Below, one piece after another: positions 1 to 64,000 of a stretch of DNA of 64,000 bases (position 1 is its first letter; each line of letters begins with the position of its first letter). This DNA comes from Rhodoferax sp. PAMC 29310. Lineage in GTDB: Bacteria > Pseudomonadota > Gammaproteobacteria > Burkholderiales > Burkholderiaceae_C. The DNA is taken from the NCBI RefSeq assembly GCF_017948265.1, contig NZ_CP072852.1, positions 372,001-436,000 of the forward strand, read 5' to 3'. The position numbers and the translations under genes were made by a program. The notes beneath the pieces were generated by a model that saw only the letters and a program-made list of their open reading frames with translations, had not been told where the DNA came from and made no database searches.

Positions 1-1
1 G

Positions 2-985
2 GAGTTGGATGTGGAGTCCGCGCTGGATGAGTTGCCCGTGTGGGCAGACTCCGCCACCTTAGGTAAAACTCGCCGGCTGGATGATGCCGCCGGCCGATAT
101 ATTGAGTTCTGTAAAAGCACGTTTGCCAATGAACTGACCCTCAAGGGTTTGAAAATTGTGGTGGATGGTGCCCACGGCGCCGCCTACCAAGTGGCTCCCA
201 AGGTATTTCATGAGTTAGGGGCTGAGGTCATTTCCATTGGGTGCCAGCCTGATGGGCTCAATATAAATCACAAGGTGGGAGCAACTCACCCTGAGGCCTT
301 GGTGGCCGCGGTCTTGGAGCATGGTGCTCACTACGGCATTGCGCTGGATGGGGATGCGGATCGCTTGCAACTGGTTGACGCAGAGGGGCGATTGTTCAAC
401 GGCGACGAGATTCTCTATTTGATGGTCAAAGAGCGGCTGTCTCGTGGTGGCGTTTCAGCCAGCAAACGAGCGAGTGAGCACGTCCCAGGGGTGGTTGGGA
501 CCTTGATGACGAATATGGCGGTCGAATTGGCCTTGCGGGCCCAGGGTGTGGAACTGGTTCGCGCCAAAGTGGGTGACCGCTACGTGCTGGAAGAGTTGGA
601 AAAGCGGGGGTGGCTCCTCGGTGGAGAAGGCTCTGGCCATTTGTTGGCGTTGGACAAGCACACCACGGGTGACGGCATCGTCTCCGCTCTGCAGGTGTTG
701 CAGGCCTGTGTGCGCAGCGGCCAGACGCTGGCGCAATTGCTGTCAGACGTGACCTTGTTCCCGCAAACGTTGATCAATGTTCGCCTTCAGCCCGGTCAAA
801 ACTGGCAGGCCAGCACTGACCTTGCAACTGAAACCCGCGCTGTGGAAATTGAACTGGGCGATACCGGGCGCTTGCTGATTCGGGCGAGTGGCACCGAGCC
901 GCTGCTGCGCGTGATGGTAGAGGCGCGCGACCCCGAGCAAGCACGCCGATGTGCTCAGCGCATTGCAGACACGATCACCGCCTAA
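2..985 (+). CDS. glmM: Phosphoglucosamine mutase GlmM, 3' part
   Basis: Converts glucosamine-6-phosphate to glucosamine-1-phosphate, the cytoplasmic step that leads to UDP-GlcNAc for peptidoglycan and LPS. The reading frame is open at the left edge, so the N-terminal domain with the phosphoserine loop is outside the window; about 327 of the usual ~445 residues are present. Visible are the metal-binding loop DGDADR (visible residues 115-120), the sugar-binding GGEGSGHL stretch and the C-terminal phosphate-binding [15 protein letters not shown]. These motifs separate GlmM from other phosphohexomutases well. The stop lies 16 bp before the ATG of the next gene, so the two may be cotranscribed. 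Confidence 0.95.
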
Positions 986-1001
986 CGCCACAGAGGTTGA
1001 A

Positions 1002-1541
1002 ATGCCCCCTTCACTGACCGTTCGTGTGTGCCGTGCTGATTACGCCAACCCGGTGCATGCTGAGGCTTTGGTGAGTTTGCTGGATGCCTATGCCCGAGAC
1101 CCCATGGGTGGAGGTGAGGCGTTGAGTGATTTTGCCAAAGTCAATTTGGTGCCCTCGCTTGCAGCACGACCGCAAGCCTTCAGCGTGCTGGCTTTTGCGT
1201 TGCTGGCCGCTGAATCCATTGAACAACCGGTGGGCTTGGTGAACTGCATTGAAGGGTTTTCGACCTTTTCCTGCCTGCCGCTGGTCAATGTGCATGACGT
1301 GGCGGTGTTGCCCGGCTATCGTGGGCACGGAGTGGGCGAGAAGATGCTGGTGCTGGCCGAAACCCTTGCGCGGGAGCGTGGCGCATGCAAGATGACCTTG
1401 GAGGTCTTGCAAGGCAATGCCAGCGCGGCGAGGCTTTACCGGCGCGTGGGTTTCGATAACTACCAACTTGACCCCGCCATGGGGCAGGCCCACTTCATGC
1501 AGAAATGGCTGGCGTCTACGGAATCGGCCAACCCATCTTGA
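1002..1541 (+). CDS. GNAT-family N-acetyltransferase
   Basis: A 179-aa cytoplasmic acetyl-CoA-dependent acetyltransferase of the GNAT fold; the substrate cannot be read from sequence. The acetyl-CoA pyrophosphate loop is visible as YRGHGVGEKML, preceded by a beta strand with VHDVAVLPG, and followed by the motif B-like NASAARLYRRVGF, which is typical of small-molecule or N-terminal acetylases. An upstream in-frame start at 951 would overlap glmM by 35 bp; the ATG at 1002 behind GAGGTTGAA is preferred. It directly follows glmM in the same direction. A role in amino-sugar metabolism is only suggested by that position. Confidence 0.85.
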   Translation: MPPSLTVRVCRADYANPVHAEALVSLLDAYARDPMGGGEALSDFAKVNLVPSLAARPQAFSVLAFALLAAESIEQPVGLVNCIEGFSTFSCLPLVNVHDVAVLPGYRGHGVGEKMLVLAETLARERGACKMTLEVLQGNASAARLYRRVGFDNYQLDPAMGQAHFMQKWLASTESANPS

Positions 1542-1592
1542 GATTTTGGGGCGAGCCGTGCCGTGAGGATGCGGGAATCGCGGTACTTTTAC

Positions 1593-1632
1593 TCCTAAAA
1601 TGATAGCTACTTGCGCTTATTCAGGGCTCAGT
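1593..1632 (+). repeat. Dispersed short repeat, copy 1 (intergenic)
   Basis: Shows TGATAGCTACTTGCGCTTAT followed by TCAGGGCTCAG, the best-preserved core of a repeat found eight times in this window. It lies just after the GNAT gene, in the 171-bp gap before the tetR gene. No coding capacity or mobility gene is associated with it. Confidence 0.6.
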
Positions 1633-1684
1633 TGACAGTTGTTTGACATCTAGGTTTAACGAATGCCATTTTGTTAACTAATAT

Positions 1685-1710
1685 GGTAAGTAAGTAAGTA
1701 ATTGCTTACC
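1685..1710. promoter_or_regulatory. Candidate TetR operator
   Basis: GGTAAG and CTTACC form the ends of a 26-bp inverted repeat. Inside it GTAAGTAATTGCTTAC (1694-1709) is a near-perfect palindrome centred on AATT, and the left part is extended by three tandem GTAAG/TAAG units. It sits 2 bp before the GTG start of the TetR gene, the usual place for autorepression. Binding is inferred from position and symmetry only. Confidence 0.55.
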
Positions 1711-1712
1711 AA

Positions 1713-2339
1713 GTGAACCCATCCCAAACTTCAGACGTTGGCGCAACTCGCTTGCCCACAGAGGCTCGACAGGCTGAGATCATCGCTGCAGCGTTGCAGC
1801 TGGCGCAAGATCGCAGCCCGGGGGCGATCACTACCGCCGAACTCGCCGCTGCAGTCGGTTTGAGTCAGGGCGCGTTGTTCAAGCATTTCGACTCGAAAGA
1901 CGCCGTCTGGCTTGCGGCCATGGGCTGGGTTAGCGAGCAATTATTGGCCCGGTTGACAAGGGCGGCACGAGAGGCCAATGGACCGTTAGACGCCTTGCAA
2001 CGAGTTTTCGTCGCGCATGTGGCGTTTTGCATGCTTCACCCCGGTGTGCCACGTGTGGTTTTCCATGAGTTGCAGCGGCCCACGGATTCCGCCATCAAGC
2101 AGCGAGTCAGAGAAATGTTGCAGACCTATCGGCAGTTGTTGCTCGACCTCCTGCAGGCAGCCGTGGATGCCGGCGAGGCGCAGCCTGATCTGGACGCGCC
2201 CGCCGCAGCCACTTTATTTGTGGGTCTGATTCAGGGACTGGTCATGCAGTCCATGCTGAGTGGTCAGGTGGCGCACATGGCTTCGAGCGGCTCCGGTGTC
2301 TTTCAGCTCTTTTTGCGCGCTATCGCGCCGCCACTATGA
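1713..2339 (+). CDS. TetR/AcrR-family transcriptional regulator
   Basis: A 208-aa repressor with the N-terminal TetR helix-turn-helix (ITTAELAAAVGLSQGALFKHFDSKDAVWLAAM, about residues 39-70) and a divergent all-helical ligand domain. The only usable start is the GTG at 1713, placed 2 bp after a palindrome, so the message may be leaderless or have a very short leader. Its stop overlaps the ATG of the adaptor gene by ATGA, so it is the first gene of the exporter operon and most likely represses it together with itself. The inducing ligand is unknown. Confidence 0.88.
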   Translation: MNPSQTSDVGATRLPTEARQAEIIAAALQLAQDRSPGAITTAELAAAVGLSQGALFKHFDSKDAVWLAAMGWVSEQLLARLTRAAREANGPLDALQRVFVAHVAFCMLHPGVPRVVFHELQRPTDSAIKQRVREMLQTYRQLLLDLLQAAVDAGEAQPDLDAPAAATLFVGLIQGLVMQSMLSGQVAHMASSGSGVFQLFLRAIAPPL

Positions 2340-3526
2340 AACTTGAACGACCAACCTTTAAGCTGATCTTGCTGGCTGTGGCGGGCATGGTGCTTGTCGG
2401 GGCCATGGTTCTTTTATTACGTACCTCCGGCCCGTTGGCGCCAGTCAACGTCACGGTGATCAAGGTGAAAAACGGTGTGGTCGCGCCCGCGCTGTTCGGC
2501 ATTTGCGTGGTGGAGGCGCGGCGGAGTTATGCCGTTGGGCCCACAGCGCCTGGCCGGGTAAGTCGGGTTTTCGTGGATGTGGGCGATATCGTTAAAGCGG
2601 GGCAACTGTTGGCTGAAATGGACCCTGTGGACATGGATGCCCGTTTGATGGCGTTGGACGCCTCCTTGGCGCGCGGTAACAGCACTGTTGCTTCCACTCA
2701 AGCGCAGTCTTCCGACATGCTGGCCCGCGCTGAGTTGGCCAACAGCAACGCGCGTCGCTACCAAGACTTGGCTCGACAAGCCTTTGTTAGCCCTAGCGTC
2801 GCGCAGGCCAAGGACCAGGAGAGCGCCTCGGCACAGGCTGCCGTTCTGGCGGCAAGGGCGAATGTGAATGCCGCGCAGCAAGACTTGAAACGCTTGCAGG
2901 CCGAACGCGCTGGCCTGACGCAGCAACGGCACAACCTGCGCCTTCTGGCGAGTCAAGACGGTGTGGTTGTGTCCCGAGACGCCGAGGCCGGAAGCACCGT
3001 GGTGGCTGGTCAGTCGGTCTTCAAACTGGTGGATCCCGCCAGTTTGTGGGTGAAGTCGCGGTTTGATCAAGGGCGTTCTGCCGGCTTAGTACCTGGATTG
3101 GTGGCTGATATTGTCTTGCGTTCGCACCCCGGCACGACTCTACGGGGGCAGGTGGCGCGTGTCGAGTTGCAGAGTGACAGCGTCACCGAGGAACGCGTGG
3201 CCCAAATCTCTTTTGATGTCATCCCGCTTGGTGTGACCCTGGGCGAGTTGGCTGAAGTGACTCTCCAGTTACCCGCCAGCGCCCCCGCGCTGCTGGTGCC
3301 CAATGCGGCCATTCAACGCCAGAGTGGGACCGTTGGCGTCTGGGCGTTGGACGAGGATCGTTTGACGTGGCTGCCGGTGAGTGTGGGTCAACACAGTCTG
3401 GATGGACAGGTCCAGGTGTTGCAAGGTCTGGAGGAAGGGCAGGGCGTTGTGGTTTATAGCGCCAAGGCGCTGACGCAAAACACCCGGGTTAAAGTGGTCA
3501 GCAGCCTGGTGCCCAAGCAGCCATGA
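2336..3526 (+). CDS. Periplasmic adaptor (HlyD/DevB-type) of an ABC exporter
   Basis: A 396-aa membrane fusion protein. It has one N-terminal membrane anchor (FKLILLAVAGMVLVGAMVLLL, about residues 8-28), a biotinyl-lipoyl half (VGPTAPGRVSRVFVDVGDIVKAGQLLAEMD), an Ala/Gln-rich helical hairpin, the second lipoyl half near LRLLASQDGVVVSRDAEAGSTVVAGQSVF, then beta-barrel and C-terminal domains. It would bridge an inner-membrane ABC pump to an outer-membrane channel. No TolC-like gene is seen nearby. It overlaps tetR and the permease gene by ATGA on each side. The DevB assignment (DevBCA-type, MacA-related) comes from the partner proteins; the cargo is unknown. Confidence 0.85.
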   Translation: MKLERPTFKLILLAVAGMVLVGAMVLLLRTSGPLAPVNVTVIKVKNGVVAPALFGICVVEARRSYAVGPTAPGRVSRVFVDVGDIVKAGQLLAEMDPVDMDARLMALDASLARGNSTVASTQAQSSDMLARAELANSNARRYQDLARQAFVSPSVAQAKDQESASAQAAVLAARANVNAAQQDLKRLQAERAGLTQQRHNLRLLASQDGVVVSRDAEAGSTVVAGQSVFKLVDPASLWVKSRFDQGRSAGLVPGLVADIVLRSHPGTTLRGQVARVELQSDSVTEERVAQISFDVIPLGVTLGELAEVTLQLPASAPALLVPNAAIQRQSGTVGVWALDEDRLTWLPVSVGQHSLDGQVQVLQGLEEGQGVVVYSAKALTQNTRVKVVSSLVPKQP

Positions 3527-4291
3527 TCAGCCTGGCCGGACGGGACATCCTGCACTCGTGGACAAAGTTTGTGTTCACGGGTATTGGCTTAGGCCTTCTG
3601 ATTGGCGTCACGTTGACCATGGCTGGGGTGTACAGAGGCATGGTGGACGACGCCCGTGTGCTGCTGGCCAACAGCCGCGCCGACCTGTGGGTGGTGCAAA
3701 AAGACACGCAAGGGCCGTATGCCGAATCGTCGAGCCTGCGAGACGACGTGGCTCGCTCCGTGCTTGGCATGCCGGGTGTGGCGCAGGCTGCCAATGTGAC
3801 TTACTTCACGATGCAGGTGCGTGCCGGTAGCGGTGATGTGCGGGCGATGGTGGTTGGTATTGAATCGGGCCAACCCGGCGAGCCGGGCTATTTGATTGCC
3901 GGCCGGCACTTGACCCGCAGTCACTATGAGGCCGTGGTGGACATCAAAACCGGGTTTGGCTTGGGCGACCTGATCAACATCCGCCGCCATGCCTACACCG
4001 TGGTGGGGCTCACTCAGCGCATGGTGTCTTCCGGCGGTGACCCCATGGTCTTTATTCCACTGGCTGACGCGCAAGAGGCCCAGTTTTTGAAAGACAACGA
4101 CGCCATCGTGAATGATCGTGCCCGCAATGCGGCCAACCCCGCGTTGAGTCGACCCGGTGTGCCCGGCTTGTTGGAAGCGGTGCAAGCGGCCCAAAGCAGC
4201 AACCACAATGTCAACGCCGTGTTGGTGCAGGTGCGGCCTGGTTGGGGGGCGGAGCAAGTGGCCGAGCCGATTCGTCGCTGGAAGCACCTAG

Positions 4292-4312
4292 GGTCAGTCT
4301 GAATAACTCGCC
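4292..4312. repeat. Left terminal inverted repeat of the IS5-family element
   Basis: Starts with GG directly after the CTAG duplication and pairs with 5455-5475 at 15 of 21 positions. Confidence 0.85.
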
Positions 4313-4447
4313 GCGACATGGAGTAGCAGGTCGTTAATTTTCAAATGATGGAATTTCACGCACACGCTCCAGAAATCCCGTCGTTTTGAAGGCCCAAGAG
4401 GGCCTTCTTCACCCTTTGCAGGGCACTTGCCCCGCTTTCGGGCGCAC

Positions 4448-5410
4448 TCATGCCTGCGCTCCCATCAGTTTGCTGCGCACCATCCATAGATTGGACAGGG
4501 CAAACAGCGTAACGATCTGGGCCGTGTTCTTCTTCAACCCACGGTAGCGAACCTTCACAAATCCGAACTGGCGCTTGATCACTCGAAAGGGGTGCTCAAC
4601 TTTGGCGCGAATGCTGGCTTTGAGCTTCTCGGCTTGATCCACCAGCGCATCGGCTTCGTTGTTTTCTTTGTCCAGTGCTTTGCGCTTACCCGGGCGCATG
4701 GCCACATGCCAAATGACACCTGCTTTTGCATCCGGGCGTTTCTCAACGCCTTGGTAGCCGGCATCACCGAACGCCACAGTTTCCTGGCCGTGCAGCAAGG
4801 TGTTCGCCTCTGCGATGTCGCTGACGTGGCCCGAGGTGCAGCGCACCGTATGCACCAGGCCTGAGTCGGCATCGGCGCCGATATGGGCCTTCATGCCGAA
4901 ATACCATTGATTGCCTTTTTTGCTGGAGTGCATGTCAGGGTCACGGGCTTTGTCTTTGTTCTTGGTGGATGGGGGCGCGGCAATCAAGGTGGCATCGACC
5001 ACGGTGCCGGCTTTAAGCAGCAAGCCGCGTTCAATCAGGATGTCATTGACGGTGGCCAGGATTTCTTCTGCCAGCTTGTGTTTCTCTAGGCGGTGACGGA
5101 ATCGCAGAATGGTGGATTCATCGGGCAGACGACCAAACTCTTCAAGCTGAGCAAACTCGCGGTACAGCGGGGTATCGAAGAAGGCCTCTTCCATGGCTAG
5201 ATCTGAGAGCGTGAACCATTGCTGCATGAAGTGGATACGCAGCATGGTGTGAAGCGAGAACGGAGGCCTGCCGGTTCGACCTTCGGGGTAGTACGGCGCT
5301 ATTACCTCCACCAGCGCCGCCCACGGAACGACTTGCTCCATCTGCTCCAAGAACACTTGCTTGCGGGTTTTCTTGATGCTGAGAATAAGATTCAGGGCGG
5401 CTTGTTTCAT
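4448..5410 (-). CDS. IS5-family transposase (DDE)
   Basis: A 320-aa intact transposase. The N-terminal DUF772-type region (VPWAALVEVIAPYYPEGRTGRPPFSLHTMLRIHFMQQWF) is followed by a DDE core: the first Asp in TVVDATLIAAP (near residue 139), the second in AFGDAGYQGVEKR (near 218), and the Glu in RAKVEHPFRVIKRQFGFVKVRYRGL (near 278). The last is the Y-(2)-R-(3)-E-(6)-K region of this family. The ATG at 5410 leaves 65 bp to the IS end. Because the gene reads against the host permease, read-through from the host operon should not express it. Confidence 0.95.
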   Translation of the reverse strand: MKQAALNLILSIKKTRKQVFLEQMEQVVPWAALVEVIAPYYPEGRTGRPPFSLHTMLRIHFMQQWFTLSDLAMEEAFFDTPLYREFAQLEEFGRLPDESTILRFRHRLEKHKLAEEILATVNDILIERGLLLKAGTVVDATLIAAPPSTKNKDKARDPDMHSSKKGNQWYFGMKAHIGADADSGLVHTVRCTSGHVSDIAEANTLLHGQETVAFGDAGYQGVEKRPDAKAGVIWHVAMRPGKRKALDKENNEADALVDQAEKLKASIRAKVEHPFRVIKRQFGFVKVRYRGLKKNTAQIVTLFALSNLWMVRSKLMGAQA

Positions 5411-5454
5411 GGAAAAAATTCTCTCAACCGGGGCTTACGTCAAGCACACAGATG

Positions 5455-5475
5455 GGGGAGTTGTGCAGATTTTCC
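5455..5475. repeat. Right terminal inverted repeat of the IS5-family element
   Basis: Ends with CC directly before the second CTAG copy and pairs with 4292-4312 at 15 of 21 positions. Confidence 0.85.
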
Positions 5476-5909
5476 CTAGGTGTCTTTACCCGCGCGCAAA
5501 TGGAAGAGATTTTGGTCGTCAAGCTGATCGCCAATTCGGCGAAGCAAATCGGCATGTTTTTGGTCATCCTCGCCATCGTCAGTGCGGCCATTGTGGCCTT
5601 CATCATCTACACCATGACGCTGGGCAAGCTGCGCGAAATCGCTGTGCTCAAACTGATTGGCACTCGCAACCGCACTATCGCTGGCATGATTTTGCAGCAG
5701 GCTTTGGGCCTGGGTGTGATTGGATTTGTGGTTGGCAAAGTCGCAGCAACCGTGTGGGCGCCCGCGTTCCCCAAGTACGTGTTGCTGGAAACGGGTGACG
5801 CGGTGACCGGATTTGTAGCCGTCATACTCATCTGCGCACTGGCCAGCACGCTGGCGATTCGGGCTGCGCTGCGGGTGGACCCCGCAGCGGCCATTGGTTA
5901 GGAAAACGC

Positions 5910-6591
5910 ATGAGTGAACTCGGCATTCGCATCGAAGGTTTGAGCAAGCGCTATGGCGAGGGCGCTGCCGCTGTGGACGCGCTTAAGGACGTCAACATGA
6001 GCGTGGCGCCAGGCGAGGTGGTGGGCCTGATTGGCCCTTCTGGCTCGGGGAAAAGCACACTGTTGAAATGTCTGGGCGCCGTGATTGAGCCCACGGCGGG
6101 ACGCATGATCCTGGGCAGCGAGACGATTTTTGACAACAGGTGGACCTTGTCTGACCTTCGCGCATTGCGCCGGGATCGCATCGGTTTTGTATTTCAGGCC
6201 CCGTACCTGATACCGTTTCTGGATGTGACGGACAACGTGGCGCTGTTGCCCATGCTGGCGGGGAAATCCAACGCCAAGTCCAGGGCACGCGCGCTTGAGT
6301 TGCTGACCGCGCTGGATGTGGCGCACCGGGCCAAAGCCAATCCTTCAGAACTCTCCGGGGGGGGAGCAACAGCGCGTCTCCATTGCCCGTGCCCTGGCCA
6401 ATCAGCCGCCGGTAATTCTGGCCGACGAACCCACGGCCCCGCTGGACAGCGAACGCGCACTGGCTGTGATGCGCATCCTGAACCAGATGGCGCAACAGTT
6501 CCGCACCGCCATCATCGTGGTAACCCACGACGAAAAAATCATTCCTACCTTCAAACGCATTTATCACATTCGCGATGGCCGCACCTATTAA
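5910..6591 (+). pseudogene. DevA-type ABC exporter ATP-binding protein, frameshifted
   Basis: The ATPase partner of the adaptor and permease. Walker A GPSGSGKST and the Q-loop (FVFQAPYL) are in the first frame. The signature [15 protein letters not shown] is broken after LSGG, because the run at 6357-6364 has eight G where seven are needed. Walker B ([12 protein letters not shown]) and the H-loop (VVTHDE) follow in the +1 frame to the stop at 6591. As assembled, translation runs on in the wrong frame to 6602 and gives a protein without Walker B. This is either a true slip mutation or a homopolymer base-calling error. It starts 8 bp after the permease stop. Confidence 0.88.
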
Positions 6592-6649
6592 GAAGCGGGT
6601 GAGGGACGCTCGCTGTGAACGTGTCGATCAGTTCTCAAGGAGGACTGCG

Positions 6650-7033
6650 ATGACTTCAAAACGCTCATTAACAATCCTGGCCGCGATCGCCTTTGTCTTC
6701 GGCTCGCTCACGGTATTCAGTGGTGGCCGGGCGCTCTTTGGTGACGAGGCCGCTCGCGCCAGCGTCGGAGAAGCGGTTGATTTCGTGTTGTGGTTCAATA
6801 TCTTGGCCGGGTTTTTATACATCGGTGCTGGTGCCGCTTTTTTGAAGTCGTGGCGCTGTAGCCTGTGGCTGGCCGCCTTCATCGCCTTTAGTACCGCCGC
6901 CGTGGCAATGGCGTTTGGGGTTCATGTGGCCGGCGGTGGCGCCTATGAAGTGCGTACCGTTGGGGCGTTGGCGCTTCGCCTCACATTTTGGCTGATGGTC
7001 TTTGCGGCCGCGTGGCGGAAGCTCGGTCGGTAA
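6650..7033 (+). CDS. Small membrane protein of unknown function
   Basis: A 127-aa protein with four predicted hydrophobic segments (from TILAAIAFVFGSLTVFSGG to LTFWLMVFAAAWRKLGR). I do not recognise a named family. The ATG at 6650 is preferred over upstream in-frame codons because AAGGAGG lies 6 bp before it, one of the best ribosome sites in the window. It follows the exporter operon by 58 bp and may be cotranscribed with it, or with the next membrane protein 27 bp downstream. Confidence 0.7.
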   Translation: MTSKRSLTILAAIAFVFGSLTVFSGGRALFGDEAARASVGEAVDFVLWFNILAGFLYIGAGAAFLKSWRCSLWLAAFIAFSTAAVAMAFGVHVAGGGAYEVRTVGALALRLTFWLMVFAAAWRKLGR

Positions 7034-7060
7034 AATGACCCTATCTCTCAGGAGAGACCT

Positions 7061-7393
7061 ATGAACTGGCTCAAAAAACTACCCGGCTATCGACGTACAC
7101 CCTATGGGAAAGAGTGGCGATTGCTGCGGATGATGCCGACAATCGCTTTGGCTGGCACCTTGATTCCTGGCCTCATGGCTTTGTTGGCCCGATTGTTGAT
7201 GACTGGCGACAACGCTGCAGAGTTGGCCCGGCGAATTCAGCTTTTTGACTACGTGATGCTGGGGTTGCTCGCGCTCATCTGGACACTGGTTCTGGTGGTG
7301 ACCATTGGTTGTGTCATTGTTTGGATCATGAAAGGCCCTGCCTATGTGGCCGACGGCTACGAGGTATCCCACAGCGATCACCCCAAACCCTGA
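7061..7393 (+). CDS. Small two-helix membrane protein of unknown function
   Basis: A 110-aa protein with a basic N-terminus (WLKKLPGYRRTPYGKEWR) and two membrane segments (around residues 26-46 and 65-90), ending in a short soluble tail. An AGGAGAGA ribosome site precedes the ATG. No family was recognised with certainty. It is the last plus-strand gene before the convergent gabD; the 200 bp between them shows no clear gene or terminator. Confidence 0.65.
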   Translation: MNWLKKLPGYRRTPYGKEWRLLRMMPTIALAGTLIPGLMALLARLLMTGDNAAELARRIQLFDYVMLGLLALIWTLVLVVTIGCVIVWIMKGPAYVADGYEVSHSDHPKP

Positions 7394-7595
7394 TCAAACT
7401 ATCGAGCCGCAGCTTGGGGCGATCTGGTGGTGTCGCCAATCATCAGAGTAATTCGAGACATGAAAACAACGCCCAAGGATTTCAACCAGACTGCCACAAC
7501 CTATCCGGAAACAGTTGCATCAACCCAACAGATGCAAACTTCGATCTCGCCGAGCAAGAATGGCTGGTGGCCCCCGGTGACTGACGGACGGCGAC

Positions 7596-9146
7596 TTACT
7601 TCTGAATATCCCCAATACAAAGGTACTTGATCTCCACATAGTCATCCATGCCGTGGTGCGAGCCCTCACGCCCCAGACCGGACTGCTTGACCCCGCCAAA
7701 CGGCACATGCTCGGTGGCCAGAATGCCCACGTTGATACCCACCATGCCGTACTCCAGTGCCTCACCCACCCTGTAAATACGGCCAATGTCACGGCTGTAG
7801 AAATAGCTGGCCAGCCCAAACTCGGTGTTGTTGGCCGCAGCCACCACCTCATCTTCAGTCTTGAACTTGAACACGGGCGCAAATGGACCAAAGGTCTCTT
7901 CAGTCGCACACAGCATGTCAGCCGTGGCATCAGCCACCAGGGTGGGCTCAAAGAACTGCCCCGCCAGGCGTTTGCCGCCCACCAGCACCCGCGCCCCTTT
8001 GGCCACCGCATCGTCCACATGGCGCTGCACCTTGGCCAGTGCGGCCTCTTCAATCAACGGCCCCTGGTTCACGCCCTCGTCAAAGCCATTGCCCACCTTC
8101 GCTGTTTTGACCTTGGCCGCAAACTTCTGCACAAACTCTTCGTACACCCCTTCCTGCACGTAGAAACGGTTGGAACACACACAGGTCTGACCCGCATTGC
8201 GGTACTTGCTGGCAAAGGCGCCTTCCACCGCGCTGTCAATGTCCGCATCATCAAACACGATGAACGGCGCATTGCCCCCCAGCTCCAAAGACATCTTCTT
8301 GATCGTCGGGGCCGACTGCGCCATCAGAATCCGACCCACCTCGGTGGAGCCCGTAAAACTGATGTGGCGCACCACATCACTGGCGCAAATCACCTTGCCC
8401 ACGGCAATCGACTGATCCGCATCCGCTGTGATCATGTTCAGAACGCCAGCGGGAATCCCCGCCCGAAGCGCCAGCTCAGCTGCCGCCAAAGCTGTCAAAG
8501 GCGTCAACTCCGCTGGTTTGATCACCACCGTGCAACCGGCGGCAAGCGCAGGGGCCACCTTGCGGGTGATCATGGCAATGGGAAAGTTCCACGGCGTGAT
8601 CGCCGCGCACACCCCAATGGGCTGCTTGATCACCATCAGGCGGCGGTTGTTGTCAAACTGGGGCAATGTCTCCCCATTGACCCGCTTGGCCTCTTCGGCA
8701 AACCACTCCACAAAGCTGGCGCCATAAGCCACTTCACCCTTGGCCTCAGGAAAAGGCTTGCCTTGCTCGGCCGTCATGATGCGGGCCAAGTCATCTTGAT
8801 TGGCCATCAACAACTCAAACCACTTGCGCAGAATCAGACTGCGCTCCTTGGCCGTCTTGCTGCGCCAGGCCGGCCAGGCCGCATTGGCGGCAGCAATCGC
8901 CGCTTCAGCCTCGACTGGGCCCAGATTGGCCACATCGGCGAGTTTCTGACCGGTGGCGGGGTCGGTGACGTCAAAACGGGTGCTGCCAGCGAACCATTGG
9001 CCGTTGATCAGGGCGTCGGTTTTGAGCAGGCTGGGGTCTTTGAGTTGGGACAGGGGGGGGACATGGTCGTCTGCTCGAAATATTCGGGGATTGGGTGATC
9101 GTGGAGTGGAATTGCTTAACGACGATTTACGCCAGGCAAGATGCAC
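7596..9146 (-). CDS. gabD: NAD(P)-dependent succinate-semialdehyde dehydrogenase
   Basis: Oxidises succinate semialdehyde to succinate, the last step of GABA breakdown. The aldehyde-dehydrogenase core is complete: ITPWNFPIAMITRK, cofactor-binding ISFTGSTEVGR, catalytic Glu in MSLELGGNAPF, catalytic Cys in RNAGQTCVCSNRFYV, and a C-terminal PFGGVKQSGLGREG. The frame can only start at the GTG at 9146, giving 516 aa instead of the usual ~485 and overlapping gbuA. A better-placed ATG at 9064 is out of frame by the length of the eight-G (plus strand) run at 9053-9060; six or nine would join it. The 5' end may therefore be altered or misread. It is the last gene of the gab operon. Confidence 0.9.
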   Translation of the reverse strand: MHLAWRKSSLSNSTPRSPNPRIFRADDHVPPLSQLKDPSLLKTDALINGQWFAGSTRFDVTDPATGQKLADVANLGPVEAEAAIAAANAAWPAWRSKTAKERSLILRKWFELLMANQDDLARIMTAEQGKPFPEAKGEVAYGASFVEWFAEEAKRVNGETLPQFDNNRRLMVIKQPIGVCAAITPWNFPIAMITRKVAPALAAGCTVVIKPAELTPLTALAAAELALRAGIPAGVLNMITADADQSIAVGKVICASDVVRHISFTGSTEVGRILMAQSAPTIKKMSLELGGNAPFIVFDDADIDSAVEGAFASKYRNAGQTCVCSNRFYVQEGVYEEFVQKFAAKVKTAKVGNGFDEGVNQGPLIEEAALAKVQRHVDDAVAKGARVLVGGKRLAGQFFEPTLVADATADMLCATEETFGPFAPVFKFKTEDEVVAAANNTEFGLASYFYSRDIGRIYRVGEALEYGMVGINVGILATEHVPFGGVKQSGLGREGSHHGMDDYVEIKYLCIGDIQK

Positions 9147-10090
9147 AGCATTTCAAAAAGAAGATTTGCGCCCAAAAGCGCTGTATTGCCATTGGGGTCA
9201 TACGGCGGAGACACTTCGACGAGGTCTGCGCCAACAATGTTCAGGCCAAAGCAGCCGCGAATAATCTCAATGGCTTGCGGTACGGTCAGTCCGCCAATCT
9301 CGGGCGTGCCAGTGCCGCCGGCAAAAGCGGGGTCAATCCCGTCAATGTCAAAGCTCAGGTAGCACGGGGTATCACCGATTTTTTCACGCACTTTGACCAT
9401 AGTGGGTGCCAGTGATTGGTACCAGACCTCGTGGGCTGGAATGATCGTGAAACCCTGAGCACGGGGCCAGTCAAAGTCGTCAGAGGCATAGCCAGTGCCT
9501 CGTAAACCAATCTGGAACACCTTGTCACAGGCCAAAAGCTTTTCCTCAACGGCTCGACGAAAGGGGGTGCCATGGGCGATGGGTTCGCCAAACATGTCGT
9601 CATTGACGTCAGCGTGTGCGTCTACATGCACCATGGCTACCGACCCATACTTGGCAGCGATCGCTCTCAAAATGGGCAGTGCGATGGTGTGGTCCCCGCC
9701 CATGGTGAGCGGAGTGCATCCGGCGCGAAGCACTTCATCGTAAAAGTCAGTGATGATGGGCAGCGACTTTGCCAGTGAGTAGGTGTTGATGGCCACATCG
9801 CCCAAATCTGCCACTTGCAGTGTGTCAAACGGCGCCGCACCGGTTGCCATGTTGTAGGGCCGAATCAAAGCCGACTCCGCACGAATCTGGCGCGGACCAA
9901 ACCGGGCGCCGGTCCGGTGAGACGTTCCGATGTCCAGCGGAACACCGATAAAAGCGGCATTCAAACAGACCGGACTGCTTGCGACCGGTAGACGCATCAT
10001 GCTGGCAATGCCACCAAATCGTGGCATGGCGTTGCCTGATAAAGGTTGATTTTTTAGTGGTGCATTCAACGTCTTCTCCCTCGAATCCAT
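9116..10090 (-). CDS. gbuA: Ureohydrolase, probable guanidinobutyrase
   Basis: A 324-aa Mn-dependent ureohydrolase of the arginase/agmatinase family, with metal ligands in MGGDHT, HVDAHADVN and LSFDIDGIDPAF. The N-terminal GNAMPRFGGIASMMRLP and the region MATGAAPFD match what I recall of 4-guanidinobutyrase GbuA of pseudomonads rather than SpeB agmatinase. The neighbourhood supports this: the product, GABA, is the substrate of gabT in the same operon. Agmatinase or guanidinopropionase cannot be excluded without enzyme data. Its start overlaps potC by 25 bp; later in-frame Met codons exist. Confidence 0.82.
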   Translation of the reverse strand: MDSREKTLNAPLKNQPLSGNAMPRFGGIASMMRLPVASSPVCLNAAFIGVPLDIGTSHRTGARFGPRQIRAESALIRPYNMATGAAPFDTLQVADLGDVAINTYSLAKSLPIITDFYDEVLRAGCTPLTMGGDHTIALPILRAIAAKYGSVAMVHVDAHADVNDDMFGEPIAHGTPFRRAVEEKLLACDKVFQIGLRGTGYASDDFDWPRAQGFTIIPAHEVWYQSLAPTMVKVREKIGDTPCYLSFDIDGIDPAFAGGTGTPEIGGLTVPQAIEIIRGCFGLNIVGADLVEVSPPYDPNGNTALLGANLLFEMLCILPGVNRR

Positions 10091-10899
10091 TCCAGTGTCA
10101 GCATCAATAGTGTCGTGAAGATAATCAGCAAGGTGGCCACTGCTGCAATGGTGGGTGAGATGTTTTCCCGAATACCAGTGAACATCTGACGAGGTAGCGT
10201 GACTTGGCTGGGTCCTGCAATAAACAGCGTCACCACCACCTCATCAAATGAGGTGGCAAACGCGAACAATGCGCCGGAAATGACCCCTGGAGCAATGATG
10301 GGAAGCGTGACGCGAAAGAAGGTCGTGATGGGCGGCGCGCCCAAGCCCAGACTGGCGTGAACCAGGTTGTGGTTGAAGTTCTGCAAGGTAGCGATCACGG
10401 TGGTGAGCACAAATGGCGCCCCCAAAGCAGCATGCACCAGCACCAGTCCGAGGTAGGTGTCGGCCAGGCCAATTTGGACAAAAAATAGGTAAGTGCTGAC
10501 ACCCACCACCACGACGGGCACGACCATGGGTGCAATCAGCAGGCTCATCAATGCCCCTTTGCCAAAGAATTGCACTCTGGCCAAGCCGACAGCGGCGAGG
10601 GTGCCCAGAACGGTCGCCAGCAGCGTGGCCAATGGTGCGACGATGAAACTATTGCGGGTCGCTCGAATCCATTCTTCGGAGGTAAACAGATTCTCGTACC
10701 AACGCAATGACCAACCTGGCATCGGGTAGGACAGGAAGGTGCTTGAGCTGAATGACAGTGGAATGATGACCAGAATGGGCAACAGCAGGAACAGCAGCAC
10801 ACTCACGCAGAACACCCGCATGGCGTACCAGCCAATTTTGTCGCCCAGTGTGGCGTAGGCGGGAAAAATGGGGAGGGAAGGTAGTTGCATCAGGCTCAT
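10066..10899 (-). CDS. ABC transporter permease, PotC-like
   Basis: A 277-aa inner-membrane permease of the spermidine/putrescine (MOI) type, with six predicted helices. The cytoplasmic EAA loop reads ASLGLGAPPITTFFRVTLPIIAPGV, and it ends in the basic tail LEWIRGRRR. It forms the translocation pore with the PotB-like protein encoded just upstream (ATGA overlap). In this operon the cargo is more likely GABA, guanidinobutyrate or a related cation than spermidine. The gene looks intact. Confidence 0.88.
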   Translation of the reverse strand: MSLMQLPSLPIFPAYATLGDKIGWYAMRVFCVSVLLFLLLPILVIIPLSFSSSTFLSYPMPGWSLRWYENLFTSEEWIRATRNSFIVAPLATLLATVLGTLAAVGLARVQFFGKGALMSLLIAPMVVPVVVVGVSTYLFFVQIGLADTYLGLVLVHAALGAPFVLTTVIATLQNFNHNLVHASLGLGAPPITTFFRVTLPIIAPGVISGALFAFATSFDEVVVTLFIAGPSQVTLPRQMFTGIRENISPTIAAVATLLIIFTTLLMLTLEWIRGRRR

Positions 10900-12137
10900 C
10901 CCATGCTCAGTTCAGACTTCACGACTTTGCGGTACAAGGCATACAGCACCAGTGTGGCCGACAACAGCACAGTCCCCAGGGCGCAGGCCATGCCCCAGTT
11001 GACGTTGACGTTGGTATAGCGGGCGATGTAGTAACTCAGCATTTGGTCGTCAGCGCCGCCCAGCAAAGCAGGCGTCACGTAATAGCCAATGCTCAAAATG
11101 AACACCAACAAACCACCGGCCCCAACGCCTGGATAGGTTTGCGGCACATAGACACGGAAAAAAGCAGCCAATGGCGAACTGCCCAGGGAAACGGCGGAAC
11201 GCAAATAGGTCGAAGGCACGGACTTCATGACGCTGTACAGGGGAAGAATCATGAAGGGGAGCAGGATGTGAACCATGGCAATGATCACGCCCAAGCGATT
11301 GAACAAGAGGGGCAGCGGGGTGTCCACGATGCCCAGCCCAATGAGTGAACGGTTCACCAGCCCATTGGTCTGCAGCAACACAATCCATGACGCGGATCGG
11401 ACCAAAACGGAGGTCCAGAACGGCACCAGCACCAGAATCATGAGCATGTTGGCTTTTCTGGCGGACAGGGTGGATAGCCAGTAAGCCAGCGGGTAGCCCA
11501 GCAAGAGAGCAAACAGCGTGACGATGGCACTCATTTCAAAAGTGCGAAGCAAAATCTTGCTGAAGGCGGCGGATTCTGCGTCTACCTTGACGATGTTGCC
11601 TTCGATGTCCCGGCGTAAATGCACTGAGGCCAGCAGGTAGTCGGGTGTCCATCTCGAACCATTTTTTGCGATAGCCTGCCAGGAGCCCAGTTCCGCCCAG
11701 CGCTCGTCCATGGACAGCAACTGTTCACGCACCTGGGCCGGATTCAAACCGGGTTCAAGCGGCATGGCCCGGTAGGTGCTCATGATCAAGGACCTGGCAC
11801 CACTGATTTCGCTGTTCAGTCGCCTGGCCAGCGCGCCAGCATAGGCCAGTTCCTCGACAGCGCTCAGGTCCTGGGCCATGGCCATATAGGCCGCGTCAGG
11901 TGGTGCCGATTTGCGGTCCCAGGTGTCCAGCACCTGGACCGTGTTTCCCAGCACGCGGGCCACTTCCGGGTTCTCCACGGCGCGTACCAGCAGCGCGCCG
12001 ATCGGAATCAGGAAGACCGCCAGCAGGAAGATCAACAGAGGAAGCGCCAGCGAAATCGCGAAAGCACGTTTTCGACGCTCGGCGCGCCGCAATTGCCGCG
12101 CCAAATCGCCGGGAACCAAAGTCATGGTCAGTGCCAT
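10896..12137 (-). CDS. ABC transporter permease, PotB-like, with large periplasmic insert
   Basis: A 413-aa permease, longer than the ~285 aa of E. coli PotB because about 150 residues are inserted after the first membrane helix (about residues 50-200, starting RAVENPEVARVLGNTVQVLD). The rest follows the family: five further helices and an EAA loop SLGSSPLAAFFRVYVPQTYPGV. Such inserts occur in a subgroup of PotB-like permeases encoded near catabolic genes. It overlaps potC by ATGA and starts 22 bp after potD. No damage was seen. Confidence 0.85.
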   Translation of the reverse strand: MALTMTLVPGDLARQLRRAERRKRAFAISLALPLLIFLLAVFLIPIGALLVRAVENPEVARVLGNTVQVLDTWDRKSAPPDAAYMAMAQDLSAVEELAYAGALARRLNSEISGARSLIMSTYRAMPLEPGLNPAQVREQLLSMDERWAELGSWQAIAKNGSRWTPDYLLASVHLRRDIEGNIVKVDAESAAFSKILLRTFEMSAIVTLFALLLGYPLAYWLSTLSARKANMLMILVLVPFWTSVLVRSASWIVLLQTNGLVNRSLIGLGIVDTPLPLLFNRLGVIIAMVHILLPFMILPLYSVMKSVPSTYLRSAVSLGSSPLAAFFRVYVPQTYPGVGAGGLLVFILSIGYYVTPALLGGADDQMLSYYIARYTNVNVNWGMACALGTVLLSATLVLYALYRKVVKSELSMG

Positions 12138-12158
12138 CGCGATTACTCCTGGACTCTA

Positions 12159-13190
12159 TTACTGGGCAGCCCAGGCGGCAAAACGCTTCTCAAGCGCTTC
12201 GCCTTGGTCGGCCCAGAAACTGACGTTGAACTGCAGAGCGGTTTTAGAGTTCTGTGCAGACGTTGGCAGCAAAGCCAGTGTTTTGGCATCCAATTTGGCG
12301 AGGGCCTTGGTGTTGGTTGGTCCGTAAGAGATGTTCTTGGCATACTCAGCTTGTGCATCCGCGCTGCTGGCCATGGCGATGTATTTCAGCGCCGCATCTT
12401 TGTTGGGAGAGCCTTTAGGGATTACCCAGAAATCCAGGTCGTAGATGCCGCCAGTCCATGTGATCTGGAGGTTCTTGCCCTCACGTTGTGCGGCGTCAAT
12501 ACGACCGTTGTAGGCGGTGGTCATGACCACGTCGCCAGCCACCAGGAACTGGGGCGGCTGGGCGCCAGCTTCCCACCACTGGATATTGGGTTTGAGTTCA
12601 GTCAGTTTCTGGAAGGCGCGTTCCGAGCCTTCTTTGGTTTTCAGGGTCTTGTAAATGTCTTGCACGGCCACGCCGTCAGCCATCAATGCAAACTCCAGGT
12701 TGTAGCGAGCGCCCTTGCGCATGGCACGCTTTCCAGGGAATTTCTTGACGTCCCAGAAGTCTGCCCAAGTCGTGGGTGCTGTTTTAAGCATGTCGGCGTT
12801 GTAAGCCATCACGGTAGACCACACAAAAGTGCCGACCCCACAAGCATGAACGGCCGCTGGCGTGAAGTCGGCTTTGTTGCCAATTTTGCTGAAGTCCAGC
12901 ATCTCAAACAGGCCTTCGTCACAGCCACGCGTCACGTCGGGGGATTCCACCTCAACCACGTCCTAGCTGACCTTCTTGGACTCGACCATGGCTTTGATCT
13001 TGGCCTGTTCGCCGTTGTAGGCAACGCCGATGATTTTGTTGCCCGAGCTCTTCTCGTAAGGCCCGAAGTAGGCTTTTTTCTGTGCTTCGCCGTTGGCACC
13101 ACCAAAGTTGACGACGGTCAACTCAGTCTGTGCATAGCTTGAAAACGAAGCAACAACCGCAATTGCGGCCACGATAGGTTTGATTTTCAT
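12159..13190 (-). pseudogene. PotD-like periplasmic binding protein with an in-frame amber codon
   Basis: The gene starts with a signal peptide (MKIKPIVAAIAVVASFSSYAQ) and the TELTVVNFGGANG strand of PotD-like proteins. Residue 76 is TAG (12963-12965, minus strand), after which the same frame continues DVVEVESPDVTRGCDEGLFE to the normal C-terminus EALEKRFAAWAAQ. In related proteins this position is usually Trp before DVVEVE, so a single G-to-A change (TGG to TAG) would explain it. Total length would be 343 aa. As written only a 75-aa fragment would be exported, and uptake should fail unless the codon is suppressed or is a sequence error. Confidence 0.88.
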
Positions 13191-13239
13191 GGACGGTATC
13201 CTTTGGGTTTGGGGGGGTAGCTGGAAAATTGCAGTCGAA

Positions 13240-14319
13240 TCAAAGGTAGATTCGAAGATGCTCGGGGGGCATGTGCAGCCAGACGCTTTGGCCCGCCTGG
13301 GGAATGGCACTGCCGGAAAGGGGTACTTTGACGGTCGCATCTGCTTGGCCAGTCAGCGTGCAGCGCAGAACGCAGGTGGTCGCCAAAATAGATGACATCG
13401 GCAACTTGGGCGCGGATGCTGTTGGATTCTGGTTGCTGTCCTTCCATGTGAACCTGGATGCGTTCTGGCCTGGCACAGGCTTGCACCTGGCGGTCAGATG
13501 CAGCGCCATTGACGTTCCACTGAACAGCGTTCCACAAGGCAGTGCCACTTGGCATTGCGCGCCGCCGGCGGACTTGACCACGGCGTCGAACACCGTGTTG
13601 TCTCCCACAAATCCAGCCACAAACCGGTTGACCGGTGTTTCATACAACTGAGTAACGACGTCGATTTGCTGAATACCGCCGTCGTTGAACACCGCGACAC
13701 GATCCGACATGGTGAGCGCTTCAGACTGATCGTGCGTCACGTAAATGAAGGTGAGCCCCAGTTGGCGGTGCAAGGCTTTGAGTTCAATCTGCATGTGTTC
13801 GCGCAACTGCTTGTCCACCGCGCCGAGAGGCTCGTCCATCAAGACCAGTTGGGGGTCAAACACCAGCGCCCGAGCCAGCGCAACGCGTTGCTGTTGACCG
13901 CCTGATAGTTGGCCCGGATAACGATCCCCCATGCCGCCCATCTGCACCATGTCCAGCGCGCGTTTGGCTTTGTCCTCGCGGTCCGACTTGCTGAGCTTTC
14001 TCACCGTCAGCGGGTACGCCACGTTGTCCGCCACGGTCATGTGGGGGAACAGGGCGTAGTTTTGGAACACCATGCCAAAGTTTCGCTTGTGGGGCGGCGT
14101 CTTTGTGATGGGTTTTCCATCCAGAAAAATTTCGCCGGCGGTGGGCGATTCAAACCCGGCCAGCATCATCAGCGTTGTTGTCTTCCCCGACCCCGATGGC
14201 CCCAGCAAAGAGAGGAATTCTCCCCCCTGGATTTCGAGGTTCAGGTCGCGAACGACCAGGTTCTTCCCGTCGTAGGTTTTTTGGACCCCCGCAAACTTCA
14301 CAAGTGCATTGGTTGACAT
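13240..14319 (-). CDS. ABC transporter ATP-binding protein, PotA-like, with out-of-frame TOBE segment
   Basis: A 359-aa ATPase. Walker A GPSGSGKTT, Q-loop MVFQNYALFPHM, signature LSGGQQQRVALARAL, Walker B LVLMDEPLGAVD and H-loop YVTHD are all sound. In the C-terminal TOBE region about 48 codons (roughly 13513 to 13370) read as unrelated sequence. The neighbouring frame there gives the expected ACARPERIQVHMEG and VADVIYFGDHLR, after which the main frame resumes with CVLRCTLTG. A one-base loss near 13511-13515 and a one-base gain at 13369-13370 would produce this. The catalytic half is intact, but regulation or assembly through TOBE is probably altered. Confidence 0.85.
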   Translation of the reverse strand: MSTNALVKFAGVQKTYDGKNLVVRDLNLEIQGGEFLSLLGPSGSGKTTTLMMLAGFESPTAGEIFLDGKPITKTPPHKRNFGMVFQNYALFPHMTVADNVAYPLTVRKLSKSDREDKAKRALDMVQMGGMGDRYPGQLSGGQQQRVALARALVFDPQLVLMDEPLGAVDKQLREHMQIELKALHRQLGLTFIYVTHDQSEALTMSDRVAVFNDGGIQQIDVVTQLYETPVNRFVAGFVGDNTVFDAVVKSAGGAQCQVALPCGTLFSGTSMALHLTARCKPVPGQNASRFTWKDSNQNPTASAPKLPMSSILATTCVLRCTLTGQADATVKVPLSGSAIPQAGQSVWLHMPPEHLRIYL

Positions 14320-14413
14320 GTTTAAGAGATACCTTCGGGGGTTGGGGCGTGGAGCGCGGAACCGACTGAGTTGGGTGGTTCAGCGCCCTTCGAACGCGTT
14401 GAGGAAAACTGGC

Positions 14414-15711
14414 TTAAGCACTTTGGGCGGCAGTCAGTGATGCGCCGATGATGGCCAAACCTTCGTCCACGATGGCGTCGCTGGCGGTCAGCGGCACCAG
14501 GATTCGGATGACGTTGCCATAGGTGCCGCAGGACAGCAGAATCAAGCCGCGTTTGGTGGCCTCAGCGCAGATGCGCTTGGTCAGGTCTGCGTCGGGTTGT
14601 GCCACGTCGCCGCCTTTGCAGATCTCGACCGCCACCATCGACCCCAGGCCCCGGATATCGGCCATGCATTGGTTTTTGCTGGCCATGTCTTGAGGCTGGT
14701 GGTCAAACGTTGGCCCAGCACGCGGCTGCGCTCCAGCAGGTTTTCTTTCTGGAATACATCGAGTACGGCCAGGGCCGCCGCACACGCCACCGGGCTACCG
14801 GCATAAGTGCCTCCCAAGCCACCGGGGGCGGGTGCGTCCATGACTTCGGCGCGGCCCACCACGGCTGACAAGGGGAAACCACCGGCCAATGATTTGGCCA
14901 TGGTGATCATGTCCGGTGCCACACCGCATTGCTCGATGGCAAACCAGGTGCCTGTGCGACCCGCACCCGTCTGGATTTCGTCTGCGATCATCAAAATGCC
15001 ATGCTGGTCACACAGCGCACGCAGTCGCTGCATGAATTCGGGCGGTGCGACGTTGAAACCGCCTTCACCCTGGACCGGCTCGATGATGATGGCCGCCACG
15101 CGGCTGGCTTCAATGTCATTTTTGAAGATGGACTCCACCGATGCGATCGATTCGTCAATGCTCACGCCACGCAGCGTGTTGGGGAACTGGGCGTGGAAAA
15201 TTTCGCCGGGGAAGGGGCCAAACCCAAGCTTGTAGGGTGCCACCTTGCCAGTGAGGCCCAGTGTGAGCAACGTACGGCCATGGTAGCCACTGGTGAAAGC
15301 GATGACGCCGGGGCGTTTGGTATGAGTACGTGCAATCTTGACGGCGTTTTCAACCGCTTCCGAACCGGTGGTCAGAAAGATGGTTTTCTTGGCGAAATCG
15401 CCCGGTGCTAGGGCGTTGATCCGTTCAGCCAACTTGACATACGGCTCATAGGCCAGAACCTGGAAGCAGGTGTGGGTGTAATTGTCCAGTTGCTTCTTGA
15501 CCGCCTCAATGATGTCCGGGTGACAGTGCCCTGTGTTGAGCACCGCGATGCCGCCGGCAAAATCAACATAGCGCTTGCCTTCGACGTCCCAGACTTCGGC
15601 ATTCTTGCCACGGGTAATGAACACTTCGTGGCTCTGGCCTACGCCACGGGGGATCGCTTCTCGACGGCGAGCCATCAGGGCCGCGTTATTCAGGTTGGGT
15701 TCGCGTAGCAT
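14414..15711 (-). pseudogene. gabT: 4-aminobutyrate aminotransferase GabT, frameshifted near the C-terminus
   Basis: Transfers the amino group of GABA to 2-oxoglutarate, giving succinate semialdehyde. A class-III aminotransferase with the start MLREPNLNNAALMARRR behind AAGGAA. PLP-site features are TTGSEAVENAVKIAR, SGYHGRT, IIIEPVQGEGG, LMIADEIQTGAGRTG, and the lysine in TMAKSLAGGFPLSAV. After SLK near 14690 the frame breaks. The true C-terminus (DMASKNQCMADIRGLGSMVAVEI to AAQSA) follows in the next frame; AAGAC where AAGGAC is expected suggests one lost G. The frameshifted protein would end at 14581 with a wrong tail. It is the first gene of the operon, 173 bp from the divergent regulator. 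Confidence 0.88.
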
Positions 15712-15808
15712 GTTGATTCCTTGACTTTGGCGGGCTATCCGGCTGGAATTGCGCGCAGTGGTTGGTCGATCCATGGACTTTAGTGGCCGCATAATCAGAT
15801 CGCCATGT

Positions 15809-15837
15809 ACAGTTCTCCTTGGTTTGGAGTGCACTGT
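15809..15837. promoter_or_regulatory. Interrupted inverted repeat in the gabT/regulator promoter
   Basis: ACAGT-T-CTCC and GGAG-TGC-ACTGT face each other across TTGGTTT between the divergent gabT and MocR-type genes. MocR/GabR regulators usually bind in such divergent intergenic regions. Symmetry is imperfect and no direct repeat typical of GabR was confirmed, so this is only a candidate. Confidence 0.35.
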
Positions 15838-15884
15838 GTGGGTCGTCATTCCAGTACACATAAACCCTAGGTCAACGGGCTCCA

Positions 15885-17282
15885 TTGCCAATGTTTTCAC
15901 TCAATCCCCAGTCATCCGTCCCACTGGTTACCCAGATCGTCAAGGGTTTTCGCCAGATGGTGGATGCCGGAGAATTCCGCGCAGGCGCCAAATTACCCTC
16001 CATTCGCCAATTTGCCCACTCCCATGAGGTGAGCGTCTACACCGTCGTCGATGCCTATGACCGGCTGGTCGCGCTAGGTTATTTCCAGTCACAAGCCAAT
16101 TCAGGTTTTTTTGTTCGCGCCCGTGCTGTGGCAAGTTCGACCTCGAACGGCGTGACCTCCCAGTGCAGCTTTGACTCCATGTGGTACCTGCGCCGTATTT
16201 TTGAGAATCGGTCCTTGCGCAGCAAACCGGGCTGCGGTTGGCTGCCCGGTGAGTGGTTGTTCACCGATGGGGTGCGCCGAGGCCTTCGCCAATTGGCGAC
16301 GACGGAGCTTGATTTTGGTGGCTATGGTGAGCCCAAGGGTTACTTAGGCCTGCGTCACTTGGTGCGGGATGTACTTGCGTCACGCGAGATTCTGGTCAGC
16401 CCGGATCAGGTCTTGTTGACGCAGGGGGCCAGCCAGGCCATGGATTTGGCCGCCCGGCGACTGGTTCAAGCCGGCGATTCGGTTCTGGTGGACGAACCGG
16501 GTTACGCAAATCTGCTGTTTTCATTGCGATTTCTTGGTGCCAAGCTGGTCGGCGCTCCCCGCACCCCAACGGGTTATGACTTGGACGTGCTGGAGGCCCG
16601 CATCATTGAGCACCGCCCGAAGGTGTTTTTTACCCAACCGCGCTTGCAAAGCCCCACGGGCTCGAGTGCATCGCTGTCGCACTTGCATCGTATTGTTCAG
16701 CTGGCTGAAAAATACGACTTCATGGTGGTTGAGAACGACATTTATGCCGACCTTGACCCTGAATCCCGCCCGTCGCTGGCCACGCTGGACCAGTTGAAGC
16801 GGGTGATTCACATTGGCAGCTTTTCCAAAACAATTTCGCCCAACATCCGGGTTGGTTACGTGGCTGCGGCCCCGGATTTGCTGGAGGATCTCGCGCGGTT
16901 GAAGATGCTCTCCGGGCTGACCTCGTCGGAACTGACGGAGCGACTGGCTTATGGCGCCTTGATTGACGGGCGCTGGCGCAAGCACCTCAAAACCCTCAAG
17001 GAGCGGCTGGCAAAAGGTCAGCAGCACTTGTCTCACCTGCTGCTGGGGCTTGGGTTTGAGTTGTTCAACGAGTCCAAGGCGGGCATGTTTTTGTGGGTGC
17101 GTCACCCCTCGATCAGCAATTCAACCGAATTGGCCTACCGCGCGGCTGACCAGGACATTCTTTTGGGGCCCGGGCACTTGTTCTCGGTGGACCTGGAGCC
17201 CAGCCCCTGGCTGCGGTTCAACGTGGCCTGGGGGCATGATGTGGTGCTGCTGCACTTCTTGTCCTCTTTCAAAGCCCCCTAA
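15885..17282 (+). CDS. MocR/GabR-type PLP-binding transcriptional regulator
   Basis: A 465-aa GntR-aminotransferase fusion regulator. The N-terminal winged helix covers about residues 12-75 ([18 protein letters not shown] through [14 protein letters not shown]). The remainder is a fold-type-I aminotransferase domain with the PLP lysine in [10 protein letters not shown] (near residue 315) and the anchor region [11 protein letters not shown]. Members such as Bacillus GabR sense GABA as an external aldimine with PLP. Its divergent placement from gabT makes it the likely activator of the gab/gbu operon. A second ATG at 15891 is equally possible. The gene is intact although its target operon is damaged. 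Confidence 0.9.
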
Positions 17283-17303
17283 AATCAATGTTTAGCGAGG
17301 TTT

Positions 17304-17321
17304 CACCTGCCAGAGCAGGTG
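17304..17321. other. Perfect 7-bp hairpin upstream of alaS
   Basis: CACCTGC-CAGA-GCAGGTG forms a stem of seven pairs with a four-base loop, 32 bp before the chosen alaS start and 21 bp after the regulator stop. There is no T run, so it is not a standard terminator. E. coli AlaRS is known to bind a palindrome at its own promoter, which makes autoregulation a possible reading. It could also shape the 5' leader. Confidence 0.45.
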
Positions 17322-17353
17322 ATTCATGCCATTTTCTTAGATTGCCCCACACC

Positions 17354-19987
17354 ATGACCACCACAGCTTCCCCGATGAGCGTTGCCGATATCCGCAAGAT
17401 ATTTCTCGACTTTTTTGAATCCAAGGGTCACGCCGTGGTGGCCTCCAGCCCGCTCGTGCCGGGCAATGACCCGACGCTGATGTTCACCAACTCGGGCATG
17501 GTGCAGTTCAAAGACGTGTTTTTGGGCTCGGACAAGCGCTCTTATGTGCGCGCCGCCTCAGTTCAGGCCTGCCTGCGCGCGGGTGGTAAACACAACGATC
17601 TGGAAAACGTGGGCTACACCGCGCGTCACCACACCTTTTTCGAGATGCTGGGCAACTGGAGCTTTGGCGACTATTTCAAGCGTGAGTCGCTTACCTGGGG
17701 TTGGGAGCTGCTGACCAAGGTCTATGGTCTGCCGCCTGAAAAACTCCTGGTCACGGTCTATATCGACGACCAGGAAGCCTATGACATCTGGCACAAAGAG
17801 ATAGGTCTGCCCGCAGACCGCATCATCCGGATTGGCGACAACAAGGGTAAAAAATACGCATCAGACAACTTCTGGATGATGGCCGACACCGGCCCTTGCG
17901 GCCCTTGCTCGGAGATTTTTTACGACCACGGCGCCCATATTCCCGGCGGCCCTCCTGGTAGCCCCGATGAAGATGGCGATCGTTTTATTGAAATCTGGAA
18001 CCACGTGTTCATGCAGTTCGACATGCAGCCCGATGGCAGCTTGGTCAAATTGCCCGCGCCTTGTGTGGACACCGGCATGGGCCTGGAGCGTCTGGCGGCT
18101 ATTTTGCAGCACGTTCACAGCAACTACGAAATCGACATTTTCCAGGGCCTGATTGCCGCCGCTGGTCGCGAAACCGGTTGCGCTGACTTGGGCAACGCGT
18201 CTTTGAAAGTGATTGCCGACCACATTCGCGCCACCGTGTTTTTGGTGAGCGACGGTGTGAACCCGTCCAACGAAGGCCGGGGCTATGTGCAGCGCCGCAT
18301 CATTCGCCGCGCCATTCGCCACGGCTACAAGCTGGGCCAGAAAAAACCTTTCTTCCACAAAATGGTGCCCGATCTGGTCGCGTTGATGGGCGCGGCCTAC
18401 CCGAATATGGCCTCGCAGGCCGCGCGTATCACCGAGGTGCTGCGCCTGGAGGAAGAACGTTTCTACGAAACGTTGGAAGTGGGCATGCAAATTCTGGACG
18501 GCGCCCTTGAAGGTGGCGTGAAGGTGCTGCCCGGCGAGGTGGCATTCAAGTTGCACGACACGTTTGGCTTTCCGCTTGACTTGTCTGCCGACGTTTGCCG
18601 TGAGCGTGGTTTGTCGGTGGACGAGGCGGGATTCAAGGCAGCCATGGAGAAGCAAAAATCCCAGGGACGTGCCGCTGGCAAGTTCAAGATGGACAGGGCG
18701 CTTGAGTACACCGGTGATGGCAATGATTTTGTGGGCTACGACAGCTTGACCGAGAAAGCCGCCAAAGTCGTCGCGCTGTACGCCGGCAGCACACCAGTTC
18801 TGGAGCTTAAAGCTGGGCAGGATGGCGTCGTGGTGCTGGACACCACCCCGTTTTACAGCGAGAGCGGCGGCCAGGTGGGTGACCAAGGGCAACTCTCCGC
18901 ATTGAACGTGTTGTTTGAAGTGGCCGACACGCAAAAAATCAAGGCGGACGTATTTGGCCACCACGGCACACTCACCACGGGCTCGCTCAAGGTGGGCGAC
19001 GCCGTTTTGGCCCAAGTCAATGAAGCAGCCCGTGCCGCGACGGTGCGCAACCACAGCGCCACGCACTTGATGCACAAAGCCCTGCGAGAGGTGCTGGGTG
19101 ATCACGTTCAGCAAAAAGGCAGCTTGGTGAACCCTGAGCGAACCCGTTTTGACTTTACCCACAACGCACCAGTGACCGATGCCCAGATTCGGGAAATTGA
19201 AACCCGGGTGAATGCCGAGGTGCTGGCCAACGCGCAGGCACAGTCCCGCGTGATGGACATTGAGTCGGCCCAGAAAACTGGCGCCATGATGCTGTTTGGC
19301 GAGAAATATGGCGAAACCGTGCGGGTGCTCGACATTGGCTCCAGCCGCGAACTCTGCGGTGGCACCCATGTGCTGCGCACGGGAGACATCGGCCTGTTCT
19401 CCATCACGGCCGAAGGCGGCGTGGCCTCTGGCGTGCGCCGTATTGAAGCCGTGACTGGCCTGAACGCGTTGGCCTATGTGCAAAACATGGAAGCCACTTT
19501 GGGCGGCGTGGCCGGCACATTGAAGGTGACACCAGGCGAGGTGGCCGCCCGCGTGGTGGTCATGCAGGAACAAGTGCGTGATCTGGAAAAAGAGTTGGCC
19601 GCGCTCAAGGGTAAGTTGGCTTCCGCCCAAGGTGACGAGTTGTTGACTCAATCGGTGGTCGTGAACGGGGTCAAAGTGCTGGCGGTAAGGCTGGACGGCG
19701 CAGACACCAAAACCCTGCGCGACACCATGGACAAGCTCAAGGACAAGCTCAAAACTGCCGTCATCGTGCTGGCGGTGGTGGACGGTGAAAAGGTGCAATT
19801 GGCGGTCGGTGTCACGCCAGACAGCGTTGGCAAGGTGAAGGCCGGCGAACTGGTCAACTTCCTGGCGGCACAAGTGGGCGGCAAGGGCGGCGGCAAGCCT
19901 GACATGGCCATGGCCGGTGGCACGGAGCCCGCCAAGCTGGATGCGGCCTTGGCCAGCGTGTTGGCCTGGGTCACGCCCAAGTTGTAA
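17354..19987 (+). CDS. alaS: Alanyl-tRNA synthetase
   Basis: Charges tRNA-Ala and hydrolyses mischarged Ser/Gly-tRNA. An 877-aa, full-length class II synthetase: the aminoacylation core with [18 protein letters not shown] (motif 2 area), NLVFMQF-like VFMQFDMQ, and motif 3-like [10 protein letters not shown]. The editing domain follows with its zinc/tRNA motifs [17 protein letters not shown] and [17 protein letters not shown], then a C-terminal coiled coil ([17 protein letters not shown]) and C-Ala domain. The frame extends upstream to 17288, but the ATG at 17354 gives a normal length; MSVADIRK at 17375 is an alternative. It is probably a single-gene unit. Confidence 0.97.
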
Positions 19988-19991
19988 TTTG

Positions 19992-20046
19992 CTTCTGAAT
20001 TGATAGCTACCTCCGCCGGATTGGCGGGCGGTAGCGTCACTTTTTC
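19992..20046 (+). repeat. Dispersed short repeat, copy 2 (after alaS)
   Basis: TTGATAGCTACC followed by an internal hairpin (CTCCGCC-GGATT-GGCGGGCGGTAGC) and CACTTTTTC. It begins within a few bases of the alaS stop and could act as a weak terminator (stem followed by T-rich CACTTTTTCT). The rest of the 345-bp gap up to 20332 holds only the 18-codon leader ORF; the short open frame at 20112-20306 has no support. Confidence 0.55.
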
Positions 20047-20274
20047 TCTATATTTCCCTGGATTCTTTCGGTTGGTGTTCACGGCAATCGACTGCCGCAG
20101 GCGGCACCCCGGTGCAGACCTGCGCGTTCACCGCGCCCGAAAATCCTGAAAAAAGCAATGCCGTCACACATTGCTACTTTTACTTTGATCTTTTGACATC
20201 GCCGGGACAAGCACGACCGTTAAGATGGTTTGGACCACCTGTAGTGGGTGAGTTGATTAACAGTGGAGGTCGGC

Positions 20275-20331
20275 ATGACCGTGATTCATCAACGGAAAAC
20301 CTTTGACCCCCTCATACCCGATAGGACATGA
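20275..20331 (+). CDS. Putative 18-codon leader ORF
   Basis: A strong ribosome site GGAGG (in GTGGAGGTCGGC) precedes ATG 20275. The ORF encodes MTVIHQRKTFDPLIPDRT and stops with TGA one base before the ATG of the DUF3597 gene, whose own ribosome site is poor. This layout suggests translational coupling or a regulatory leader peptide. There is no codon bias towards a single amino acid, so classic attenuation is not indicated. Confidence 0.4.
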   Translation: MTVIHQRKTFDPLIPDRT

Positions 20332-20332
20332 C

Positions 20333-20740
20333 ATGAGCATTTTGGGATCCATTCTTTCGAAACTCGGCTTTGGCGACGACAAAAAAGACATCGTTGCGGC
20401 AGCTCCTGCTGCTCCCGCCCCGACCGAAGTGACATCTGCACCGGTAGCTGCTCCAGCAGCGCCTGCGGTTGCTGCTATCAATGAAGTCGATGTTGTTGCC
20501 AAACTGGCCGCCCTGGCGGCTGCCAGCGCAGAGAAGCTGAACTGGAAGGTCTCCATTGTTGACCTGATGAAACTGCTGGGGCAGGACAGCAGCTTGGGTG
20601 CACGCAAGACCTTGACCGCTGAATTGAACTTCCCGGCCGACAAGATGGGCGACTCCGCTCAGATGAACATGTGGTTGCACAAAACTGTGTTGCAGAAGCT
20701 GGCTCAAAACGGTGGCAACATTCCGGCTGATTTGCTGTAA
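20333..20740 (+). CDS. DUF3597 family protein
   Basis: A 135-aa soluble protein. The N-terminus MSILGSILSKLGFGDD and an Ala/Pro-rich linker (about residues 20-55) lead to a compact C-terminal domain with LNWKVSIVDLMKLLGQDSSLGARKTL and MNMWLHKTVLQKLAQNGG, the conserved block of DUF3597. The function is unknown; the conserved block resembles small stress or envelope-associated proteins only in size. The ATG at 20333 is chosen because the conserved MSI start fits the family. It is likely coupled to the leader OR F just upstream. Confidence 0.82.
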   Translation: MSILGSILSKLGFGDDKKDIVAAAPAAPAPTEVTSAPVAAPAAPAVAAINEVDVVAKLAALAAASAEKLNWKVSIVDLMKLLGQDSSLGARKTLTAELNFPADKMGDSAQMNMWLHKTVLQKLAQNGGNIPADLL

Positions 20741-20899
20741 AACAGACAGTAGGGCGGCGCGCCACGGCCTGGCCCGTTGGGCATGGCCTTGTCGCCCAAT
20801 GGCCACCTTGAAGCGTTAAAAACTGCCTGTGGCATTTGGCACCCCTTTGGGGTGAAAAGATCAACTTCCAACTCAGCGCGATATGTCGCGTTGCACAGC

Positions 20900-21451
20900 A
20901 TGAACTTGGGTGCCTTGATTGAAAGCCATGGCTACTTGGTGCTGGCCATCGGCAGCCTGCTGGAAGGCGAAACCCTGTTGGCTCTGGCGGGCTTTGCGGC
21001 TCATCGAGGCTATCTCAACCCAGGTGCCGTGCTGGCCATTGCGGCCACGGCGGGCTTTGTTGGAGATCAGTTCTACTTTTGGCTGGGTCGGCGGCATGGT
21101 CCGGCTATCCTGTCTCGCTGGCCCTCGCTGGCGGATCAATCGGATCGAGTGGATCGCCTGCTCGCTCGCTACCACGCGGGTCTGATTGTCGGCATTCGAT
21201 TCGCTTATGGGTTGCGTGTGGCCGGCCCGGTACTCATGGGGGCGTCCACGCTGTCGGCCACCCGATTTGCCTTGTTCAATGCGCTGGGAGCGGTATTGTG
21301 GGCTGTTGTCGTGGGCGGTATCGGGTGGGTCTTTGGCCAGGCAGCCGAGCAGTTGTTGGGTGACCTGCGTCATCTTGAACTTTGGCTCTTGGGTGGTTTG
21401 GCCGTTCTGGGGCTGGTCATTTGGCTGGTCCGGCGGCGCCGCGCCCCTTGA
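20900..21451 (+). CDS. DedA-family membrane protein
   Basis: A 183-aa inner-membrane protein with the DedA features: the N-terminal re-entrant region (IGSLLEGETLLALAGFAAHRG, residues ~17-37), the GDQFYFWLGRRHG motif with the family's acidic residue, and the basic motif VGIRFAYGLRVAGPVLMGAS. DedA proteins are linked to undecaprenyl-phosphate or lipid flipping and membrane potential. An in-frame extension upstream to 20777 lacks hydrophobic character, so the ATG at 20900 (MNLGALIESHGY) is chosen. Confidence 0.9.
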   Translation: MNLGALIESHGYLVLAIGSLLEGETLLALAGFAAHRGYLNPGAVLAIAATAGFVGDQFYFWLGRRHGPAILSRWPSLADQSDRVDRLLARYHAGLIVGIRFAYGLRVAGPVLMGASTLSATRFALFNALGAVLWAVVVGGIGWVFGQAAEQLLGDLRHLELWLLGGLAVLGLVIWLVRRRRAP

Positions 21452-21483
21452 TTCGTGTACCCTGAGCGCCCCTCAACGCTTCA

Positions 21484-22476
21484 ATGATTGGCGATCTCTT
21501 GCTGTTTCATACCCCACGATCTCGCTGCAATAGGCCAACTGGCCCAGCGGCGCCGGGGACGACGCTCGGACGGGTTCTGCAAATCTTGCTGGCCGGACTT
21601 CTTTGGATGGGGCTCACCGGCCATGCGGCGGTTGTGGATGAGCGTGCGGCGTGGTCGATGGCGCCGCCCGCCATTCGGGCGCTGCTAGAGCAAGCCCAGG
21701 CCGACGAAGACAGTGCGGATGAACAGCAAGGCCCGTGGTTGGCCGCCAAGCGTTATTGCGAGGCGTCCCGCCTTGGCAGCACGGAGGCTCAGTACCGCCT
21801 GGGCATGTTGTATGCCTTTGGACGCGGTGTGCCGGAAAGTCGCGAGTTGGCGGCGTCCTTGTTCTCCGTGGCGGCGTTGCAGGGTCATGCTGAAGCCCGA
21901 AATATGCTGGACACCATTCGCTTGAGCAGCACGGCCCTGCCTGAGTGTGTGTTGCAGGCCGTTGCGCCGGCCAAGGGAGAAGGGCTGCAGGCTGTCTCTC
22001 AAGCCGATGCCAAGCTGGATCGACTCCTCAAGCGGCTGCCCAAAAACAAGCGCTGGGTGATTGAGTTGGTGGGCACCCAAGCCCGATGGAACTCAGTTGA
22101 TCCACGGTTGATTTTGAGCATCATTGCGGCCGAATCCAACTTCCAATTTGATGCGACCTCGCCCAAATCGGCGATGGGCTTGATGCAATTGATTCCGGAA
22201 ACCGCTGAGCGCTTCAATGTGAGCAATGCCTACAACGCCACCCAAAACATCAAGGCGGGGTTGCGATACGTGCAGTGGCTGCTGTCTTATTTTCAGGGGG
22301 ATGTCCGCCTGGCCTTGGCCGCGTATAACTCAGGTGAGGGCACGGTGGACCGCTACGGCGGCGTACCTCCCTACAAGGAAACCCAGCAGTATGTGAAGCG
22401 CATCATGGCGCTGTATGGGCGATCGATGCACCCGTTCAATGATGTGGCGGGCCGAATCTCACCTGTGGCCCGCTAG
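21484..22476 (+). CDS. Lytic transglycosylase with Sel1-type repeats
   Basis: A 330-aa exported murein lytic transglycosylase. The N-terminal hydrophobic segment (VLQILLAGLLWMGLTGHAA, residues ~31-49) is followed by Sel1/TPR-like repeats (GSTEAQYRLGMLYAFGRGVPES). The C-terminal SLT domain has the catalytic Glu in IIAAESNFQFDATS, the AMGLMQLIPETAERF motif and LALAAYNSGEGTV. It cleaves the MurNAc-GlcNAc bond in the periplasm. The ATG at 21484 gives a long pre-signal region with Arg; a later non-ATG start cannot be ruled out. Confidence 0.88.
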   Translation: MIGDLLLFHTPRSRCNRPTGPAAPGTTLGRVLQILLAGLLWMGLTGHAAVVDERAAWSMAPPAIRALLEQAQADEDSADEQQGPWLAAKRYCEASRLGSTEAQYRLGMLYAFGRGVPESRELAASLFSVAALQGHAEARNMLDTIRLSSTALPECVLQAVAPAKGEGLQAVSQADAKLDRLLKRLPKNKRWVIELVGTQARWNSVDPRLILSIIAAESNFQFDATSPKSAMGLMQLIPETAERFNVSNAYNATQNIKAGLRYVQWLLSYFQGDVRLALAAYNSGEGTVDRYGGVPPYKETQQYVKRIMALYGRSMHPFNDVAGRISPVAR

Positions 22477-22504
22477 TGGGTGACTATCCAAGCTCACATT
22501 ACGC

Positions 22505-22557
22505 CGCTATTGAAATAGTAGCTGTCTACGACCGTTAATCAAGGGCTAAAGGCGTAT
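22505..22557 (+). repeat. Dispersed short repeat, copy 3
   Basis: GCTATTGAAATAGTAGCTG followed, after a spacer, by AATCAAGGGCTAAAGGCG. It fills the gap between the convergent transglycosylase and nsrR genes. The 5' inverted repeat CTATTGAAATAG is a small hairpin. Confidence 0.6.
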
Positions 22558-22568
22558 TCGTCAATTAT

Positions 22569-23075
22569 TCAGCTTGCTTTGCTCTTGGGCGGCATTTTGA
22601 TGGAAACGGTCTTGCGAATGGCCGTCAGTGGTACCCGTGTGACAGTGTCGGTAGCCAGCTTGGATACGCCGGGCAGTGGGGTGGTGATGTCAGCCAGAGT
22701 CACCTTGTCCAGCTCGGCCAGGTAGCTTTGCAGGGCGGTTTTAAACACGTGCTTGAGCCGACACTGGGCCGTGAGTGTGCAGGAGTTGTGGTTCACATCA
22801 AAGCATTCGACCATTCTGAAGTCCGTCTCGCTGGCGCGCACCACATCACCAATGCAGATGTCGGCCGGTTTTTTTTGCAACTTCAGACCACCACCACGCC
22901 CGCGCGTGGTGAGTAAAACGCCCTGGTTGGCCAGGTCGTTGACGATTTTCATCAAGTGGTTCTTCGAGATGCCGTGGCTTTCCGCCAGTTCCACGATGGT
23001 GACGGAGCGATCTGGGTTGAGCGCGCAGAACATCAACACCCGCAAGGTGTAGTCTGTGTAGTCCGTCAGTCGCAT
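22569..23075 (-). CDS. nsrR: Rrf2-family nitric-oxide-responsive repressor NsrR
   Basis: A 168-aa Rrf2 protein with an N-terminal winged helix (TIVELAESHGISKNHLMKIVNDLANQGVL, TTRGRGGGLKL). The three iron-sulfur cysteines are spaced as in NsrR (ECFDVNHNSCTLTAQC, residues ~90-105). NO damages the cluster and releases repression of detoxification genes. It has a C-terminal extension of about 25 residues beyond typical NsrR, rich in Lys/Pro. An AAGGAG ribosome site precedes the ATG. It is divergent from nnrS, with an NsrR-type palindrome between the two genes. Confidence 0.92.
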   Translation of the reverse strand: MRLTDYTDYTLRVLMFCALNPDRSVTIVELAESHGISKNHLMKIVNDLANQGVLLTTRGRGGGLKLQKKPADICIGDVVRASETDFRMVECFDVNHNSCTLTAQCRLKHVFKTALQSYLAELDKVTLADITTPLPGVSKLATDTVTRVPLTAIRKTVSIKMPPKSKAS

Positions 23076-23125
23076 GGCTTGCTCCTTCTTTATTGATCTG
23101 CCTCATTTTAGGGTGTCTTGAATTT

Positions 23126-23148
23126 AAGATGTATTTAAAATACATTTA
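23126..23148. promoter_or_regulatory. NsrR-type operator between nsrR and nnrS
   Basis: AAGATGTATTTAAAATACAT, then TTA, matches the published NsrR consensus (AAGATGYATTTNAAATRCAT, then CTT) at all but two positions. It lies 36 bp before nnrS and 51 bp before nsrR. It would give NO-inducible nnrS expression and nsrR autocontrol. Confidence 0.82.
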
Positions 23149-23183
23149 TTAAAATTCATGGAGCGTTTCATCGTCCTTGCATC

Positions 23184-24389
23184 ATGAAAACTGAAACTCT
23201 GCCGATCTTTGATCCCAAGAAGTCCGCCGCGGCGCAACCGAAAGGCTGGCCCGTGTTTCGCTTGGGTTTTCGGCCTTTCTACATTGGCGGAGCGTTTTTG
23301 ACTGCCCTGATTGTGCCGCTGTGGGTGGCCATGTTTCTCGGTCTGACGTCTTTCACGCCTGCGGTGTCTCCCCTGCTTTGGCACGCCCATGAGATGTTGT
23401 TTGGCTTTGCGGTGGCCATCATCGTCGGATTTTTGCTCACCGCCGTCAAAGCCTGGACTGGTCTGGCCACGCCGCGAGGCGCTGCCTTGGCTGCCATGGC
23501 CGCCTTGTGGTCGGCCGCTCGAATCGCAGCGCTGACGGGGCCTTATGCCTGGTACGCCGTGCTGGACGTGGCCTTGCTGCCCTTGGTGGCACTGGTGTTG
23601 ATTCGTTTGATTCTGAAGTCCAAAAACCACCGCAATCTTTTGCTGGGTTTGATTCTGTCGTTGTTGGCGCTGGCCAACCTTGCTTTCCATTTGGCTGTGA
23701 TGGGTGTGCTGGATGTGCCTGCCATGACACCGCTGTATGCAGGGCTGGCTTTGATTGTGATGATCGAGACGGTGATTGCGGGTCGGGTAATTCCTGCGTT
23801 CACCATGAGCGCCACGCCTGGTTTGAAGCTGGTGGCCAGCGTCTGGTTGGAGCGTGCGACTCTGGCCAGCACTGCATTGTCACTGGCCCTGTGGGTGTTC
23901 CTGCCACCCAGTATGTTGGGCGCATTCGTTTTGGCTACGGCGGCAATCTTGCATGTGAAGCGCTGGCTCGGCTGGCGAACCATGCTGACGCGCAATCGCC
24001 CCATTTTGTGGGTGCTGCATGTGGCCTATTCCTGGATTCCGGTGGGGCTGGCCCTGCTGGCCTTGACGCAGCTGGGCTGGGTCAGCGCGTCAGCCGGCGT
24101 GCATGCGCTGGGCGTGGGGGCGACAGGCGGACTCATCATTGGCATGCTGACCCGCACGGCCCGGGGTCATACGGGACGAGCGTTGACGGTGACCCCGGCC
24201 GAGGTGATGGCTTATGGCTTGGTGTTCTCGGCGGCGGTGTTACGCGCTTTTGTGTTGCTGGTGGCCCCCGGGTGGTTGGCGGCGTCGCTGGTGGTGGCCG
24301 GTGGGGCGTGGGCGGCGGCCTTTGTCATCTACCTCTGGATTTACACCGCCTGGCTGGTGCAAACTCGTACGGATGGCAAAGATGGTTAA
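23184..24389 (+). CDS. nnrS: NnrS family membrane protein
   Basis: A 401-aa, haem- and copper-containing polytopic membrane protein associated with nitric-oxide stress and denitrification. The family signature is clear: VFRLGFRPFYIGGAFLTAL at the N-terminus, WHAHEMLFGFAVAIIVGFLLTA (His ligands in HAHE), GRVIPAFTMSA, and HALGVGATGGLIIGMLTRTARGHTGR near the C-terminus, with twelve hydrophobic segments. It protects metabolism against NO. An NsrR-type site precedes it. The SirB-like gene follows after 35 bp and may be cotranscribed. Confidence 0.93.
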   Translation: MKTETLPIFDPKKSAAAQPKGWPVFRLGFRPFYIGGAFLTALIVPLWVAMFLGLTSFTPAVSPLLWHAHEMLFGFAVAIIVGFLLTAVKAWTGLATPRGAALAAMAALWSAARIAALTGPYAWYAVLDVALLPLVALVLIRLILKSKNHRNLLLGLILSLLALANLAFHLAVMGVLDVPAMTPLYAGLALIVMIETVIAGRVIPAFTMSATPGLKLVASVWLERATLASTALSLALWVFLPPSMLGAFVLATAAILHVKRWLGWRTMLTRNRPILWVLHVAYSWIPVGLALLALTQLGWVSASAGVHALGVGATGGLIIGMLTRTARGHTGRALTVTPAEVMAYGLVFSAAVLRAFVLLVAPGWLAASLVVAGGAWAAAFVIYLWIYTAWLVQTRTDGKDG

Positions 24390-24424
24390 GCACCTCAACA
24401 CGCATAGTTAAAAAGGTACGCCCG

Positions 24425-24811
24425 GTGGACTACTACGCAGTCAAGACGCTGCACATCAGTTGTATGGTGCTCAGCATCACCCTGTTTGTGGTGCGCGGCG
24501 GGTCGGCCTTGTCCGGTTATCCGTGGCGGCGATGGGGCGTGCTTCGCTGGGCACCCCATCTGGTGGACACGGTGCTTTTGAGTTCCGCTTTGTGGTTGGC
24601 GTGGCAATTGGGGCAATACCCCTTTGCCGATGCTTGGCTGACCGCCAAGGTGCTGGCACTATTGGCGTACATCGGCCTGGGGGCGAGGGCATTGGGAAAG
24701 CGAACTCCGGCAGGCCAGCGTCCGTGGTTTTACCTGTCTGCTCTGTTCAGCGTTGGCTACATTGTGGCCGTTGCGCTCACCCACTCCGCATCGTGGGGCT
24801 TGTGGGACTAG
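24425..24811 (+). CDS. SirB-family membrane protein
   Basis: A 128-aa membrane protein of the SirB/YchQ (invasion gene expression up-regulator) family, with four helices. Visible are the N-terminal YYAVKTLHISCMVLSITLFVVRGG, the PWRRWGVLRWAPHLVDTVLL loop and LTAKVLALLAYIGLG. The start is a GTG behind AAAAAGG; the open frame continues far upstream inside nnrS in another phase and is not coding there. The molecular role is unknown. It lies in the NO-responsive neighbourhood and may belong to the same transcript as nnrS. Confidence 0.82.
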   Translation: MDYYAVKTLHISCMVLSITLFVVRGGSALSGYPWRRWGVLRWAPHLVDTVLLSSALWLAWQLGQYPFADAWLTAKVLALLAYIGLGARALGKRTPAGQRPWFYLSALFSVGYIVAVALTHSASWGLWD

Positions 24812-24889
24812 CTACCCCACATCGGATTTTTGCATGTTGGTCTGCGACACTTGGCGCCTCGGGCCACCCCGCTATTTCAATGCCAACGT

Positions 24890-25969
24890 ATGACGACCTC
24901 CATCCACGATCTCCATATCGCTCAGACCGAAACACTGCCTGAACCCCGCTTATTGATCGCGGAATACCCGGCTGGCGAAACAGAAGCCCGCTTTATTGCC
25001 GACGCCCGCCGCGCCACCCGTGCCGTATTGCGCGGCGAGGACGATCGCTTGCTGGTCATTGTGGGACCGTGCTCGGTGCACGAGCCTGAGTCAGCGCTGG
25101 AATATGCCCGTCGCCTAGCCGAGGTCAAAACCCGGTTTGACCAGGACTTGCTGTTGGTCATGCGGGTCTATTTTGAGAAACCCCGCACTCGCATGGGGTG
25201 GAAAGGCCTGATTTATGACCCCGGCCTGGATGGCCAGGGCGACATTGGTGAAGGCCTGCGCCAGGCCCGTCACCTTTTGCTCGAATGCGCCAAACTGGGC
25301 GTGCCTGCCGCCTCTGAGATTCTCGACCTGGTCACGCCGCAGTATTACGCGGAGTTGTTGACCTGGGGCGCCATTGGCGCGCGTACGGTAGAGAGCCCGC
25401 TGCATCGTCAAATGGCGTCCGCGCTGTCGGCGCCCGTGGGTTTCAAAAATGCGATTCAGGGCACAGTGGCCACAGCCATTGACGCCATTCACGTCGCCGC
25501 GCAGGCCCATCGTTTCCCCACCATTTCCCTGGAAGGGCGCGCCACGGTCATCACGACGACGGGCAATCCTGACGGTCATTTGGTGCTGCGGGGCACCGGC
25601 AGCGGCCCCAACTATGACGCCGCCAGTGTGCAAATGTCCGCGCTGGCCTTGCAGGCCGCGGGCTTGCCCATGCGCCTTGTCATCGATTGCAGCCACGGCA
25701 ACAGCAGCAAAGACCACACCCGCCAGTCACTGGTGGCGGCAGACATTGCCCAGCAACTGGCGAGCGGTGGCGACGCCATTTGCGGTGTGATGCTGGAAAG
25801 CCATTTGCAAGCGGGGCGGCAAGACATCGTCAACGGCCGTGAGGGGCTGACGTATGGCCAAAGTGTGACGGACGCCTGTATTGGTTGGGACACGACCGTT
25901 AATGCCTTGCAAAACTTGGCAGAGGGTGTGAAGGCGCGCCGGTCGGTTCGACAATCGCAGGGTGTATAA
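24890..25969 (+). CDS. aroG: 3-deoxy-7-phosphoheptulonate synthase (DAHP synthase, type I)
   Basis: Condenses phosphoenolpyruvate and erythrose-4-phosphate, the entry step of aromatic amino acid synthesis. A 359-aa AroFGH-type enzyme. Visible are IVGPCSVHEPESALEYARRLAEV, MRVYFEKPRTRMGWKGLIYDP (PEP-binding), GARTVESPLHRQMASALSAPVGFKN, the metal ligand in RLVIDCSHGNSSKDH, and the feedback-domain residues at the N-terminus. ATG 24890 (MTTSIHDLHIA) is preferred over an in-frame ATG at 24830. Which aromatic amino acid inhibits it cannot be stated from sequence alone. A hairpin (25996-26018) follows the stop without a T run. Confidence 0.95.
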   Translation: MTTSIHDLHIAQTETLPEPRLLIAEYPAGETEARFIADARRATRAVLRGEDDRLLVIVGPCSVHEPESALEYARRLAEVKTRFDQDLLLVMRVYFEKPRTRMGWKGLIYDPGLDGQGDIGEGLRQARHLLLECAKLGVPAASEILDLVTPQYYAELLTWGAIGARTVESPLHRQMASALSAPVGFKNAIQGTVATAIDAIHVAAQAHRFPTISLEGRATVITTTGNPDGHLVLRGTGSGPNYDAASVQMSALALQAAGLPMRLVIDCSHGNSSKDHTRQSLVAADIAQQLASGGDAICGVMLESHLQAGRQDIVNGREGLTYGQSVTDACIGWDTTVNALQNLAEGVKARRSVRQSQGV

Positions 25970-26086
25970 CCTAGGCCCTTCAGGTCATCAAAGGCGCCGG
26001 TTCATGGTGTGAACTGGCCCGCCTAGCCAGACAATACGAATTCAAACCAGCGCTTGGGTGCGCTACAACTTCAAGGAATCAGCATC

Positions 26087-26800
26087 ATGGGTGCGCAATG
26101 GAAAGCAAAAGGCAAGGAACTGGCGGCCAATGCCAGGGGGAAACTGTTTGGTCGGCTGGCCAAAGACATCATGATTGCGGCGCGCAGCGGCGCTGATCCG
26201 TCATTGAACTCCCGTCTTCGCCTGGTCGTTGAGCAGGCCCGCAAAGTGTCCATGCCCAAGGAAACGCTGGAGCGTGCCATCAAAAAAGGCGCGGGGCTGA
26301 CGGGTGAGTCGGTGTCGTTCGAGCATGTGATTTACGAAGGCTTTGCGCCGCATCAAGTGGCTGTCATGGTCGAGTGTCTGACGGACAACGTGAACCGCAC
26401 GGCACCTGAGATGCGTGTGCTGTTTCGCAAGGGCCAGTTGGGCACCTCGGGTTCCGTGTCCTGGGACTTTGACCACGTTGGCATGATTGAAGCCGAACGC
26501 ATTTTGACTGCCGCCGATCCCGAGGTGGCGGCCATTGAAGCCGGTGCGCAAGATTTTGAAGCCGGAGATGAAGAGGGCCAGACCTTGTTCTTGACCGATG
26601 CCGCCGATCTGGATCTGGTGAGCCGTGCTTTGCCGGCGCATGGTTTCCATGTGTTGTCTGCCAAGCTGGGCTACAAGTCCAAGAACCCGGTTGACCCCGC
26701 CAATCTGAGTGCGGAACAACTGGAAGAAGTGGAAGCCTTTTTGTCTGCCATTGACGGCAATGACGACGTGCAGAACGTTTTCGTCGGTCTGGCTGGCTAA
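26087..26800 (+). CDS. YebC/PmpR-family protein (YeeN-like subgroup)
   Basis: A 237-aa protein of the TACO1/YebC family, cytoplasmic, involved in transcription regulation or relief of ribosome stalling. It lacks the classical MAGHSKWANI start and instead has [21 protein letters not shown], closer to the YeeN-type branch. Conserved parts are [67 protein letters not shown] and [15 protein letters not shown] strong bidirectional terminator follows. Cotranscription with the upstream aroG is possible but the gap is 117 bp. Confidence 0.92.
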
Positions 26801-26853
26801 ACCCAGCGCAAGGGCGTAACCCCTTAGTGGTTGGTCAAGGCCGTCTCACCATC

Positions 26854-26882
26854 AAAAACGCCAGTCGCAGACTGGCGTTTTT
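26854..26882. terminator. Bidirectional rho-independent terminator
   Basis: AAAAA-CGCCAGTC-GCA-GACTGGCG-TTTTT: an eight-pair GC-rich stem with a three-base loop, flanked by A and T runs. It separates the yebC-type gene (plus) from the convergent DUF2249 gene (minus), which ends 7 bp away. Confidence 0.92.
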
Positions 26883-26888
26883 ATTGGT

Positions 26889-27149
26889 TTAGATGCAAAC
26901 AAAGTCGATGACGATGGCACCGGGTTCACGCTGCACATACTCAATGGTGACGGCCGGGCCGTAGCGAGCGACCAACTGGTGCAGCAACGGAATGGGGTCG
27001 TGGTCGTTACAGAAGCGCATGGTCTCGCCCGACTGCAACGAGTCCAGCGCGCCAAAAATCGCCGCATGACGGAATCGTTTGGCAACGCCTCGTGCATCAA
27101 AGGGGTAAATGGCTTCAGCAGTGACGTGGCCGGTGGCGCGAGAACTCAT
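26889..27149 (-). CDS. DUF2249 domain protein of the NO regulon
   Basis: An 86-aa cytoplasmic protein with the DUF2249 pattern: a start strand (EAIYPFDARGV), a helix (RHAAIFGALDSLQSGETMRF), the conserved CNDHDPIPLLHQLVARYG and a final strand (AIVIDFVC). Proteins of this kind occur repeatedly beside NO reductase, nnrS and hemerythrin genes; a redox or metal chaperone role is suspected but not shown. ATG 27149 has a GAGG ribosome site. An NsrR-type palindrome lies 20 bp upstream of the start, so it is very likely NO-induced. Confidence 0.82.
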   Translation of the reverse strand: MSSRATGHVTAEAIYPFDARGVAKRFRHAAIFGALDSLQSGETMRFCNDHDPIPLLHQLVARYGPAVTIEYVQREPGAIVIDFVCI

Positions 27150-27168
27150 GATCAACCTCGCAAATTAA

Positions 27169-27191
27169 AAGATGCATTATAAGTGAATCTT
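27169..27191. promoter_or_regulatory. NsrR-type operator upstream of the DUF2249 gene
   Basis: AAGATGCATTATAAGTGAAT, then CTT, matches the NsrR consensus at all but three positions, with both outer halves AAGATG and ATCTT preserved. It is the second such site in the window and links this gene to nsrR, 4 kb away. Confidence 0.78.
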
Positions 27192-27217
27192 TAAATTATG
27201 CGAGGCTTGGCCGGCTA

Positions 27218-30181
<2,964 letters not shown>

Positions 30182-30241
30182 CTATGCAACCAGTTGCACA
30201 AGTTTAGGGGCATCATGCCAGTTGTGCAACTGGTTGCATAG
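30182..30241. promoter_or_regulatory. Paired PadR-type operators (perfect 20-bp inverted repeat)
   Basis: CTATGCAACCAGTTGCACAA (30182-30201) and its exact reverse complement (30222-30241) are separated by 20 bp. Each arm contains its own palindrome TGCAAC-NN-GTTGCA (30185-30198 and 30225-30238), centred 40 bp apart, close to four helical turns. It lies between the divergent padR and fusion genes. Cooperative binding of two PadR dimers is inferred. Confidence 0.8.
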
Positions 30242-30269
30242 AGGGTTTACTCCACTTAGACTCTGGCCC

Positions 30270-30806
30270 ATGTCTCTGTCACACGCTGTGCTTACCTCCT
30301 TGCTTGAGAAATCGTCCTCGGGTTACGACCTGGCTCGGCGTTTTGACAAGTCCATTGGCTACTTCTGGCATGCCACGCATCAGCAGATTTACCGCGAACT
30401 GGCCCGCATGGAAGCGGCTGGCTGGGTCGAATCCAGCGCGGCACCGGACGCAGGCAACACCCGAAAACGCAGTTACAGCGTCTTGCCAGCCGGTCGCGAT
30501 GAGTTGTTGCGTTGGGCCGCAGAGCCCTCAGCGCCCATGGACCTGCGTGATGAGTTCACCGTGCGCTTGCGCGCCGACGCCGCTTTGGGCCCGCTGGGGC
30601 TGCAGGGCGAGTTGCAACGACGTATCGACCAGCACCAGGACAAGCTGCAAACTTACCGAGACATCGAAGCCCGCGACTTCCCACCGGGAAAATCTTTGAG
30701 TCGCCACGCCCGCATCCAGCACATGATTTTGAAGAAAGGCATCTTGCTCGAAGAAGGCTCTATCGCCTGGACGAAGGACATGCTGGCGGTGTTGATCGAG
30801 GATTAG
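30270..30806 (+). CDS. PadR-family transcriptional regulator
   Basis: A 178-aa regulator with the N-terminal PadR winged helix (SLSHAVLTSLLEKSSSGYDLARRFDKSIGYFWHATHQQIYRELARMEAAGWV) and the C-terminal helical dimerisation region (MDLRDEFTVRLRADAALGP and onwards). ATG 30270 (MSLSHAVL) fits the family; an in-frame extension to 30222 would run into the operator. It is divergent from the dienoyl-CoA reductase/crotonase fusion and likely represses it and itself through the paired palindromes. A fatty acyl-CoA or phenolic ligand would fit, but neither is shown. Confidence 0.9.
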   Translation: MSLSHAVLTSLLEKSSSGYDLARRFDKSIGYFWHATHQQIYRELARMEAAGWVESSAAPDAGNTRKRSYSVLPAGRDELLRWAAEPSAPMDLRDEFTVRLRADAALGPLGLQGELQRRIDQHQDKLQTYRDIEARDFPPGKSLSRHARIQHMILKKGILLEEGSIAWTKDMLAVLIED

Positions 30807-30863
30807 TTGCTATTGAATAAGTAGCCGATTGCGCATGATTGGCGGGAGCCATAGGCCAATTTA
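30807..30863 (+). repeat. Dispersed short repeat, copy 4
   Basis: TTGCTATTGAATAAGTAGCC, then GATTGCGC, and the 3' part GAGCCATAGGCCAATTT. It starts directly after the padR stop and is among the most complete copies in the window. Confidence 0.7.
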
Positions 30864-30941
30864 TCCAAAAATACTGGCTATCTTCGTTGAAGAAAGAGCA
30901 CAGCCCCGAAAATCTCCGGCCACTTCGTCAGCCAAAGAGGC

Positions 30942-32894
30942 TTAAGCGGCACGATCGAGTAGTTCAAATGGCTGATCACTGCCCATCTGCACCTGATTTT
31001 TACCGGCGTGTTTGGCGCGGTACATGGCCGCATCCGCGCATTGCATCAGGTCGTTGACCGTGTCGGCGTGTTCCGGGTACATCGCAATGCCGATGCTGCA
31101 GGAAATTTTTGCCCCGCCCTGTGGCAATGTGAACGGCTCATGGAGGCTGGCCACCAGTTCGAGTGCCACTTGCATCACCGCTTCCGCATTTTTAACCTCG
31201 GGCATGACCAACGCAAACTCGTCGCCCCCAATCCGGGCCAGGGTATCGCTGTCGCGGATGCGATTTTTGAGCCGCTGAGCCACTTGCTGCAGCAAGGCAT
31301 CACCGGCCGCGTGGCCCAGGGTGTCGTTGGCGGCCTTGAATTCGTCAAGATCAATCCAGAGTATCGCGGCTCCATTTCCCCGGCGTTTCGCCAAACTCAG
31401 TGCTTGATCAGTGCGATCAAGGAAAAGCTTCCGATTGGGCAAAGAAGTCAGGGAGTCGTGGTGGCCAAGCATCCAAAGCCGATCTTCGCGCTGGCGGTGC
31501 TCGGTTGAATCCGTCAGCACCAAAATGGCCCCCTCCGTCGACGAGTCTGAGTGCGGCAGATGAATCCAGTGGGCGGAACACCAAAGGCTGTTGGCCAAGC
31601 GAACCTCCAACGTTTGCACTTTGCCGCTCTGACGATGGGTAACCCAGGCTGTTTCCAGCATGTCGCGGTCCTGCGGATGCACAAAATCAAAAAGATGTTT
31701 GCCAAGCGCCTGCTCAGAGGTGCAGTCGGTCAGCAATCGGCCTATGCCGTTTAGATAGGTACAGCGCCCGGCGCCGTCCAACTGCAGCACCCCAACCGGG
31801 GCGGCTGTGAGCACAAGCTGCAAATGCTGCTCTTTGACCCCCAGATCCCGGTTGACCTCCTGAAATGCCAGTGTTTGCTGCGCGACCTCAGTGAGCAGTT
31901 GCTTGTTGAAGTTTTGCAAGACCTGATTGCGTGACGCCACGGCGCCGCCAAGCCAGAGCCCCACCAGTGCAATAGCGATCATGACCATCTGGAATTCCAG
32001 CGCCATCTGCTGTTGATTAAGCAGCGCCACTGCCAACACCATGCCGCTGTCCAGCAAGATGACGGCCAGTACGGCACTGCGCAACCCGTAGCTGAGCGCC
32101 ACCCAGACCAGCGGCACGAGCAACAACAAGGCCAGCAGCGGAAATTGAAGATCAAAGCTGAGGTAGGCGGGTACCCCAAAGACAATCAGCAGTGCCAGGA
32201 ACGCGGCACAAATCGTGTTGCGGTCCGCGTAAGGGTTAGCATCGCCCGGGATGGACGCCAGTGAGTTGTCCTGCTGCCCTTCCTGCATGTAGTTCACAAG
32301 CCACGGCCAACCCCGCACGAGTAGCAACGGTGCCAGCGTGATGATGCCGATGAAGTCGCCTGTGAACCAGGAGACCGATGCCTGCGCCCATTGCCCTTGT
32401 GGAATGATGCCCGAGCCGACCAGGTAGAAACCACCAACCATTGCGCCCACGATCGCCGATGCAAGAGCGGCACCGATGAACAAAGCGCTGTGCTTGGGCA
32501 GCGTCAGATCAAGCCGATTCCGCAAGGTCCGTCGAAATGGAAAGATGACAGCCGCGTAGGCCAAGGGCAAAGCGCACCAATCGTAGAACAACCACCCGGC
32601 CTGGGCGGACAAAAGTTCTGGCGCCGTTCGGCCAGAAGACACAAAACTGATCAAGTTGGCGATGAGCACTGTCGCCAACTCAATGAGTAGCGCAGGCCAT
32701 CCAATCAAAATAAATGCGCAAAACCGGAGTCCGGCAGGTAAAAACCAAAGGCTGGCGCCCCCCAACACATCAGCAATTCGAGCGGCGAACCAAAGAAGCA
32801 ACCATAACAAGACATAGGTCGCAACCACGGTCAAGATGCGCTGCTGTCGGTTGCCCTGTAGGTCGATCGATAGCGGCGGCGTCGTCATGAGCAT
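30942..32894 (-). CDS. MASE1-PAS-GGDEF diguanylate cyclase
   Basis: A 650-aa inner-membrane signalling protein that should make cyclic di-GMP. About eight N-terminal helices form a MASE1-type sensor (ASLWFLPAGLRFCAFILIGWPALLIELATVLIANL). A short coiled coil leads to a PAS domain (LQLVLTAAPVGVLQLDGAGRCTYLNGIGRLL), then the GGDEF domain. The active site is intact (RIGGDEFALVMPEV) and an inhibitory RxxD site (RDSD) lies five residues before it. No EAL domain is present. ATG 32894 or 32888 is preferred; the frame extends to 33005 without membrane-protein character. Promoter elements are expected in the 269 bp shared with the divergent crotonase gene, but none was identified. Confidence 0.92.
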   Translation of the reverse strand: MLMTTPPLSIDLQGNRQQRILTVVATYVLLWLLLWFAARIADVLGGASLWFLPAGLRFCAFILIGWPALLIELATVLIANLISFVSSGRTAPELLSAQAGWLFYDWCALPLAYAAVIFPFRRTLRNRLDLTLPKHSALFIGAALASAIVGAMVGGFYLVGSGIIPQGQWAQASVSWFTGDFIGIITLAPLLLVRGWPWLVNYMQEGQQDNSLASIPGDANPYADRNTICAAFLALLIVFGVPAYLSFDLQFPLLALLLLVPLVWVALSYGLRSAVLAVILLDSGMVLAVALLNQQQMALEFQMVMIAIALVGLWLGGAVASRNQVLQNFNKQLLTEVAQQTLAFQEVNRDLGVKEQHLQLVLTAAPVGVLQLDGAGRCTYLNGIGRLLTDCTSEQALGKHLFDFVHPQDRDMLETAWVTHRQSGKVQTLEVRLANSLWCSAHWIHLPHSDSSTEGAILVLTDSTEHRQREDRLWMLGHHDSLTSLPNRKLFLDRTDQALSLAKRRGNGAAILWIDLDEFKAANDTLGHAAGDALLQQVAQRLKNRIRDSDTLARIGGDEFALVMPEVKNAEAVMQVALELVASLHEPFTLPQGGAKISCSIGIAMYPEHADTVNDLMQCADAAMYRAKHAGKNQVQMGSDQPFELLDRAA

Positions 32895-33163
32895 GGGCTG
32901 AATATATGGCTTGTTACCACATGTAATTTTCAGCGAAGTCTGATGGCGAGGGGAAATTTTGTCCATCCCCCAGGTGGGGGATAGGCTGATAGACAGTCGA
33001 GCCAACCGAATTGCACTACAAAGCAGCCAGTCTATTACCCCCTCGGAAAACAGCAGAACCGACCACTGATTGGTTGACTTCGGACTGACTGTCCCGATCG
33101 CGATTCCCCATCCCCCGATCGCAGACTAGACTGTAGGATTACACTTTTTTCAGGACTTTCATC

Positions 33164-33856
33164 ATGAGCGACTCGGTTCAATACAGTTTGAATGACGGCG
33201 TGGCGACGCTGACCTTGGCCAACGGCAAGGTGAACGCGGTGTCTCCGGCGGTTATTGAGGCCTTCAATACTGCGTTGGATCAAGCCCAGGCCGCCGAGGC
33301 CATCGTGATCGTGACCGGGCAGCCCGGCATTTTGAGCGGAGGCTATGACTTGAAGGTCATGATGTCCGGTCCCCAGGCGGCCATTGATTTGGTGGCGGCC
33401 GGCTCCATGCTGGCCCGGCGCATGCTGGCCCATCCGCAGCCCATCATCGTGGCCTGCCCGGGTCACGCGGTTGCCAAAGGTGCGTTCATGCTGTTGTCTG
33501 CCGACTATCGTATTGGCGTTGAGGGCGCTTTCAGCATTGGTTTGAACGAGGTGAAAATTGGCATGACCATGCACCATGTGGGCATTGCCTTGGCACGTGA
33601 CCGGCTGAGCACGCCCGTGTTTCAGCGCTCGGTCATCAACGCCGAGATGTTCAACCCCCAAAGCGCGATGACGGCTGGCTTTCTGGACCAGGTGGTGCCT
33701 GCCGACCAGCTGATGGCGACGGCGAATGCGGTGGCGCAGGAGTTCAAAAAACTCAATATGAAGGCTCACGCGAATACCAAGCTGAAGGTGCGCAAGGCCT
33801 TGTTAGACACGCTGGATGCGGCGATTGAGTCCGACAAGCTGACCAGCTTGCATTGA
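33164..33856 (+). CDS. Crotonase-family protein (enoyl-CoA hydratase/isomerase-like)
   Basis: A 230-aa stand-alone crotonase, shorter than the usual ~260. The oxyanion-hole segments are visible as ILSGGYDLKVM and CPGHAVAKGAFMLLSADYRIG. The second catalytic Glu position, usually in the region after ADYRIG, reads FSIGLNEVKIGMTMHH and supports isomerase or hydratase activity of unknown substrate. A good ATG at 33164 follows CATC. It ends before a hairpin and the convergent pseudouridine synthase gene. Confidence 0.85.
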   Translation: MSDSVQYSLNDGVATLTLANGKVNAVSPAVIEAFNTALDQAQAAEAIVIVTGQPGILSGGYDLKVMMSGPQAAIDLVAAGSMLARRMLAHPQPIIVACPGHAVAKGAFMLLSADYRIGVEGAFSIGLNEVKIGMTMHHVGIALARDRLSTPVFQRSVINAEMFNPQSAMTAGFLDQVVPADQLMATANAVAQEFKKLNMKAHANTKLKVRKALLDTLDAAIESDKLTSLH

Positions 33857-33868
33857 TTCGAGCCCTTG

Positions 33869-33889
33869 GGCCGGCGGTGCTGGCCGGCC
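33869..33889. terminator. Hairpin between convergent genes
   Basis: GGCCGGC-GGTGCTG-GCCGGCC: seven G-C pairs with a seven-base loop between the crotonase gene and the RluA-family gene. There is no T run, so termination strength is uncertain. Confidence 0.45.
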
Positions 33890-33905
33890 ATTCCAAACGA
33901 CGGGG

Positions 33906-34832
33906 CTAGATGGCGTCCGCCCCAAGCCTCCATTGGAGCTGCCGCTGGCTATCGAACTGGCGAGCTTGTCCTGTGACCGGGTCGGTGAACTCTATCGAGC
34001 GGGCGAGTAATTGCAAAGGATGCTCATAGTCGATTTGCCCCTCGGGGGTGAGGGTGGGGTACAGACCGTCGCCCAGCAGGGGCAAGCCCAGCGCGGCCAT
34101 GTGAACGCGCAACTGGTGGCGCTGCCCGGTCACGGGGCGCAAGCGGTAGCGGGCCAACAGGCCCTGCACCTCAATGACCTCGATATGGGTGACCGCATTG
34201 GACGGGCCATCCACCTCTTGTTGCAACATGAAATGGCCCGCTTCCTCAATGCGGCTTTCCCGGGTCAACGGCAGGGCCAAGTCGGTACGCCAAGGAGCAA
34301 TCGCCTCGTAGGTTTTCTTGACCTCGCGTTGCCGAAATAGCGCAGCGTAGGCGCCCCGGCTGCTGGTTTGCACCGAAAACATCACCAGGCCGGCCGTGTC
34401 GCGGTCAATGCGGTGGATGGGCACCAGAGCGTCTAGGCCAAGGCGGCGTTTGAGCCGAACCAGCACGGTTTCCTGCAAATAACCGCCCGACGGCATGACG
34501 GGCAGAAAATGCGGCTTGTCGACCACGATGAGATGCTCGTCCTGAAATAACACGACCTCATCAAACGGAATGCGCGGTTCGTTGGGCACGCTGCGGTAAT
34601 AGTAGATGCGCAGCAGGGGCTGATAGGGCCGATCGGCGGCGACGGGCTGCCCTAAAGCGTCAATCACCTTGCCTAGGGCCATGCGTTCAAGCCATTGAAC
34701 CTCAGAGATGGCGGCAAATTTTTCCACCAAAAATGCCAGCACCGTGGGCCAGGACCCCGCAGGCAACACGGTCGAACTGGGGCCAACGCCGTCCAGCGCA
34801 GGCGGCACGACGAGGGCCGCCGGGGTGCTCAT
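33906..34832 (-). CDS. RluA-family pseudouridine synthase
   Basis: A 308-aa RNA pseudouridine synthase. The catalytic Asp lies in PIHRIDRDTAGLVMFS (near residue 143), with the family's YEAIAPWR and PVTGQRHQLRVHMAALGLPLLGDGLYP motifs. It lacks an N-terminal S4 domain; the start region instead has a short domain with LPAGSWPTVLAFLVEKF. The RNA target (rRNA or tRNA) cannot be assigned. The gene lies 15 bp downstream of trmB in the same direction, as part of an RNA-modification group trmB-rlu behind gluQ. Confidence 0.9.
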   Translation of the reverse strand: MSTPAALVVPPALDGVGPSSTVLPAGSWPTVLAFLVEKFAAISEVQWLERMALGKVIDALGQPVAADRPYQPLLRIYYYRSVPNEPRIPFDEVVLFQDEHLIVVDKPHFLPVMPSGGYLQETVLVRLKRRLGLDALVPIHRIDRDTAGLVMFSVQTSSRGAYAALFRQREVKKTYEAIAPWRTDLALPLTRESRIEEAGHFMLQQEVDGPSNAVTHIEVIEVQGLLARYRLRPVTGQRHQLRVHMAALGLPLLGDGLYPTLTPEGQIDYEHPLQLLARSIEFTDPVTGQARQFDSQRQLQWRLGADAI

Positions 34833-34847
34833 GGCAAGCGCTGGAGG

Positions 34848-35663
34848 CTAGACGCGCTCAAACACCACATCCCACACCCCATGGCCGAGCTTGATGCCAC
34901 GGTTTTCAAACTTGGTGAGAGGGCGGTAGTGCGGCTTGGGTGCGTAGCCTGCCAATTCAGGATGGCTGCCGCTGGCAGTGTTTTTCAGCAAGGGCTCGGC
35001 GCTGAGCACTTCCAGAATCTGCTCGGCATAGGGCTGCCAGTCAGTGGCGCAGTGCAGGTAGCCGCCTACTTTCAGGCGTGCGGCCAGTTTGGCAATCAAG
35101 CCGGCTTGAATCAGGCGGCGCTTGTTGTGCTTCTTTTTGTGCCACGGATCAGGGAAAAAGATGTGCACGCCATCCAGGCTTTGCAGCAGCAGCATGTTGT
35201 CAATGACTTCCACCGCGTCGTGCGAGACGATGCGAATATTGCTCAGACTTTGTTCGCCAATGCGTTTGAGCAGGGCGCCCACGCCGGGTTCATGTACTTC
35301 GCAGCACAAGAAGTTTTTCTCAGGCATGACGCCAGCGATGTGGGCGGTGGCTTCGCCCATGCCAAAGCCAATTTCCAGAATGACGGGTGCATTCCTTACA
35401 TCATTTTGGCCTCTGGCGCTTGCTGCATAAGCGTAAGCTGCTTCGAAATCAATAGCGTTTGGCTGGTAGGGCAACAGAAAAGTGGCGCCCAGCTCTTCAA
35501 ACGCTTTGGTCTGGCCGGTGGTGATGCGGCCAGCGCGGCGCACAAAGCTCTTGATTTCTTTGGGGTAGGCCACGCCCTCGGGCGCACTGCCCCGAATGCG
35601 AAGTTTTCGGGTGCCCGCGGGGGTTTCGGGCAGGGTGGGGTCGGTTGGATTTGTATCGTTCAC
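34848..35663 (-). CDS. trmB: tRNA (guanine-N7)-methyltransferase with a repeat-derived insert
   Basis: Methylates G46 of tRNA with SAM. A 271-aa Rossmann-fold enzyme: SAM motif [17 protein letters not shown], acidic partner [12 protein letters not shown], the [13 protein letters not shown] strand and the family signature [19 protein letters not shown]. Just before VILEIGFG, about 20 residues ([19 protein letters not shown]) are encoded by a copy of the dispersed repeat at 35401-35458; homologues I know are shorter here. The frame and fold are otherwise intact. The start overlaps the gluQ stop by ATGA, so the two are translationally coupled. Confidence 0.95.
35401..35458 (-). repeat. Dispersed short repeat, copy 5, inside trmB
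   Basis: Read on the minus strand: CGCTATTGATTTCGAAGCAG, then CTTACGCTTATGCAGCAAGC and GCCAGAGGCCAAAATGA. It carries the CTATTGA start, the GCTTACGCTTAT core and the GCCAGAGGCCAAA end of the repeat family. It is translated in frame within trmB. Confidence 0.6.
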
Positions 35664-36631
35664 GGTGCAGGATTGTAGAGAGGCGGGCCGTGCTTGCGCC
35701 AGTGTTGCGTCCAGGCACTCAAAGCGTTGCCCACTGTGCCACTTTGTTCAGACAGCCCCAGCACGTGGGCGGCGTGGTTGAGCGCGGCCAGTGGATCATG
35801 GGTGTCTAGCGCGGATGCGCCGTTTTGTTTGGAGAGTTTTTCGCCGTTGTCACCACACACCAAAGGCGTGTGCAGGTAGCGCGGGGTGGGCAGTGCAAGG
35901 GCTTGTTGCAGCGCAATTTGACGCGCGGTGTTGTCCGTCAGGTCTTCACCGCGAAGCACGTCGGTGATGCCCTGTTCGGCATCGTCCACCACCACGGCAA
36001 GTTGGTAGGCGTAGCAGCCATCGGCCCGCTTGAGCACGAAGTCGCCCACGGCGGTGGCCACGTTTTGCTGCTGGGGCCCCAGGCGCCGGTCTGTCCAATG
36101 AAGGGTGTTGATTGCTATTGAATAAATAGCTTCTTGTGCAGGTGGAATATGCGCTGGAGGGAGATTTTTCTTAGGAATATCGGTGCGCAGTCGCCAGGCT
36201 CTGGCTGATTTCTCTTTCAGCCCGTTGCGACAAGTCCCGGGGTAGATCAGCTCGCCGTGGCGCGCGCGCTCGTGTCCGCTTTCCAGCAAACCCGTTTCGA
36301 TCTCTTTGCGCGAACAGCCGCAGGGGTAGGCCAAGCCTTGTTGCACCAGGGTGTCGAGCGCGGCTTGGTAGAGCGCGCTGCGTTGGGATTGCCATACGGG
36401 GGGCTGGTCGGGCCGCAGCCCGCAGGCGCTGAGTTGTTGGAGGATGTGCTCGTCCATGCCCGGAAAGCAGCGCGGTGTGTCGACGTCTTCAATGCGCACC
36501 AGCCACAGCCCGTCATGGGCACGGGCATCCAGCCAACTGGCCAGCGCAGCCACCAAAGAGCCCGCATGCAGCGGGCCCGTGGGAGAGGGGGCAAAGCGGC
36601 CGATATAGCGGGCCGGTGGGGCAGTGCGCAT
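35660..36631 (-). CDS. gluQ: Glutamyl-Q tRNA(Asp) synthetase with a repeat-derived insert
   Basis: Transfers glutamate to queuosine in tRNA-Asp. A 323-aa truncated GluRS paralogue without anticodon domain: [21 protein letters not shown] with HIGH-like HAGS, zinc-site cysteines in [38 protein letters not shown], and a KMSKS-like KLSKQNGA. Between AWRLRTDIP and HWTDRRLG lie about 20 extra residues ([20 protein letters not shown]) encoded by the repeat at 36112-36172, read in reverse orientation. ATG 36631 is preferred over the GTG at 36652. Confidence 0.93.
36112..36172 (+). repeat. Dispersed short repeat, copy 6, inside gluQ (antisense)
   Basis: On the plus strand TTGCTATTGAATAAATAGCT, then TCTTGTGCAGG, then GCGCTGGAGGGAGATTTTTC. 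The 5' CTATTGAATAAATAG matches copy 4 almost base for base. gluQ reads through it on the opposite strand without a stop. Confidence 0.65.
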
Positions 36632-36691
36632 GGGGCGTGAAAAACGCGGCACAGGGCCGCGTCAGTGGTCAGTTTAAAAGAGTAGGGTCAA

Positions 36692-37759
36692 TCAGCAAAC
36701 CGCCAATGCGAGTTCAAGGCCGGATACAAAGGCGTCTTCAACCCGGTTGCCCAGGCACCAGTCGCCGCACAGGCCCACGCCTGTTTTGGCGTCCAACAGG
36801 TGGGTTTTTCCCAGAGGTTGAATGGTTTTGGCGTAGCTCCAGCGCTGCATGTCCTGGTGGCTGGGCTGGGCGCGAATACCGGTGACTTCGCCAAAGGCTT
36901 TGAGCAGCTTGGCCTGGACGCGGGGGGCGTCGTCGTTGAGGTGTTCCTGCGACCATGCGGCACTGGCCTGTACGGTCCAGCGCTCCACGCCGCCTCGGCC
37001 GGGCTTGGACGACTCACGGGCCAGCCAGGCGATGCGGTGGTGGGTGCTGCGCGCCGCATTCCATTGGGGCCCCAGCGTCGAAAAATCGGGCTGCATGGCT
37101 TGGGGAAAAGCGAGCATCAACGTCCAGCAGGGGGCAACTTGAACCTTGTCGATTTGCTTGCTCAGGTTCGCAACCAGTTTGGATTCCTGCAGCAGGGACT
37201 GAGACTGAGCGGCGGGCATCGCCAACAACACCGCGTCAAAGCCTGAGAACACATGTTGCTCGTCGGCCGGACCCTGCGTGTGAAGCTGCCACTGCTTGGC
37301 GTTGAGCGCATCCCGCGAAATACGGTTGACACGGCTGCCCAGCTCGACGGTTTGTTCGGTGATCAGGGGTTGTGCCCATCGGCGTGGCAAGGCCTTCATG
37401 CCGGGCGTGGCGACCCAATGGGCCTCGCTGGTGGGGCGGTCGGCCTGGGCGATGCGGCCCAAGTCATCCAGCACACGAATGGTGGTGGCACTCCATCGTT
37501 TGCAAACACCGGGCACAGTGTCCAAGGCCTGTTGAAAACGCGCATCGCGCACGGTGAAATACTGTGCACCGTGGTCAAACGTGCCAAAGGCACTGTCACG
37601 CGTCGCCATGCGACCGCCAACATCTCGGCTCTTTTCAAACACGGTCACTTTGTGTCCCGCTTGCGCCAGGGTTCGGGCGCAAACAATGCCCGCCATACCG
37701 GCGCCGACGACGGCAAAGTGCTTGATGCGGGTTTGTGGTTTGGATTTGGAAGTGCTCAT
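36692..37759 (-). CDS. FAD-dependent amine oxidase-like (renalase-type) protein
   Basis: A 355-aa flavoprotein. The N-terminal dinucleotide fold reads HFAVVGAGMAGIVCARTLAQAGHKVTVFEKSRDVGGRMATR, followed by the renalase-type FDHGAQYFTVRD. The C-terminal FAD-binding motif is GVGLCGDWCLGNRVEDAFVSGLELA. Such proteins oxidise amines or reduced nicotinamide isomers; the substrate here is unknown. ATG 37759 (MSTSKSKPQ) gives a normal start; the frame runs open to 37957 without support. It stands between gluQ and a LysR gene, all on the minus strand. Confidence 0.88.
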   Translation of the reverse strand: MSTSKSKPQTRIKHFAVVGAGMAGIVCARTLAQAGHKVTVFEKSRDVGGRMATRDSAFGTFDHGAQYFTVRDARFQQALDTVPGVCKRWSATTIRVLDDLGRIAQADRPTSEAHWVATPGMKALPRRWAQPLITEQTVELGSRVNRISRDALNAKQWQLHTQGPADEQHVFSGFDAVLLAMPAAQSQSLLQESKLVANLSKQIDKVQVAPCWTLMLAFPQAMQPDFSTLGPQWNAARSTHHRIAWLARESSKPGRGGVERWTVQASAAWSQEHLNDDAPRVQAKLLKAFGEVTGIRAQPSHQDMQRWSYAKTIQPLGKTHLLDAKTGVGLCGDWCLGNRVEDAFVSGLELALAVC

Positions 37760-37796
37760 GAAAGATGTCTCCAATTGTTGTTGTGCCACATGCACT

Positions 37797-38744
37797 TTAC
37801 ACGCCCCGGTGGTGGGCGAGCAAAGCGGCACGTGTGGTCGTACTTTCCAGCTGCGAGAGCCACCACTGCATGGCCCGTCCTTGACCCTGTTTTCCCGCGT
37901 CTCGCCAGGCGTAATGAATCGCCACCAAGCGATTGGTCCGCTCCACTTCTTTGACAACCAATCGGCCGGTTTCTACAAAGGGATTGGCCATGCAGTCCGG
38001 AACAAATCCTCCCCCCAGTCCGCGTACCTGCACGTCGATTTTGTCGTGCATGGTGGCCACAGTGAAAACGTCTTGCCCACCCAGGAGGCCAAAGGTCAAT
38101 CCACCCCCGCGGCTCACGGTGTCGGCCACGGCCACAGCACGGTGCTGGCGGATCAGTTCATCGCTCAGTGGCTCGGGCGCATTGGCCAAGGGGTGATGCG
38201 GCGCCACAGCATAGACAAAATTCACCTCTCCTAGCGGCTTGGTGCGAATGCTGGCATTGCTGCTACTGCCTGCCACCCCGATCGCCAAGTCTGCTTGTCC
38301 GGACGTCAGCGCCTCCAACGTCCCAGACAGCGTTTCGTCACGCAGTTTGATTCGCGTGGGCGGGTTGAGTGAAAAAAAACTGTCGCACAGCTCCATGAGG
38401 GTTGCTTTGGAGATGATGGTGTCCACGGAAATCGTCAGTTGCGACTCCCAACCTGTTGCCACACGTTTGACGCGGTTGGCGACCGCATCAATCTCGTCCA
38501 GCAGTCGGCTTCCTTCGTGCAGTAATTCCGCGCCGGCTCGAGTCAGTCGGGCTTGACGCGAGCTGCGGTCATACAGCAATACATCCAGCGCATCCTCGAT
38601 TTGGCGCACCCGGTAGGTGAGCGCGCTGGGAACTACCCCAAGCTCGCGGGCCGCACCAGCGAAGCTGCCCGTGCTGGCTATGATTTGGAGCATGGCCAAG
38701 GCGTCTGGGGTCAATACATCGCGAGGCGTTTGCATGGTTGGCAT
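37797..38744 (-). CDS. LysR-family transcriptional regulator
   Basis: A 315-aa LysR regulator. The N-terminal helix-turn-helix (LQIIASTGSFAGAARELGVVPSALTYRVRQIEDALDVLLYDRS) is followed by a periplasmic-binding-like effector domain. A second ATG at 38735 is possible. It is divergent from the pirin gene with a 113-bp gap, and the pirin and flavodoxin genes are the natural targets. A quinone or oxidative signal would fit those targets, but this is inference. Confidence 0.92.
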   Translation of the reverse strand: MPTMQTPRDVLTPDALAMLQIIASTGSFAGAARELGVVPSALTYRVRQIEDALDVLLYDRSSRQARLTRAGAELLHEGSRLLDEIDAVANRVKRVATGWESQLTISVDTIISKATLMELCDSFFSLNPPTRIKLRDETLSGTLEALTSGQADLAIGVAGSSSNASIRTKPLGEVNFVYAVAPHHPLANAPEPLSDELIRQHRAVAVADTVSRGGGLTFGLLGGQDVFTVATMHDKIDVQVRGLGGGFVPDCMANPFVETGRLVVKEVERTNRLVAIHYAWRDAGKQGQGRAMQWWLSQLESTTTRAALLAHHRGV

Positions 38745-38773
38745 TCATGAATTCGAATATTTTGAATGATGCC
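38740..38773. promoter_or_regulatory. AT-rich imperfect dyad between lysR and pirin genes
   Basis: GGCATTCA faces TGAATGATGCC across an AT-rich centre holding TTCGAA and ATATTTTGAA. It overlaps the LysR start, as LysR autoregulatory sites often do. The symmetry is imperfect, so confidence is low. Confidence 0.3.
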
Positions 38774-38857
38774 ATCAAACCGAATGGATTGCGAACAGGG
38801 CGCCCCGCCTTAAATTTGAGACATAGGTTCAGACCGTCGCAGACCAATAGGAATTCC

Positions 38858-39559
38858 ATGCTCACTCTTCGTAAATCCAAAGACCGCGGCTATGCAGACC
38901 ACGGCTGGCTGCAGTCTCAGCACAGCTTTTCGTTTGCCGAGTACTACGACCCCAAGTTCATGGGATGGGGCAACCTGCGGGTGATCAATGAGGACTGGAT
39001 CGCCGCCGGCAAAGGTTTTGGCACTCACGGCCACCGCGACATGGAGATCGTCACCTATGTGCTGGCCGGTTCCCTGGCGCACAAAGACAGCATGGGCAAC
39101 ATCAAGGCCATTCCGCCCGGAGATGTTCAACGCATGAGCGCGGGCACCGGTGTTCGTCACAGTGAGTTCAATCACGCACCCGATGCGACCACCCATTTGC
39201 TGCAGATCTGGATTGAGCCCAACGTCACCGGCGTGGAGCCCAGCTACGAACAAAAATCCTTTGCCGATTCAGAGAAGCAGGGTGTATTGCGGCTGGTTGC
39301 CTCGCAGGACGGTGACCGAGGCTCTGTGACATTGAATGCGGATGCCCGCTTGTACGCGGGTTTGTTGGATGGAGCGCAAACGGCCACACTGGCTTTGGAT
39401 CGGACACGCAAGAGCTATGTGCACCTGGTGCGAGGTGAGTTGAGCGTGAACGGCACGGCGTTGACCACCGGCGACGCAGCCTTGATAGAAGGCGAGTCTG
39501 AACTCACTTTGAACCAGGGCAAGGATGCCGAGGTGCTGGTGTTTGATCTCACCGCCTGA
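38858..39559 (+). CDS. Pirin-family bicupin protein (YhhW-like)
   Basis: A 233-aa pirin with two cupin domains. The N-terminal metal site is visible in GFGTHGHRDMEIVTYVLAGSLAHKDSMGN and SAGTGVRHSEFNH (His/His/His/Glu), as in YhhW-type quercetinases. The start MLTLRKSKDRGYADHGWLQSQHSFSFAEYYDP is typical. The C-terminal cupin lacks obvious metal ligands. Biological substrates of such pirins are mostly unknown; flavonol dioxygenase activity is documented for some. A flavodoxin-fold gene follows 90 bp downstream. Confidence 0.92.
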   Translation: MLTLRKSKDRGYADHGWLQSQHSFSFAEYYDPKFMGWGNLRVINEDWIAAGKGFGTHGHRDMEIVTYVLAGSLAHKDSMGNIKAIPPGDVQRMSAGTGVRHSEFNHAPDATTHLLQIWIEPNVTGVEPSYEQKSFADSEKQGVLRLVASQDGDRGSVTLNADARLYAGLLDGAQTATLALDRTRKSYVHLVRGELSVNGTALTTGDAALIEGESELTLNQGKDAEVLVFDLTA

Positions 39560-39649
39560 GCAAACGTTTCAACACAATATTTTTAGTTCCCGCGAGCTTG
39601 CACGGCAGGCTCAACCTTTTTACCTTTACTTCAGAAAACGAGTATTCAC

Positions 39650-40198
39650 ATGGCAAAGACAGCAGTTGTATTTCATTCCGGTTACGGCCACACCCAACGC
39701 GTCGCCCAGTTTGTGGCGGACGGCGCCAATGCCGAGCTGATCACCATTGACGCCGATGGCAACATCACTGATGCGGACTGGGCCACATTGGACGCAGCTG
39801 ACGCGATCATTTTTGGTTCACCCACCTACATGGGCATGGCCTCTTGGCAGTTCAAGAAGTTTGCCGATGCCACCTCCAAGCGCTGGTTCACTAGCGCCTG
39901 GAAAGACAAAGTGGCCGGTGGCTTTACTATTTCTGCCAGCCCCAGTGGCGACAAGTTGTCCACCATCCAGTACTTCATCACCTTGGCCATGCAGCAAGGC
40001 ATGATTTGGGTGGGTCAACCGGCATTGAATGACGGCACCATCAACCGCATTGGTTCTAACTCCGGCTTGATGGCTCAAGTGGGTCCTACCAGCCCGGCAG
40101 CCGATATTCCTCAAGGTGACCTGGATACGGCCAAGGCCTACGGCCAGCGCGTGGCCGAGTTCGCCGCCCGGTTGGTGCAGGTCGAAGAACTGGCCTGA
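39650..40198 (+). CDS. Flavodoxin-fold NAD(P)H:quinone oxidoreductase-like protein
   Basis: A 182-aa flavoprotein of the NADPH-dependent FMN reductase/WrbA-like group. The FMN phosphate loop is FHSGYGHTQRVAQ, with FGSPTYMGMASWQFKKF binding the isoalloxazine and GGFTISASPSGDKLSTI closing the pocket. It would reduce quinones by two electrons and limit oxidative stress. With the LysR regulator and pirin upstream it forms a small group often seen together. It ends before a stem-loop facing the convergent trhO. Confidence 0.9.
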   Translation: MAKTAVVFHSGYGHTQRVAQFVADGANAELITIDADGNITDADWATLDAADAIIFGSPTYMGMASWQFKKFADATSKRWFTSAWKDKVAGGFTISASPSGDKLSTIQYFITLAMQQGMIWVGQPALNDGTINRIGSNSGLMAQVGPTSPAADIPQGDLDTAKAYGQRVAEFAARLVQVEELA

Positions 40199-40209
40199 CC
40201 GGTTAGAGG

Positions 40210-40231
40210 GCGGGCCATTCATTTGGCCCGC
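40210..40231. terminator. Stem-loop between convergent flavodoxin and trhO genes
   Basis: GCGGGCCA-TTCATT-TGGCCCGC: eight pairs with a six-base loop, followed by TAGTTTATT. It is a likely terminator in the plus direction and may serve both genes, whose stops lie 11 and 4 bp away. Confidence 0.7.
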
Positions 40232-40235
40232 TAGT

Positions 40236-40988
40236 TTATTGATTCGCAGGGCTGGGTTGGACGATCGACAGGTCGGCATCCAGCGCCCGGCGCTCATCAA
40301 ACACAAAGCAGCCGCCGCGGTAGTGGCTGCCGTCTGTTTCCTCAAAGTACTTGAGAATGCCGCCCTCGAGCTGGTACACATGGTCCAGCCCGGCCTCCTG
40401 CATCAGGATGGCAGCTTTTTCGCAGCGAATTCCCCCCGTGCAAAAACTCACCACGGTCTTGCCCGCAAGGTCGGCCCGGTGGTCCAGAAACGCTTGCGAA
40501 AACTCTGTGAATTTGTCAATGCGCCAGTCAATGGCGCCCTCAAACGTGCCCTGATCGACTTCGAATGCGTTGCGGGTGTCCAGTGTTACGACCGGACGAC
40601 CCTCATCATCGACCCCTGCGTCCAGCCAGCGTTTGACCGTTTGCGGTGTGACTGCCGGCGCGCGACCGCTGGACGGGCGAATAGCCGGATGGTTCATGCG
40701 GATGATCTCGCCTTTGACCTTGACCAGCATTTTTTTGAAGGGCTGGTCGGCCGACCAGCTCTCTTTGGGGTTCACGTCGGAAAATCGCGCATCTGCCTGC
40801 AATTCAGTCACGAAACCGCGAACCGCATCGGCGTCGCCAGCCAGAAACAGGTTAATGCCTTCCTCGGCCAAAAGAATGGTGCCCTTGAGTTCACGAGAGA
40901 TGGCGCGCTCAAAGAGCGTCTCTCGCAGCTCCTGCGCATCGGCAATCGGGACGAATTTGTAGGCGGAAATGTTCAGAATGTTGTTCAC
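40236..40988 (-). CDS. trhO: tRNA uridine(34) hydroxylase (rhodanese family)
   Basis: A 250-aa YceA/TrhO-type protein that hydroxylates U34 of tRNA using oxygen, on the way to mo5U/cmo5U. The N-terminal domain reads ILNISAYKFVPIADAQELRETLFERAISRELKGTILLAEEGINLFLAG. The central rhodanese domain has VTLDTRNAFEVDQGTFEGAI and the active-site cysteine loop SFCTGGIRCEKAA (second Cys catalytic). The C-terminal QLEGGILKYFEETDG is typical. It appears to be a single-gene unit. Confidence 0.93.
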   Translation of the reverse strand: MNNILNISAYKFVPIADAQELRETLFERAISRELKGTILLAEEGINLFLAGDADAVRGFVTELQADARFSDVNPKESWSADQPFKKMLVKVKGEIIRMNHPAIRPSSGRAPAVTPQTVKRWLDAGVDDEGRPVVTLDTRNAFEVDQGTFEGAIDWRIDKFTEFSQAFLDHRADLAGKTVVSFCTGGIRCEKAAILMQEAGLDHVYQLEGGILKYFEETDGSHYRGGCFVFDERRALDADLSIVQPSPANQ

Positions 40989-41111
40989 CCACTGATTTTA
41001 GGCAGTCAGTCGGGCTTAAGTGGGCGCTTTGGTCCTCAACAGGGAGGAAATAGCGAGTTGGCAAGGCAAAATGAGGCCATGGGAGCCCATAAAAATACCA
41101 AGGTCACACCA

Positions 41112-43064
41112 ATGAATCGTTCCGTGTTTCTGTCCATCGTTTTGGGGTGGGCTGGGTCTGTTTGCGCCCAAATGCCGGACGCACTGTCAGAGAAAGACTT
41201 TTTCACTGAGATGCCGATCGTGCTGTCTGTGTCGCGCCTGCCGCAGCGGCTGGACGACACACCGGGGGCAGTCACCATTCTGGATCGAGACATGATTCGT
41301 CTGTCAGGTGCGCGCGATGTCGCAGACCTGCTGCGCTTGGTGCCCGGGTTTCAGACCAGCAGCTCCTTTGAAACCGGGGCGCCGGTGGCCAGTTATCACG
41401 GCGGCTTTGACAGCTACTCGGCACGAATCCAAGTTTTGGTGGACGGGCGCTCAACCTATTCACCATTTCTTTTTGGCGGCGTCGGTCCAGGTTTGCAGGC
41501 GGTGGCGTTGCAGGACATTGAGCGCATCGAGGTTCTGCGGGGTTCCAATTCCGCGGCCTATGGTGCGCGGGCGATGTTGGGGGTGATCAACATCGTGACT
41601 CGGCACACTTTGGACACCCAGGGTGCGCAAGCGTCCGTCGGGGCGGGGGAAAACGGTGTTCGTGACGTTCAAGCCCGCATCGGCTGGGGCACAGCCCAAG
41701 CCAGCTATCGTCTGACGGTTGACCGTCGGGCGGATGAGGGGTTGGCAGGCTCCAACGGACACAACGCAATCAGCCGGGTGAACCTGAGAGCTGATCTAAG
41801 AGCCTCAGCTCAAGATGAGTTTCAATTCAGGGCGGGCACCTTGTCAATTGACGCTGGCAAAGGATTTGCCGGACGTGCCAATGATCCGCGTCGCGACCGC
41901 TATTTCGGCTCCGGGTTTGCGCAGCTTGACTGGCGCCGAACGCTGAATAAAAACGAAGATGTGGCGCTGACGGTATCTCACACGGAAGAGTCCCACCGGG
42001 ATAATTTCCTCTTGTCGCTTCAGCCCTATGGGTACAGCAGCAACGTGGTCGTTGACTTTGGCGGGCGTGCCACCAACGATTCATTGATGGTGCAGCACAC
42101 TTGGCGTGCCAGCCCCGCTTGGAGCTTTGTGTGGGGGGGCGAGTTGCGACGTGAAGAAGTCGAGTCCAAGCCACTCTATGGCACGGGCACCCCTTTTGTG
42201 ACCAATTTCACTCGACTGTTCGGAAACGCGGAATGGAAGTTTCTGGACGACTTTGTTCTGAACTCTGGCGCCATGCTGGAATACAGCTCAGCAAGCGAGG
42301 AGACGTTTGCGCCTCGGGTTATGTTGAACTGGCATTTGGCGCCGGGTCATACCCTGCGTGCCGGAATATCCAAGGCCTACCGCCCACCCAGCACCTATGA
42401 GAAATTCGGCAACACCCGCTACTACTTCAGTGGTCAAACCTTGGCGGTGATCACGGCGTCACGGGGAAACATCGACGCAGAGAGCCTGGTGACCCGCGAA
42501 TTGGGATATCTGGCGAGCTTGCCTCGCCTTGGACTGGAGCTTGATGTGCGCGCCTTTGAGGAGCGTATCAGGGGCTTTGTCCGGCAGGTGTCCTACTCCT
42601 TGCCCGCCGGCTCCTCGCTGCTCAACACTAAAGCACTGGACTATGTCAATAGCGAGGATTTCACCATTCAGGGAGTCGAATACCAGCTTGGCTGGCGTCC
42701 TTGGCGCGACGCGAAACTTGTTCTGGGGCAAGCCTTTACAGATGTTCGCTCCAGGGACCCAGGCTCTGCCAAGGCGGCTCCACAAAGTGCGACGACGTTG
42801 ATGCTGACGCAGCGCCTTTCGGGGGGCATCGATCTGAGTTTGATGCATCAGAACAGCAGCACGGTGACGCCACAGGGCGCCGGAATTGCCAGTGCCCGCG
42901 CGATGATGCGAACTGACCTGCGCTTGGGAATTCCCATGCGTTGGGGCCGCCAGAAAGGCGAAGTTGCATTGGTCGTTCAAAACCTGGGGTTACCTTTCAT
43001 GGAGTTTGACAATCTTTTTCGCTTTGAGCGGCGCGCTTTTGTCACGCTGCGCATAGAGAACTAA
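41112..43064 (+). CDS. TonB-dependent outer-membrane receptor
   Basis: A 650-aa receptor. A signal peptide (SVFLSIVLGWAGSVCAQ) is followed by a plug domain (RLPQRLDDTPGAVTILDRDMIRLSGARDVADLLRLVPGF, DIERIEVLRGSNSAAYGARAMLGVINIVTR) and a 22-strand barrel. The barrel includes TLRAGISKAYRPPSTYEKFGNTRYY. There is no N-terminal STN signalling domain. The frame is open upstream to 40116 but only ATG 41112 gives a signal sequence. It leads a gene set with a periplasmic protein (16 bp downstream) and a hybrid kinase, suggesting ligand uptake coupled to sensing. The C-terminus ends RIEN instead of the common aromatic residue. Confidence 0.92.
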   Translation: MNRSVFLSIVLGWAGSVCAQMPDALSEKDFFTEMPIVLSVSRLPQRLDDTPGAVTILDRDMIRLSGARDVADLLRLVPGFQTSSSFETGAPVASYHGGFDSYSARIQVLVDGRSTYSPFLFGGVGPGLQAVALQDIERIEVLRGSNSAAYGARAMLGVINIVTRHTLDTQGAQASVGAGENGVRDVQARIGWGTAQASYRLTVDRRADEGLAGSNGHNAISRVNLRADLRASAQDEFQFRAGTLSIDAGKGFAGRANDPRRDRYFGSGFAQLDWRRTLNKNEDVALTVSHTEESHRDNFLLSLQPYGYSSNVVVDFGGRATNDSLMVQHTWRASPAWSFVWGGELRREEVESKPLYGTGTPFVTNFTRLFGNAEWKFLDDFVLNSGAMLEYSSASEETFAPRVMLNWHLAPGHTLRAGISKAYRPPSTYEKFGNTRYYFSGQTLAVITASRGNIDAESLVTRELGYLASLPRLGLELDVRAFEERIRGFVRQVSYSLPAGSSLLNTKALDYVNSEDFTIQGVEYQLGWRPWRDAKLVLGQAFTDVRSRDPGSAKAAPQSATTLMLTQRLSGGIDLSLMHQNSSTVTPQGAGIASARAMMRTDLRLGIPMRWGRQKGEVALVVQNLGLPFMEFDNLFRFERRAFVTLRIEN

Positions 43065-43080
43065 GCTCAACTCAAAACAG

Positions 43081-44013
43081 ATGGGCCGCCACCTTCTTCA
43101 CCTTGTCCTCTGGCTGAGCTGGCTGCTCAGCGGGAGTGCGGGTGCTGCAACCAGCCTGCTCATTGTGAGCAGCGAACGCAGTGCGGCCTATGTTGAGACT
43201 GCGGAGTCGCTGATCGTGGAGTTGGAGCGAGGCGGGATTGCGCGCAATGAGGTGCACCAGATAACGGTGAATGAATTGACGGACTGGGGTGACCGATCTC
43301 CTAGATTGATCGTCACGCTGGGTTTTGAGGCATCTCTGGCCTTGGCAATGTCCGATATCCGTACACCGATTCTTTCCGCTTTGCTGCCGCGAAGCAGTTT
43401 TGAGCGGATTCTTCGCTCCAGTAGTCGCAAAGTGTCCTCCCAGTTTTCAGCGATCTATCTCGACCAACCCCTGAGCCGCCAATTGGAGTTGATTCGCCAA
43501 GCCTTGCCATCGGCGAGGCGGCTTGGCGTTTTGTGGGGACCTGATTCACAGACACAGGCGCCATCACTGCGGGCTTTGACGCAGTCTGCAGGTTTTCAGT
43601 TGACGGAATCGGTCGTCGCCCCTGAGGAGCCCCTGTTTCCCGCTTTAAAGCGGGTGCTGGATGAGGCCGATGTGTTGTTGGCGTTCGCAGACCCGGTTGT
43701 GTTTAACGGCAACACGGTTCAGAACATACTGCTGGCGTCATTCCGGGCACGAGTGCCGTTGGTTGCATTTTCGCCGGCGTATGTGCGAGCTGGCGCGGTG
43801 TTGGCACTGTATGTCACTCCAAATCAAATTGGACAGCAGGTGGCATCGCTCGCACGAGGCGTCTTGCTACAGGGAAAATCCCTACCGATCGCCCCCATTT
43901 ATGCACAAAACTTCACCGTGGCGGTAAATGAGCATGTGGCCCACTCGCTGGGACTGAACATAACCCCCGACGGGTTGACCGGGCAACTTCGAAAGCGAGA
44001 GCTGGCGCCATGA
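43081..44013 (+). CDS. ABC_sub_bind-family periplasmic protein
   Basis: A 310-aa exported protein with a signal peptide (HLVLWLSWLLSGSAGAA) and two Rossmann lobes of the periplasmic-binding type similar to PF04392. Visible are SLLIVSSERSAAYVETAESL, PRLIVTLGFEASLALAM, ARRLGVLWGPDSQ, DVLLAFADPVVFNGNTVQNILLASFRARVPLVAFSPAYVRAG and LPIAPIYAQNFTVAVNEHVAHSLGL. No permease or ATPase is nearby, so it is likely a sensor subunit. It overlaps the kinase gene by ATGA and is tightly coupled to it. The ligand is unknown. Confidence 0.8.
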   Translation: MGRHLLHLVLWLSWLLSGSAGAATSLLIVSSERSAAYVETAESLIVELERGGIARNEVHQITVNELTDWGDRSPRLIVTLGFEASLALAMSDIRTPILSALLPRSSFERILRSSSRKVSSQFSAIYLDQPLSRQLELIRQALPSARRLGVLWGPDSQTQAPSLRALTQSAGFQLTESVVAPEEPLFPALKRVLDEADVLLAFADPVVFNGNTVQNILLASFRARVPLVAFSPAYVRAGAVLALYVTPNQIGQQVASLARGVLLQGKSLPIAPIYAQNFTVAVNEHVAHSLGLNITPDGLTGQLRKRELAP

Positions 44014-45950
44014 AAGTTCTGGATATTCGAAGTCGAATGTTGTTGGCGGCGGTTCTGCCAGTCACACTGATCGCCGTGTTGTTGGCCGCGCTCTTTTTTG
44101 GTGCGCGAGTGGATGACTTGGACCGGAGCCACAACCAGCGGGCTCGGTCGTTGGCGCGTCAGGTCGCCACCGCCAGCGAATACGGCCTTTTTTCCGCCAA
44201 CGTGATCCACCTTCAAGGCATTGCATTGGGGGGGATGAGGGAGGCGGACGTTCGATCTGTTGCGATTCTGGATGCGCGAGGCGCTTGGCTGGCCAGTGCG
44301 GGGACTCTTGGTTATCCTTTGCCGGTCCTGACGGGCGCAGAAGGGGAGCGCCACGATTCGGTGCGCCGAACGGATTTGATGTGGCAACCGGTCGTTGAGA
44401 GTTCAGTCAGTGTAGATGGGCTGTTTGACCGCAAAAGCGACGATGCAGCCCCCGAACGGCGCTTATTAGGCCATGTGGTGATAGAGTTTTCGAGGGAGTC
44501 ACTTGACCGTCGAGAGCGAGAGATGTTTCTACTGGGCCTGGCGGTCACTTTGGCTGGCGTGGTCTTGGGGGCCCTCCTGGCGACCCGACTTAGCCGAGGC
44601 GTCGTCCTGCCTATTTTGGGCGTGTTTGACCTGGTGGACCGAATTGGCCGAGGGGATTTGGCCGCTCGCGCTGCGGTGCTGCCCGATGATCCATTGCGTG
44701 AGTTGCGTCAGGGGATCAACCAAATGGCCGAACGACTGGAGTTTGGTCGCGATGAGCTTGAACAACGCGTTGCCGCTGCCACCGTCGCTTTGCGCGAGAA
44801 AAAAGAGGAGGCAGAGTCCGCCACTTTGGCAAAATCCAGGTTTTTGGCCGCAGCCAGTCATGATTTGCGCCAACCCATACATGCACTGGGAATGTTTGTT
44901 GCCAGACTGGCTCAACTTCGGCACGACGGTGACACTCAGCAGTTGATCGGCAACATTGACGCGTCGGTGAGGGCGATGCAGGATTTATTGGATGGTCTGC
45001 TTGACATCTCCAAGCTCGACGCTGGCGCGGTAAAAGTGCAAATTCGTCCGGTGGCCTTGGGTGATTTGTTTGCCCAGTTGCAAAGCAGTTTGATGCTGAG
45101 TGCCGAGGAAAAGGGGTTGAGGCTTCGTGTTCGCCCGACCCGTGCCAAGGTGATGAGTGACCCTGCGCTGTTGTACCGGGTTTTGTTGAACTTGCTGACC
45201 AATGGTTTGCGATACACCCGGTCAGGCACGGTGATGCTGGCGTGCCGACTCAGCGCTGATCAGCGACTCGCCCATATTGAGGTGCGAGACAGCGGTATTG
45301 GCATCGCGCCAGAGCATCAATCGGCTGTCTTCAAGGAATTCTTTCAGGTGGGCAATAGCGAACGTGATCGAAGCAAAGGCTTGGGTCTGGGTTTGAATAT
45401 TGTCCAGCGCACCGTGCGATTGCTGGGGCACGAGCTCACACTGGCGTCTGCCGCTGGTTGTGGCACCCGGTTCCGGTTGACTCTGGCTTTGACTCAAACC
45501 AACGTGCCAACTTCACGTGATGAAGGCCGCGATAGCGTACTTTTTGATGAATTGGATCGATTTAACATTCTGGTTGTGGAGGACGACGTATTGGCCAGAG
45601 AGGGGTTGGTGGCGCTGCTGACATCCTGGGGGGCGAAAGTCCGCCAGGCGGAGTCCATCGCCGGCGCATTGGCTGATGTATTGCTCAATGGCGTGCCCAA
45701 CCTCATCGTCAGCGACTTTCGTCTCCGTGACGGCGACAACGGGTTGGATTGCATTCGACACCTGCGGGCGATGGCGGGGCATCCCATTCCGGCATGTTTG
45801 ATCAGCGGAAATACCGATGTCGCCTTGATTCAGGAAGCAAAAAATCAGGGGCTGATCCTCTTGCACAAGCCGGTTCGACCGGCCAAGTTGCGCAGCCTGG
45901 TTCGGCGGCTGGCCCTTCAGGCTCAGACCAACGGGAGTGGCTTGAAGTAG
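44010..45950 (+). CDS. Hybrid sensor histidine kinase with C-terminal receiver
   Basis: A 646-aa kinase. It has an N-terminal helix (LLAAVLPVTLIAVLLAALFFGA) and a periplasmic sensor resembling the BarA-type N-terminal domain (SLARQVATASEYGLFSANVIHLQGIALGG). A second helix (FLLGLAVTLAGVVLGALLATRLSRG), a HAMP domain and a coiled coil follow. The HisKA domain has the phospho-His in AAASHDLRQPIHALGMF (near residue 285); the HATPase has IEVRDSGIGIAPEHQ and SKGLGLGLNIVQR. The receiver has phospho-Asp in LIVSDFRLRDGDNG (near 569). It probably reads the state of the upstream binding protein. Its 3' end overlaps the convergent response-regulator gene by 28 bp. Confidence 0.93.
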   Translation: MKVLDIRSRMLLAAVLPVTLIAVLLAALFFGARVDDLDRSHNQRARSLARQVATASEYGLFSANVIHLQGIALGGMREADVRSVAILDARGAWLASAGTLGYPLPVLTGAEGERHDSVRRTDLMWQPVVESSVSVDGLFDRKSDDAAPERRLLGHVVIEFSRESLDRREREMFLLGLAVTLAGVVLGALLATRLSRGVVLPILGVFDLVDRIGRGDLAARAAVLPDDPLRELRQGINQMAERLEFGRDELEQRVAAATVALREKKEEAESATLAKSRFLAAASHDLRQPIHALGMFVARLAQLRHDGDTQQLIGNIDASVRAMQDLLDGLLDISKLDAGAVKVQIRPVALGDLFAQLQSSLMLSAEEKGLRLRVRPTRAKVMSDPALLYRVLLNLLTNGLRYTRSGTVMLACRLSADQRLAHIEVRDSGIGIAPEHQSAVFKEFFQVGNSERDRSKGLGLGLNIVQRTVRLLGHELTLASAAGCGTRFRLTLALTQTNVPTSRDEGRDSVLFDELDRFNILVVEDDVLAREGLVALLTSWGAKVRQAESIAGALADVLLNGVPNLIVSDFRLRDGDNGLDCIRHLRAMAGHPIPACLISGNTDVALIQEAKNQGLILLHKPVRPAKLRSLVRRLALQAQTNGSGLK

Positions 45951-46573
45951 CCGTGGCTGCTGGCCGCAATCACGGCTTGAATGCGGGTTTGGACATCAAA
46001 ACCTCGCAGAATGGCACTCACATGGTTTTTGACGGTCTCCTCTGACAGGTCCAGGCTGCGACTGATGTCTTTGTTGGAGTGGCCGTCCATGAGCAGATAA
46101 AGCACCTCTTCCTGACGCGGTGTCAGTACAAACCTGGCTGGTGTGGATTCCAACTCGTCGGCTTGAAGTGATCCTGATAAATTGAGGAGTTCAGGCGGAG
46201 TGAAAATTTCACCCTCCAAAACCCGGCGAATCACACCGAGCAAATCATCGCTCAATCCCGATTTCGTCATAAAGCCCGCTGCGCCTTGTGCCAAGACTTG
46301 GCGCATGACCTTGGGATTGACAGATCCGGACAGCATGATGATCGGCAATTCAGGATGATTCTTGCCAAATATCGACAAGGCGGCCAGCCCGTTCATGTCG
46401 GGCAAATGGTAGTCCAGCAAGACCAGGTCGAGGTCGGGGTGCAGCGCTGCCAGCTCGAACGCCCGGCTGCAGGCGGGCGCTTCAAGGACGTGGATCTGCT
46501 CGTCAAGCCCTTTCAAGACCTCGCGCAAACCTTCTCGGACCAATGCATGGTCATCAACCACCAGTATCTTCAA
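45923..46573 (-). CDS. NarL/LuxR-type response regulator
   Basis: A 216-aa regulator. The receiver reads KILVVDDHALVREGLREVL, phospho-Asp in DLVLLDYHLPDMNG (near residue 55) and the Lys in AGFMTKSGL. The C-terminal LuxR helix-turn-helix is LTPRQEEVLYLLMDGHSNKDISRSLDLSEETVKNHVSAILRGF. The start is read as TTG 46573 behind AGGGGA, because everything upstream overlaps dnaE and lacks receiver character. It converges with the hybrid kinase and is its likely partner, giving a kinase with an internal receiver plus a separate DNA-binding output. Only 34 bp separate it from the divergent dnaE. Confidence 0.9.
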   Translation of the reverse strand: MKILVVDDHALVREGLREVLKGLDEQIHVLEAPACSRAFELAALHPDLDLVLLDYHLPDMNGLAALSIFGKNHPELPIIMLSGSVNPKVMRQVLAQGAAGFMTKSGLSDDLLGVIRRVLEGEIFTPPELLNLSGSLQADELESTPARFVLTPRQEEVLYLLMDGHSNKDISRSLDLSEETVKNHVSAILRGFDVQTRIQAVIAASSHGYFKPLPLV

Positions 46574-46607
46574 AATAAGTCCCCTTGTGCTTTCTACAAT
46601 GGTGGCT

Positions 46608-49600
46608 ATGTTTGTACACCTGCGCCTCCACACTGAGTTCTCTGTCGTAGACGGCACGAATCGCGTCGATGATATCGTCAAATCTGCGGCAGCTGATGGG
46701 CAACCCGCCCTCGCCATCACGGACTTGAGTAATCTATTTGCCACTGTCAAGTTTTACAAAGAGGGCCGAAAACGCGGTGTGAAACCGCTAATAGGGGCTG
46801 AAATCTGGCTGGAGGGCCTGGGAAAGGATGTTTCCGCGCTCTCACGCGTTGTGGTGCTGGTGCAGAACAAGCAGGGCTACCTTAATTTGTCCGAGATGTT
46901 GGCTCGGGCATGGACTCAAAACGCCGGTAAATTACAGGCCTCGGTCAAACTGGACTGGCTGAAAGAGCTGAATGAAGGTTTGTTGCTTATCTCGGGGGCT
47001 CAGGCCGGCCCAGTCGGGCAAGCCTTGGTGCAAGGTGACGACGAACGTGCCTTGGACGCTGCCCTGCAGTTGGGTGGCATCTTTCCGCATCGTTTCTACT
47101 TGGAGCTGCAGCGGGCAGGGCGCGTTGACGACGAGAGCCATGTGATTGCCACGGTCAAGCTTGCTGCGCGAATGGGCTTGCCTGTCGTGGCCACCCACCC
47201 GATTCAGTTCAGTCAGCCAGACGACTATGAAGCGCACGAGGCACGGGTTTGTATTGCCGACGGCGAAATTCTGGGCAATCAGCGCCGTGTGCGCCGGTTC
47301 ACCCGGGAGCAGTACTTCAAATCCACTGTGCAAATGCAGGCCTTGTTTGCCGATGTGCCCTCTGCCTTGGCCAATACTGTTGAGATTGCGAAGCGCTGTA
47401 ACTTGACCTTGGTGTTGGGCAAGCCGCAGTTGCCTGAGTTCCCGACTCCGCTGGTGAACGGCGAGCGCATGTCGCCGGAGGAGTATTTCCGATACACCTC
47501 GCATGAAGGCCTGAAAGAGCGCTTGATCCACCTCTACCCCGATGAGGGGGAGCGGGAAAGCGTGCGCCAGAAGTATGTGGATCGGCTGGAATTTGAGATT
47601 GGCACCATTCTGAAGATGGGGTTTCCCGGTTACTTTCTAATTGTGGGCGACTTCATTAACTGGGCCAAAAACAATGGCTGCCCGGTGGGGCCGGGACGGG
47701 GCTCCGGCGCCGGCTCTCTGGTTGCCTACGTGATGAAGATCACCGACTTGGATCCGCTGAAGTACAACCTGCTGTTCGAGCGATTTCTGAATCCGGAGCG
47801 GGTGTCCATGCCCGACTTCGATATTGACTTTTGCCAGACCAACCGGAATCTGGTCATTGACTATGTGAAGGACAAGTACGGCAAAAATGCGGTGAGTCAG
47901 ATCGTGACCTTCGGCACGATGGCGGCACGCGCCGCTGTGCGCGACGTGGGTCGCGTGCTGGACATGAGCTACACCTTTTGTGACGGCATCAGCAAGTTGA
48001 TTCCCAACAAGCCGGGTGTCAGTGTGAGTCTGCAATTGCCGCCGTCAGATCGCAAAAAAGACGATAAAACGGTTTATGCGTCGGACGAGCCAATTTTGGC
48101 CGAGCGAGAGGCCAAAGAAGAAGACGTCAAAACCTTGCTGGAGTTAGCACGCAAGCTTGAAGGCATGACCCGCAATGTGGGCATGCACGCGGGTGGTGTG
48201 TTGATAGCCCCCGGCAAGTTGACCGATTTTTGCCCCCTGTACCAGCAACCCGGCAGTGAATCGGCCGTGAGCCAGTACGACAAGAACGATGTCGAGTCGA
48301 TTGGCCTGGTCAAGTTCGACTTTTTGGGCTTGGCCACGCTGACGATTCTGGAGATTGCGCGCGAGTTCATCATGAAGCGCCACAAGGGGCAGGAAAACTT
48401 TGCGTTCGAAAACCTACCGCTGGATGACGCCAGGGTGTACCGGTTGTTTTCTGAAGGCAAAACCGAAGCCGTCTTCCAGTTTGAAAGTCGTGGCATGCAA
48501 GGCATGCTGAAAGACGCCAAGCCCACCCGTTTAGAGGACTTGATCGCCCTCAACGCGTTGTACCGCCCAGGTCCAATGGACCTGATTCCCAGCTTTGTGG
48601 CTCGTAAACACGGGCGTGAAGTGGTGGAGTATCCGCACCCGTTGGTGGCCAATATGTTGTCTGAGACCTACGGCATCATGGTGTATCAGGAGCAGGTGAT
48701 GCAGACGGCCCAGATTCTGGGTGGCTACTCTCTGGGTGGCGCGGACATGCTTCGCCGGGCCATGGGCAAGAAGGATGCGGACGAGATGGCCAAGCACCGC
48801 CAGATCTTTCGCGAAGGTGCGGCCAAGAACGACATCAACGAAGCCAAAGCTGACGAAATCTTCGACCTGATGGAGAAGTTTGCGGGCTACGGATTTAACA
48901 AGTCGCACGCCGCGGCGTATTCCTTGCTGGCCTATCACACGGCTTGGCTCAAGGTGCATTACACCGCCGAGTTCTTTTGCGCCAACATGACGGTGGAGAT
49001 GGACGACACCGACAAGCTCAAGGTCTTGTACGAAGACGCGCTCAAGATGGGGCTCACCTTTGAGCCGCCGGATGTTAATCGCGGGGTGAGCCGGTTCGAG
49101 CCCGTGTCGAATAAGTTGATTCGCTACGGTCTGAGTGCCATCAAGGGCACTGGCCAGGCGGCAATCGAGGCCATTGTGGCCGCCCGCGAGGGGCGGGGTG
49201 CCGGGCCCTCAGCGGAAGTGGTCGGCCCCTTCAAGAGCTTGTTTGATTTTTGCGTCCGGGTGGATCGCAGTCGCATCAACAAACGCACGGTGGAGGCCTT
49301 GATCAAGGCCGGCGCCTTTGATGCGATTCAACTCAACCGCGCCAGTTTGCTGGCTTCGCTGGATCGTGCCTTTGTGTTTGGCTCGGCGACAGTGGCCAAC
49401 GCCAACCAGGGCGGTCTGTTTGACATGGGCGGTGATGATGACCATGGCTCCAGTACCCAGGAGCCGGATTTGGTTGACGCCATGCCGTGGGGAATCAAGG
49501 AGCGCTTGGTCCTGGAGAAAACAGCGGTTGGTTTCTATCTTTCGGGGCACTTGTTTGATGAAGTCGCGTTGGAGGTGAGGCGTTTTGCCCGCCGCCCCAT

Positions 49601-50168
49601 CGATGACCTGATCGACACCCGCGAGCCGCAACTGATGGCCGGCATCGTGACCGACTTCAGGGTCATCAACGGACAGCGGGGCAAGCTGGGCCTGTTCAAG
49701 CTGGACGACAAGTCCGGCATGATTGAGGCGCGCGCCGACGAGGCCATGATTACCACCTATCGCAATCTGCTGAAAGACGATGAGCTGATCATCGTCATGG
49801 GCAAACAACAACCAGACCGGTTTTCGGGCGGTATGCAATTAACGGTCACCCAAATTTGGGATCTGGAGCAGGCGAGATGCCGGTTTGGCAAATACCTGCG
49901 TGTGGCCGTCAACTCTGATGGCGCTGGAAAAGCCCCCGATGTGGCCCGAATGATCAAGGACTATCCCGTGCAGCGGGAGGCCACCGAGGAGGGCGAAAAA
50001 GTGCATGGCATGCCCGTTCGACTCGCGGTGAGTTGCCAGTCACACACCGGTGCTGCGTCCACCGAGCTGCTGCTGGGTGAACAGGCCCGTTTCTATCCAA
50101 CCAATGCGGCATTGGCGGGCTGGCGGGTGCAGGCCGCCAATGGGAAATCAGAGATTGTTTATGAATGA
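46608..50168 (+). CDS. dnaE: DNA polymerase III alpha subunit
   Basis: The replicative polymerase subunit, about 1186 aa from MFVHLRLHTEFSVVDG. The PHP domain occupies roughly residues 1-270. The polymerase core carries VGPGRGSGAGSLVAYVMKITDLDPLKYNLLFERFLNPERVSMPDFDIDFCQ with the catalytic aspartates, and SLGGADMLRRAMGKKDADEM. HhH and OB domains follow. It is intact and of normal length. In-frame starts at 46587 (GTG) and 46599 (ATG) are also possible. The promoter must lie inside the 5' end of the divergent response-regulator gene. Two dyads follow the stop. Confidence 0.97.
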   Translation: MFVHLRLHTEFSVVDGTNRVDDIVKSAAADGQPALAITDLSNLFATVKFYKEGRKRGVKPLIGAEIWLEGLGKDVSALSRVVVLVQNKQGYLNLSEMLARAWTQNAGKLQASVKLDWLKELNEGLLLISGAQAGPVGQALVQGDDERALDAALQLGGIFPHRFYLELQRAGRVDDESHVIATVKLAARMGLPVVATHPIQFSQPDDYEAHEARVCIADGEILGNQRRVRRFTREQYFKSTVQMQALFADVPSALANTVEIAKRCNLTLVLGKPQLPEFPTPLVNGERMSPEEYFRYTSHEGLKERLIHLYPDEGERESVRQKYVDRLEFEIGTILKMGFPGYFLIVGDFINWAKNNGCPVGPGRGSGAGSLVAYVMKITDLDPLKYNLLFERFLNPERVSMPDFDIDFCQTNRNLVIDYVKDKYGKNAVSQIVTFGTMAARAAVRDVGRVLDMSYTFCDGISKLIPNKPGVSVSLQLPPSDRKKDDKTVYASDEPILAEREAKEEDVKTLLELARKLEGMTRNVGMHAGGVLIAPGKLTDFCPLYQQPGSESAVSQYDKNDVESIGLVKFDFLGLATLTILEIAREFIMKRHKGQENFAFENLPLDDARVYRLFSEGKTEAVFQFESRGMQGMLKDAKPTRLEDLIALNALYRPGPMDLIPSFVARKHGREVVEYPHPLVANMLSETYGIMVYQEQVMQTAQILGGYSLGGADMLRRAMGKKDADEMAKHRQIFREGAAKNDINEAKADEIFDLMEKFAGYGFNKSHAAAYSLLAYHTAWLKVHYTAEFFCANMTVEMDDTDKLKVLYEDALKMGLTFEPPDVNRGVSRFEPVSNKLIRYGLSAIKGTGQAAIEAIVAAREGRGAGPSAEVVGPFKSLFDFCVRVDRSRINKRTVEALIKAGAFDAIQLNRASLLASLDRAFVFGSATVANANQGGLFDMGGDDDHGSSTQEPDLVDAMPWGIKERLVLEKTAVGFYLSGHLFDEVALEVRRFARRPIDDLIDTREPQLMAGIVTDFRVINGQRGKLGLFKLDDKSGMIEARADEAMITTYRNLLKDDELIIVMGKQQPDRFSGGMQLTVTQIWDLEQARCRFGKYLRVAVNSDGAGKAPDVARMIKDYPVQREATEEGEKVHGMPVRLAVSCQSHTGAASTELLLGEQARFYPTNAALAGWRVQAANGKSEIVYE

Positions 50169-50176
50169 AATAAACC

Positions 50177-50228
50177 TGAAGCCTAGATTAGGCCTTCGTG
50201 AGTAGCTATAAATAATGTAGCTACTCAC
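50177..50228 (-). repeat. Dispersed short repeat, copy 7, with strong stem-loop after dnaE
   Basis: GTGAGTAGCTA (50198-50208) and TAGCTACTCAC (50218-50228) form a perfect 11-bp stem around TAAATAATG. A smaller dyad, GAAGCCTA-GAT-TAGGCCTTC, lies just before it. On the minus strand the order TTATTTATAGCTACTCACG matches the repeat family. It sits between convergent dnaE and tolA and may end both transcripts, although no T run follows. Confidence 0.6.
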
Positions 50229-50281
50229 ACAGGTGATTCGGTCAACCCGGCCGGCGCATCTGCTGTTCCCAGCCCTGTGGA

Positions 50282-51232
50282 TCAGTCCTTGGGCCTAAAG
50301 CTGATAACCAAGGCCGCCGGCACTTGCCCATTGGTGTCACGGGGCAGAGTCTCTGTTTTGTCGATGGCACGCAGCACCGCCTCATCCCAAGAAGTCACCC
50401 CGCTGGATTTGATGATTTTCCGGCTGATGATGGTGCCATCCGGTGAGGTGCGCACATCCACTTCGGTGACTGGATTGCTGTTGATGTCTTCGGTGAAAAC
50501 AATATTGGGCTTGATGCGGGCACGAATGCGGCCAGCGTATCCTGATGAAGGGCCGGACGACTGCAAGTCTTTTCCCGTGGCGTTGGCAGCACCTGTGGCG
50601 CCAGCCAGACCGGCCATGCGCTTCAGGTTGGCCTGGCGTTGGGCCTCCATTCGTTTGGCGTCTTCCTTTGCTTCCAGTGCGGCCTTGCGCTCAAGTTCCA
50701 CTGCCTTTTGCCTCTTCTCGTCGGCGAGTTTCTTTTCTTGCTCGCGCTTTTCCTGCAATTTCTGTTCCTGTAGCTTCTTCTCCTGCAGTTTCTTTTCAAT
50801 CAGTTCTTTTTCCCGAGCCAGCTTCTCGTTCTTCAGTTTTTCCAGACGTTGCTTCTCGAGTAGCAGCTCTTTCTCTGCTTCTTTTTTAAGTAAGAGTTTC
50901 TCCTTCTCCAGTGCGATGTCCGCCTCGGACACTTTGGGTGGCTCGGGCTCTGTTTTCGGCGCTGGGGGAGTGGGTGGCGGGGGCGGTGTGACTTTTTCCG
51001 GCTCGGGTTGCGGCTCAGGCGCGACACCAGCGCGTTGAGGTGCAGCCTCTTTTGGTACCGCTGACCAAAGCTCGGCATCGACCGAAATCGTTTGGGGCTG
51101 GCTCTTCCAGTGAACGCCCCAGGTCAGCGCTGCGACGAGGAGCAGGTGGGCCAACAAGGCGAGCCCAAGCGCTCGACCAAAACCGGGTGGCGTGGGCGGA
51201 GTAAATTCCAGACGATCCGAGGCGGCGATCAT
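50282..51232 (-). CDS. tolA: TolA cell-envelope protein
   Basis: The periplasm-spanning link of the Tol-Pal system. A 316-aa protein with one N-terminal helix (ALGLALLAHLLLVAALTWGVHW), a Pro-rich stretch, and a long Lys/Glu coiled coil (about residues 105-215, with repeated KKLQEQKLQEKREQ units). The C-terminal TonB-like domain (YAGRIRARIKPNIVF through VPAALVISFRPKD) contacts colicins, Pal and TolB. A GTG at 51241 overlapping the tolR stop is an alternative start. It is the last gene of the ybgC-tolQRA run; tolB and pal are not in the window. Confidence 0.93.
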   Translation of the reverse strand: MIAASDRLEFTPPTPPGFGRALGLALLAHLLLVAALTWGVHWKSQPQTISVDAELWSAVPKEAAPQRAGVAPEPQPEPEKVTPPPPPTPPAPKTEPEPPKVSEADIALEKEKLLLKKEAEKELLLEKQRLEKLKNEKLAREKELIEKKLQEKKLQEQKLQEKREQEKKLADEKRQKAVELERKAALEAKEDAKRMEAQRQANLKRMAGLAGATGAANATGKDLQSSGPSSGYAGRIRARIKPNIVFTEDINSNPVTEVDVRTSPDGTIISRKIIKSSGVTSWDEAVLRAIDKTETLPRDTNGQVPAALVISFRPKD

Positions 51233-51240
51233 GTCTTGCA

Positions 51241-51660
51241 CTAATTCACCAGTTGAACGGACAGGCCAACGCGTTGGACGCCTGCGCGCTGCAGGGTGTC
51301 CATGACTTTGACCACGGTCTCGTATTTGATGTTTTTGTCGGCACTGATGACGACTGCCGAGTTCTCTGAGTTGCTTTGGGCTTGCTTGACAGCAGCGACT
51401 AGCTCCTTGAGCGCAATGGAGCTGGTTTGGTCCTTGATCTTCATCTCGATCGAGTCGTTTTTGTCCAGGATCAGCTGAATGACCTGATCAGGCTGCTTGG
51501 CGCCCTTGCCGACGCTGGGCAGGTCAATCATGCTGGGGGAGATCATGGGCGCGGTCACCATGAATATGATCAACAACACCAACATCACATCGATGAAGGG
51601 CACCATATTGATCTCGTTGATGGTGCGGCGACCCCGTCCTCGGCTGACCATAGATGGCAT
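51241..51660 (-). CDS. tolR: TolR/ExbD-type protein
   Basis: A 139-aa protein with one membrane helix carrying the key Asp (NEINMVPFIDVMLVLLIIFMVTAPM) and a periplasmic domain (VVISADKNIKYETVVKVMDTLQRAGVQRVGLSVQ). With TolQ it forms the proton-driven motor that energises TolA during envelope constriction. ATG 51660 (MPSMVSRGRGRRT) is chosen; the frame upstream lies inside tolQ. It is 13 bp downstream of tolQ. Confidence 0.95.
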   Translation of the reverse strand: MPSMVSRGRGRRTINEINMVPFIDVMLVLLIIFMVTAPMISPSMIDLPSVGKGAKQPDQVIQLILDKNDSIEMKIKDQTSSIALKELVAAVKQAQSNSENSAVVISADKNIKYETVVKVMDTLQRAGVQRVGLSVQLVN

Positions 51661-51673
51661 GACTGGACTCCTC

Positions 51674-52366
51674 TCAGTGGCCGGAGGCGGACTGCGCGCC
51701 GACATTGCGCTGCAGGATGTTGGAAAACTCTTCCATGAAAGTTTCCAGTCGAATGGCAATGCGGTCAATATCGCGTGCAAAGCGGTTGTAGGCGACCACT
51801 GCCGGAATTGCGGCGAACAGACCAATGGCCGTTGCGACCAGCGCCTCTGCAATGCCCGGTGCCACACTGGCCAAAGTCACAGTTTGCAAGGAGGCCAAGC
51901 CAGTAAACGCATGCATGATGCCCCAAACGGTACCAAACAAGCCCACATAGGGCGATACCGAACCGACGGACGCGAGAAACGACAGGTTGGTCTCAACGAC
52001 ATCCATTTCACGTTGAAAACTGGCGCGCATGGCGCGGCGGGCGCCGTCCATCAAGGATGCGGTGTCCGTGATGCGTTTTTCGCGCAGTTTTTGGTATTCG
52101 CGCATGCCGCTGGCAAAAATACGTTCTTGCGGGCCCGAATCGCGGGAGTTTTGAGAGGCCGCGGCAAACAGATCGTTCAGGTTGGTGCCCGACCAGAACT
52201 CGCGCTCAAATACGTCGTTGATGGCTTTAACTCGCTTCAAAGCGATCAGCTTGCGGAAAATGGCTGCCCAACTGGTGATGGACACCACCATCAGTAGCAG
52301 CATGACCAATTGCACGACCAGGCTGGCGTTCAGGACCAGGTGAAGGATCGACATGTCTTGGTTCAT
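51674..52366 (-). CDS. tolQ: TolQ/ExbB-type motor protein
   Basis: A 230-aa membrane protein with three helices: SLVVQLVMLLLMVVSITSWAAIF, then SVGSVSPYVGLFGTVWGIMHAF and VAPGIAEALVATAIGLFAAIPAVVAYN. The MotA/TolQ signature GTVWGI and EALVATAIGL are clear. It builds the stator-like channel of the Tol system with TolR. The start overlaps ybgC by ATGA. Confidence 0.96.
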   Translation of the reverse strand: MNQDMSILHLVLNASLVVQLVMLLLMVVSITSWAAIFRKLIALKRVKAINDVFEREFWSGTNLNDLFAAASQNSRDSGPQERIFASGMREYQKLREKRITDTASLMDGARRAMRASFQREMDVVETNLSFLASVGSVSPYVGLFGTVWGIMHAFTGLASLQTVTLASVAPGIAEALVATAIGLFAAIPAVVAYNRFARDIDRIAIRLETFMEEFSNILQRNVGAQSASGH

Positions 52367-52791
52367 CGAAGGGCATCCAATAAAGTTGAGGGAATTCTTG
52401 CAGGTTGGTGGCTGACGGCGTTGATCCAGCCGACACGCACGGTGGCCTCACACAAAAGGGTTGTGTCAGTGCCATTTTTTAACAGCGCTTGCTGCTGAAT
52501 GGTCATGGACGCGCGGCCAATCTCTATGGGTTGCGCTGTCACGATCAATTCGTCGTCCAGTCTGGCCGAGCGGTGATAGCGCAACTGGGCTTCACTGACG
52601 ACAAAAATACCGCCATTTTCCTCGCGAAGGCGGCGTTGTTCAACACCTCGTCCACGCAACCATTCGGTGCGGGCCCGCTCGAAAAACTTGAGGTAGTTGG
52701 CGTAGAACACAATGCCGCCGGCATCGGTGTCCTCCCAGTACACCCGAACAGGCCAGGCGAAAGCGGCTGAAAGAACTGGGGTGGAGTTCAT
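52363..52791 (-). CDS. ybgC: YbgC-type acyl-CoA thioesterase
   Basis: A 142-aa hotdog-fold thioesterase with the YbgC active-site Asp in VYWEDTDAGGIVFYANYLKFFERARTEWLR. It commonly precedes tolQRA, as here, and is linked to phospholipid metabolism at the envelope. It overlaps both neighbours by 4 bp, so the aminotransferase, ybgC and tolQ genes are translated from one message. Confidence 0.94.
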   Translation of the reverse strand: MNSTPVLSAAFAWPVRVYWEDTDAGGIVFYANYLKFFERARTEWLRGRGVEQRRLREENGGIFVVSEAQLRYHRSARLDDELIVTAQPIEIGRASMTIQQQALLKNGTDTTLLCEATVRVGWINAVSHQPARIPSTLLDALR

Positions 52792-53972
52792 GCCAAAAAC
52801 GCTTTCAGTCGGTCAATAGCCTGATGCAGGTGGGTCATCGAACTCGCGGTGGAAAACCGGATATACCGTTCAGTATCTGCCGTCCCGAAGTCACGACCTG
52901 GTGTCACGGCAACGTGCGCCTTGTTCATGATCTCAAACGACAGATCCCAGCTGTCCTTGATGCCCAGCTTCTCACAGGCCGCGCTGCAGTCGGCCCAGGC
53001 GTAAAAAGCGCCATCGGGCATCACTGGCACCGTCAAGCCCAGTGCGTTCAGCGCGGGAATAAAGTAGTCGCGGCGGGCCTTGAACTCGGCGCGCCGGCGC
53101 TCGTATTCTGCGATGCTTTCCGCCTCAAAACAGGCCAGAGCGGCGTGTTGTGCAATGGTGCTGGGGCAAATAAACAGGTTTTGGGCCAGCCGTTCAATCA
53201 CAGGGACGATACGCTGCGGCACCACCATCCAGCCCAGACGCCAGCCCGTCATATTGAAGTATTTGCTGAAGCTATTGATGCTGATGATGTCTTCATCCAG
53301 CGCCAGAGCCGTTTGTCCGTACTGGGAGTCGTGGCTCAGGCCGAGGTAAATCTCGTCAATGATCGTGACGCCACCTTTGCCGCTCACCACCGAGTGAATG
53401 CGGCGTAACTCGTCCGGGTGAATCGAGGTGCCTGTCGGGTTGGAGGGCGAGGCCAGCAACACGCCGCGCGTCGCGTCGGTCCAGGCCGACTCGACCTTGT
53501 CAGCACTCAGTTGAAACCGTTCGGCTGCCGTTGCCGGAACCAACACGGCACGGCCGTCGGCCGCACTCACAAAATGCCGGTTGCAGGGGTAGCTTGGGTC
53601 CGGCATCAGTATCTCGTCGCCTGACTCAATCAACGCCAAGCAAGCCATCTGCAAGGCCGCCGATGCGCCTGCTGTGACCACAATGCGGTTGGCAGCCACT
53701 TCCACGTTGAACCGCTGTCGGTACCAATCACTGATGCGCTCACGCAATTCCAGCAAACCGGTGGCCTGGGTGTATTGCGTCCGTCCGTCATGAATGGCTT
53801 TTGAGGCTGCCGCTTGAACAAGGGGCGGGGCGGTGAAATCTGGCTCGCCAATGTTCAGAAAAATCATTGGCGATTCAGAGTGCGCCACCTCAGCGGCCAG
53901 CTTGGCGGCCGCTTTGGCCACCTCCATCACGTAGAACGGCTCGATGCGCTGAGCTCGCCCGGAAATTCTCAT
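52788..53972 (-). CDS. PLP-dependent class I aminotransferase
   Basis: A 394-aa fold-type-I aminotransferase. Visible are [58 protein letters not shown] and the PLP lysine in [20 protein letters not shown], then IRFSTASSM with the carboxylate-binding Arg. The group includes aspartate, tyrosine and N-succinyl-diaminopimelate aminotransferase-like enzymes; the substrate is not assigned. It sits between nusB and ybgC with 4-bp overlaps on both sides. Confidence 0.9.
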
Positions 53973-54502
53973 GAGCGGGGGTTGCCCCGATCCGCATTGA
54001 CCTCGGCGGCGCGCAGGCTTGGGGCCAAGCCGTTCAGCACCGCATTCACGTACTTGTGACCGTCAGTTCCGCCAAATTCCTTGGCCAACTCGATGCACTC
54101 GTTCAAAACGACACGCCATGGCACGTCCAGGCAATGCTTGAATTCATAGGCTCCAATCCACATCACAGCGTGTTCGATGGGGGAAATCTCTTCCATCTTG
54201 CGGTCAAGCAAGGGCAAGATGAGGGCGTCAAGCACGTTAGCCTCGTCGGTGCAACCGTGCAGCAACGCATCAAAATGGACCGAATCGCATTTGGAGAATC
54301 CAGCCAAATCGCGGGTGAATACATCGATGTCGGTGATGCCGTTCTTGCCCACTAAACGCTGGTACAAGGCCTGCAGAGCAAATTCGCGAGCGCGAGAACG
54401 ATCAGACTTGCTGCCGGCCTTGCGGGCACCCGTGCTGGTCACACCCGTGCGGGCTTGCCGGGGAGGGCGCGTGGCCGCTGGCTTGGGGGTGAATTCGCTC
54501 AT
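53969..54502 (-). CDS. nusB: Transcription antitermination protein NusB
   Basis: A 177-aa NusB with a basic N-terminal extension ([18 protein letters not shown]) before the conserved [20 protein letters not shown]. The C-terminal part has [63 protein letters not shown]. It forms the BoxA-binding complex with NusE for rRNA antitermination. Its start overlaps the ribH stop by one base. Confidence 0.95.
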
Positions 54503-54975
54503 TAGATTTCTTCCAGTAAATTGGCCATTTCAACGGCAACACGGGCGGCATCACGCCCCTTTTCAGTCTGCCGTGCAATGGCCTGGTCCATGTTCTCGAC
54601 AGTGAGAATGGCATTGGCAATGGGCAATTGGTAATCCAGGCCCACCCGTGTCACGGCGGCGCCGGATTCGTTGGCAACCAACTCGAAATGATAAGTCTCG
54701 CCACGAATGATGCACCCCAGCGCTATCAGGGCATCGTATTTCAGCTTTTCGGCCATCGCCATCAAAACGACGGGGACCTCCAAGGCGCCTGGCACCTGAA
54801 CCAGGTCAATGTGCTTCTCCTGCACACCCAGTGCCAACAACTCGGCCTTGCAAGCCGCTGCGAGCGCGTTGGTGACGGGCTCGTTGAAGCGGGCCTGAAC
54901 AATGCCAATGGTTAATTTTTTGCCACTCAAGCGGGTATCTGCGGAATCCAAAGTTCCTTTGTCTGCGCCAAACAT
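54502..54975 (-). CDS. ribH: 6,7-dimethyl-8-ribityllumazine synthase
   Basis: A 157-aa lumazine synthase joining 3,4-dihydroxybutanone-4-phosphate and the pyrimidine intermediate. Visible are [91 protein letters not shown] with the catalytic His. It is 15 bp after ribBX in the same direction. Confidence 0.96.
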
Positions 54976-54990
54976 GGTGCTGTCCTTCTT

Positions 54991-56106
54991 TTATTGGGTG
55001 ATGTAGCCGGTGATTTCCAGCCCGTAGCCAGCCATGCTGGGCATGCGACGCGGCGTGCCCATCAAGTTCATTTTGTGCACGCCGCATTCGCGAAGAATCT
55101 GGGCGCCGATGCCATAGGTGCGCAAGTCCATGCGGCCGCGCTCGGGTCCATGGCTGGCGCGCGCCGTGCCGTCAAACTGGGCCAGTAATTGCTCGGCGCT
55201 TTCCCCGCAGTTCAGGAACACCACGACGCCGCTTCCCTCAGATGCAACACGTGTCAAGGAGGCGTCCAGGCTCCAAGAGTGCATCGCGCGGCCAACTTCC
55301 AATGCGTCGAGCACGGATAGGGGTTCATGCACGCGGGCCAAAACTGTGTCGTCCGGTCCCCAGGTGCCTTTGACGAGCGCCAGGTGCACCCCTCTTGCCG
55401 TTTTGTCTCTGAAGGCGTGGACCCTGAACTCGCCAAATGCGGTGTTGAGTGGGCGTGACCCCAGTTTCTCGACCAGAGATTCGGTGCGGGCTCTGTATTC
55501 AATCAGGTCGACGATGGTGCCAATCTTCAGTCCGTGTTCTGCCGCAAACAATTGGAGATCAGGCAGGCGGGCCATGGTGCCATCATCCTTCATGATCTCG
55601 CAAATGACGGACGCGGGCGAGCAGCCAGCCATAACCGCCAAGTCACAACCCGCCTCGGTGTGGCCAGCGCGCATCAACACCCCACCCTCAACGGCCTGCA
55701 GCGGGAAAATGTGGCCTGGTTGAACCAGGTCATTGGCAGTGGCGTTCTTGGCAACGGCCGCCTCGATCGTGCGGGCGCGGTCAGCGGCAGAGATGCCGGT
55801 CGTGACGCCTTCGGCCGCTTCAATGGACACGGTGAACGCCGTGCCTTTTTTATCGCCATTGCGCACGGTCATTGGCGGCAGTTGCAGGCGCTCACAACGC
55901 TCTTTGCTGAGAGTGAGGCAAATTAATCCTCGGCCATAGCGGGCCATGAAGTTTATGGCGTCTGCCGTGACATGGTCAGCCGCCAGAACGAGATCACCTT
56001 CGTTTTCGCGGTCTTCTTCGTCCACCAATATGACAATGCGACCCGCGCGCATGTCCGCCACAATTTCTTCAACCGGCGAAATCGCCACGGGAGTGAGGGA
56101 GCTCAT
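54991..56106 (-). CDS. ribBX: DHBP synthase with degenerate GTP cyclohydrolase II domain (RibBX type)
   Basis: A 371-aa bifunctional-looking protein. The N-terminal RibB domain is complete ([59 protein letters not shown]). It makes 3,4-dihydroxy-2-butanone-4-phosphate from ribulose-5-phosphate. The C-terminal RibA-like half lacks the three zinc cysteines: after [17 protein letters not shown] there is no Cys-rich loop, and the catalytic region is altered. This matches the RibBX variant reported in proteobacteria, so a separate RibA must exist elsewhere. The domain may instead be regulatory. It is 37 bp after ribE. Confidence 0.9.
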
Positions 56107-56143
56107 ACGGAAATCTTTCTAGGATTTAAAGTCGATTAGGGCC

Positions 56144-56788
56144 TTAAGGCGCCAAGTTGTTGAGGGTGGGTGCCTCGGCGCTGAGCATGCGCTCAACATA
56201 CCGTGCAATTAAATCGATTTCCAGGTTGACCAGAGAACCGTTACGCAAGTTGCCTAGAGCGGTGTTTTGCACGGTATGGGGAATCAGGTTAATGCTGAAC
56301 TCGCAACCGGCAGTCACGTCGTCAATCCTGTTGACGGTCAAGCTGACGCCGTTGATGGTGATTGATCCTTTATAGGCCAAATACTTGGCGAGGCCTTTTG
56401 GGGCCAGCACCCGAAGTTGCCAGCTTTCACCAATTTCGGCGAAGTAAGTGACCTGGCCAATGCCATCTACATGGCCCGACACGATGTGCCCGCCCAAACG
56501 GTCATGAGCTCGCAGCGCCTTTTCCAGGTTGATGGCGCCGATTTGAGACAGTCCCGCTGTTTTGTCCAGGGATTCGGCAGAAATATCCACCGTGAACTGC
56601 TGCTGGCCCAAGTCCAGGGTGGTCGCAGTCATGCAGGCGCCATTGAGCGCGATGCTGTCGCCCAATCCGACGTCGTCAAGATAGGCGGGAGGGCATTCGA
56701 TCGTGAGTCGCTTGCCATGGGTTGAAGAGCTGCCTAGGGCGTGAACAGCGACGATGCGCCCCACGCCGGTAATGATTCCGGTAAACAT
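56144..56788 (-). CDS. ribE: Riboflavin synthase, alpha subunit
   Basis: A 214-aa riboflavin synthase with two lumazine-binding repeats. The start MFTGIITGVGRIVAVHALG, the motifs VGLGDSIALNGACMTAT and the second-half GSITINGVSLTVNRID, and the junction LRAHDRLGGHIVSGHVDGIGQV are diagnostic. It dismutates two lumazines to riboflavin. It follows ribD by 57 bp. No FMN riboswitch fits in the short gaps of this operon. Confidence 0.95.
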   Translation of the reverse strand: MFTGIITGVGRIVAVHALGSSSTHGKRLTIECPPAYLDDVGLGDSIALNGACMTATTLDLGQQQFTVDISAESLDKTAGLSQIGAINLEKALRAHDRLGGHIVSGHVDGIGQVTYFAEIGESWQLRVLAPKGLAKYLAYKGSITINGVSLTVNRIDDVTAGCEFSINLIPHTVQNTALGNLRNGSLVNLEIDLIARYVERMLSAEAPTLNNLAP

Positions 56789-56845
56789 CCCACTATTTTC
56801 GCAGGGAAAGTGGGCGGGATCGTGGTTGCCGTTAAAACTTGTCCT

Positions 56846-57946
56846 CTAGAAAGTGTCTCGGCCTTCAATTCGCGCCAAAATTCGCAGGTCAGGCCCCACC
56901 CTTTCAGTGGATAGAAAGTTCAGCGGCAGCGCATGTGCCAAGTCGGTTAACGGGCCAAATCCAGCCATTTCTCGCCCCTTGCCAATGATCTTCGGTGCGA
57001 GGTAGACCAGAAACTCGTCCACCAAATCCTCCCGCACCAAGGACGCATTGAGCTTCTCCCCTGCCTCTACATGCAGTTCATTCACTTCGCGACGTGCCAG
57101 GTCTTGCAACATCGCGGCAAGGTCGACCTTGCCTTCCGTGCCCGGCAGGTAAATGACCGTGGCACCCAGTGCCTCCAGTGCCGACTTTTTCTCATCATTT
57201 CGGCTTGCAGCGTATATAAATAGAGCGCGACCAGCTATAAAAAGGTGAGCATCAAGCGGCGTTTGAAGTCGGCTGTCCACAATCACCAGGTGAGGCTGCC
57301 TGGGTGTGTCCACCAAGCGCACGTCCAGGCGCGGGTTGTCTTCCAGCACCGTACCGATCCCGGTCAGAACGGCGCAGGCTCGCGCTCGCCATGCATGGCC
57401 ATCGGCGCGGGACGGTGCGGATGTGATCCATTGGCTCACACCGTTCTCCAGCGCCGTTTTTCCGTCGAGTGAGGCCGCTATCTTCATTCGAACCCACGGG
57501 GTCTGCCGAATCATTCGGCTGAAAAAACCAATGTTTAATTCTCGAGATTCGTGTGCCCCGGGGCCAACAATCACTTCCACGCCAGCTGCGCGCAATCGGT
57601 CGAAACCTTGTCCTGATACCCGTGGGTTGGGGTCTGCAATGGCGGCGACGACCTTTTTGATACCTGCGGCAATCAGCGCGTCGCAGCACGGTCCGGTTCG
57701 ACCTTGGTGAGAGCAGGGCTCCAACGTGACATAGGCGGTGGCGCCGACAACGGAGTGCCCAAGAGCCTCGGCATCGCGCAACGCCATGACTTCGGCATGG
57801 GGGCCGCCGGCTTTTTGGGTGTGCCCACGAGCCAATAGGTGGCCGTCACTGGATGTAATGACACAACCGACTCGTGGATTGGGATTGGACAGCCAAAGTG
57901 CCTCTGATGCGTGAGACAGACTGCTGCCCATGATGTCTAAGGTCAT
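56846..57946 (-). CDS. ribD: Bifunctional riboflavin deaminase/reductase RibD
   Basis: A 366-aa two-domain enzyme. The N-terminal deaminase has zinc ligands in GGPHAEVMALRDA and LEPCSHQGRTGPCCDALI. The C-terminal reductase has RMKIAASLDGKTALENGVSQWITS and LHVEAGEKLNASLV. It performs the second and third steps from GTP. A copy of the dispersed repeat (57198-57245) encodes the stretch LFIAGRALFIYAASRND in the reductase domain. ATG 57946 is preferred over the TTG at 57964. The gene lies 45 bp after the FimT-like pseudopilin gene. Confidence 0.94.
   Translation of the reverse strand: MTLDIMGSSLSHASEALWLSNPNPRVGCVITSSDGHLLARGHTQKAGGPHAEVMALRDAEALGHSVVGATAYVTLEPCSHQGRTGPCCDALIAAGIKKVVAAIADPNPRVSGQGFDRLRAAGVEVIVGPGAHESRELNIGFFSRMIRQTPWVRMKIAASLDGKTALENGVSQWITSAPSRADGHAWRARACAVLTGIGTVLEDNPRLDVRLVDTPRQPHLVIVDSRLQTPLDAHLFIAGRALFIYAASRNDEKKSALEALGATVIYLPGTEGKVDLAAMLQDLARREVNELHVEAGEKLNASLVREDLVDEFLVYLAPKIIGKGREMAGFGPLTDLAHALPLNFLSTERVGPDLRILARIEGRDTF
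57198..57245 (-). repeat. Dispersed short repeat, copy 8, inside ribD
   Basis: Minus strand: TTTTTATAGCTGGTCGCGCT, then CTATTTATATACGCTGCAAG and CCGAAATGA. It shares ATAGCTG, CGCGCT and the end GCAAGCCGAAATGA with copy 5 (GCAAGC then CAAAATGA). It is degenerate compared with the intergenic copies and is translated in frame. Confidence 0.45.
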
Positions 57947-57991
57947 GGGTTTTGTCGATTCCAAACCAAAACCAGTTTGGAAAATGGAAAG

Positions 57992-58576
57992 TTAAAAAGC
58001 GGTACTTGAGGCACTGCACTCAGAGTCAGTGCTGTTTTTGGGTGTGCAAATACGTGCACGCCCCGTCGATGCAATTTTCAGCCGCCGAATTTCAGCCCAT
58101 TGGGCCGTTCCGCTGACATCGTTGCGCTTGATTTCAAAGGTGCTAGCCCCGAATCCGCCCGAGGTGGTCTTTGAATAGCCTGACGCGTCGTACATGACGT
58201 AGGGGGCGGTGCCAGAGGTAGTTCCATTGCCACTGATGGTGAAATAGCTTGGCTTTGCGTCGCCAGAGAATATGGCTATATCCTGCGCGGCGTCATAGGC
58301 TTGGTTTCGATTTACGTCAACGAATACAACCCAACCGCCATCCCAATCAGTGCCAACGGCAGGAACGACCATCGCATTCATACCGCGCTTCATGGCCTCG
58401 CCCCTTGCTGCGTTGACACTGGCGAGCAGCGTATTGGCAAATGAAGTTAACTCGGAATTGCGCTGATAGGCCGTAAAACTGGGTACAGCCACCATCATCA
58501 GAATGGCGGCCAACGCAAGTGTCACCATCAACTCAATAAGAGTGAATCCTTTGATATGACTTCGGCGCGTTGTCAT
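57992..58576 (-). CDS. FimT/GspH-type pseudopilin
   Basis: A 194-aa minor pilin. The prepilin site is HIKG-FTLIELMVTLALAAILMMVAVPSF (cut between G and F, Glu at +5), followed by the N-terminal helix QRNSELTSFANTLLASVNAARGEAMKRGMN and a beta-rich body with the GspH/FimT_C pattern (STGRARICTP) and C-terminal cysteines. It takes part in type IV pilus initiation and DNA uptake. It overlaps the upstream pilE-type gene by ATGA. Confidence 0.9.
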   Translation of the reverse strand: MTTRRSHIKGFTLIELMVTLALAAILMMVAVPSFTAYQRNSELTSFANTLLASVNAARGEAMKRGMNAMVVPAVGTDWDGGWVVFVDVNRNQAYDAAQDIAIFSGDAKPSYFTISGNGTTSGTAPYVMYDASGYSKTTSGGFGASTFEIKRNDVSGTAQWAEIRRLKIASTGRARICTPKNSTDSECSASSTAF

Positions 58577-59067
58577 TTCCAACACACCGTTGGCTTGGTG
58601 CCCGTGCAGGTCTTTTGCCCGGTGCTGAGGATCTGCAAGGTTGCCGCTTCGGCGTCTGCTCTCACTGGTGTTGCCTCAACCACCACGCATTCGGCGATCG
58701 TCGTGGCTGCGCAAGCCGATGCAGACAAAATGTAGGCTGCTTGCCCAAGGTTTTCTCCTGAAAAAACCTTGAACGGGACGGCAGTGGCGGTAACTCCACC
58801 GCATGCGGTGCCTGGTGAAGTGGCGGTGGCAACCCCCGCAGAGGTGGTTGTGAAGCCGAGGTAGCAGTTTGTTTGCGTCATGTACCGCTCTTGCTGCTGC
58901 AGCAACTCAGTGAGTGCGGTGCGGCCCTCCGCTCGTTTGCCTTTGAGGATTGAATTGGTGTAGGCAGGGTAGGCCACGCTGGCAAGTATGGCAACGATGG
59001 CAACCACAATCATTAGCTCAATCAGCGAGAAGCCTCGAAGGAGCTTGTGTTTTATTTCGCTCGTCAT
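58573..59067 (-). CDS. pilE: PilE-type minor pilin
   Basis: A 164-aa type IV prepilin with a short leader (MTSEIKHKLLRG) and mature N-terminus FSLIELMIVVAIVAILASVAYPAYTNSILKGKRAEGRTALTELLQQQERYM. Several cysteines (TNCYLGF, GTACGG, SACAATTIAECV, and C-terminal TVCWK) allow disulfide bonds. It is typical of the minor pilin encoded after pilY1 in betaproteobacteria. ATG 59067 overlaps the pilY1 stop by ATGA. Confidence 0.9.
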   Translation of the reverse strand: MTSEIKHKLLRGFSLIELMIVVAIVAILASVAYPAYTNSILKGKRAEGRTALTELLQQQERYMTQTNCYLGFTTTSAGVATATSPGTACGGVTATAVPFKVFSGENLGQAAYILSASACAATTIAECVVVEATPVRADAEAATLQILSTGQKTCTGTKPTVCWK

Positions 59068-62000
59068 TTCAGGTCCCTGTAGTTGTGGATTTGTCGCCAA
59101 CTCAAGCGACCCACCGCAATCGAATTAGTGGTCGTGCGGCCAACAGCCAAGCCAGACGAACCCTGTTGCAATACTTGTTGTGTCACCGTTCGAATGCGTC
59201 GACCGGTACTGTCGCTCATCGTTTCCGTCGTCGCGCCAATTACATTGGCAACCAACGGTTCTCCTAATATTCCCACGCTGGACGATACAGATGAGCCTAC
59301 GCCAGACAAAATTTTCATGGTGTATTGGTTTCCACCCCCAGTCGACACTGAGCAACTTGCGGATGATCCGCCACCTGGAATCAAGCTGCCAAAGACCACT
59401 GAATCTCCAGCCAATGTCGCGCTGCTGATTTGCCGCTCACCTGAAGCGGCATAGTCAAAGTACCAACCAGATCGAATAATTTCGGTGTTGATATCTGTGG
59501 TGGCACGTCCCATGGTGAAGGCCCCAACACTAATTGAACCAGCCGTAGTGGCGGTCGCGGCAGTGCTTGTTCCTTGTTTGAGCCTGAGTCTGCCACTGAT
59601 GGCGCTGGCCCGTGTAGCTCCGCTGGTTAGCGTGTCCATTAGCGTGCTGTCGGTGTCATAGACCATGTAGAAGGACGCTTGACTGGTCGATGTTTTGTCA
59701 GCACTTTCAAGGTACTTTCCTGTGCCAAAAAGGATGTTCTTTGAACCCGTTACTGGTCCGTTTGCAATGCTCGGTGCCATGGTGATCGGCTGCACAACAC
59801 CTGCTCCATCCTTGGCAATGAACAAGGGGTAGGGTACCGTGCTTGATCCGCTCCCTGTTTTGAATGGCGACAGCTTGTTGATATTCCAGTCCCCGCTACC
59901 AACCAATGAAAAATCCAATTTCCAGAGGTTGCCATGCAAGTCCCCCATGTAAATTTGAGAGACTTCCCGCGCGGTTCCCAATGCGGCCTTGAAGTTGATC
60001 AAACCAGTCGGATTGCTGGCGGCCAATGTGGCGTTAACCGGCAAAGAGACTTTGAAGTAATTGGATCCGAGTGACCATGCCGCGCTCGCTGGCTTGCTCA
60101 AGTCGAGCAAGAATAGGGTCGGTTGACCCGATCCAAAGTTGCCACCAACCGACGTGACGTAGTTGTTGGCCCCGCTACCCACTAGGGCAAACCATTTGTA
60201 GGTGGTTGTGGTCGCACCAAAGGCGCTGGTGCGCATTTTTAGAATTTGAGGACGCCCAATGACGTAGCCCATGTCTTGATCGTCGACATTCGTGAACTCC
60301 CACATGACTTTGGATGCGGAAAAGGCGGTCGGATCCGTCACGTCCAGTGCAAACACACCTTGTCCGCCATTGCCGGTGCCAGAGACCAGCACCGTCTTCC
60401 AATCCAGTGCCGAGGATGAGTTCAGTATTTCGGCTTCAGAAACCGTAGGCGTGCTATCGACGTAACTTTGGTGAGCGTTGACATAGGACGCGGCAGTCAA
60501 AGCTGATAGTTTGGGGCCCATCCAGCTGGGAATGTATGCGAACAGCTCTTTCCCACTCGTCGTATTTCCACTGGTGGCATCAAATGCATGGAGCATACCG
60601 TCGTTGGCACCCACGAATACAGCGGGTGTCCGGGAGGCATTGGCTGCATAAAAGCTTGCATAGGTGCTAGATGTAATGCTGGTGGTAGGTGCGCCAGAAT
60701 ACGCGACACCACTGTTGATGATGTCACCCAGCAGGCTATTGCGCTTGCGAAAGGGGTTGCTCTCTTTGGATTTGTCGCCGCGCAGGTAATTCAGTCGGTC
60801 AGATCCCAACCCGTCGCTGCTGCTTGAAGGGCTGACTTTATTTAAATCTGTTTGCAGGGCGGTTTCAATGTTGAGCCACAGGAAGTCGACCGCCGATGGG
60901 CTGCTGGTGGCGCCTCTGTTGCCCACCACGATGTTTCGACTGGTGGCCGGGGATGCCAGCGCGTTCAGTTTGTCAGCAGCCTTCCAGGTTGGCGTGGTAG
61001 CAATGCTGACGACGTTCGGGGGGGTGGCGGTGCTGGCAGTGACTGTGACTGCGAAGGACATCAGATCTCCACTCCAGTCCGTGGTGTCAAAGGCGCCTTG
61101 AAAAACGCTATTGCCCGCTTGGGTGAGGTTCTGGGATTGAATGGCGCTTCCCGCGATACTGCGCGCGGCCGTCGCGGCGCGACTGAAAATATCGTCGAAC
61201 GCGCTCAATACGCCTCGGGCGTTGCTTTGAAGGAAGTAGGTGTTGGCCTCGCCTGGTCTCCCAACCTTGGGGTCGGTGTCCTCCCAGACGTATTTGTCAA
61301 CCGTGCCATCGTCTCGCTTAAAGGGGTTGCCCCAGGTGTTGTAAGGCGAGCCCGTCGAATTTGATGCATCAGCTTCAAAGCCGCCATATTTGGCTGCCAT
61401 GAACAATTGATTCGACGAACGACGGGTAGCCGCATTGTTGGAGCCGCCATACTCATTCACGTCAAACATAAACGTCTTGACGCGAAGGCCGGGCCGTTGT
61501 TTGGCAAGCCCTCCGGTGCCCGTCCAGTCGGTGCCACGAATGTCGTGGGTGTGCGCCCAGTACGCTGAACCCATGATTTGGCTCGTCGTTGTGCTGGTTG
61601 GTACGCTGTTATTCGCGCCATTGGGATTGCCACTTGTCCGTGTGACACCTTGGCCATCTACATAGGTTGTTGCAGCGGTGTTTGCTTCAAAATTTCGAAC
61701 AGTGGTTCGCCAGCCGCTGATGTCGGGGATGTTGTTGGCAATGTCGGTCGTTGGAAGCCGGTTGCCATCATGGGTGTTTTTGTCGCCGATCACCACAATA
61801 TTGCTTTTGAGGCAGGAGTAGTTGGCTGTGTTGGATCGGCTATTGCCATACGGATCTGTCCACGAAGTACTGACGGGAAAGCCGTCATACATATCAGTGG
61901 TAATCCCGCTGACTGCATCCGCGCTAGGTTGTAACCCCTGCAAATAGCGCAACGTTTCGTAGTGCAATTCACCAATCGGGTCAAATTTTTTGTACCGTCC

Positions 62001-63725
62001 GCGGACTGAACCGGTTCGGCCAAACTGGTTGACATAACTCACAACACCACTCAAATAGCTGGCGCTGCAGTCTGCACCTGCGGCACAGGCCACTGTGGTG
62101 TTGTTGTCCGGGTTGGGGTAGAAAACGCCAGTAACTGGATTCCACTCCTGGTTCGGGTTTCCGCCCGACGCAGTGTTGTCTGCGCCGTTAATGTCAAAGG
62201 TTTTGGAGCCCACGTACTTGATTGGTGCACGCAAGACGCCACCGTATCGGCCGGCACTGTAACTGGCCGTTTGGTCCAAAAGATATCCGAATGCGGCCAA
62301 GCGAAGTTGGTCACTGTATTTTTGAATGGCACCGGCCGGTTTGTAATTGGGCTGAGGGGTGGTGGCACCATCCGAATATTTTTTGCAAAAATCGTAGTCT
62401 CGGTTGTCCTTGAGCGCATAGGTGCTGGGGTTGCGGTCGCAGACCTGAACCCGGGAAAAAAAGTAACCGTCGGAGTTGAGCCCAGAAGTCGACGCCGGCA
62501 CCCAGGTGCTGCTGCTGTCCGCATTGCGGTAGTAACATTGCTTTCCAACCCCGCTGAGTGGGTCGCCAAAAACCGCATTGGCGCATGAGATGCTGCCCGT
62601 TGCATGCGTGTAGTACCAGTCGTTGTTGGCGCCGTAATAAATGCGTTTGATGGTTCCTGCGGGCAACACGCAAGTTCCTCCTTCATTGGCGCAAAAAGTA
62701 GTATCACTGGGGAGCGACGCGTTGAGTTTTGTGATACCAGCGGTGTCAATTTGAGAGGCACCTGTCGCAGAACCCAGTGTGTAGCCTCCGAACCCGCTGG
62801 ATGAGTTCCCCGATTTGCTCGTGCCAAAGTAGATTCGATTCAGTGTGTTGGCGATGAAAATGTCAGAGCCGCCCGCCGCAGACACCATTGAACTGGGCAC
62901 GGCACCAAAGAAACTAACCCCAGAGACAAGGGCCGGTGACGGAGAGGTGGCTGATGTAATCGCGCGTGAGCTGCCATTCGCGTAAAGGCGCTTTGCGGGA
63001 AAGTTATTGCTGTTTCCCATCGCGATTGGGTTTCCGTCGGGAATCAGGGCCCGCTGCAGAACGGTCAATGTGGGGGTGTCGATCACCCTGTCGCCACCGG
63101 TCAACGACAGGCGCAACATGTCGATGGCGGAGCTGGACGCCCAGTTCAGGAAGTTGCCACTAAAACCATCGTTGACCGTCGTGCTACTGGCCGGCGTTGT
63201 ACCGTCGTCCTTTGTGTAACTGGTGCTGTTGTTCCAGCACATTCGGGTGGTTTTAGTCGGCTGAGTTGTGCTGGCCGTGGCCAGGGCAATAGCTGGTCCA
63301 CGACGCACAAAACGTTTGTAAGCCGCGGCTTGCCCGCTTGGCGCGCCAGTGCCTGCATCGTCATAGGTGTAGCAGCTCTCCGCGTCGTAATAACCAAGGT
63401 ATTCACGGTCGCTGGAGTAAGTGGGGTCGTCGCTTGTGCCAATGTTGTCCGGATCAACATACTGCGCACCAACCGTTGGAAACTCCACAGACAAGGCCAA
63501 CGCCAAAACGGGTTTGTCGCCAGCCGTTGCTGCATACAGAGGATCAGAAGACAACGTGATGGCGGGGATGGCGGGCGCTGTGGTGCCGCTGATCGCTACA
63601 AAAGAAACAACTGCGACAGCTGGAATCAATAGCCACGCGAGGTTTGGACGCAGAAGCCCTGAAAATTTGGCGAATTTCCCCTGGAGCCCATTGTTTGAGG
63701 AGCTGATGTGATTTTGAGTGCGCAT
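59064..63725 (-). CDS. pilY1: PilY1-type pilus tip adhesin
   Basis: A 1553-aa exported protein with an N-terminal anchor (NLAWLLIPAVAVVSFVAISG). A large N-terminal region holds LALALSVEFPTVGAQY. The C-terminal seven-bladed PilY1 propeller is marked by FVGANDGMLHAFDA, ELFAYIPSWMG, VLVSGTGNGGQGVFALDVTDP and YMGDLHGNLWKLDFS. It acts at the pilus tip in adhesion, twitching and surface sensing. An AGGAG ribosome site supports ATG 63725; the frame reads further upstream through the pilX gene without meaning. Many Ser/Thr/Gly-rich loops are present. It lies between pilX and pilE. Confidence 0.93.
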   Translation of the reverse strand: MRTQNHISSSNNGLQGKFAKFSGLLRPNLAWLLIPAVAVVSFVAISGTTAPAIPAITLSSDPLYAATAGDKPVLALALSVEFPTVGAQYVDPDNIGTSDDPTYSSDREYLGYYDAESCYTYDDAGTGAPSGQAAAYKRFVRRGPAIALATASTTQPTKTTRMCWNNSTSYTKDDGTTPASSTTVNDGFSGNFLNWASSSAIDMLRLSLTGGDRVIDTPTLTVLQRALIPDGNPIAMGNSNNFPAKRLYANGSSRAITSATSPSPALVSGVSFFGAVPSSMVSAAGGSDIFIANTLNRIYFGTSKSGNSSSGFGGYTLGSATGASQIDTAGITKLNASLPSDTTFCANEGGTCVLPAGTIKRIYYGANNDWYYTHATGSISCANAVFGDPLSGVGKQCYYRNADSSSTWVPASTSGLNSDGYFFSRVQVCDRNPSTYALKDNRDYDFCKKYSDGATTPQPNYKPAGAIQKYSDQLRLAAFGYLLDQTASYSAGRYGGVLRAPIKYVGSKTFDINGADNTASGGNPNQEWNPVTGVFYPNPDNNTTVACAAGADCSASYLSGVVSYVNQFGRTGSVRGRYKKFDPIGELHYETLRYLQGLQPSADAVSGITTDMYDGFPVSTSWTDPYGNSRSNTANYSCLKSNIVVIGDKNTHDGNRLPTTDIANNIPDISGWRTTVRNFEANTAATTYVDGQGVTRTSGNPNGANNSVPTSTTTSQIMGSAYWAHTHDIRGTDWTGTGGLAKQRPGLRVKTFMFDVNEYGGSNNAATRRSSNQLFMAAKYGGFEADASNSTGSPYNTWGNPFKRDDGTVDKYVWEDTDPKVGRPGEANTYFLQSNARGVLSAFDDIFSRAATAARSIAGSAIQSQNLTQAGNSVFQGAFDTTDWSGDLMSFAVTVTASTATPPNVVSIATTPTWKAADKLNALASPATSRNIVVGNRGATSSPSAVDFLWLNIETALQTDLNKVSPSSSSDGLGSDRLNYLRGDKSKESNPFRKRNSLLGDIINSGVAYSGAPTTSITSSTYASFYAANASRTPAVFVGANDGMLHAFDATSGNTTSGKELFAYIPSWMGPKLSALTAASYVNAHQSYVDSTPTVSEAEILNSSSALDWKTVLVSGTGNGGQGVFALDVTDPTAFSASKVMWEFTNVDDQDMGYVIGRPQILKMRTSAFGATTTTYKWFALVGSGANNYVTSVGGNFGSGQPTLFLLDLSKPASAAWSLGSNYFKVSLPVNATLAASNPTGLINFKAALGTAREVSQIYMGDLHGNLWKLDFSLVGSGDWNINKLSPFKTGSGSSTVPYPLFIAKDGAGVVQPITMAPSIANGPVTGSKNILFGTGKYLESADKTSTSQASFYMVYDTDSTLMDTLTSGATRASAISGRLRLKQGTSTAATATTAGSISVGAFTMGRATTDINTEIIRSGWYFDYAASGERQISSATLAGDSVVFGSLIPGGGSSASCSVSTGGGNQYTMKILSGVGSSVSSSVGILGEPLVANVIGATTETMSDSTGRRIRTVTQQVLQQGSSGLAVGRTTTNSIAVGRLSWRQIHNYRDLK

Positions 63726-63741
63726 TGAATTGCTCCTGAAG

Positions 63742-64000
63742 TTACTGGCGGTAAACCATTTGCAAAAGCGCTTGAATGTCTTCGCGCGGGCCAAACCCCA
63801 TGGCCGTGACACGGTACAAAAAGCTTGGATTAGACGCATCGCCCATTGGGTCCGGTACCAGTTCAATGATGTAGCGCGGGGCCTTGGACGGTTGGATGCC
63901 AACGCCGCCAGCAGCAAAGGTTTTTCCTGTGAACGTTCCCAGTGCTGTGGTAGCAGCGCCTGTCCCGGTGGTTTCAAAATTAACAGTGAGCCACGCCGGT
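63742..64000 (-). CDS. pilX: PilX-type minor pilin, C-terminal part
   Basis: The frame is open at the right edge, so only the last ~86 residues are visible: PAWLTVNFETTGTG through TFAAGGVGIQPSKAPRYIIELVPDP to a stop after EDIQALLQMVYRQ. The segment YRVTAMGFG followed by a C-terminal tail is what PilX proteins of betaproteobacteria show. It ends 16 bp before the pilY1 start, as expected in a pilV-pilW-pilX-pilY1-pilE cluster. The N-terminal prepilin region is outside the window. Confidence 0.82.
   Translation of the reverse strand, partial: PAWLTVNFETTGTGAATTALGTFTGKTFAAGGVGIQPSKAPRYIIELVPDPMGDASNPSFLYRVTAMGFGPREDIQALLQMVYRQ

Follow-up and report, generated by a model that had tools for sequence, protein, structure and literature searches.

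The genome of Rhodoferax sp. PAMC 29310 is host to hundreds of dispersed copies of a DNA motif, each about 65 bp long, eight of which lie in the window (the whole stretch of 64,000 nucleotides analysed here). These eight are members of a family that numbers about 465 copies per genome, and we consider it probable, at roughly 60%, that the family represents an AT-rich, degenerate DNA site, recognized by a putative partner and kept as DNA. The site would be retained at the level of DNA sequence both between and inside housekeeping genes; a sequence-specific putative partner, either a protein or a process, would read it in the double helix, and this recognition would be what causes copies to be retained. 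Some copies can enter as insertions of about 63-69 bp (gluQ, xseA), and others leave the length of the gene nearly or fully unchanged (glmU, metG, ribD); those in genes mostly use one frame per strand, and the encoded peptides would be by-products. The window copies and the three genes concerned are as follows.

1586..1622, plus strand: intergenic copy, matching only over its left half (profile columns 8-44), 21.3 bits, outside the training set
19985..20052, plus strand: copy between genes, same-place counterpart in relative G073, 36.5 bits
22502..22567, plus strand: intergenic copy, 35.7 bits, its G073 counterpart placed from a single flank
30803..30872, plus strand: intergenic copy, 42.8 bits, its G073 counterpart placed from a single flank
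34848..35663, minus strand: trmB, tRNA (guanine-N7-)-methyltransferase, 271 aa
35396..35461, minus strand: copy in trmB, on the gene's strand, net gain about 11 codons, 37.1 bits
35660..36652, minus strand: gluQ, glutamyl-Q tRNA(Asp) synthetase, 330 aa as listed
36109..36176, plus strand: copy in gluQ, antisense to the gene, net gain about 21 codons, 39.8 bits
50158..50227, minus strand: copy between genes, 29.8 bits, not in training
56846..57964, minus strand: ribD, bifunctional deaminase/reductase of riboflavin synthesis, 372 aa as listed
57187..57257, minus strand: copy in ribD, on the gene's strand, no net codon gain, 24.8 bits, not in training

The family was delimited with an oriented profile (about 69 columns) whose training set was 30 copies from the genome, five of them in the window (19992, 22505, 30807 and those in trmB and gluQ), and which was iterated on matches from an 800 kb sample of the same genome. 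At a threshold of at least 10 bits the sample yielded 70 matches initially and 81 by the third round, and the reversed sample, a control that does not preserve codon structure, gave none in any round; the first-round count is the less circular of the two because sample matches of at least 15 bits fed the later rounds. The estimate of about 465 copies per genome derives from the 81 matches and corresponds to a density of about 1 per 10 kb. In the window, the third-round profile gives exactly eight matches of at least 20 bits, every one scoring at least 21 bits. All eight copies reported by the first-pass annotation are at the places it gave, and the repeat is real. Three of them had not been used in training: the ribD copy (25 bits), 50177 (30 bits) and 1593, a left-half match (21 bits). 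When a model built from the eight copies only was run against the 4.59 Mb genome and the best 150 of 1215 candidates were scored (worst E 8e-4), the matches listed included seven window copies, all but the one in ribD. The motif has a GC content of 44%. Sampled copies lie in both orientations (48 plus, 40 minus) and are spread along the chromosome with no switch at the GC skew in a table judged by eye, and we therefore rejected a strand or origin-terminus signal. A scan of the window against Rfam returned no match at the gathering threshold, and phages gave no motif match. Three plasmid records were matched with one query and one record with an earlier query, all from genera that we take to be Comamonadaceae. 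In open-access PMC literature we found no description of the element, and a search with consensus words likewise gave no paper.

The column structure of the motif is highly uneven. Consensus frequency per column ranges from 0.30 to 0.99 (sd 0.19), compared to 0.44-0.74 (sd 0.03-0.04) under simulated even decay, and the conserved columns are distributed across the approximately 65 positions. Certain columns hardly vary, certain adjacent ones exchange AA for TT or TG for CA, and others are random, from which we infer a partner that reads the double helix. Covariation occurs mainly between neighbouring columns: RNAalifold predicted 0 pairs with 55 copies, and candidate pairs among 88 copies performed no better than expected. 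An RNA or single-strand hairpin was rejected on these tests and on the Rfam result. Mean identity between copies is 0.536, compared to 0.511 after column shuffling, indicating that copies are nearly independent; however, in 9 of 18,915 pairs of copies the identity (up to 0.91) is above the maximum reached in five column shuffles, and copying therefore happens.

Constraint on the DNA could be followed inside genes. In gluQ, trmB and glmU, the information at wobble columns runs parallel to that in a set of 49 non-genic copies (56 columns, pooled rho 0.61, p 6.5e-7), in a comparison where genes were aligned to the motif itself, 7 of 38 gluQ genes were unaligned at core columns and orthologues share ancestry. 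Wobble positions thus match the non-genic profile, which argues that the DNA is constrained and not the peptide. Wobble column 27 of gluQ is invariant in all 31 aligned genes; its codon is GCT in 29 score-selected genes, and GCT makes up 11.6% of Ala codons outside the gluQ insert. Codons of low information in the gluQ copy vary freely. Non-genic orthologous pairs with G073, of which there are only four, behave similarly, with identity at 76 of 94 high-information columns versus 35 of 85 low-information ones. In genic copies, it seems to be the nucleotide sequence and not its protein product that is kept. Selection on the inserted peptides for some function in the protein is consequently very improbable, even though the trmB segment is present, with variation, in the closest 120 TrmB homologues listed, and almost all of the 120 listed for gluQ have the segment of that gene: the wobble constraint, the free variation of low-information codons and the existence of clear empty gluQ sites all speak against it.

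Among 88 sampled copies, 34 are borne by ORFs and 23 lie in Pfam-supported genes, for instance polA, dnaG, metG, glmU and xseA; 10 of the 30 ORFs scanned have no Pfam family and may be spurious. One frame per strand is used by 17 of the 23 copies in Pfam-supported genes (p 8e-5 versus one third) and the favoured frames account for 25 of the 34 ORF copies. We rejected stop codons alone as the cause of this preference: among 42 full-length non-ORF copies, 14 have no stop codon in the favoured forward frame and 18 none in the favoured reverse frame, but a different reverse frame is open in 15 and a different forward one in 8. The frames of trmB, gluQ and ribD are intact around their copies, and the gluQ copy is indeed read in the opposite orientation to that of trmB, as had been observed at first. 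The gain of codons at the copy varies between genes: 21-23 in gluQ and xseA (about 21 and 23, respectively), about 11 in trmB, 7 in glmU and none in ribD. Of the some 20 extra residues initially ascribed to both trmB and gluQ, the figure therefore stands for gluQ and not for trmB. The first-pass annotation had also named, as what would count against it, conservation of the residues in distant orthologues with unrelated DNA; the trmB and glmU matches do overlap native residues in part, and this objection accordingly applies in part. Both empty and filled gluQ sites exist, 12 of 60 loci having 8-9 residues and 14 exactly 30. On the gluQ tree, 34 of 60 rows carry the insert by length, a label that also takes in long variants without the motif, and 11 changes are needed, at least 5 of them forced by supported branches; one gain followed by losses, or several gains, are therefore both possible, and a single origin was rejected as the settled reading. 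The insertions in gluQ and xseA being real, copies are, or have been, mobile in some way.

The ribD copy requires separate consideration. The segment had been taken for a further in-frame capture, yet it contains no extra residues and its length is unchanged relative to relatives and to solved chains. It is conceivable, albeit doubtful, that this match is native sequence resembling the motif by chance or through a shared codon pattern. Relatives with similar residues and no DNA match (none in L174, 8.9 bits in L173) are consistent with this. Conversely, the untrained match extends across almost the whole model at 24.8 bits, a score to be set against the empty reversed control, which is not codon-preserving; moreover, relatives G039 (32.8 bits) and G023 (20.3 bits) have matches at the same place, and the patch is AT-rich (0.44 versus 0.56 for the locus).

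The distribution of the motif is patchy. Across 60 genera of the family, 21 have at least 14 matches, 7 have 1-6 and 32 have none. Among 120 genomes of the order, the highest counts, which are lower bounds, were those of the present genome and one relative of the same family, and a single match was found in one genome outside the family; within this sampling, the motif seems restricted to the family. A RAYT-type Y1_Tnp gene is present in 20 of the 21 motif-rich genera versus 27 of the 39 others (p 0.023), and motif-rich genera cluster on the Y1_Tnp tree (7 changes versus a shuffled mean of 13.6), although this may mirror species ancestry. The present genome has one Y1_Tnp gene only, with no motif copies at its locus, and 7 copies occur across 20 such loci (each about 4.3 kb) in motif-bearing genomes, near the genome average; we thus rejected this gene as a local centre of copies. 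We consider it unlikely that the family represents a mobile repeat of non-autonomous type, akin to RPE, MITE or REPIN elements, that the single RAYT-type transposase may have moved and that was captured in frame and then drifted. The clean codon gains of gluQ and xseA, the near-identical copy pairs and the association with Y1_Tnp are in its favour, the last being what a mobile-element model would like. These same three observations, the real insertions, the copying and the commoner Y1_Tnp gene, count against a retained recognition site. Uniform drift, however, cannot produce the observed range of column frequencies, and the same columns are kept at wobble positions and in non-genic orthologues; furthermore, pairing tests give no hairpin, copies do not gather at the Y1_Tnp gene, and ribD gained no length.

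As a special case of the retained recognition site, the motif might be the missing DNA-uptake or other self-recognition signal of Comamonadaceae, similar to DUS or USS sequences, albeit long and read partly via DNA shape, a proposal that we put forward only tentatively. Such a signal would bias which DNA is taken up and recombined, and would spread by molecular drive and be kept in this way; each genome may have about a hundred housekeeping genes that contain it, in which protein segments would be added or reshaped incidentally. The many copies in core genes and between genes, in both orientations, fit this proposal, as do the constraint on DNA and a gene-strand bias of 17 to 6 (p 0.035). By analogy, the literature on the family could point the same way: as described in PMC4212676, Verminephrobacter undergoes natural transformation with selective uptake and limited competition by foreign DNA, without a known signal, and some Acidovorax are competent. 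According to the same paper, however, A. temperans is not transformed by DNA from other Acidovorax species, which a shared signal alone would not predict, although homology may explain it. The length of the motif, about 65 bp when known signals have 9-11 bp, and its density of about 1 per 10 kb are also unfavourable. ComP_DUS-family pilins occur in 58 of 60 family genomes, one of them adjoining ribD here, but they fail to separate motif-rich genera (20 of 21) from the others (38 of 39, p 1) and were rejected as a discriminating factor.

A long DNA site kept through protein-coding genes in a large bacterial family implies that synonymous sites and parts of proteins are shaped by something besides protein function. 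The motif is a concrete candidate for the signal behind the selective uptake reported in the family or, failing that, for a new nucleoprotein site distributed chromosome-wide. It also serves as a warning that in-frame repeats taken for captured selfish DNA may still be working DNA sites.

Among known systems, Rickettsia palindromic elements (RPE), to which the repeat had originally been likened, are dispersed between genes and in frame in conserved genes, where their peptides are tolerated (PMC2229807). The present motif resembles them as a dispersed family found between genes and within intact frames, with empty and filled sites in gluQ. In contrast to RPE, which are 105-146 bp long with long stem-loops (PMC2229807), it spans about 65 bp, lacks covarying pairs, is under DNA-level constraint and resides in another class of bacteria, and its ribD copy came without insertion. 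The wobble constraint thus leaves plain capture of a palindromic repeat unsupported, the DNA site being kept and not the peptide. REP and REPIN sequences likewise reach high copy number with some copies in genes, including DNA repair genes (PMC3733652), and the motif shares with them its abundance, its partly genic location and a single Y1_Tnp gene in the genome. REPs are palindromes of 20-40 bp tagged GTAG or CGTC, whereas the motif has neither tag nor hairpin (no pairs; column 25 is A in 76% of copies), and whereas their transposase gene is flanked by copies, motif copies near Y1_Tnp are at average density. BRE, a repeat of Bordetella and Comamonadaceae with some copies in coding sequences, is similar in host range and in its partly coding location. 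PMC3110155 describes it in Bordetella as 75-91 bp, 69% GC and often tandem, with 4 copies in Rhodoferax ferrireducens; on that description we set the motif, at 44% GC, about 65 bp and about 465 copies, apart from BRE and rejected their identity. Finally, the core of known DNA uptake sequences measures 9-11 bp (PMC4212676), while the conserved columns of the motif extend over about 65 bp. The uptake sequences of Neisseria and Pasteurellaceae nevertheless occur as hundreds of genic and non-genic copies with an orientation bias in reading frames (PMC2346458), and the motif is like them in its hundreds of dispersed genic and non-genic copies and in the constraint on DNA rather than on peptide.

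All eight copies of the motif, a degenerate DNA repeat of ~65 bp, that the first-pass annotation had claimed in the window were found where it placed them (at 1593, 19992, 22505, 30807 and 50177, and within trmB, gluQ and ribD). A sequence-only model built from these eight copies (R1) gave at least 150 scored matches of 1215 candidates when searched in the own 4,593,249-base genome, the worst E-value among the matches listed being 8e-4; that list includes seven window copies, the ribD copy being the exception. A 28-base pattern allowing up to three mismatches occurred at 9 places and its backward control at none. An oriented profile was also trained on 30 genome copies (five from the window) and iterated on its matches in a genome sample of 40 evenly spaced 20 kb stretches. 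Sample matches of at least 10 bits rose from 70 in round one to 81 in round three, against 0 in both rounds for the reversed sample; scaling from the sample gives ~465 copies per genome. In the window, the profile found eight matches of at least 20 bits, including the untrained 1593, 50177 and ribD copies. The earlier observation stands, and the phenomenon is larger than was claimed; no published description of the motif was found in the open-access literature searched. A run of TAAG units (TAAGTAAGTAAGTA) lies at about 1686-1700 of the window, ~60-80 bp past the 1593 half copy.

Among 120 genomes drawn across the order, only three had motif matches: the own genome and one family relative, with at least 42 each, and a genome of another family with a single match. 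A second relative from the own family in this draw had none. When 60 genera of the family were searched with stricter filters, 21 had 14 or more matches (hereafter motif-rich; 15 of them at least 84 each), 7 had 1-6 and 32 had none. Plasmid matches were few and phage matches absent. The best TrmB match among named genomes is a Rhodoferax MAG (93% identity), by which measure the organism is Rhodoferax-like. A Comamonadaceae-like trmB (70% identity) is also carried by stretch L076, from a record titled Akkermansia muciniphila MAG, which is probably a mixed or mislabelled bin.

The trmB, gluQ and ribD copies are indeed present in genes, but they are not three exceptions: 34 of 88 copies (at least 10 bits, in 864 kb) lie inside 32 distinct ORFs, each 100 codons or longer and extending 15 or more codons beyond the copy in both directions. 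A Pfam scan of 30 of these assigned a family to 20, which together with gluQ and ribD, whose families were already precomputed, makes 22 supported genes with 23 copies, or ~120 such copies per genome provided the sample is typical; the other ten scanned ORFs, to which no family was assigned, may not be genuine genes. The scanned genes, named by our reading of their Pfam families, are:

folC, nadE, dnaG, moeA (two copies), nitrite/sulfite reductase, xseA, lpxK
asparaginase, polA, DAHP synthase (copy perhaps upstream of the true start), APH-family gene, glmU, acyl-CoA dehydrogenase, GST
SpoU methylase, epimerase, urate-oxidase-like gene, metG, nitrate reductase delta subunit, trmB

One frame per strand accounts for 17 of the 23 supported copies (11 sense and 6 antisense copies; p = 8e-5 for an expected one third), and 17 are oriented along the gene's strand versus 6 opposite (p = 0.035). 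The xseA copy (stretch L138:4740-4807, 46 bits) lies in a disfavoured frame and its nearly invariant TAGC appears as TACC; since a TAG read in this frame would terminate translation, the break in the motif was apparently imposed by the protein. A single 470-codon ORF (stretch L170:7513-8925), which had no match in Pfam and NCBIfam scans and which we take to resemble imuB, holds two copies in opposite orientations.

Whether a copy adds residues differs from gene to gene. The extra residues claimed for gluQ are borne out by clear empty and filled sites, with 8-9 residues between the WRLRT and HWxDRRLG blocks in 12 of 60 loci and exactly 30 in 14, the filled sites occurring in Rhodoferax, Polaromonas, Acidovorax and Giesbergeria, among others. 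In xseA, a gap of ~23 residues appears against the solved chain 8txr_A. The trmB gain exists but amounts to ~11 residues rather than about 20, the left part of the copy overlapping a native stretch; this site scores at least 11 bits in 13 of 79 loci. Similarly, glmU gains 7 residues relative to 5vmk_A and the left part of its copy is the native GHGA stretch; in another genome (G064) glmU has a 45-bit copy and is two codons longer than three relatives without a copy, but other relatives of the same length as G064 also lack one. The metG linker is motif-like, with a small and variable length change. The ribD segment, also proposed as a captured copy, shows no residue gain against 119 relatives or solved chains; its DNA, an AT-rich patch, scores 26 bits in the own genome, 33 for G039 and 20 for G023. 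The AT-rich relative G031 (stretch L201) carries additional ribD residues at this position, which scores 10 bits, so that the site may accept insertions in other genomes.

Constraint acts on the DNA. Orthologues of gluQ (38) and trmB (23), picked on segment length alone, and of glmU (15), picked via its GHG block, were aligned to the motif profile and compared with 49 non-genic copies. Wobble-column information tracks that of the non-genic copies (rho 0.67 for gluQ, 0.59 for trmB, 0.52 for glmU; pooled rho 0.61, p = 6.5e-7, 56 columns), in orthologues that share ancestry and an alignment that is fitted to the motif and leaves seven gluQ rows unaligned at core columns. The mean is 1.26-1.36 bits for wobble columns of high information and 0.46-0.54 for those of low information. 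Wobble column 27 of gluQ is the same in all 31 aligned genes, and the codon there is GCT in all 29 score-selected genes, GCT making up 11.6% of Ala codons outside the gluQ insert. In four non-genic pairs with genome G073, one of them anchored on both sides, high-information columns are identical at 76 of 94 positions and low-information columns at 35 of 85.

The motif itself is long and unevenly conserved. The 55 strong copies align gap-free across 69 columns, and core gaps occur in 34 of all 88 copies, truncated ones counted. In these 88, columns 14-15 are C and T in 98%, columns 27-29 are AGC in 97-99% and column 37 is G in 91%, while columns 44, 45, 62, 68 and 70 are nearly random. Consensus frequency per column ranges from 0.30 to 0.99 (sd 0.19) in 195 copies, many from stretches chosen for already holding matches, versus an sd of 0.03-0.04 in simulations where all columns decay evenly and a score cut is applied. 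Covariation peaks between neighbouring columns, with AA/TT and TG/CA as top alternatives; candidate pairing columns show no pairing beyond expectation and RNAalifold predicts no base pairs. Unlike most copies, the 50177 copy contains a near-perfect inverted repeat (window about 50198-50228, GTGAGTAGCTA / TAGCTACTCAC), which may form a hairpin. Mean pairwise identity is 0.536 versus 0.511 with shuffled columns, and 9 of 18,915 pairs, with identity up to 0.91, exceed the maximum of five shuffles; some copying thus occurs. Rare near-identical pairs in the own genome (4245506 and 4266718; 3018854 and 3022041; 0.91 and 0.84) and a three-copy cluster within 1.5 kb (1604328-1605776) may reflect sporadic local copying.

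Capture of a palindromic repeat, as first proposed, explains only part of these data, given the absence of predicted base pairs, the lack of gain in ribD and the constraint at the DNA level. The most probable explanation of the family is a long, degenerate site recognised in double-stranded form by a putative clade-specific partner, whose existence we infer from the constraint. Copies could enter by insertion and would be kept in place, genes retaining the motif where the copy can be translated. A Y1_Tnp (RAYT-type) gene occurs in 20 of the 21 motif-rich genera versus 27 of the 39 others (p = 0.023). Motif-rich genera cluster on the Y1_Tnp tree, perhaps mirroring species ancestry, and motif copies do not gather around the gene.

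ComP_DUS pilins occur in 58 of the 60 family genomes and show no association with motif richness among them. In the window, a ComP_DUS pilin and a pilin-like ORF of weak GspH similarity both adjoin ribD, and a ComP_DUS match adjoins ribD in several other genomes too:

57992-58585, minus strand, prepilin-like ORF beside ribD
58573-59100, minus strand, prepilin-like ORF holding the best ComP_DUS match in the own genome (G000:C1:430651-430968, 48 bits)
59064-63977, minus strand, 1637-codon ORF following the prepilin-like ORFs, no match in the NCBIfam scan, presumably pilY1-like

The boldest reading, which we consider rather unlikely, would make the motif a DNA uptake signal. It would fit a family in which, according to PMC4212676, Verminephrobacter has no known uptake signal, competition by foreign DNA is limited in that genus, and both Verminephrobacter and some Acidovorax undergo natural transformation.
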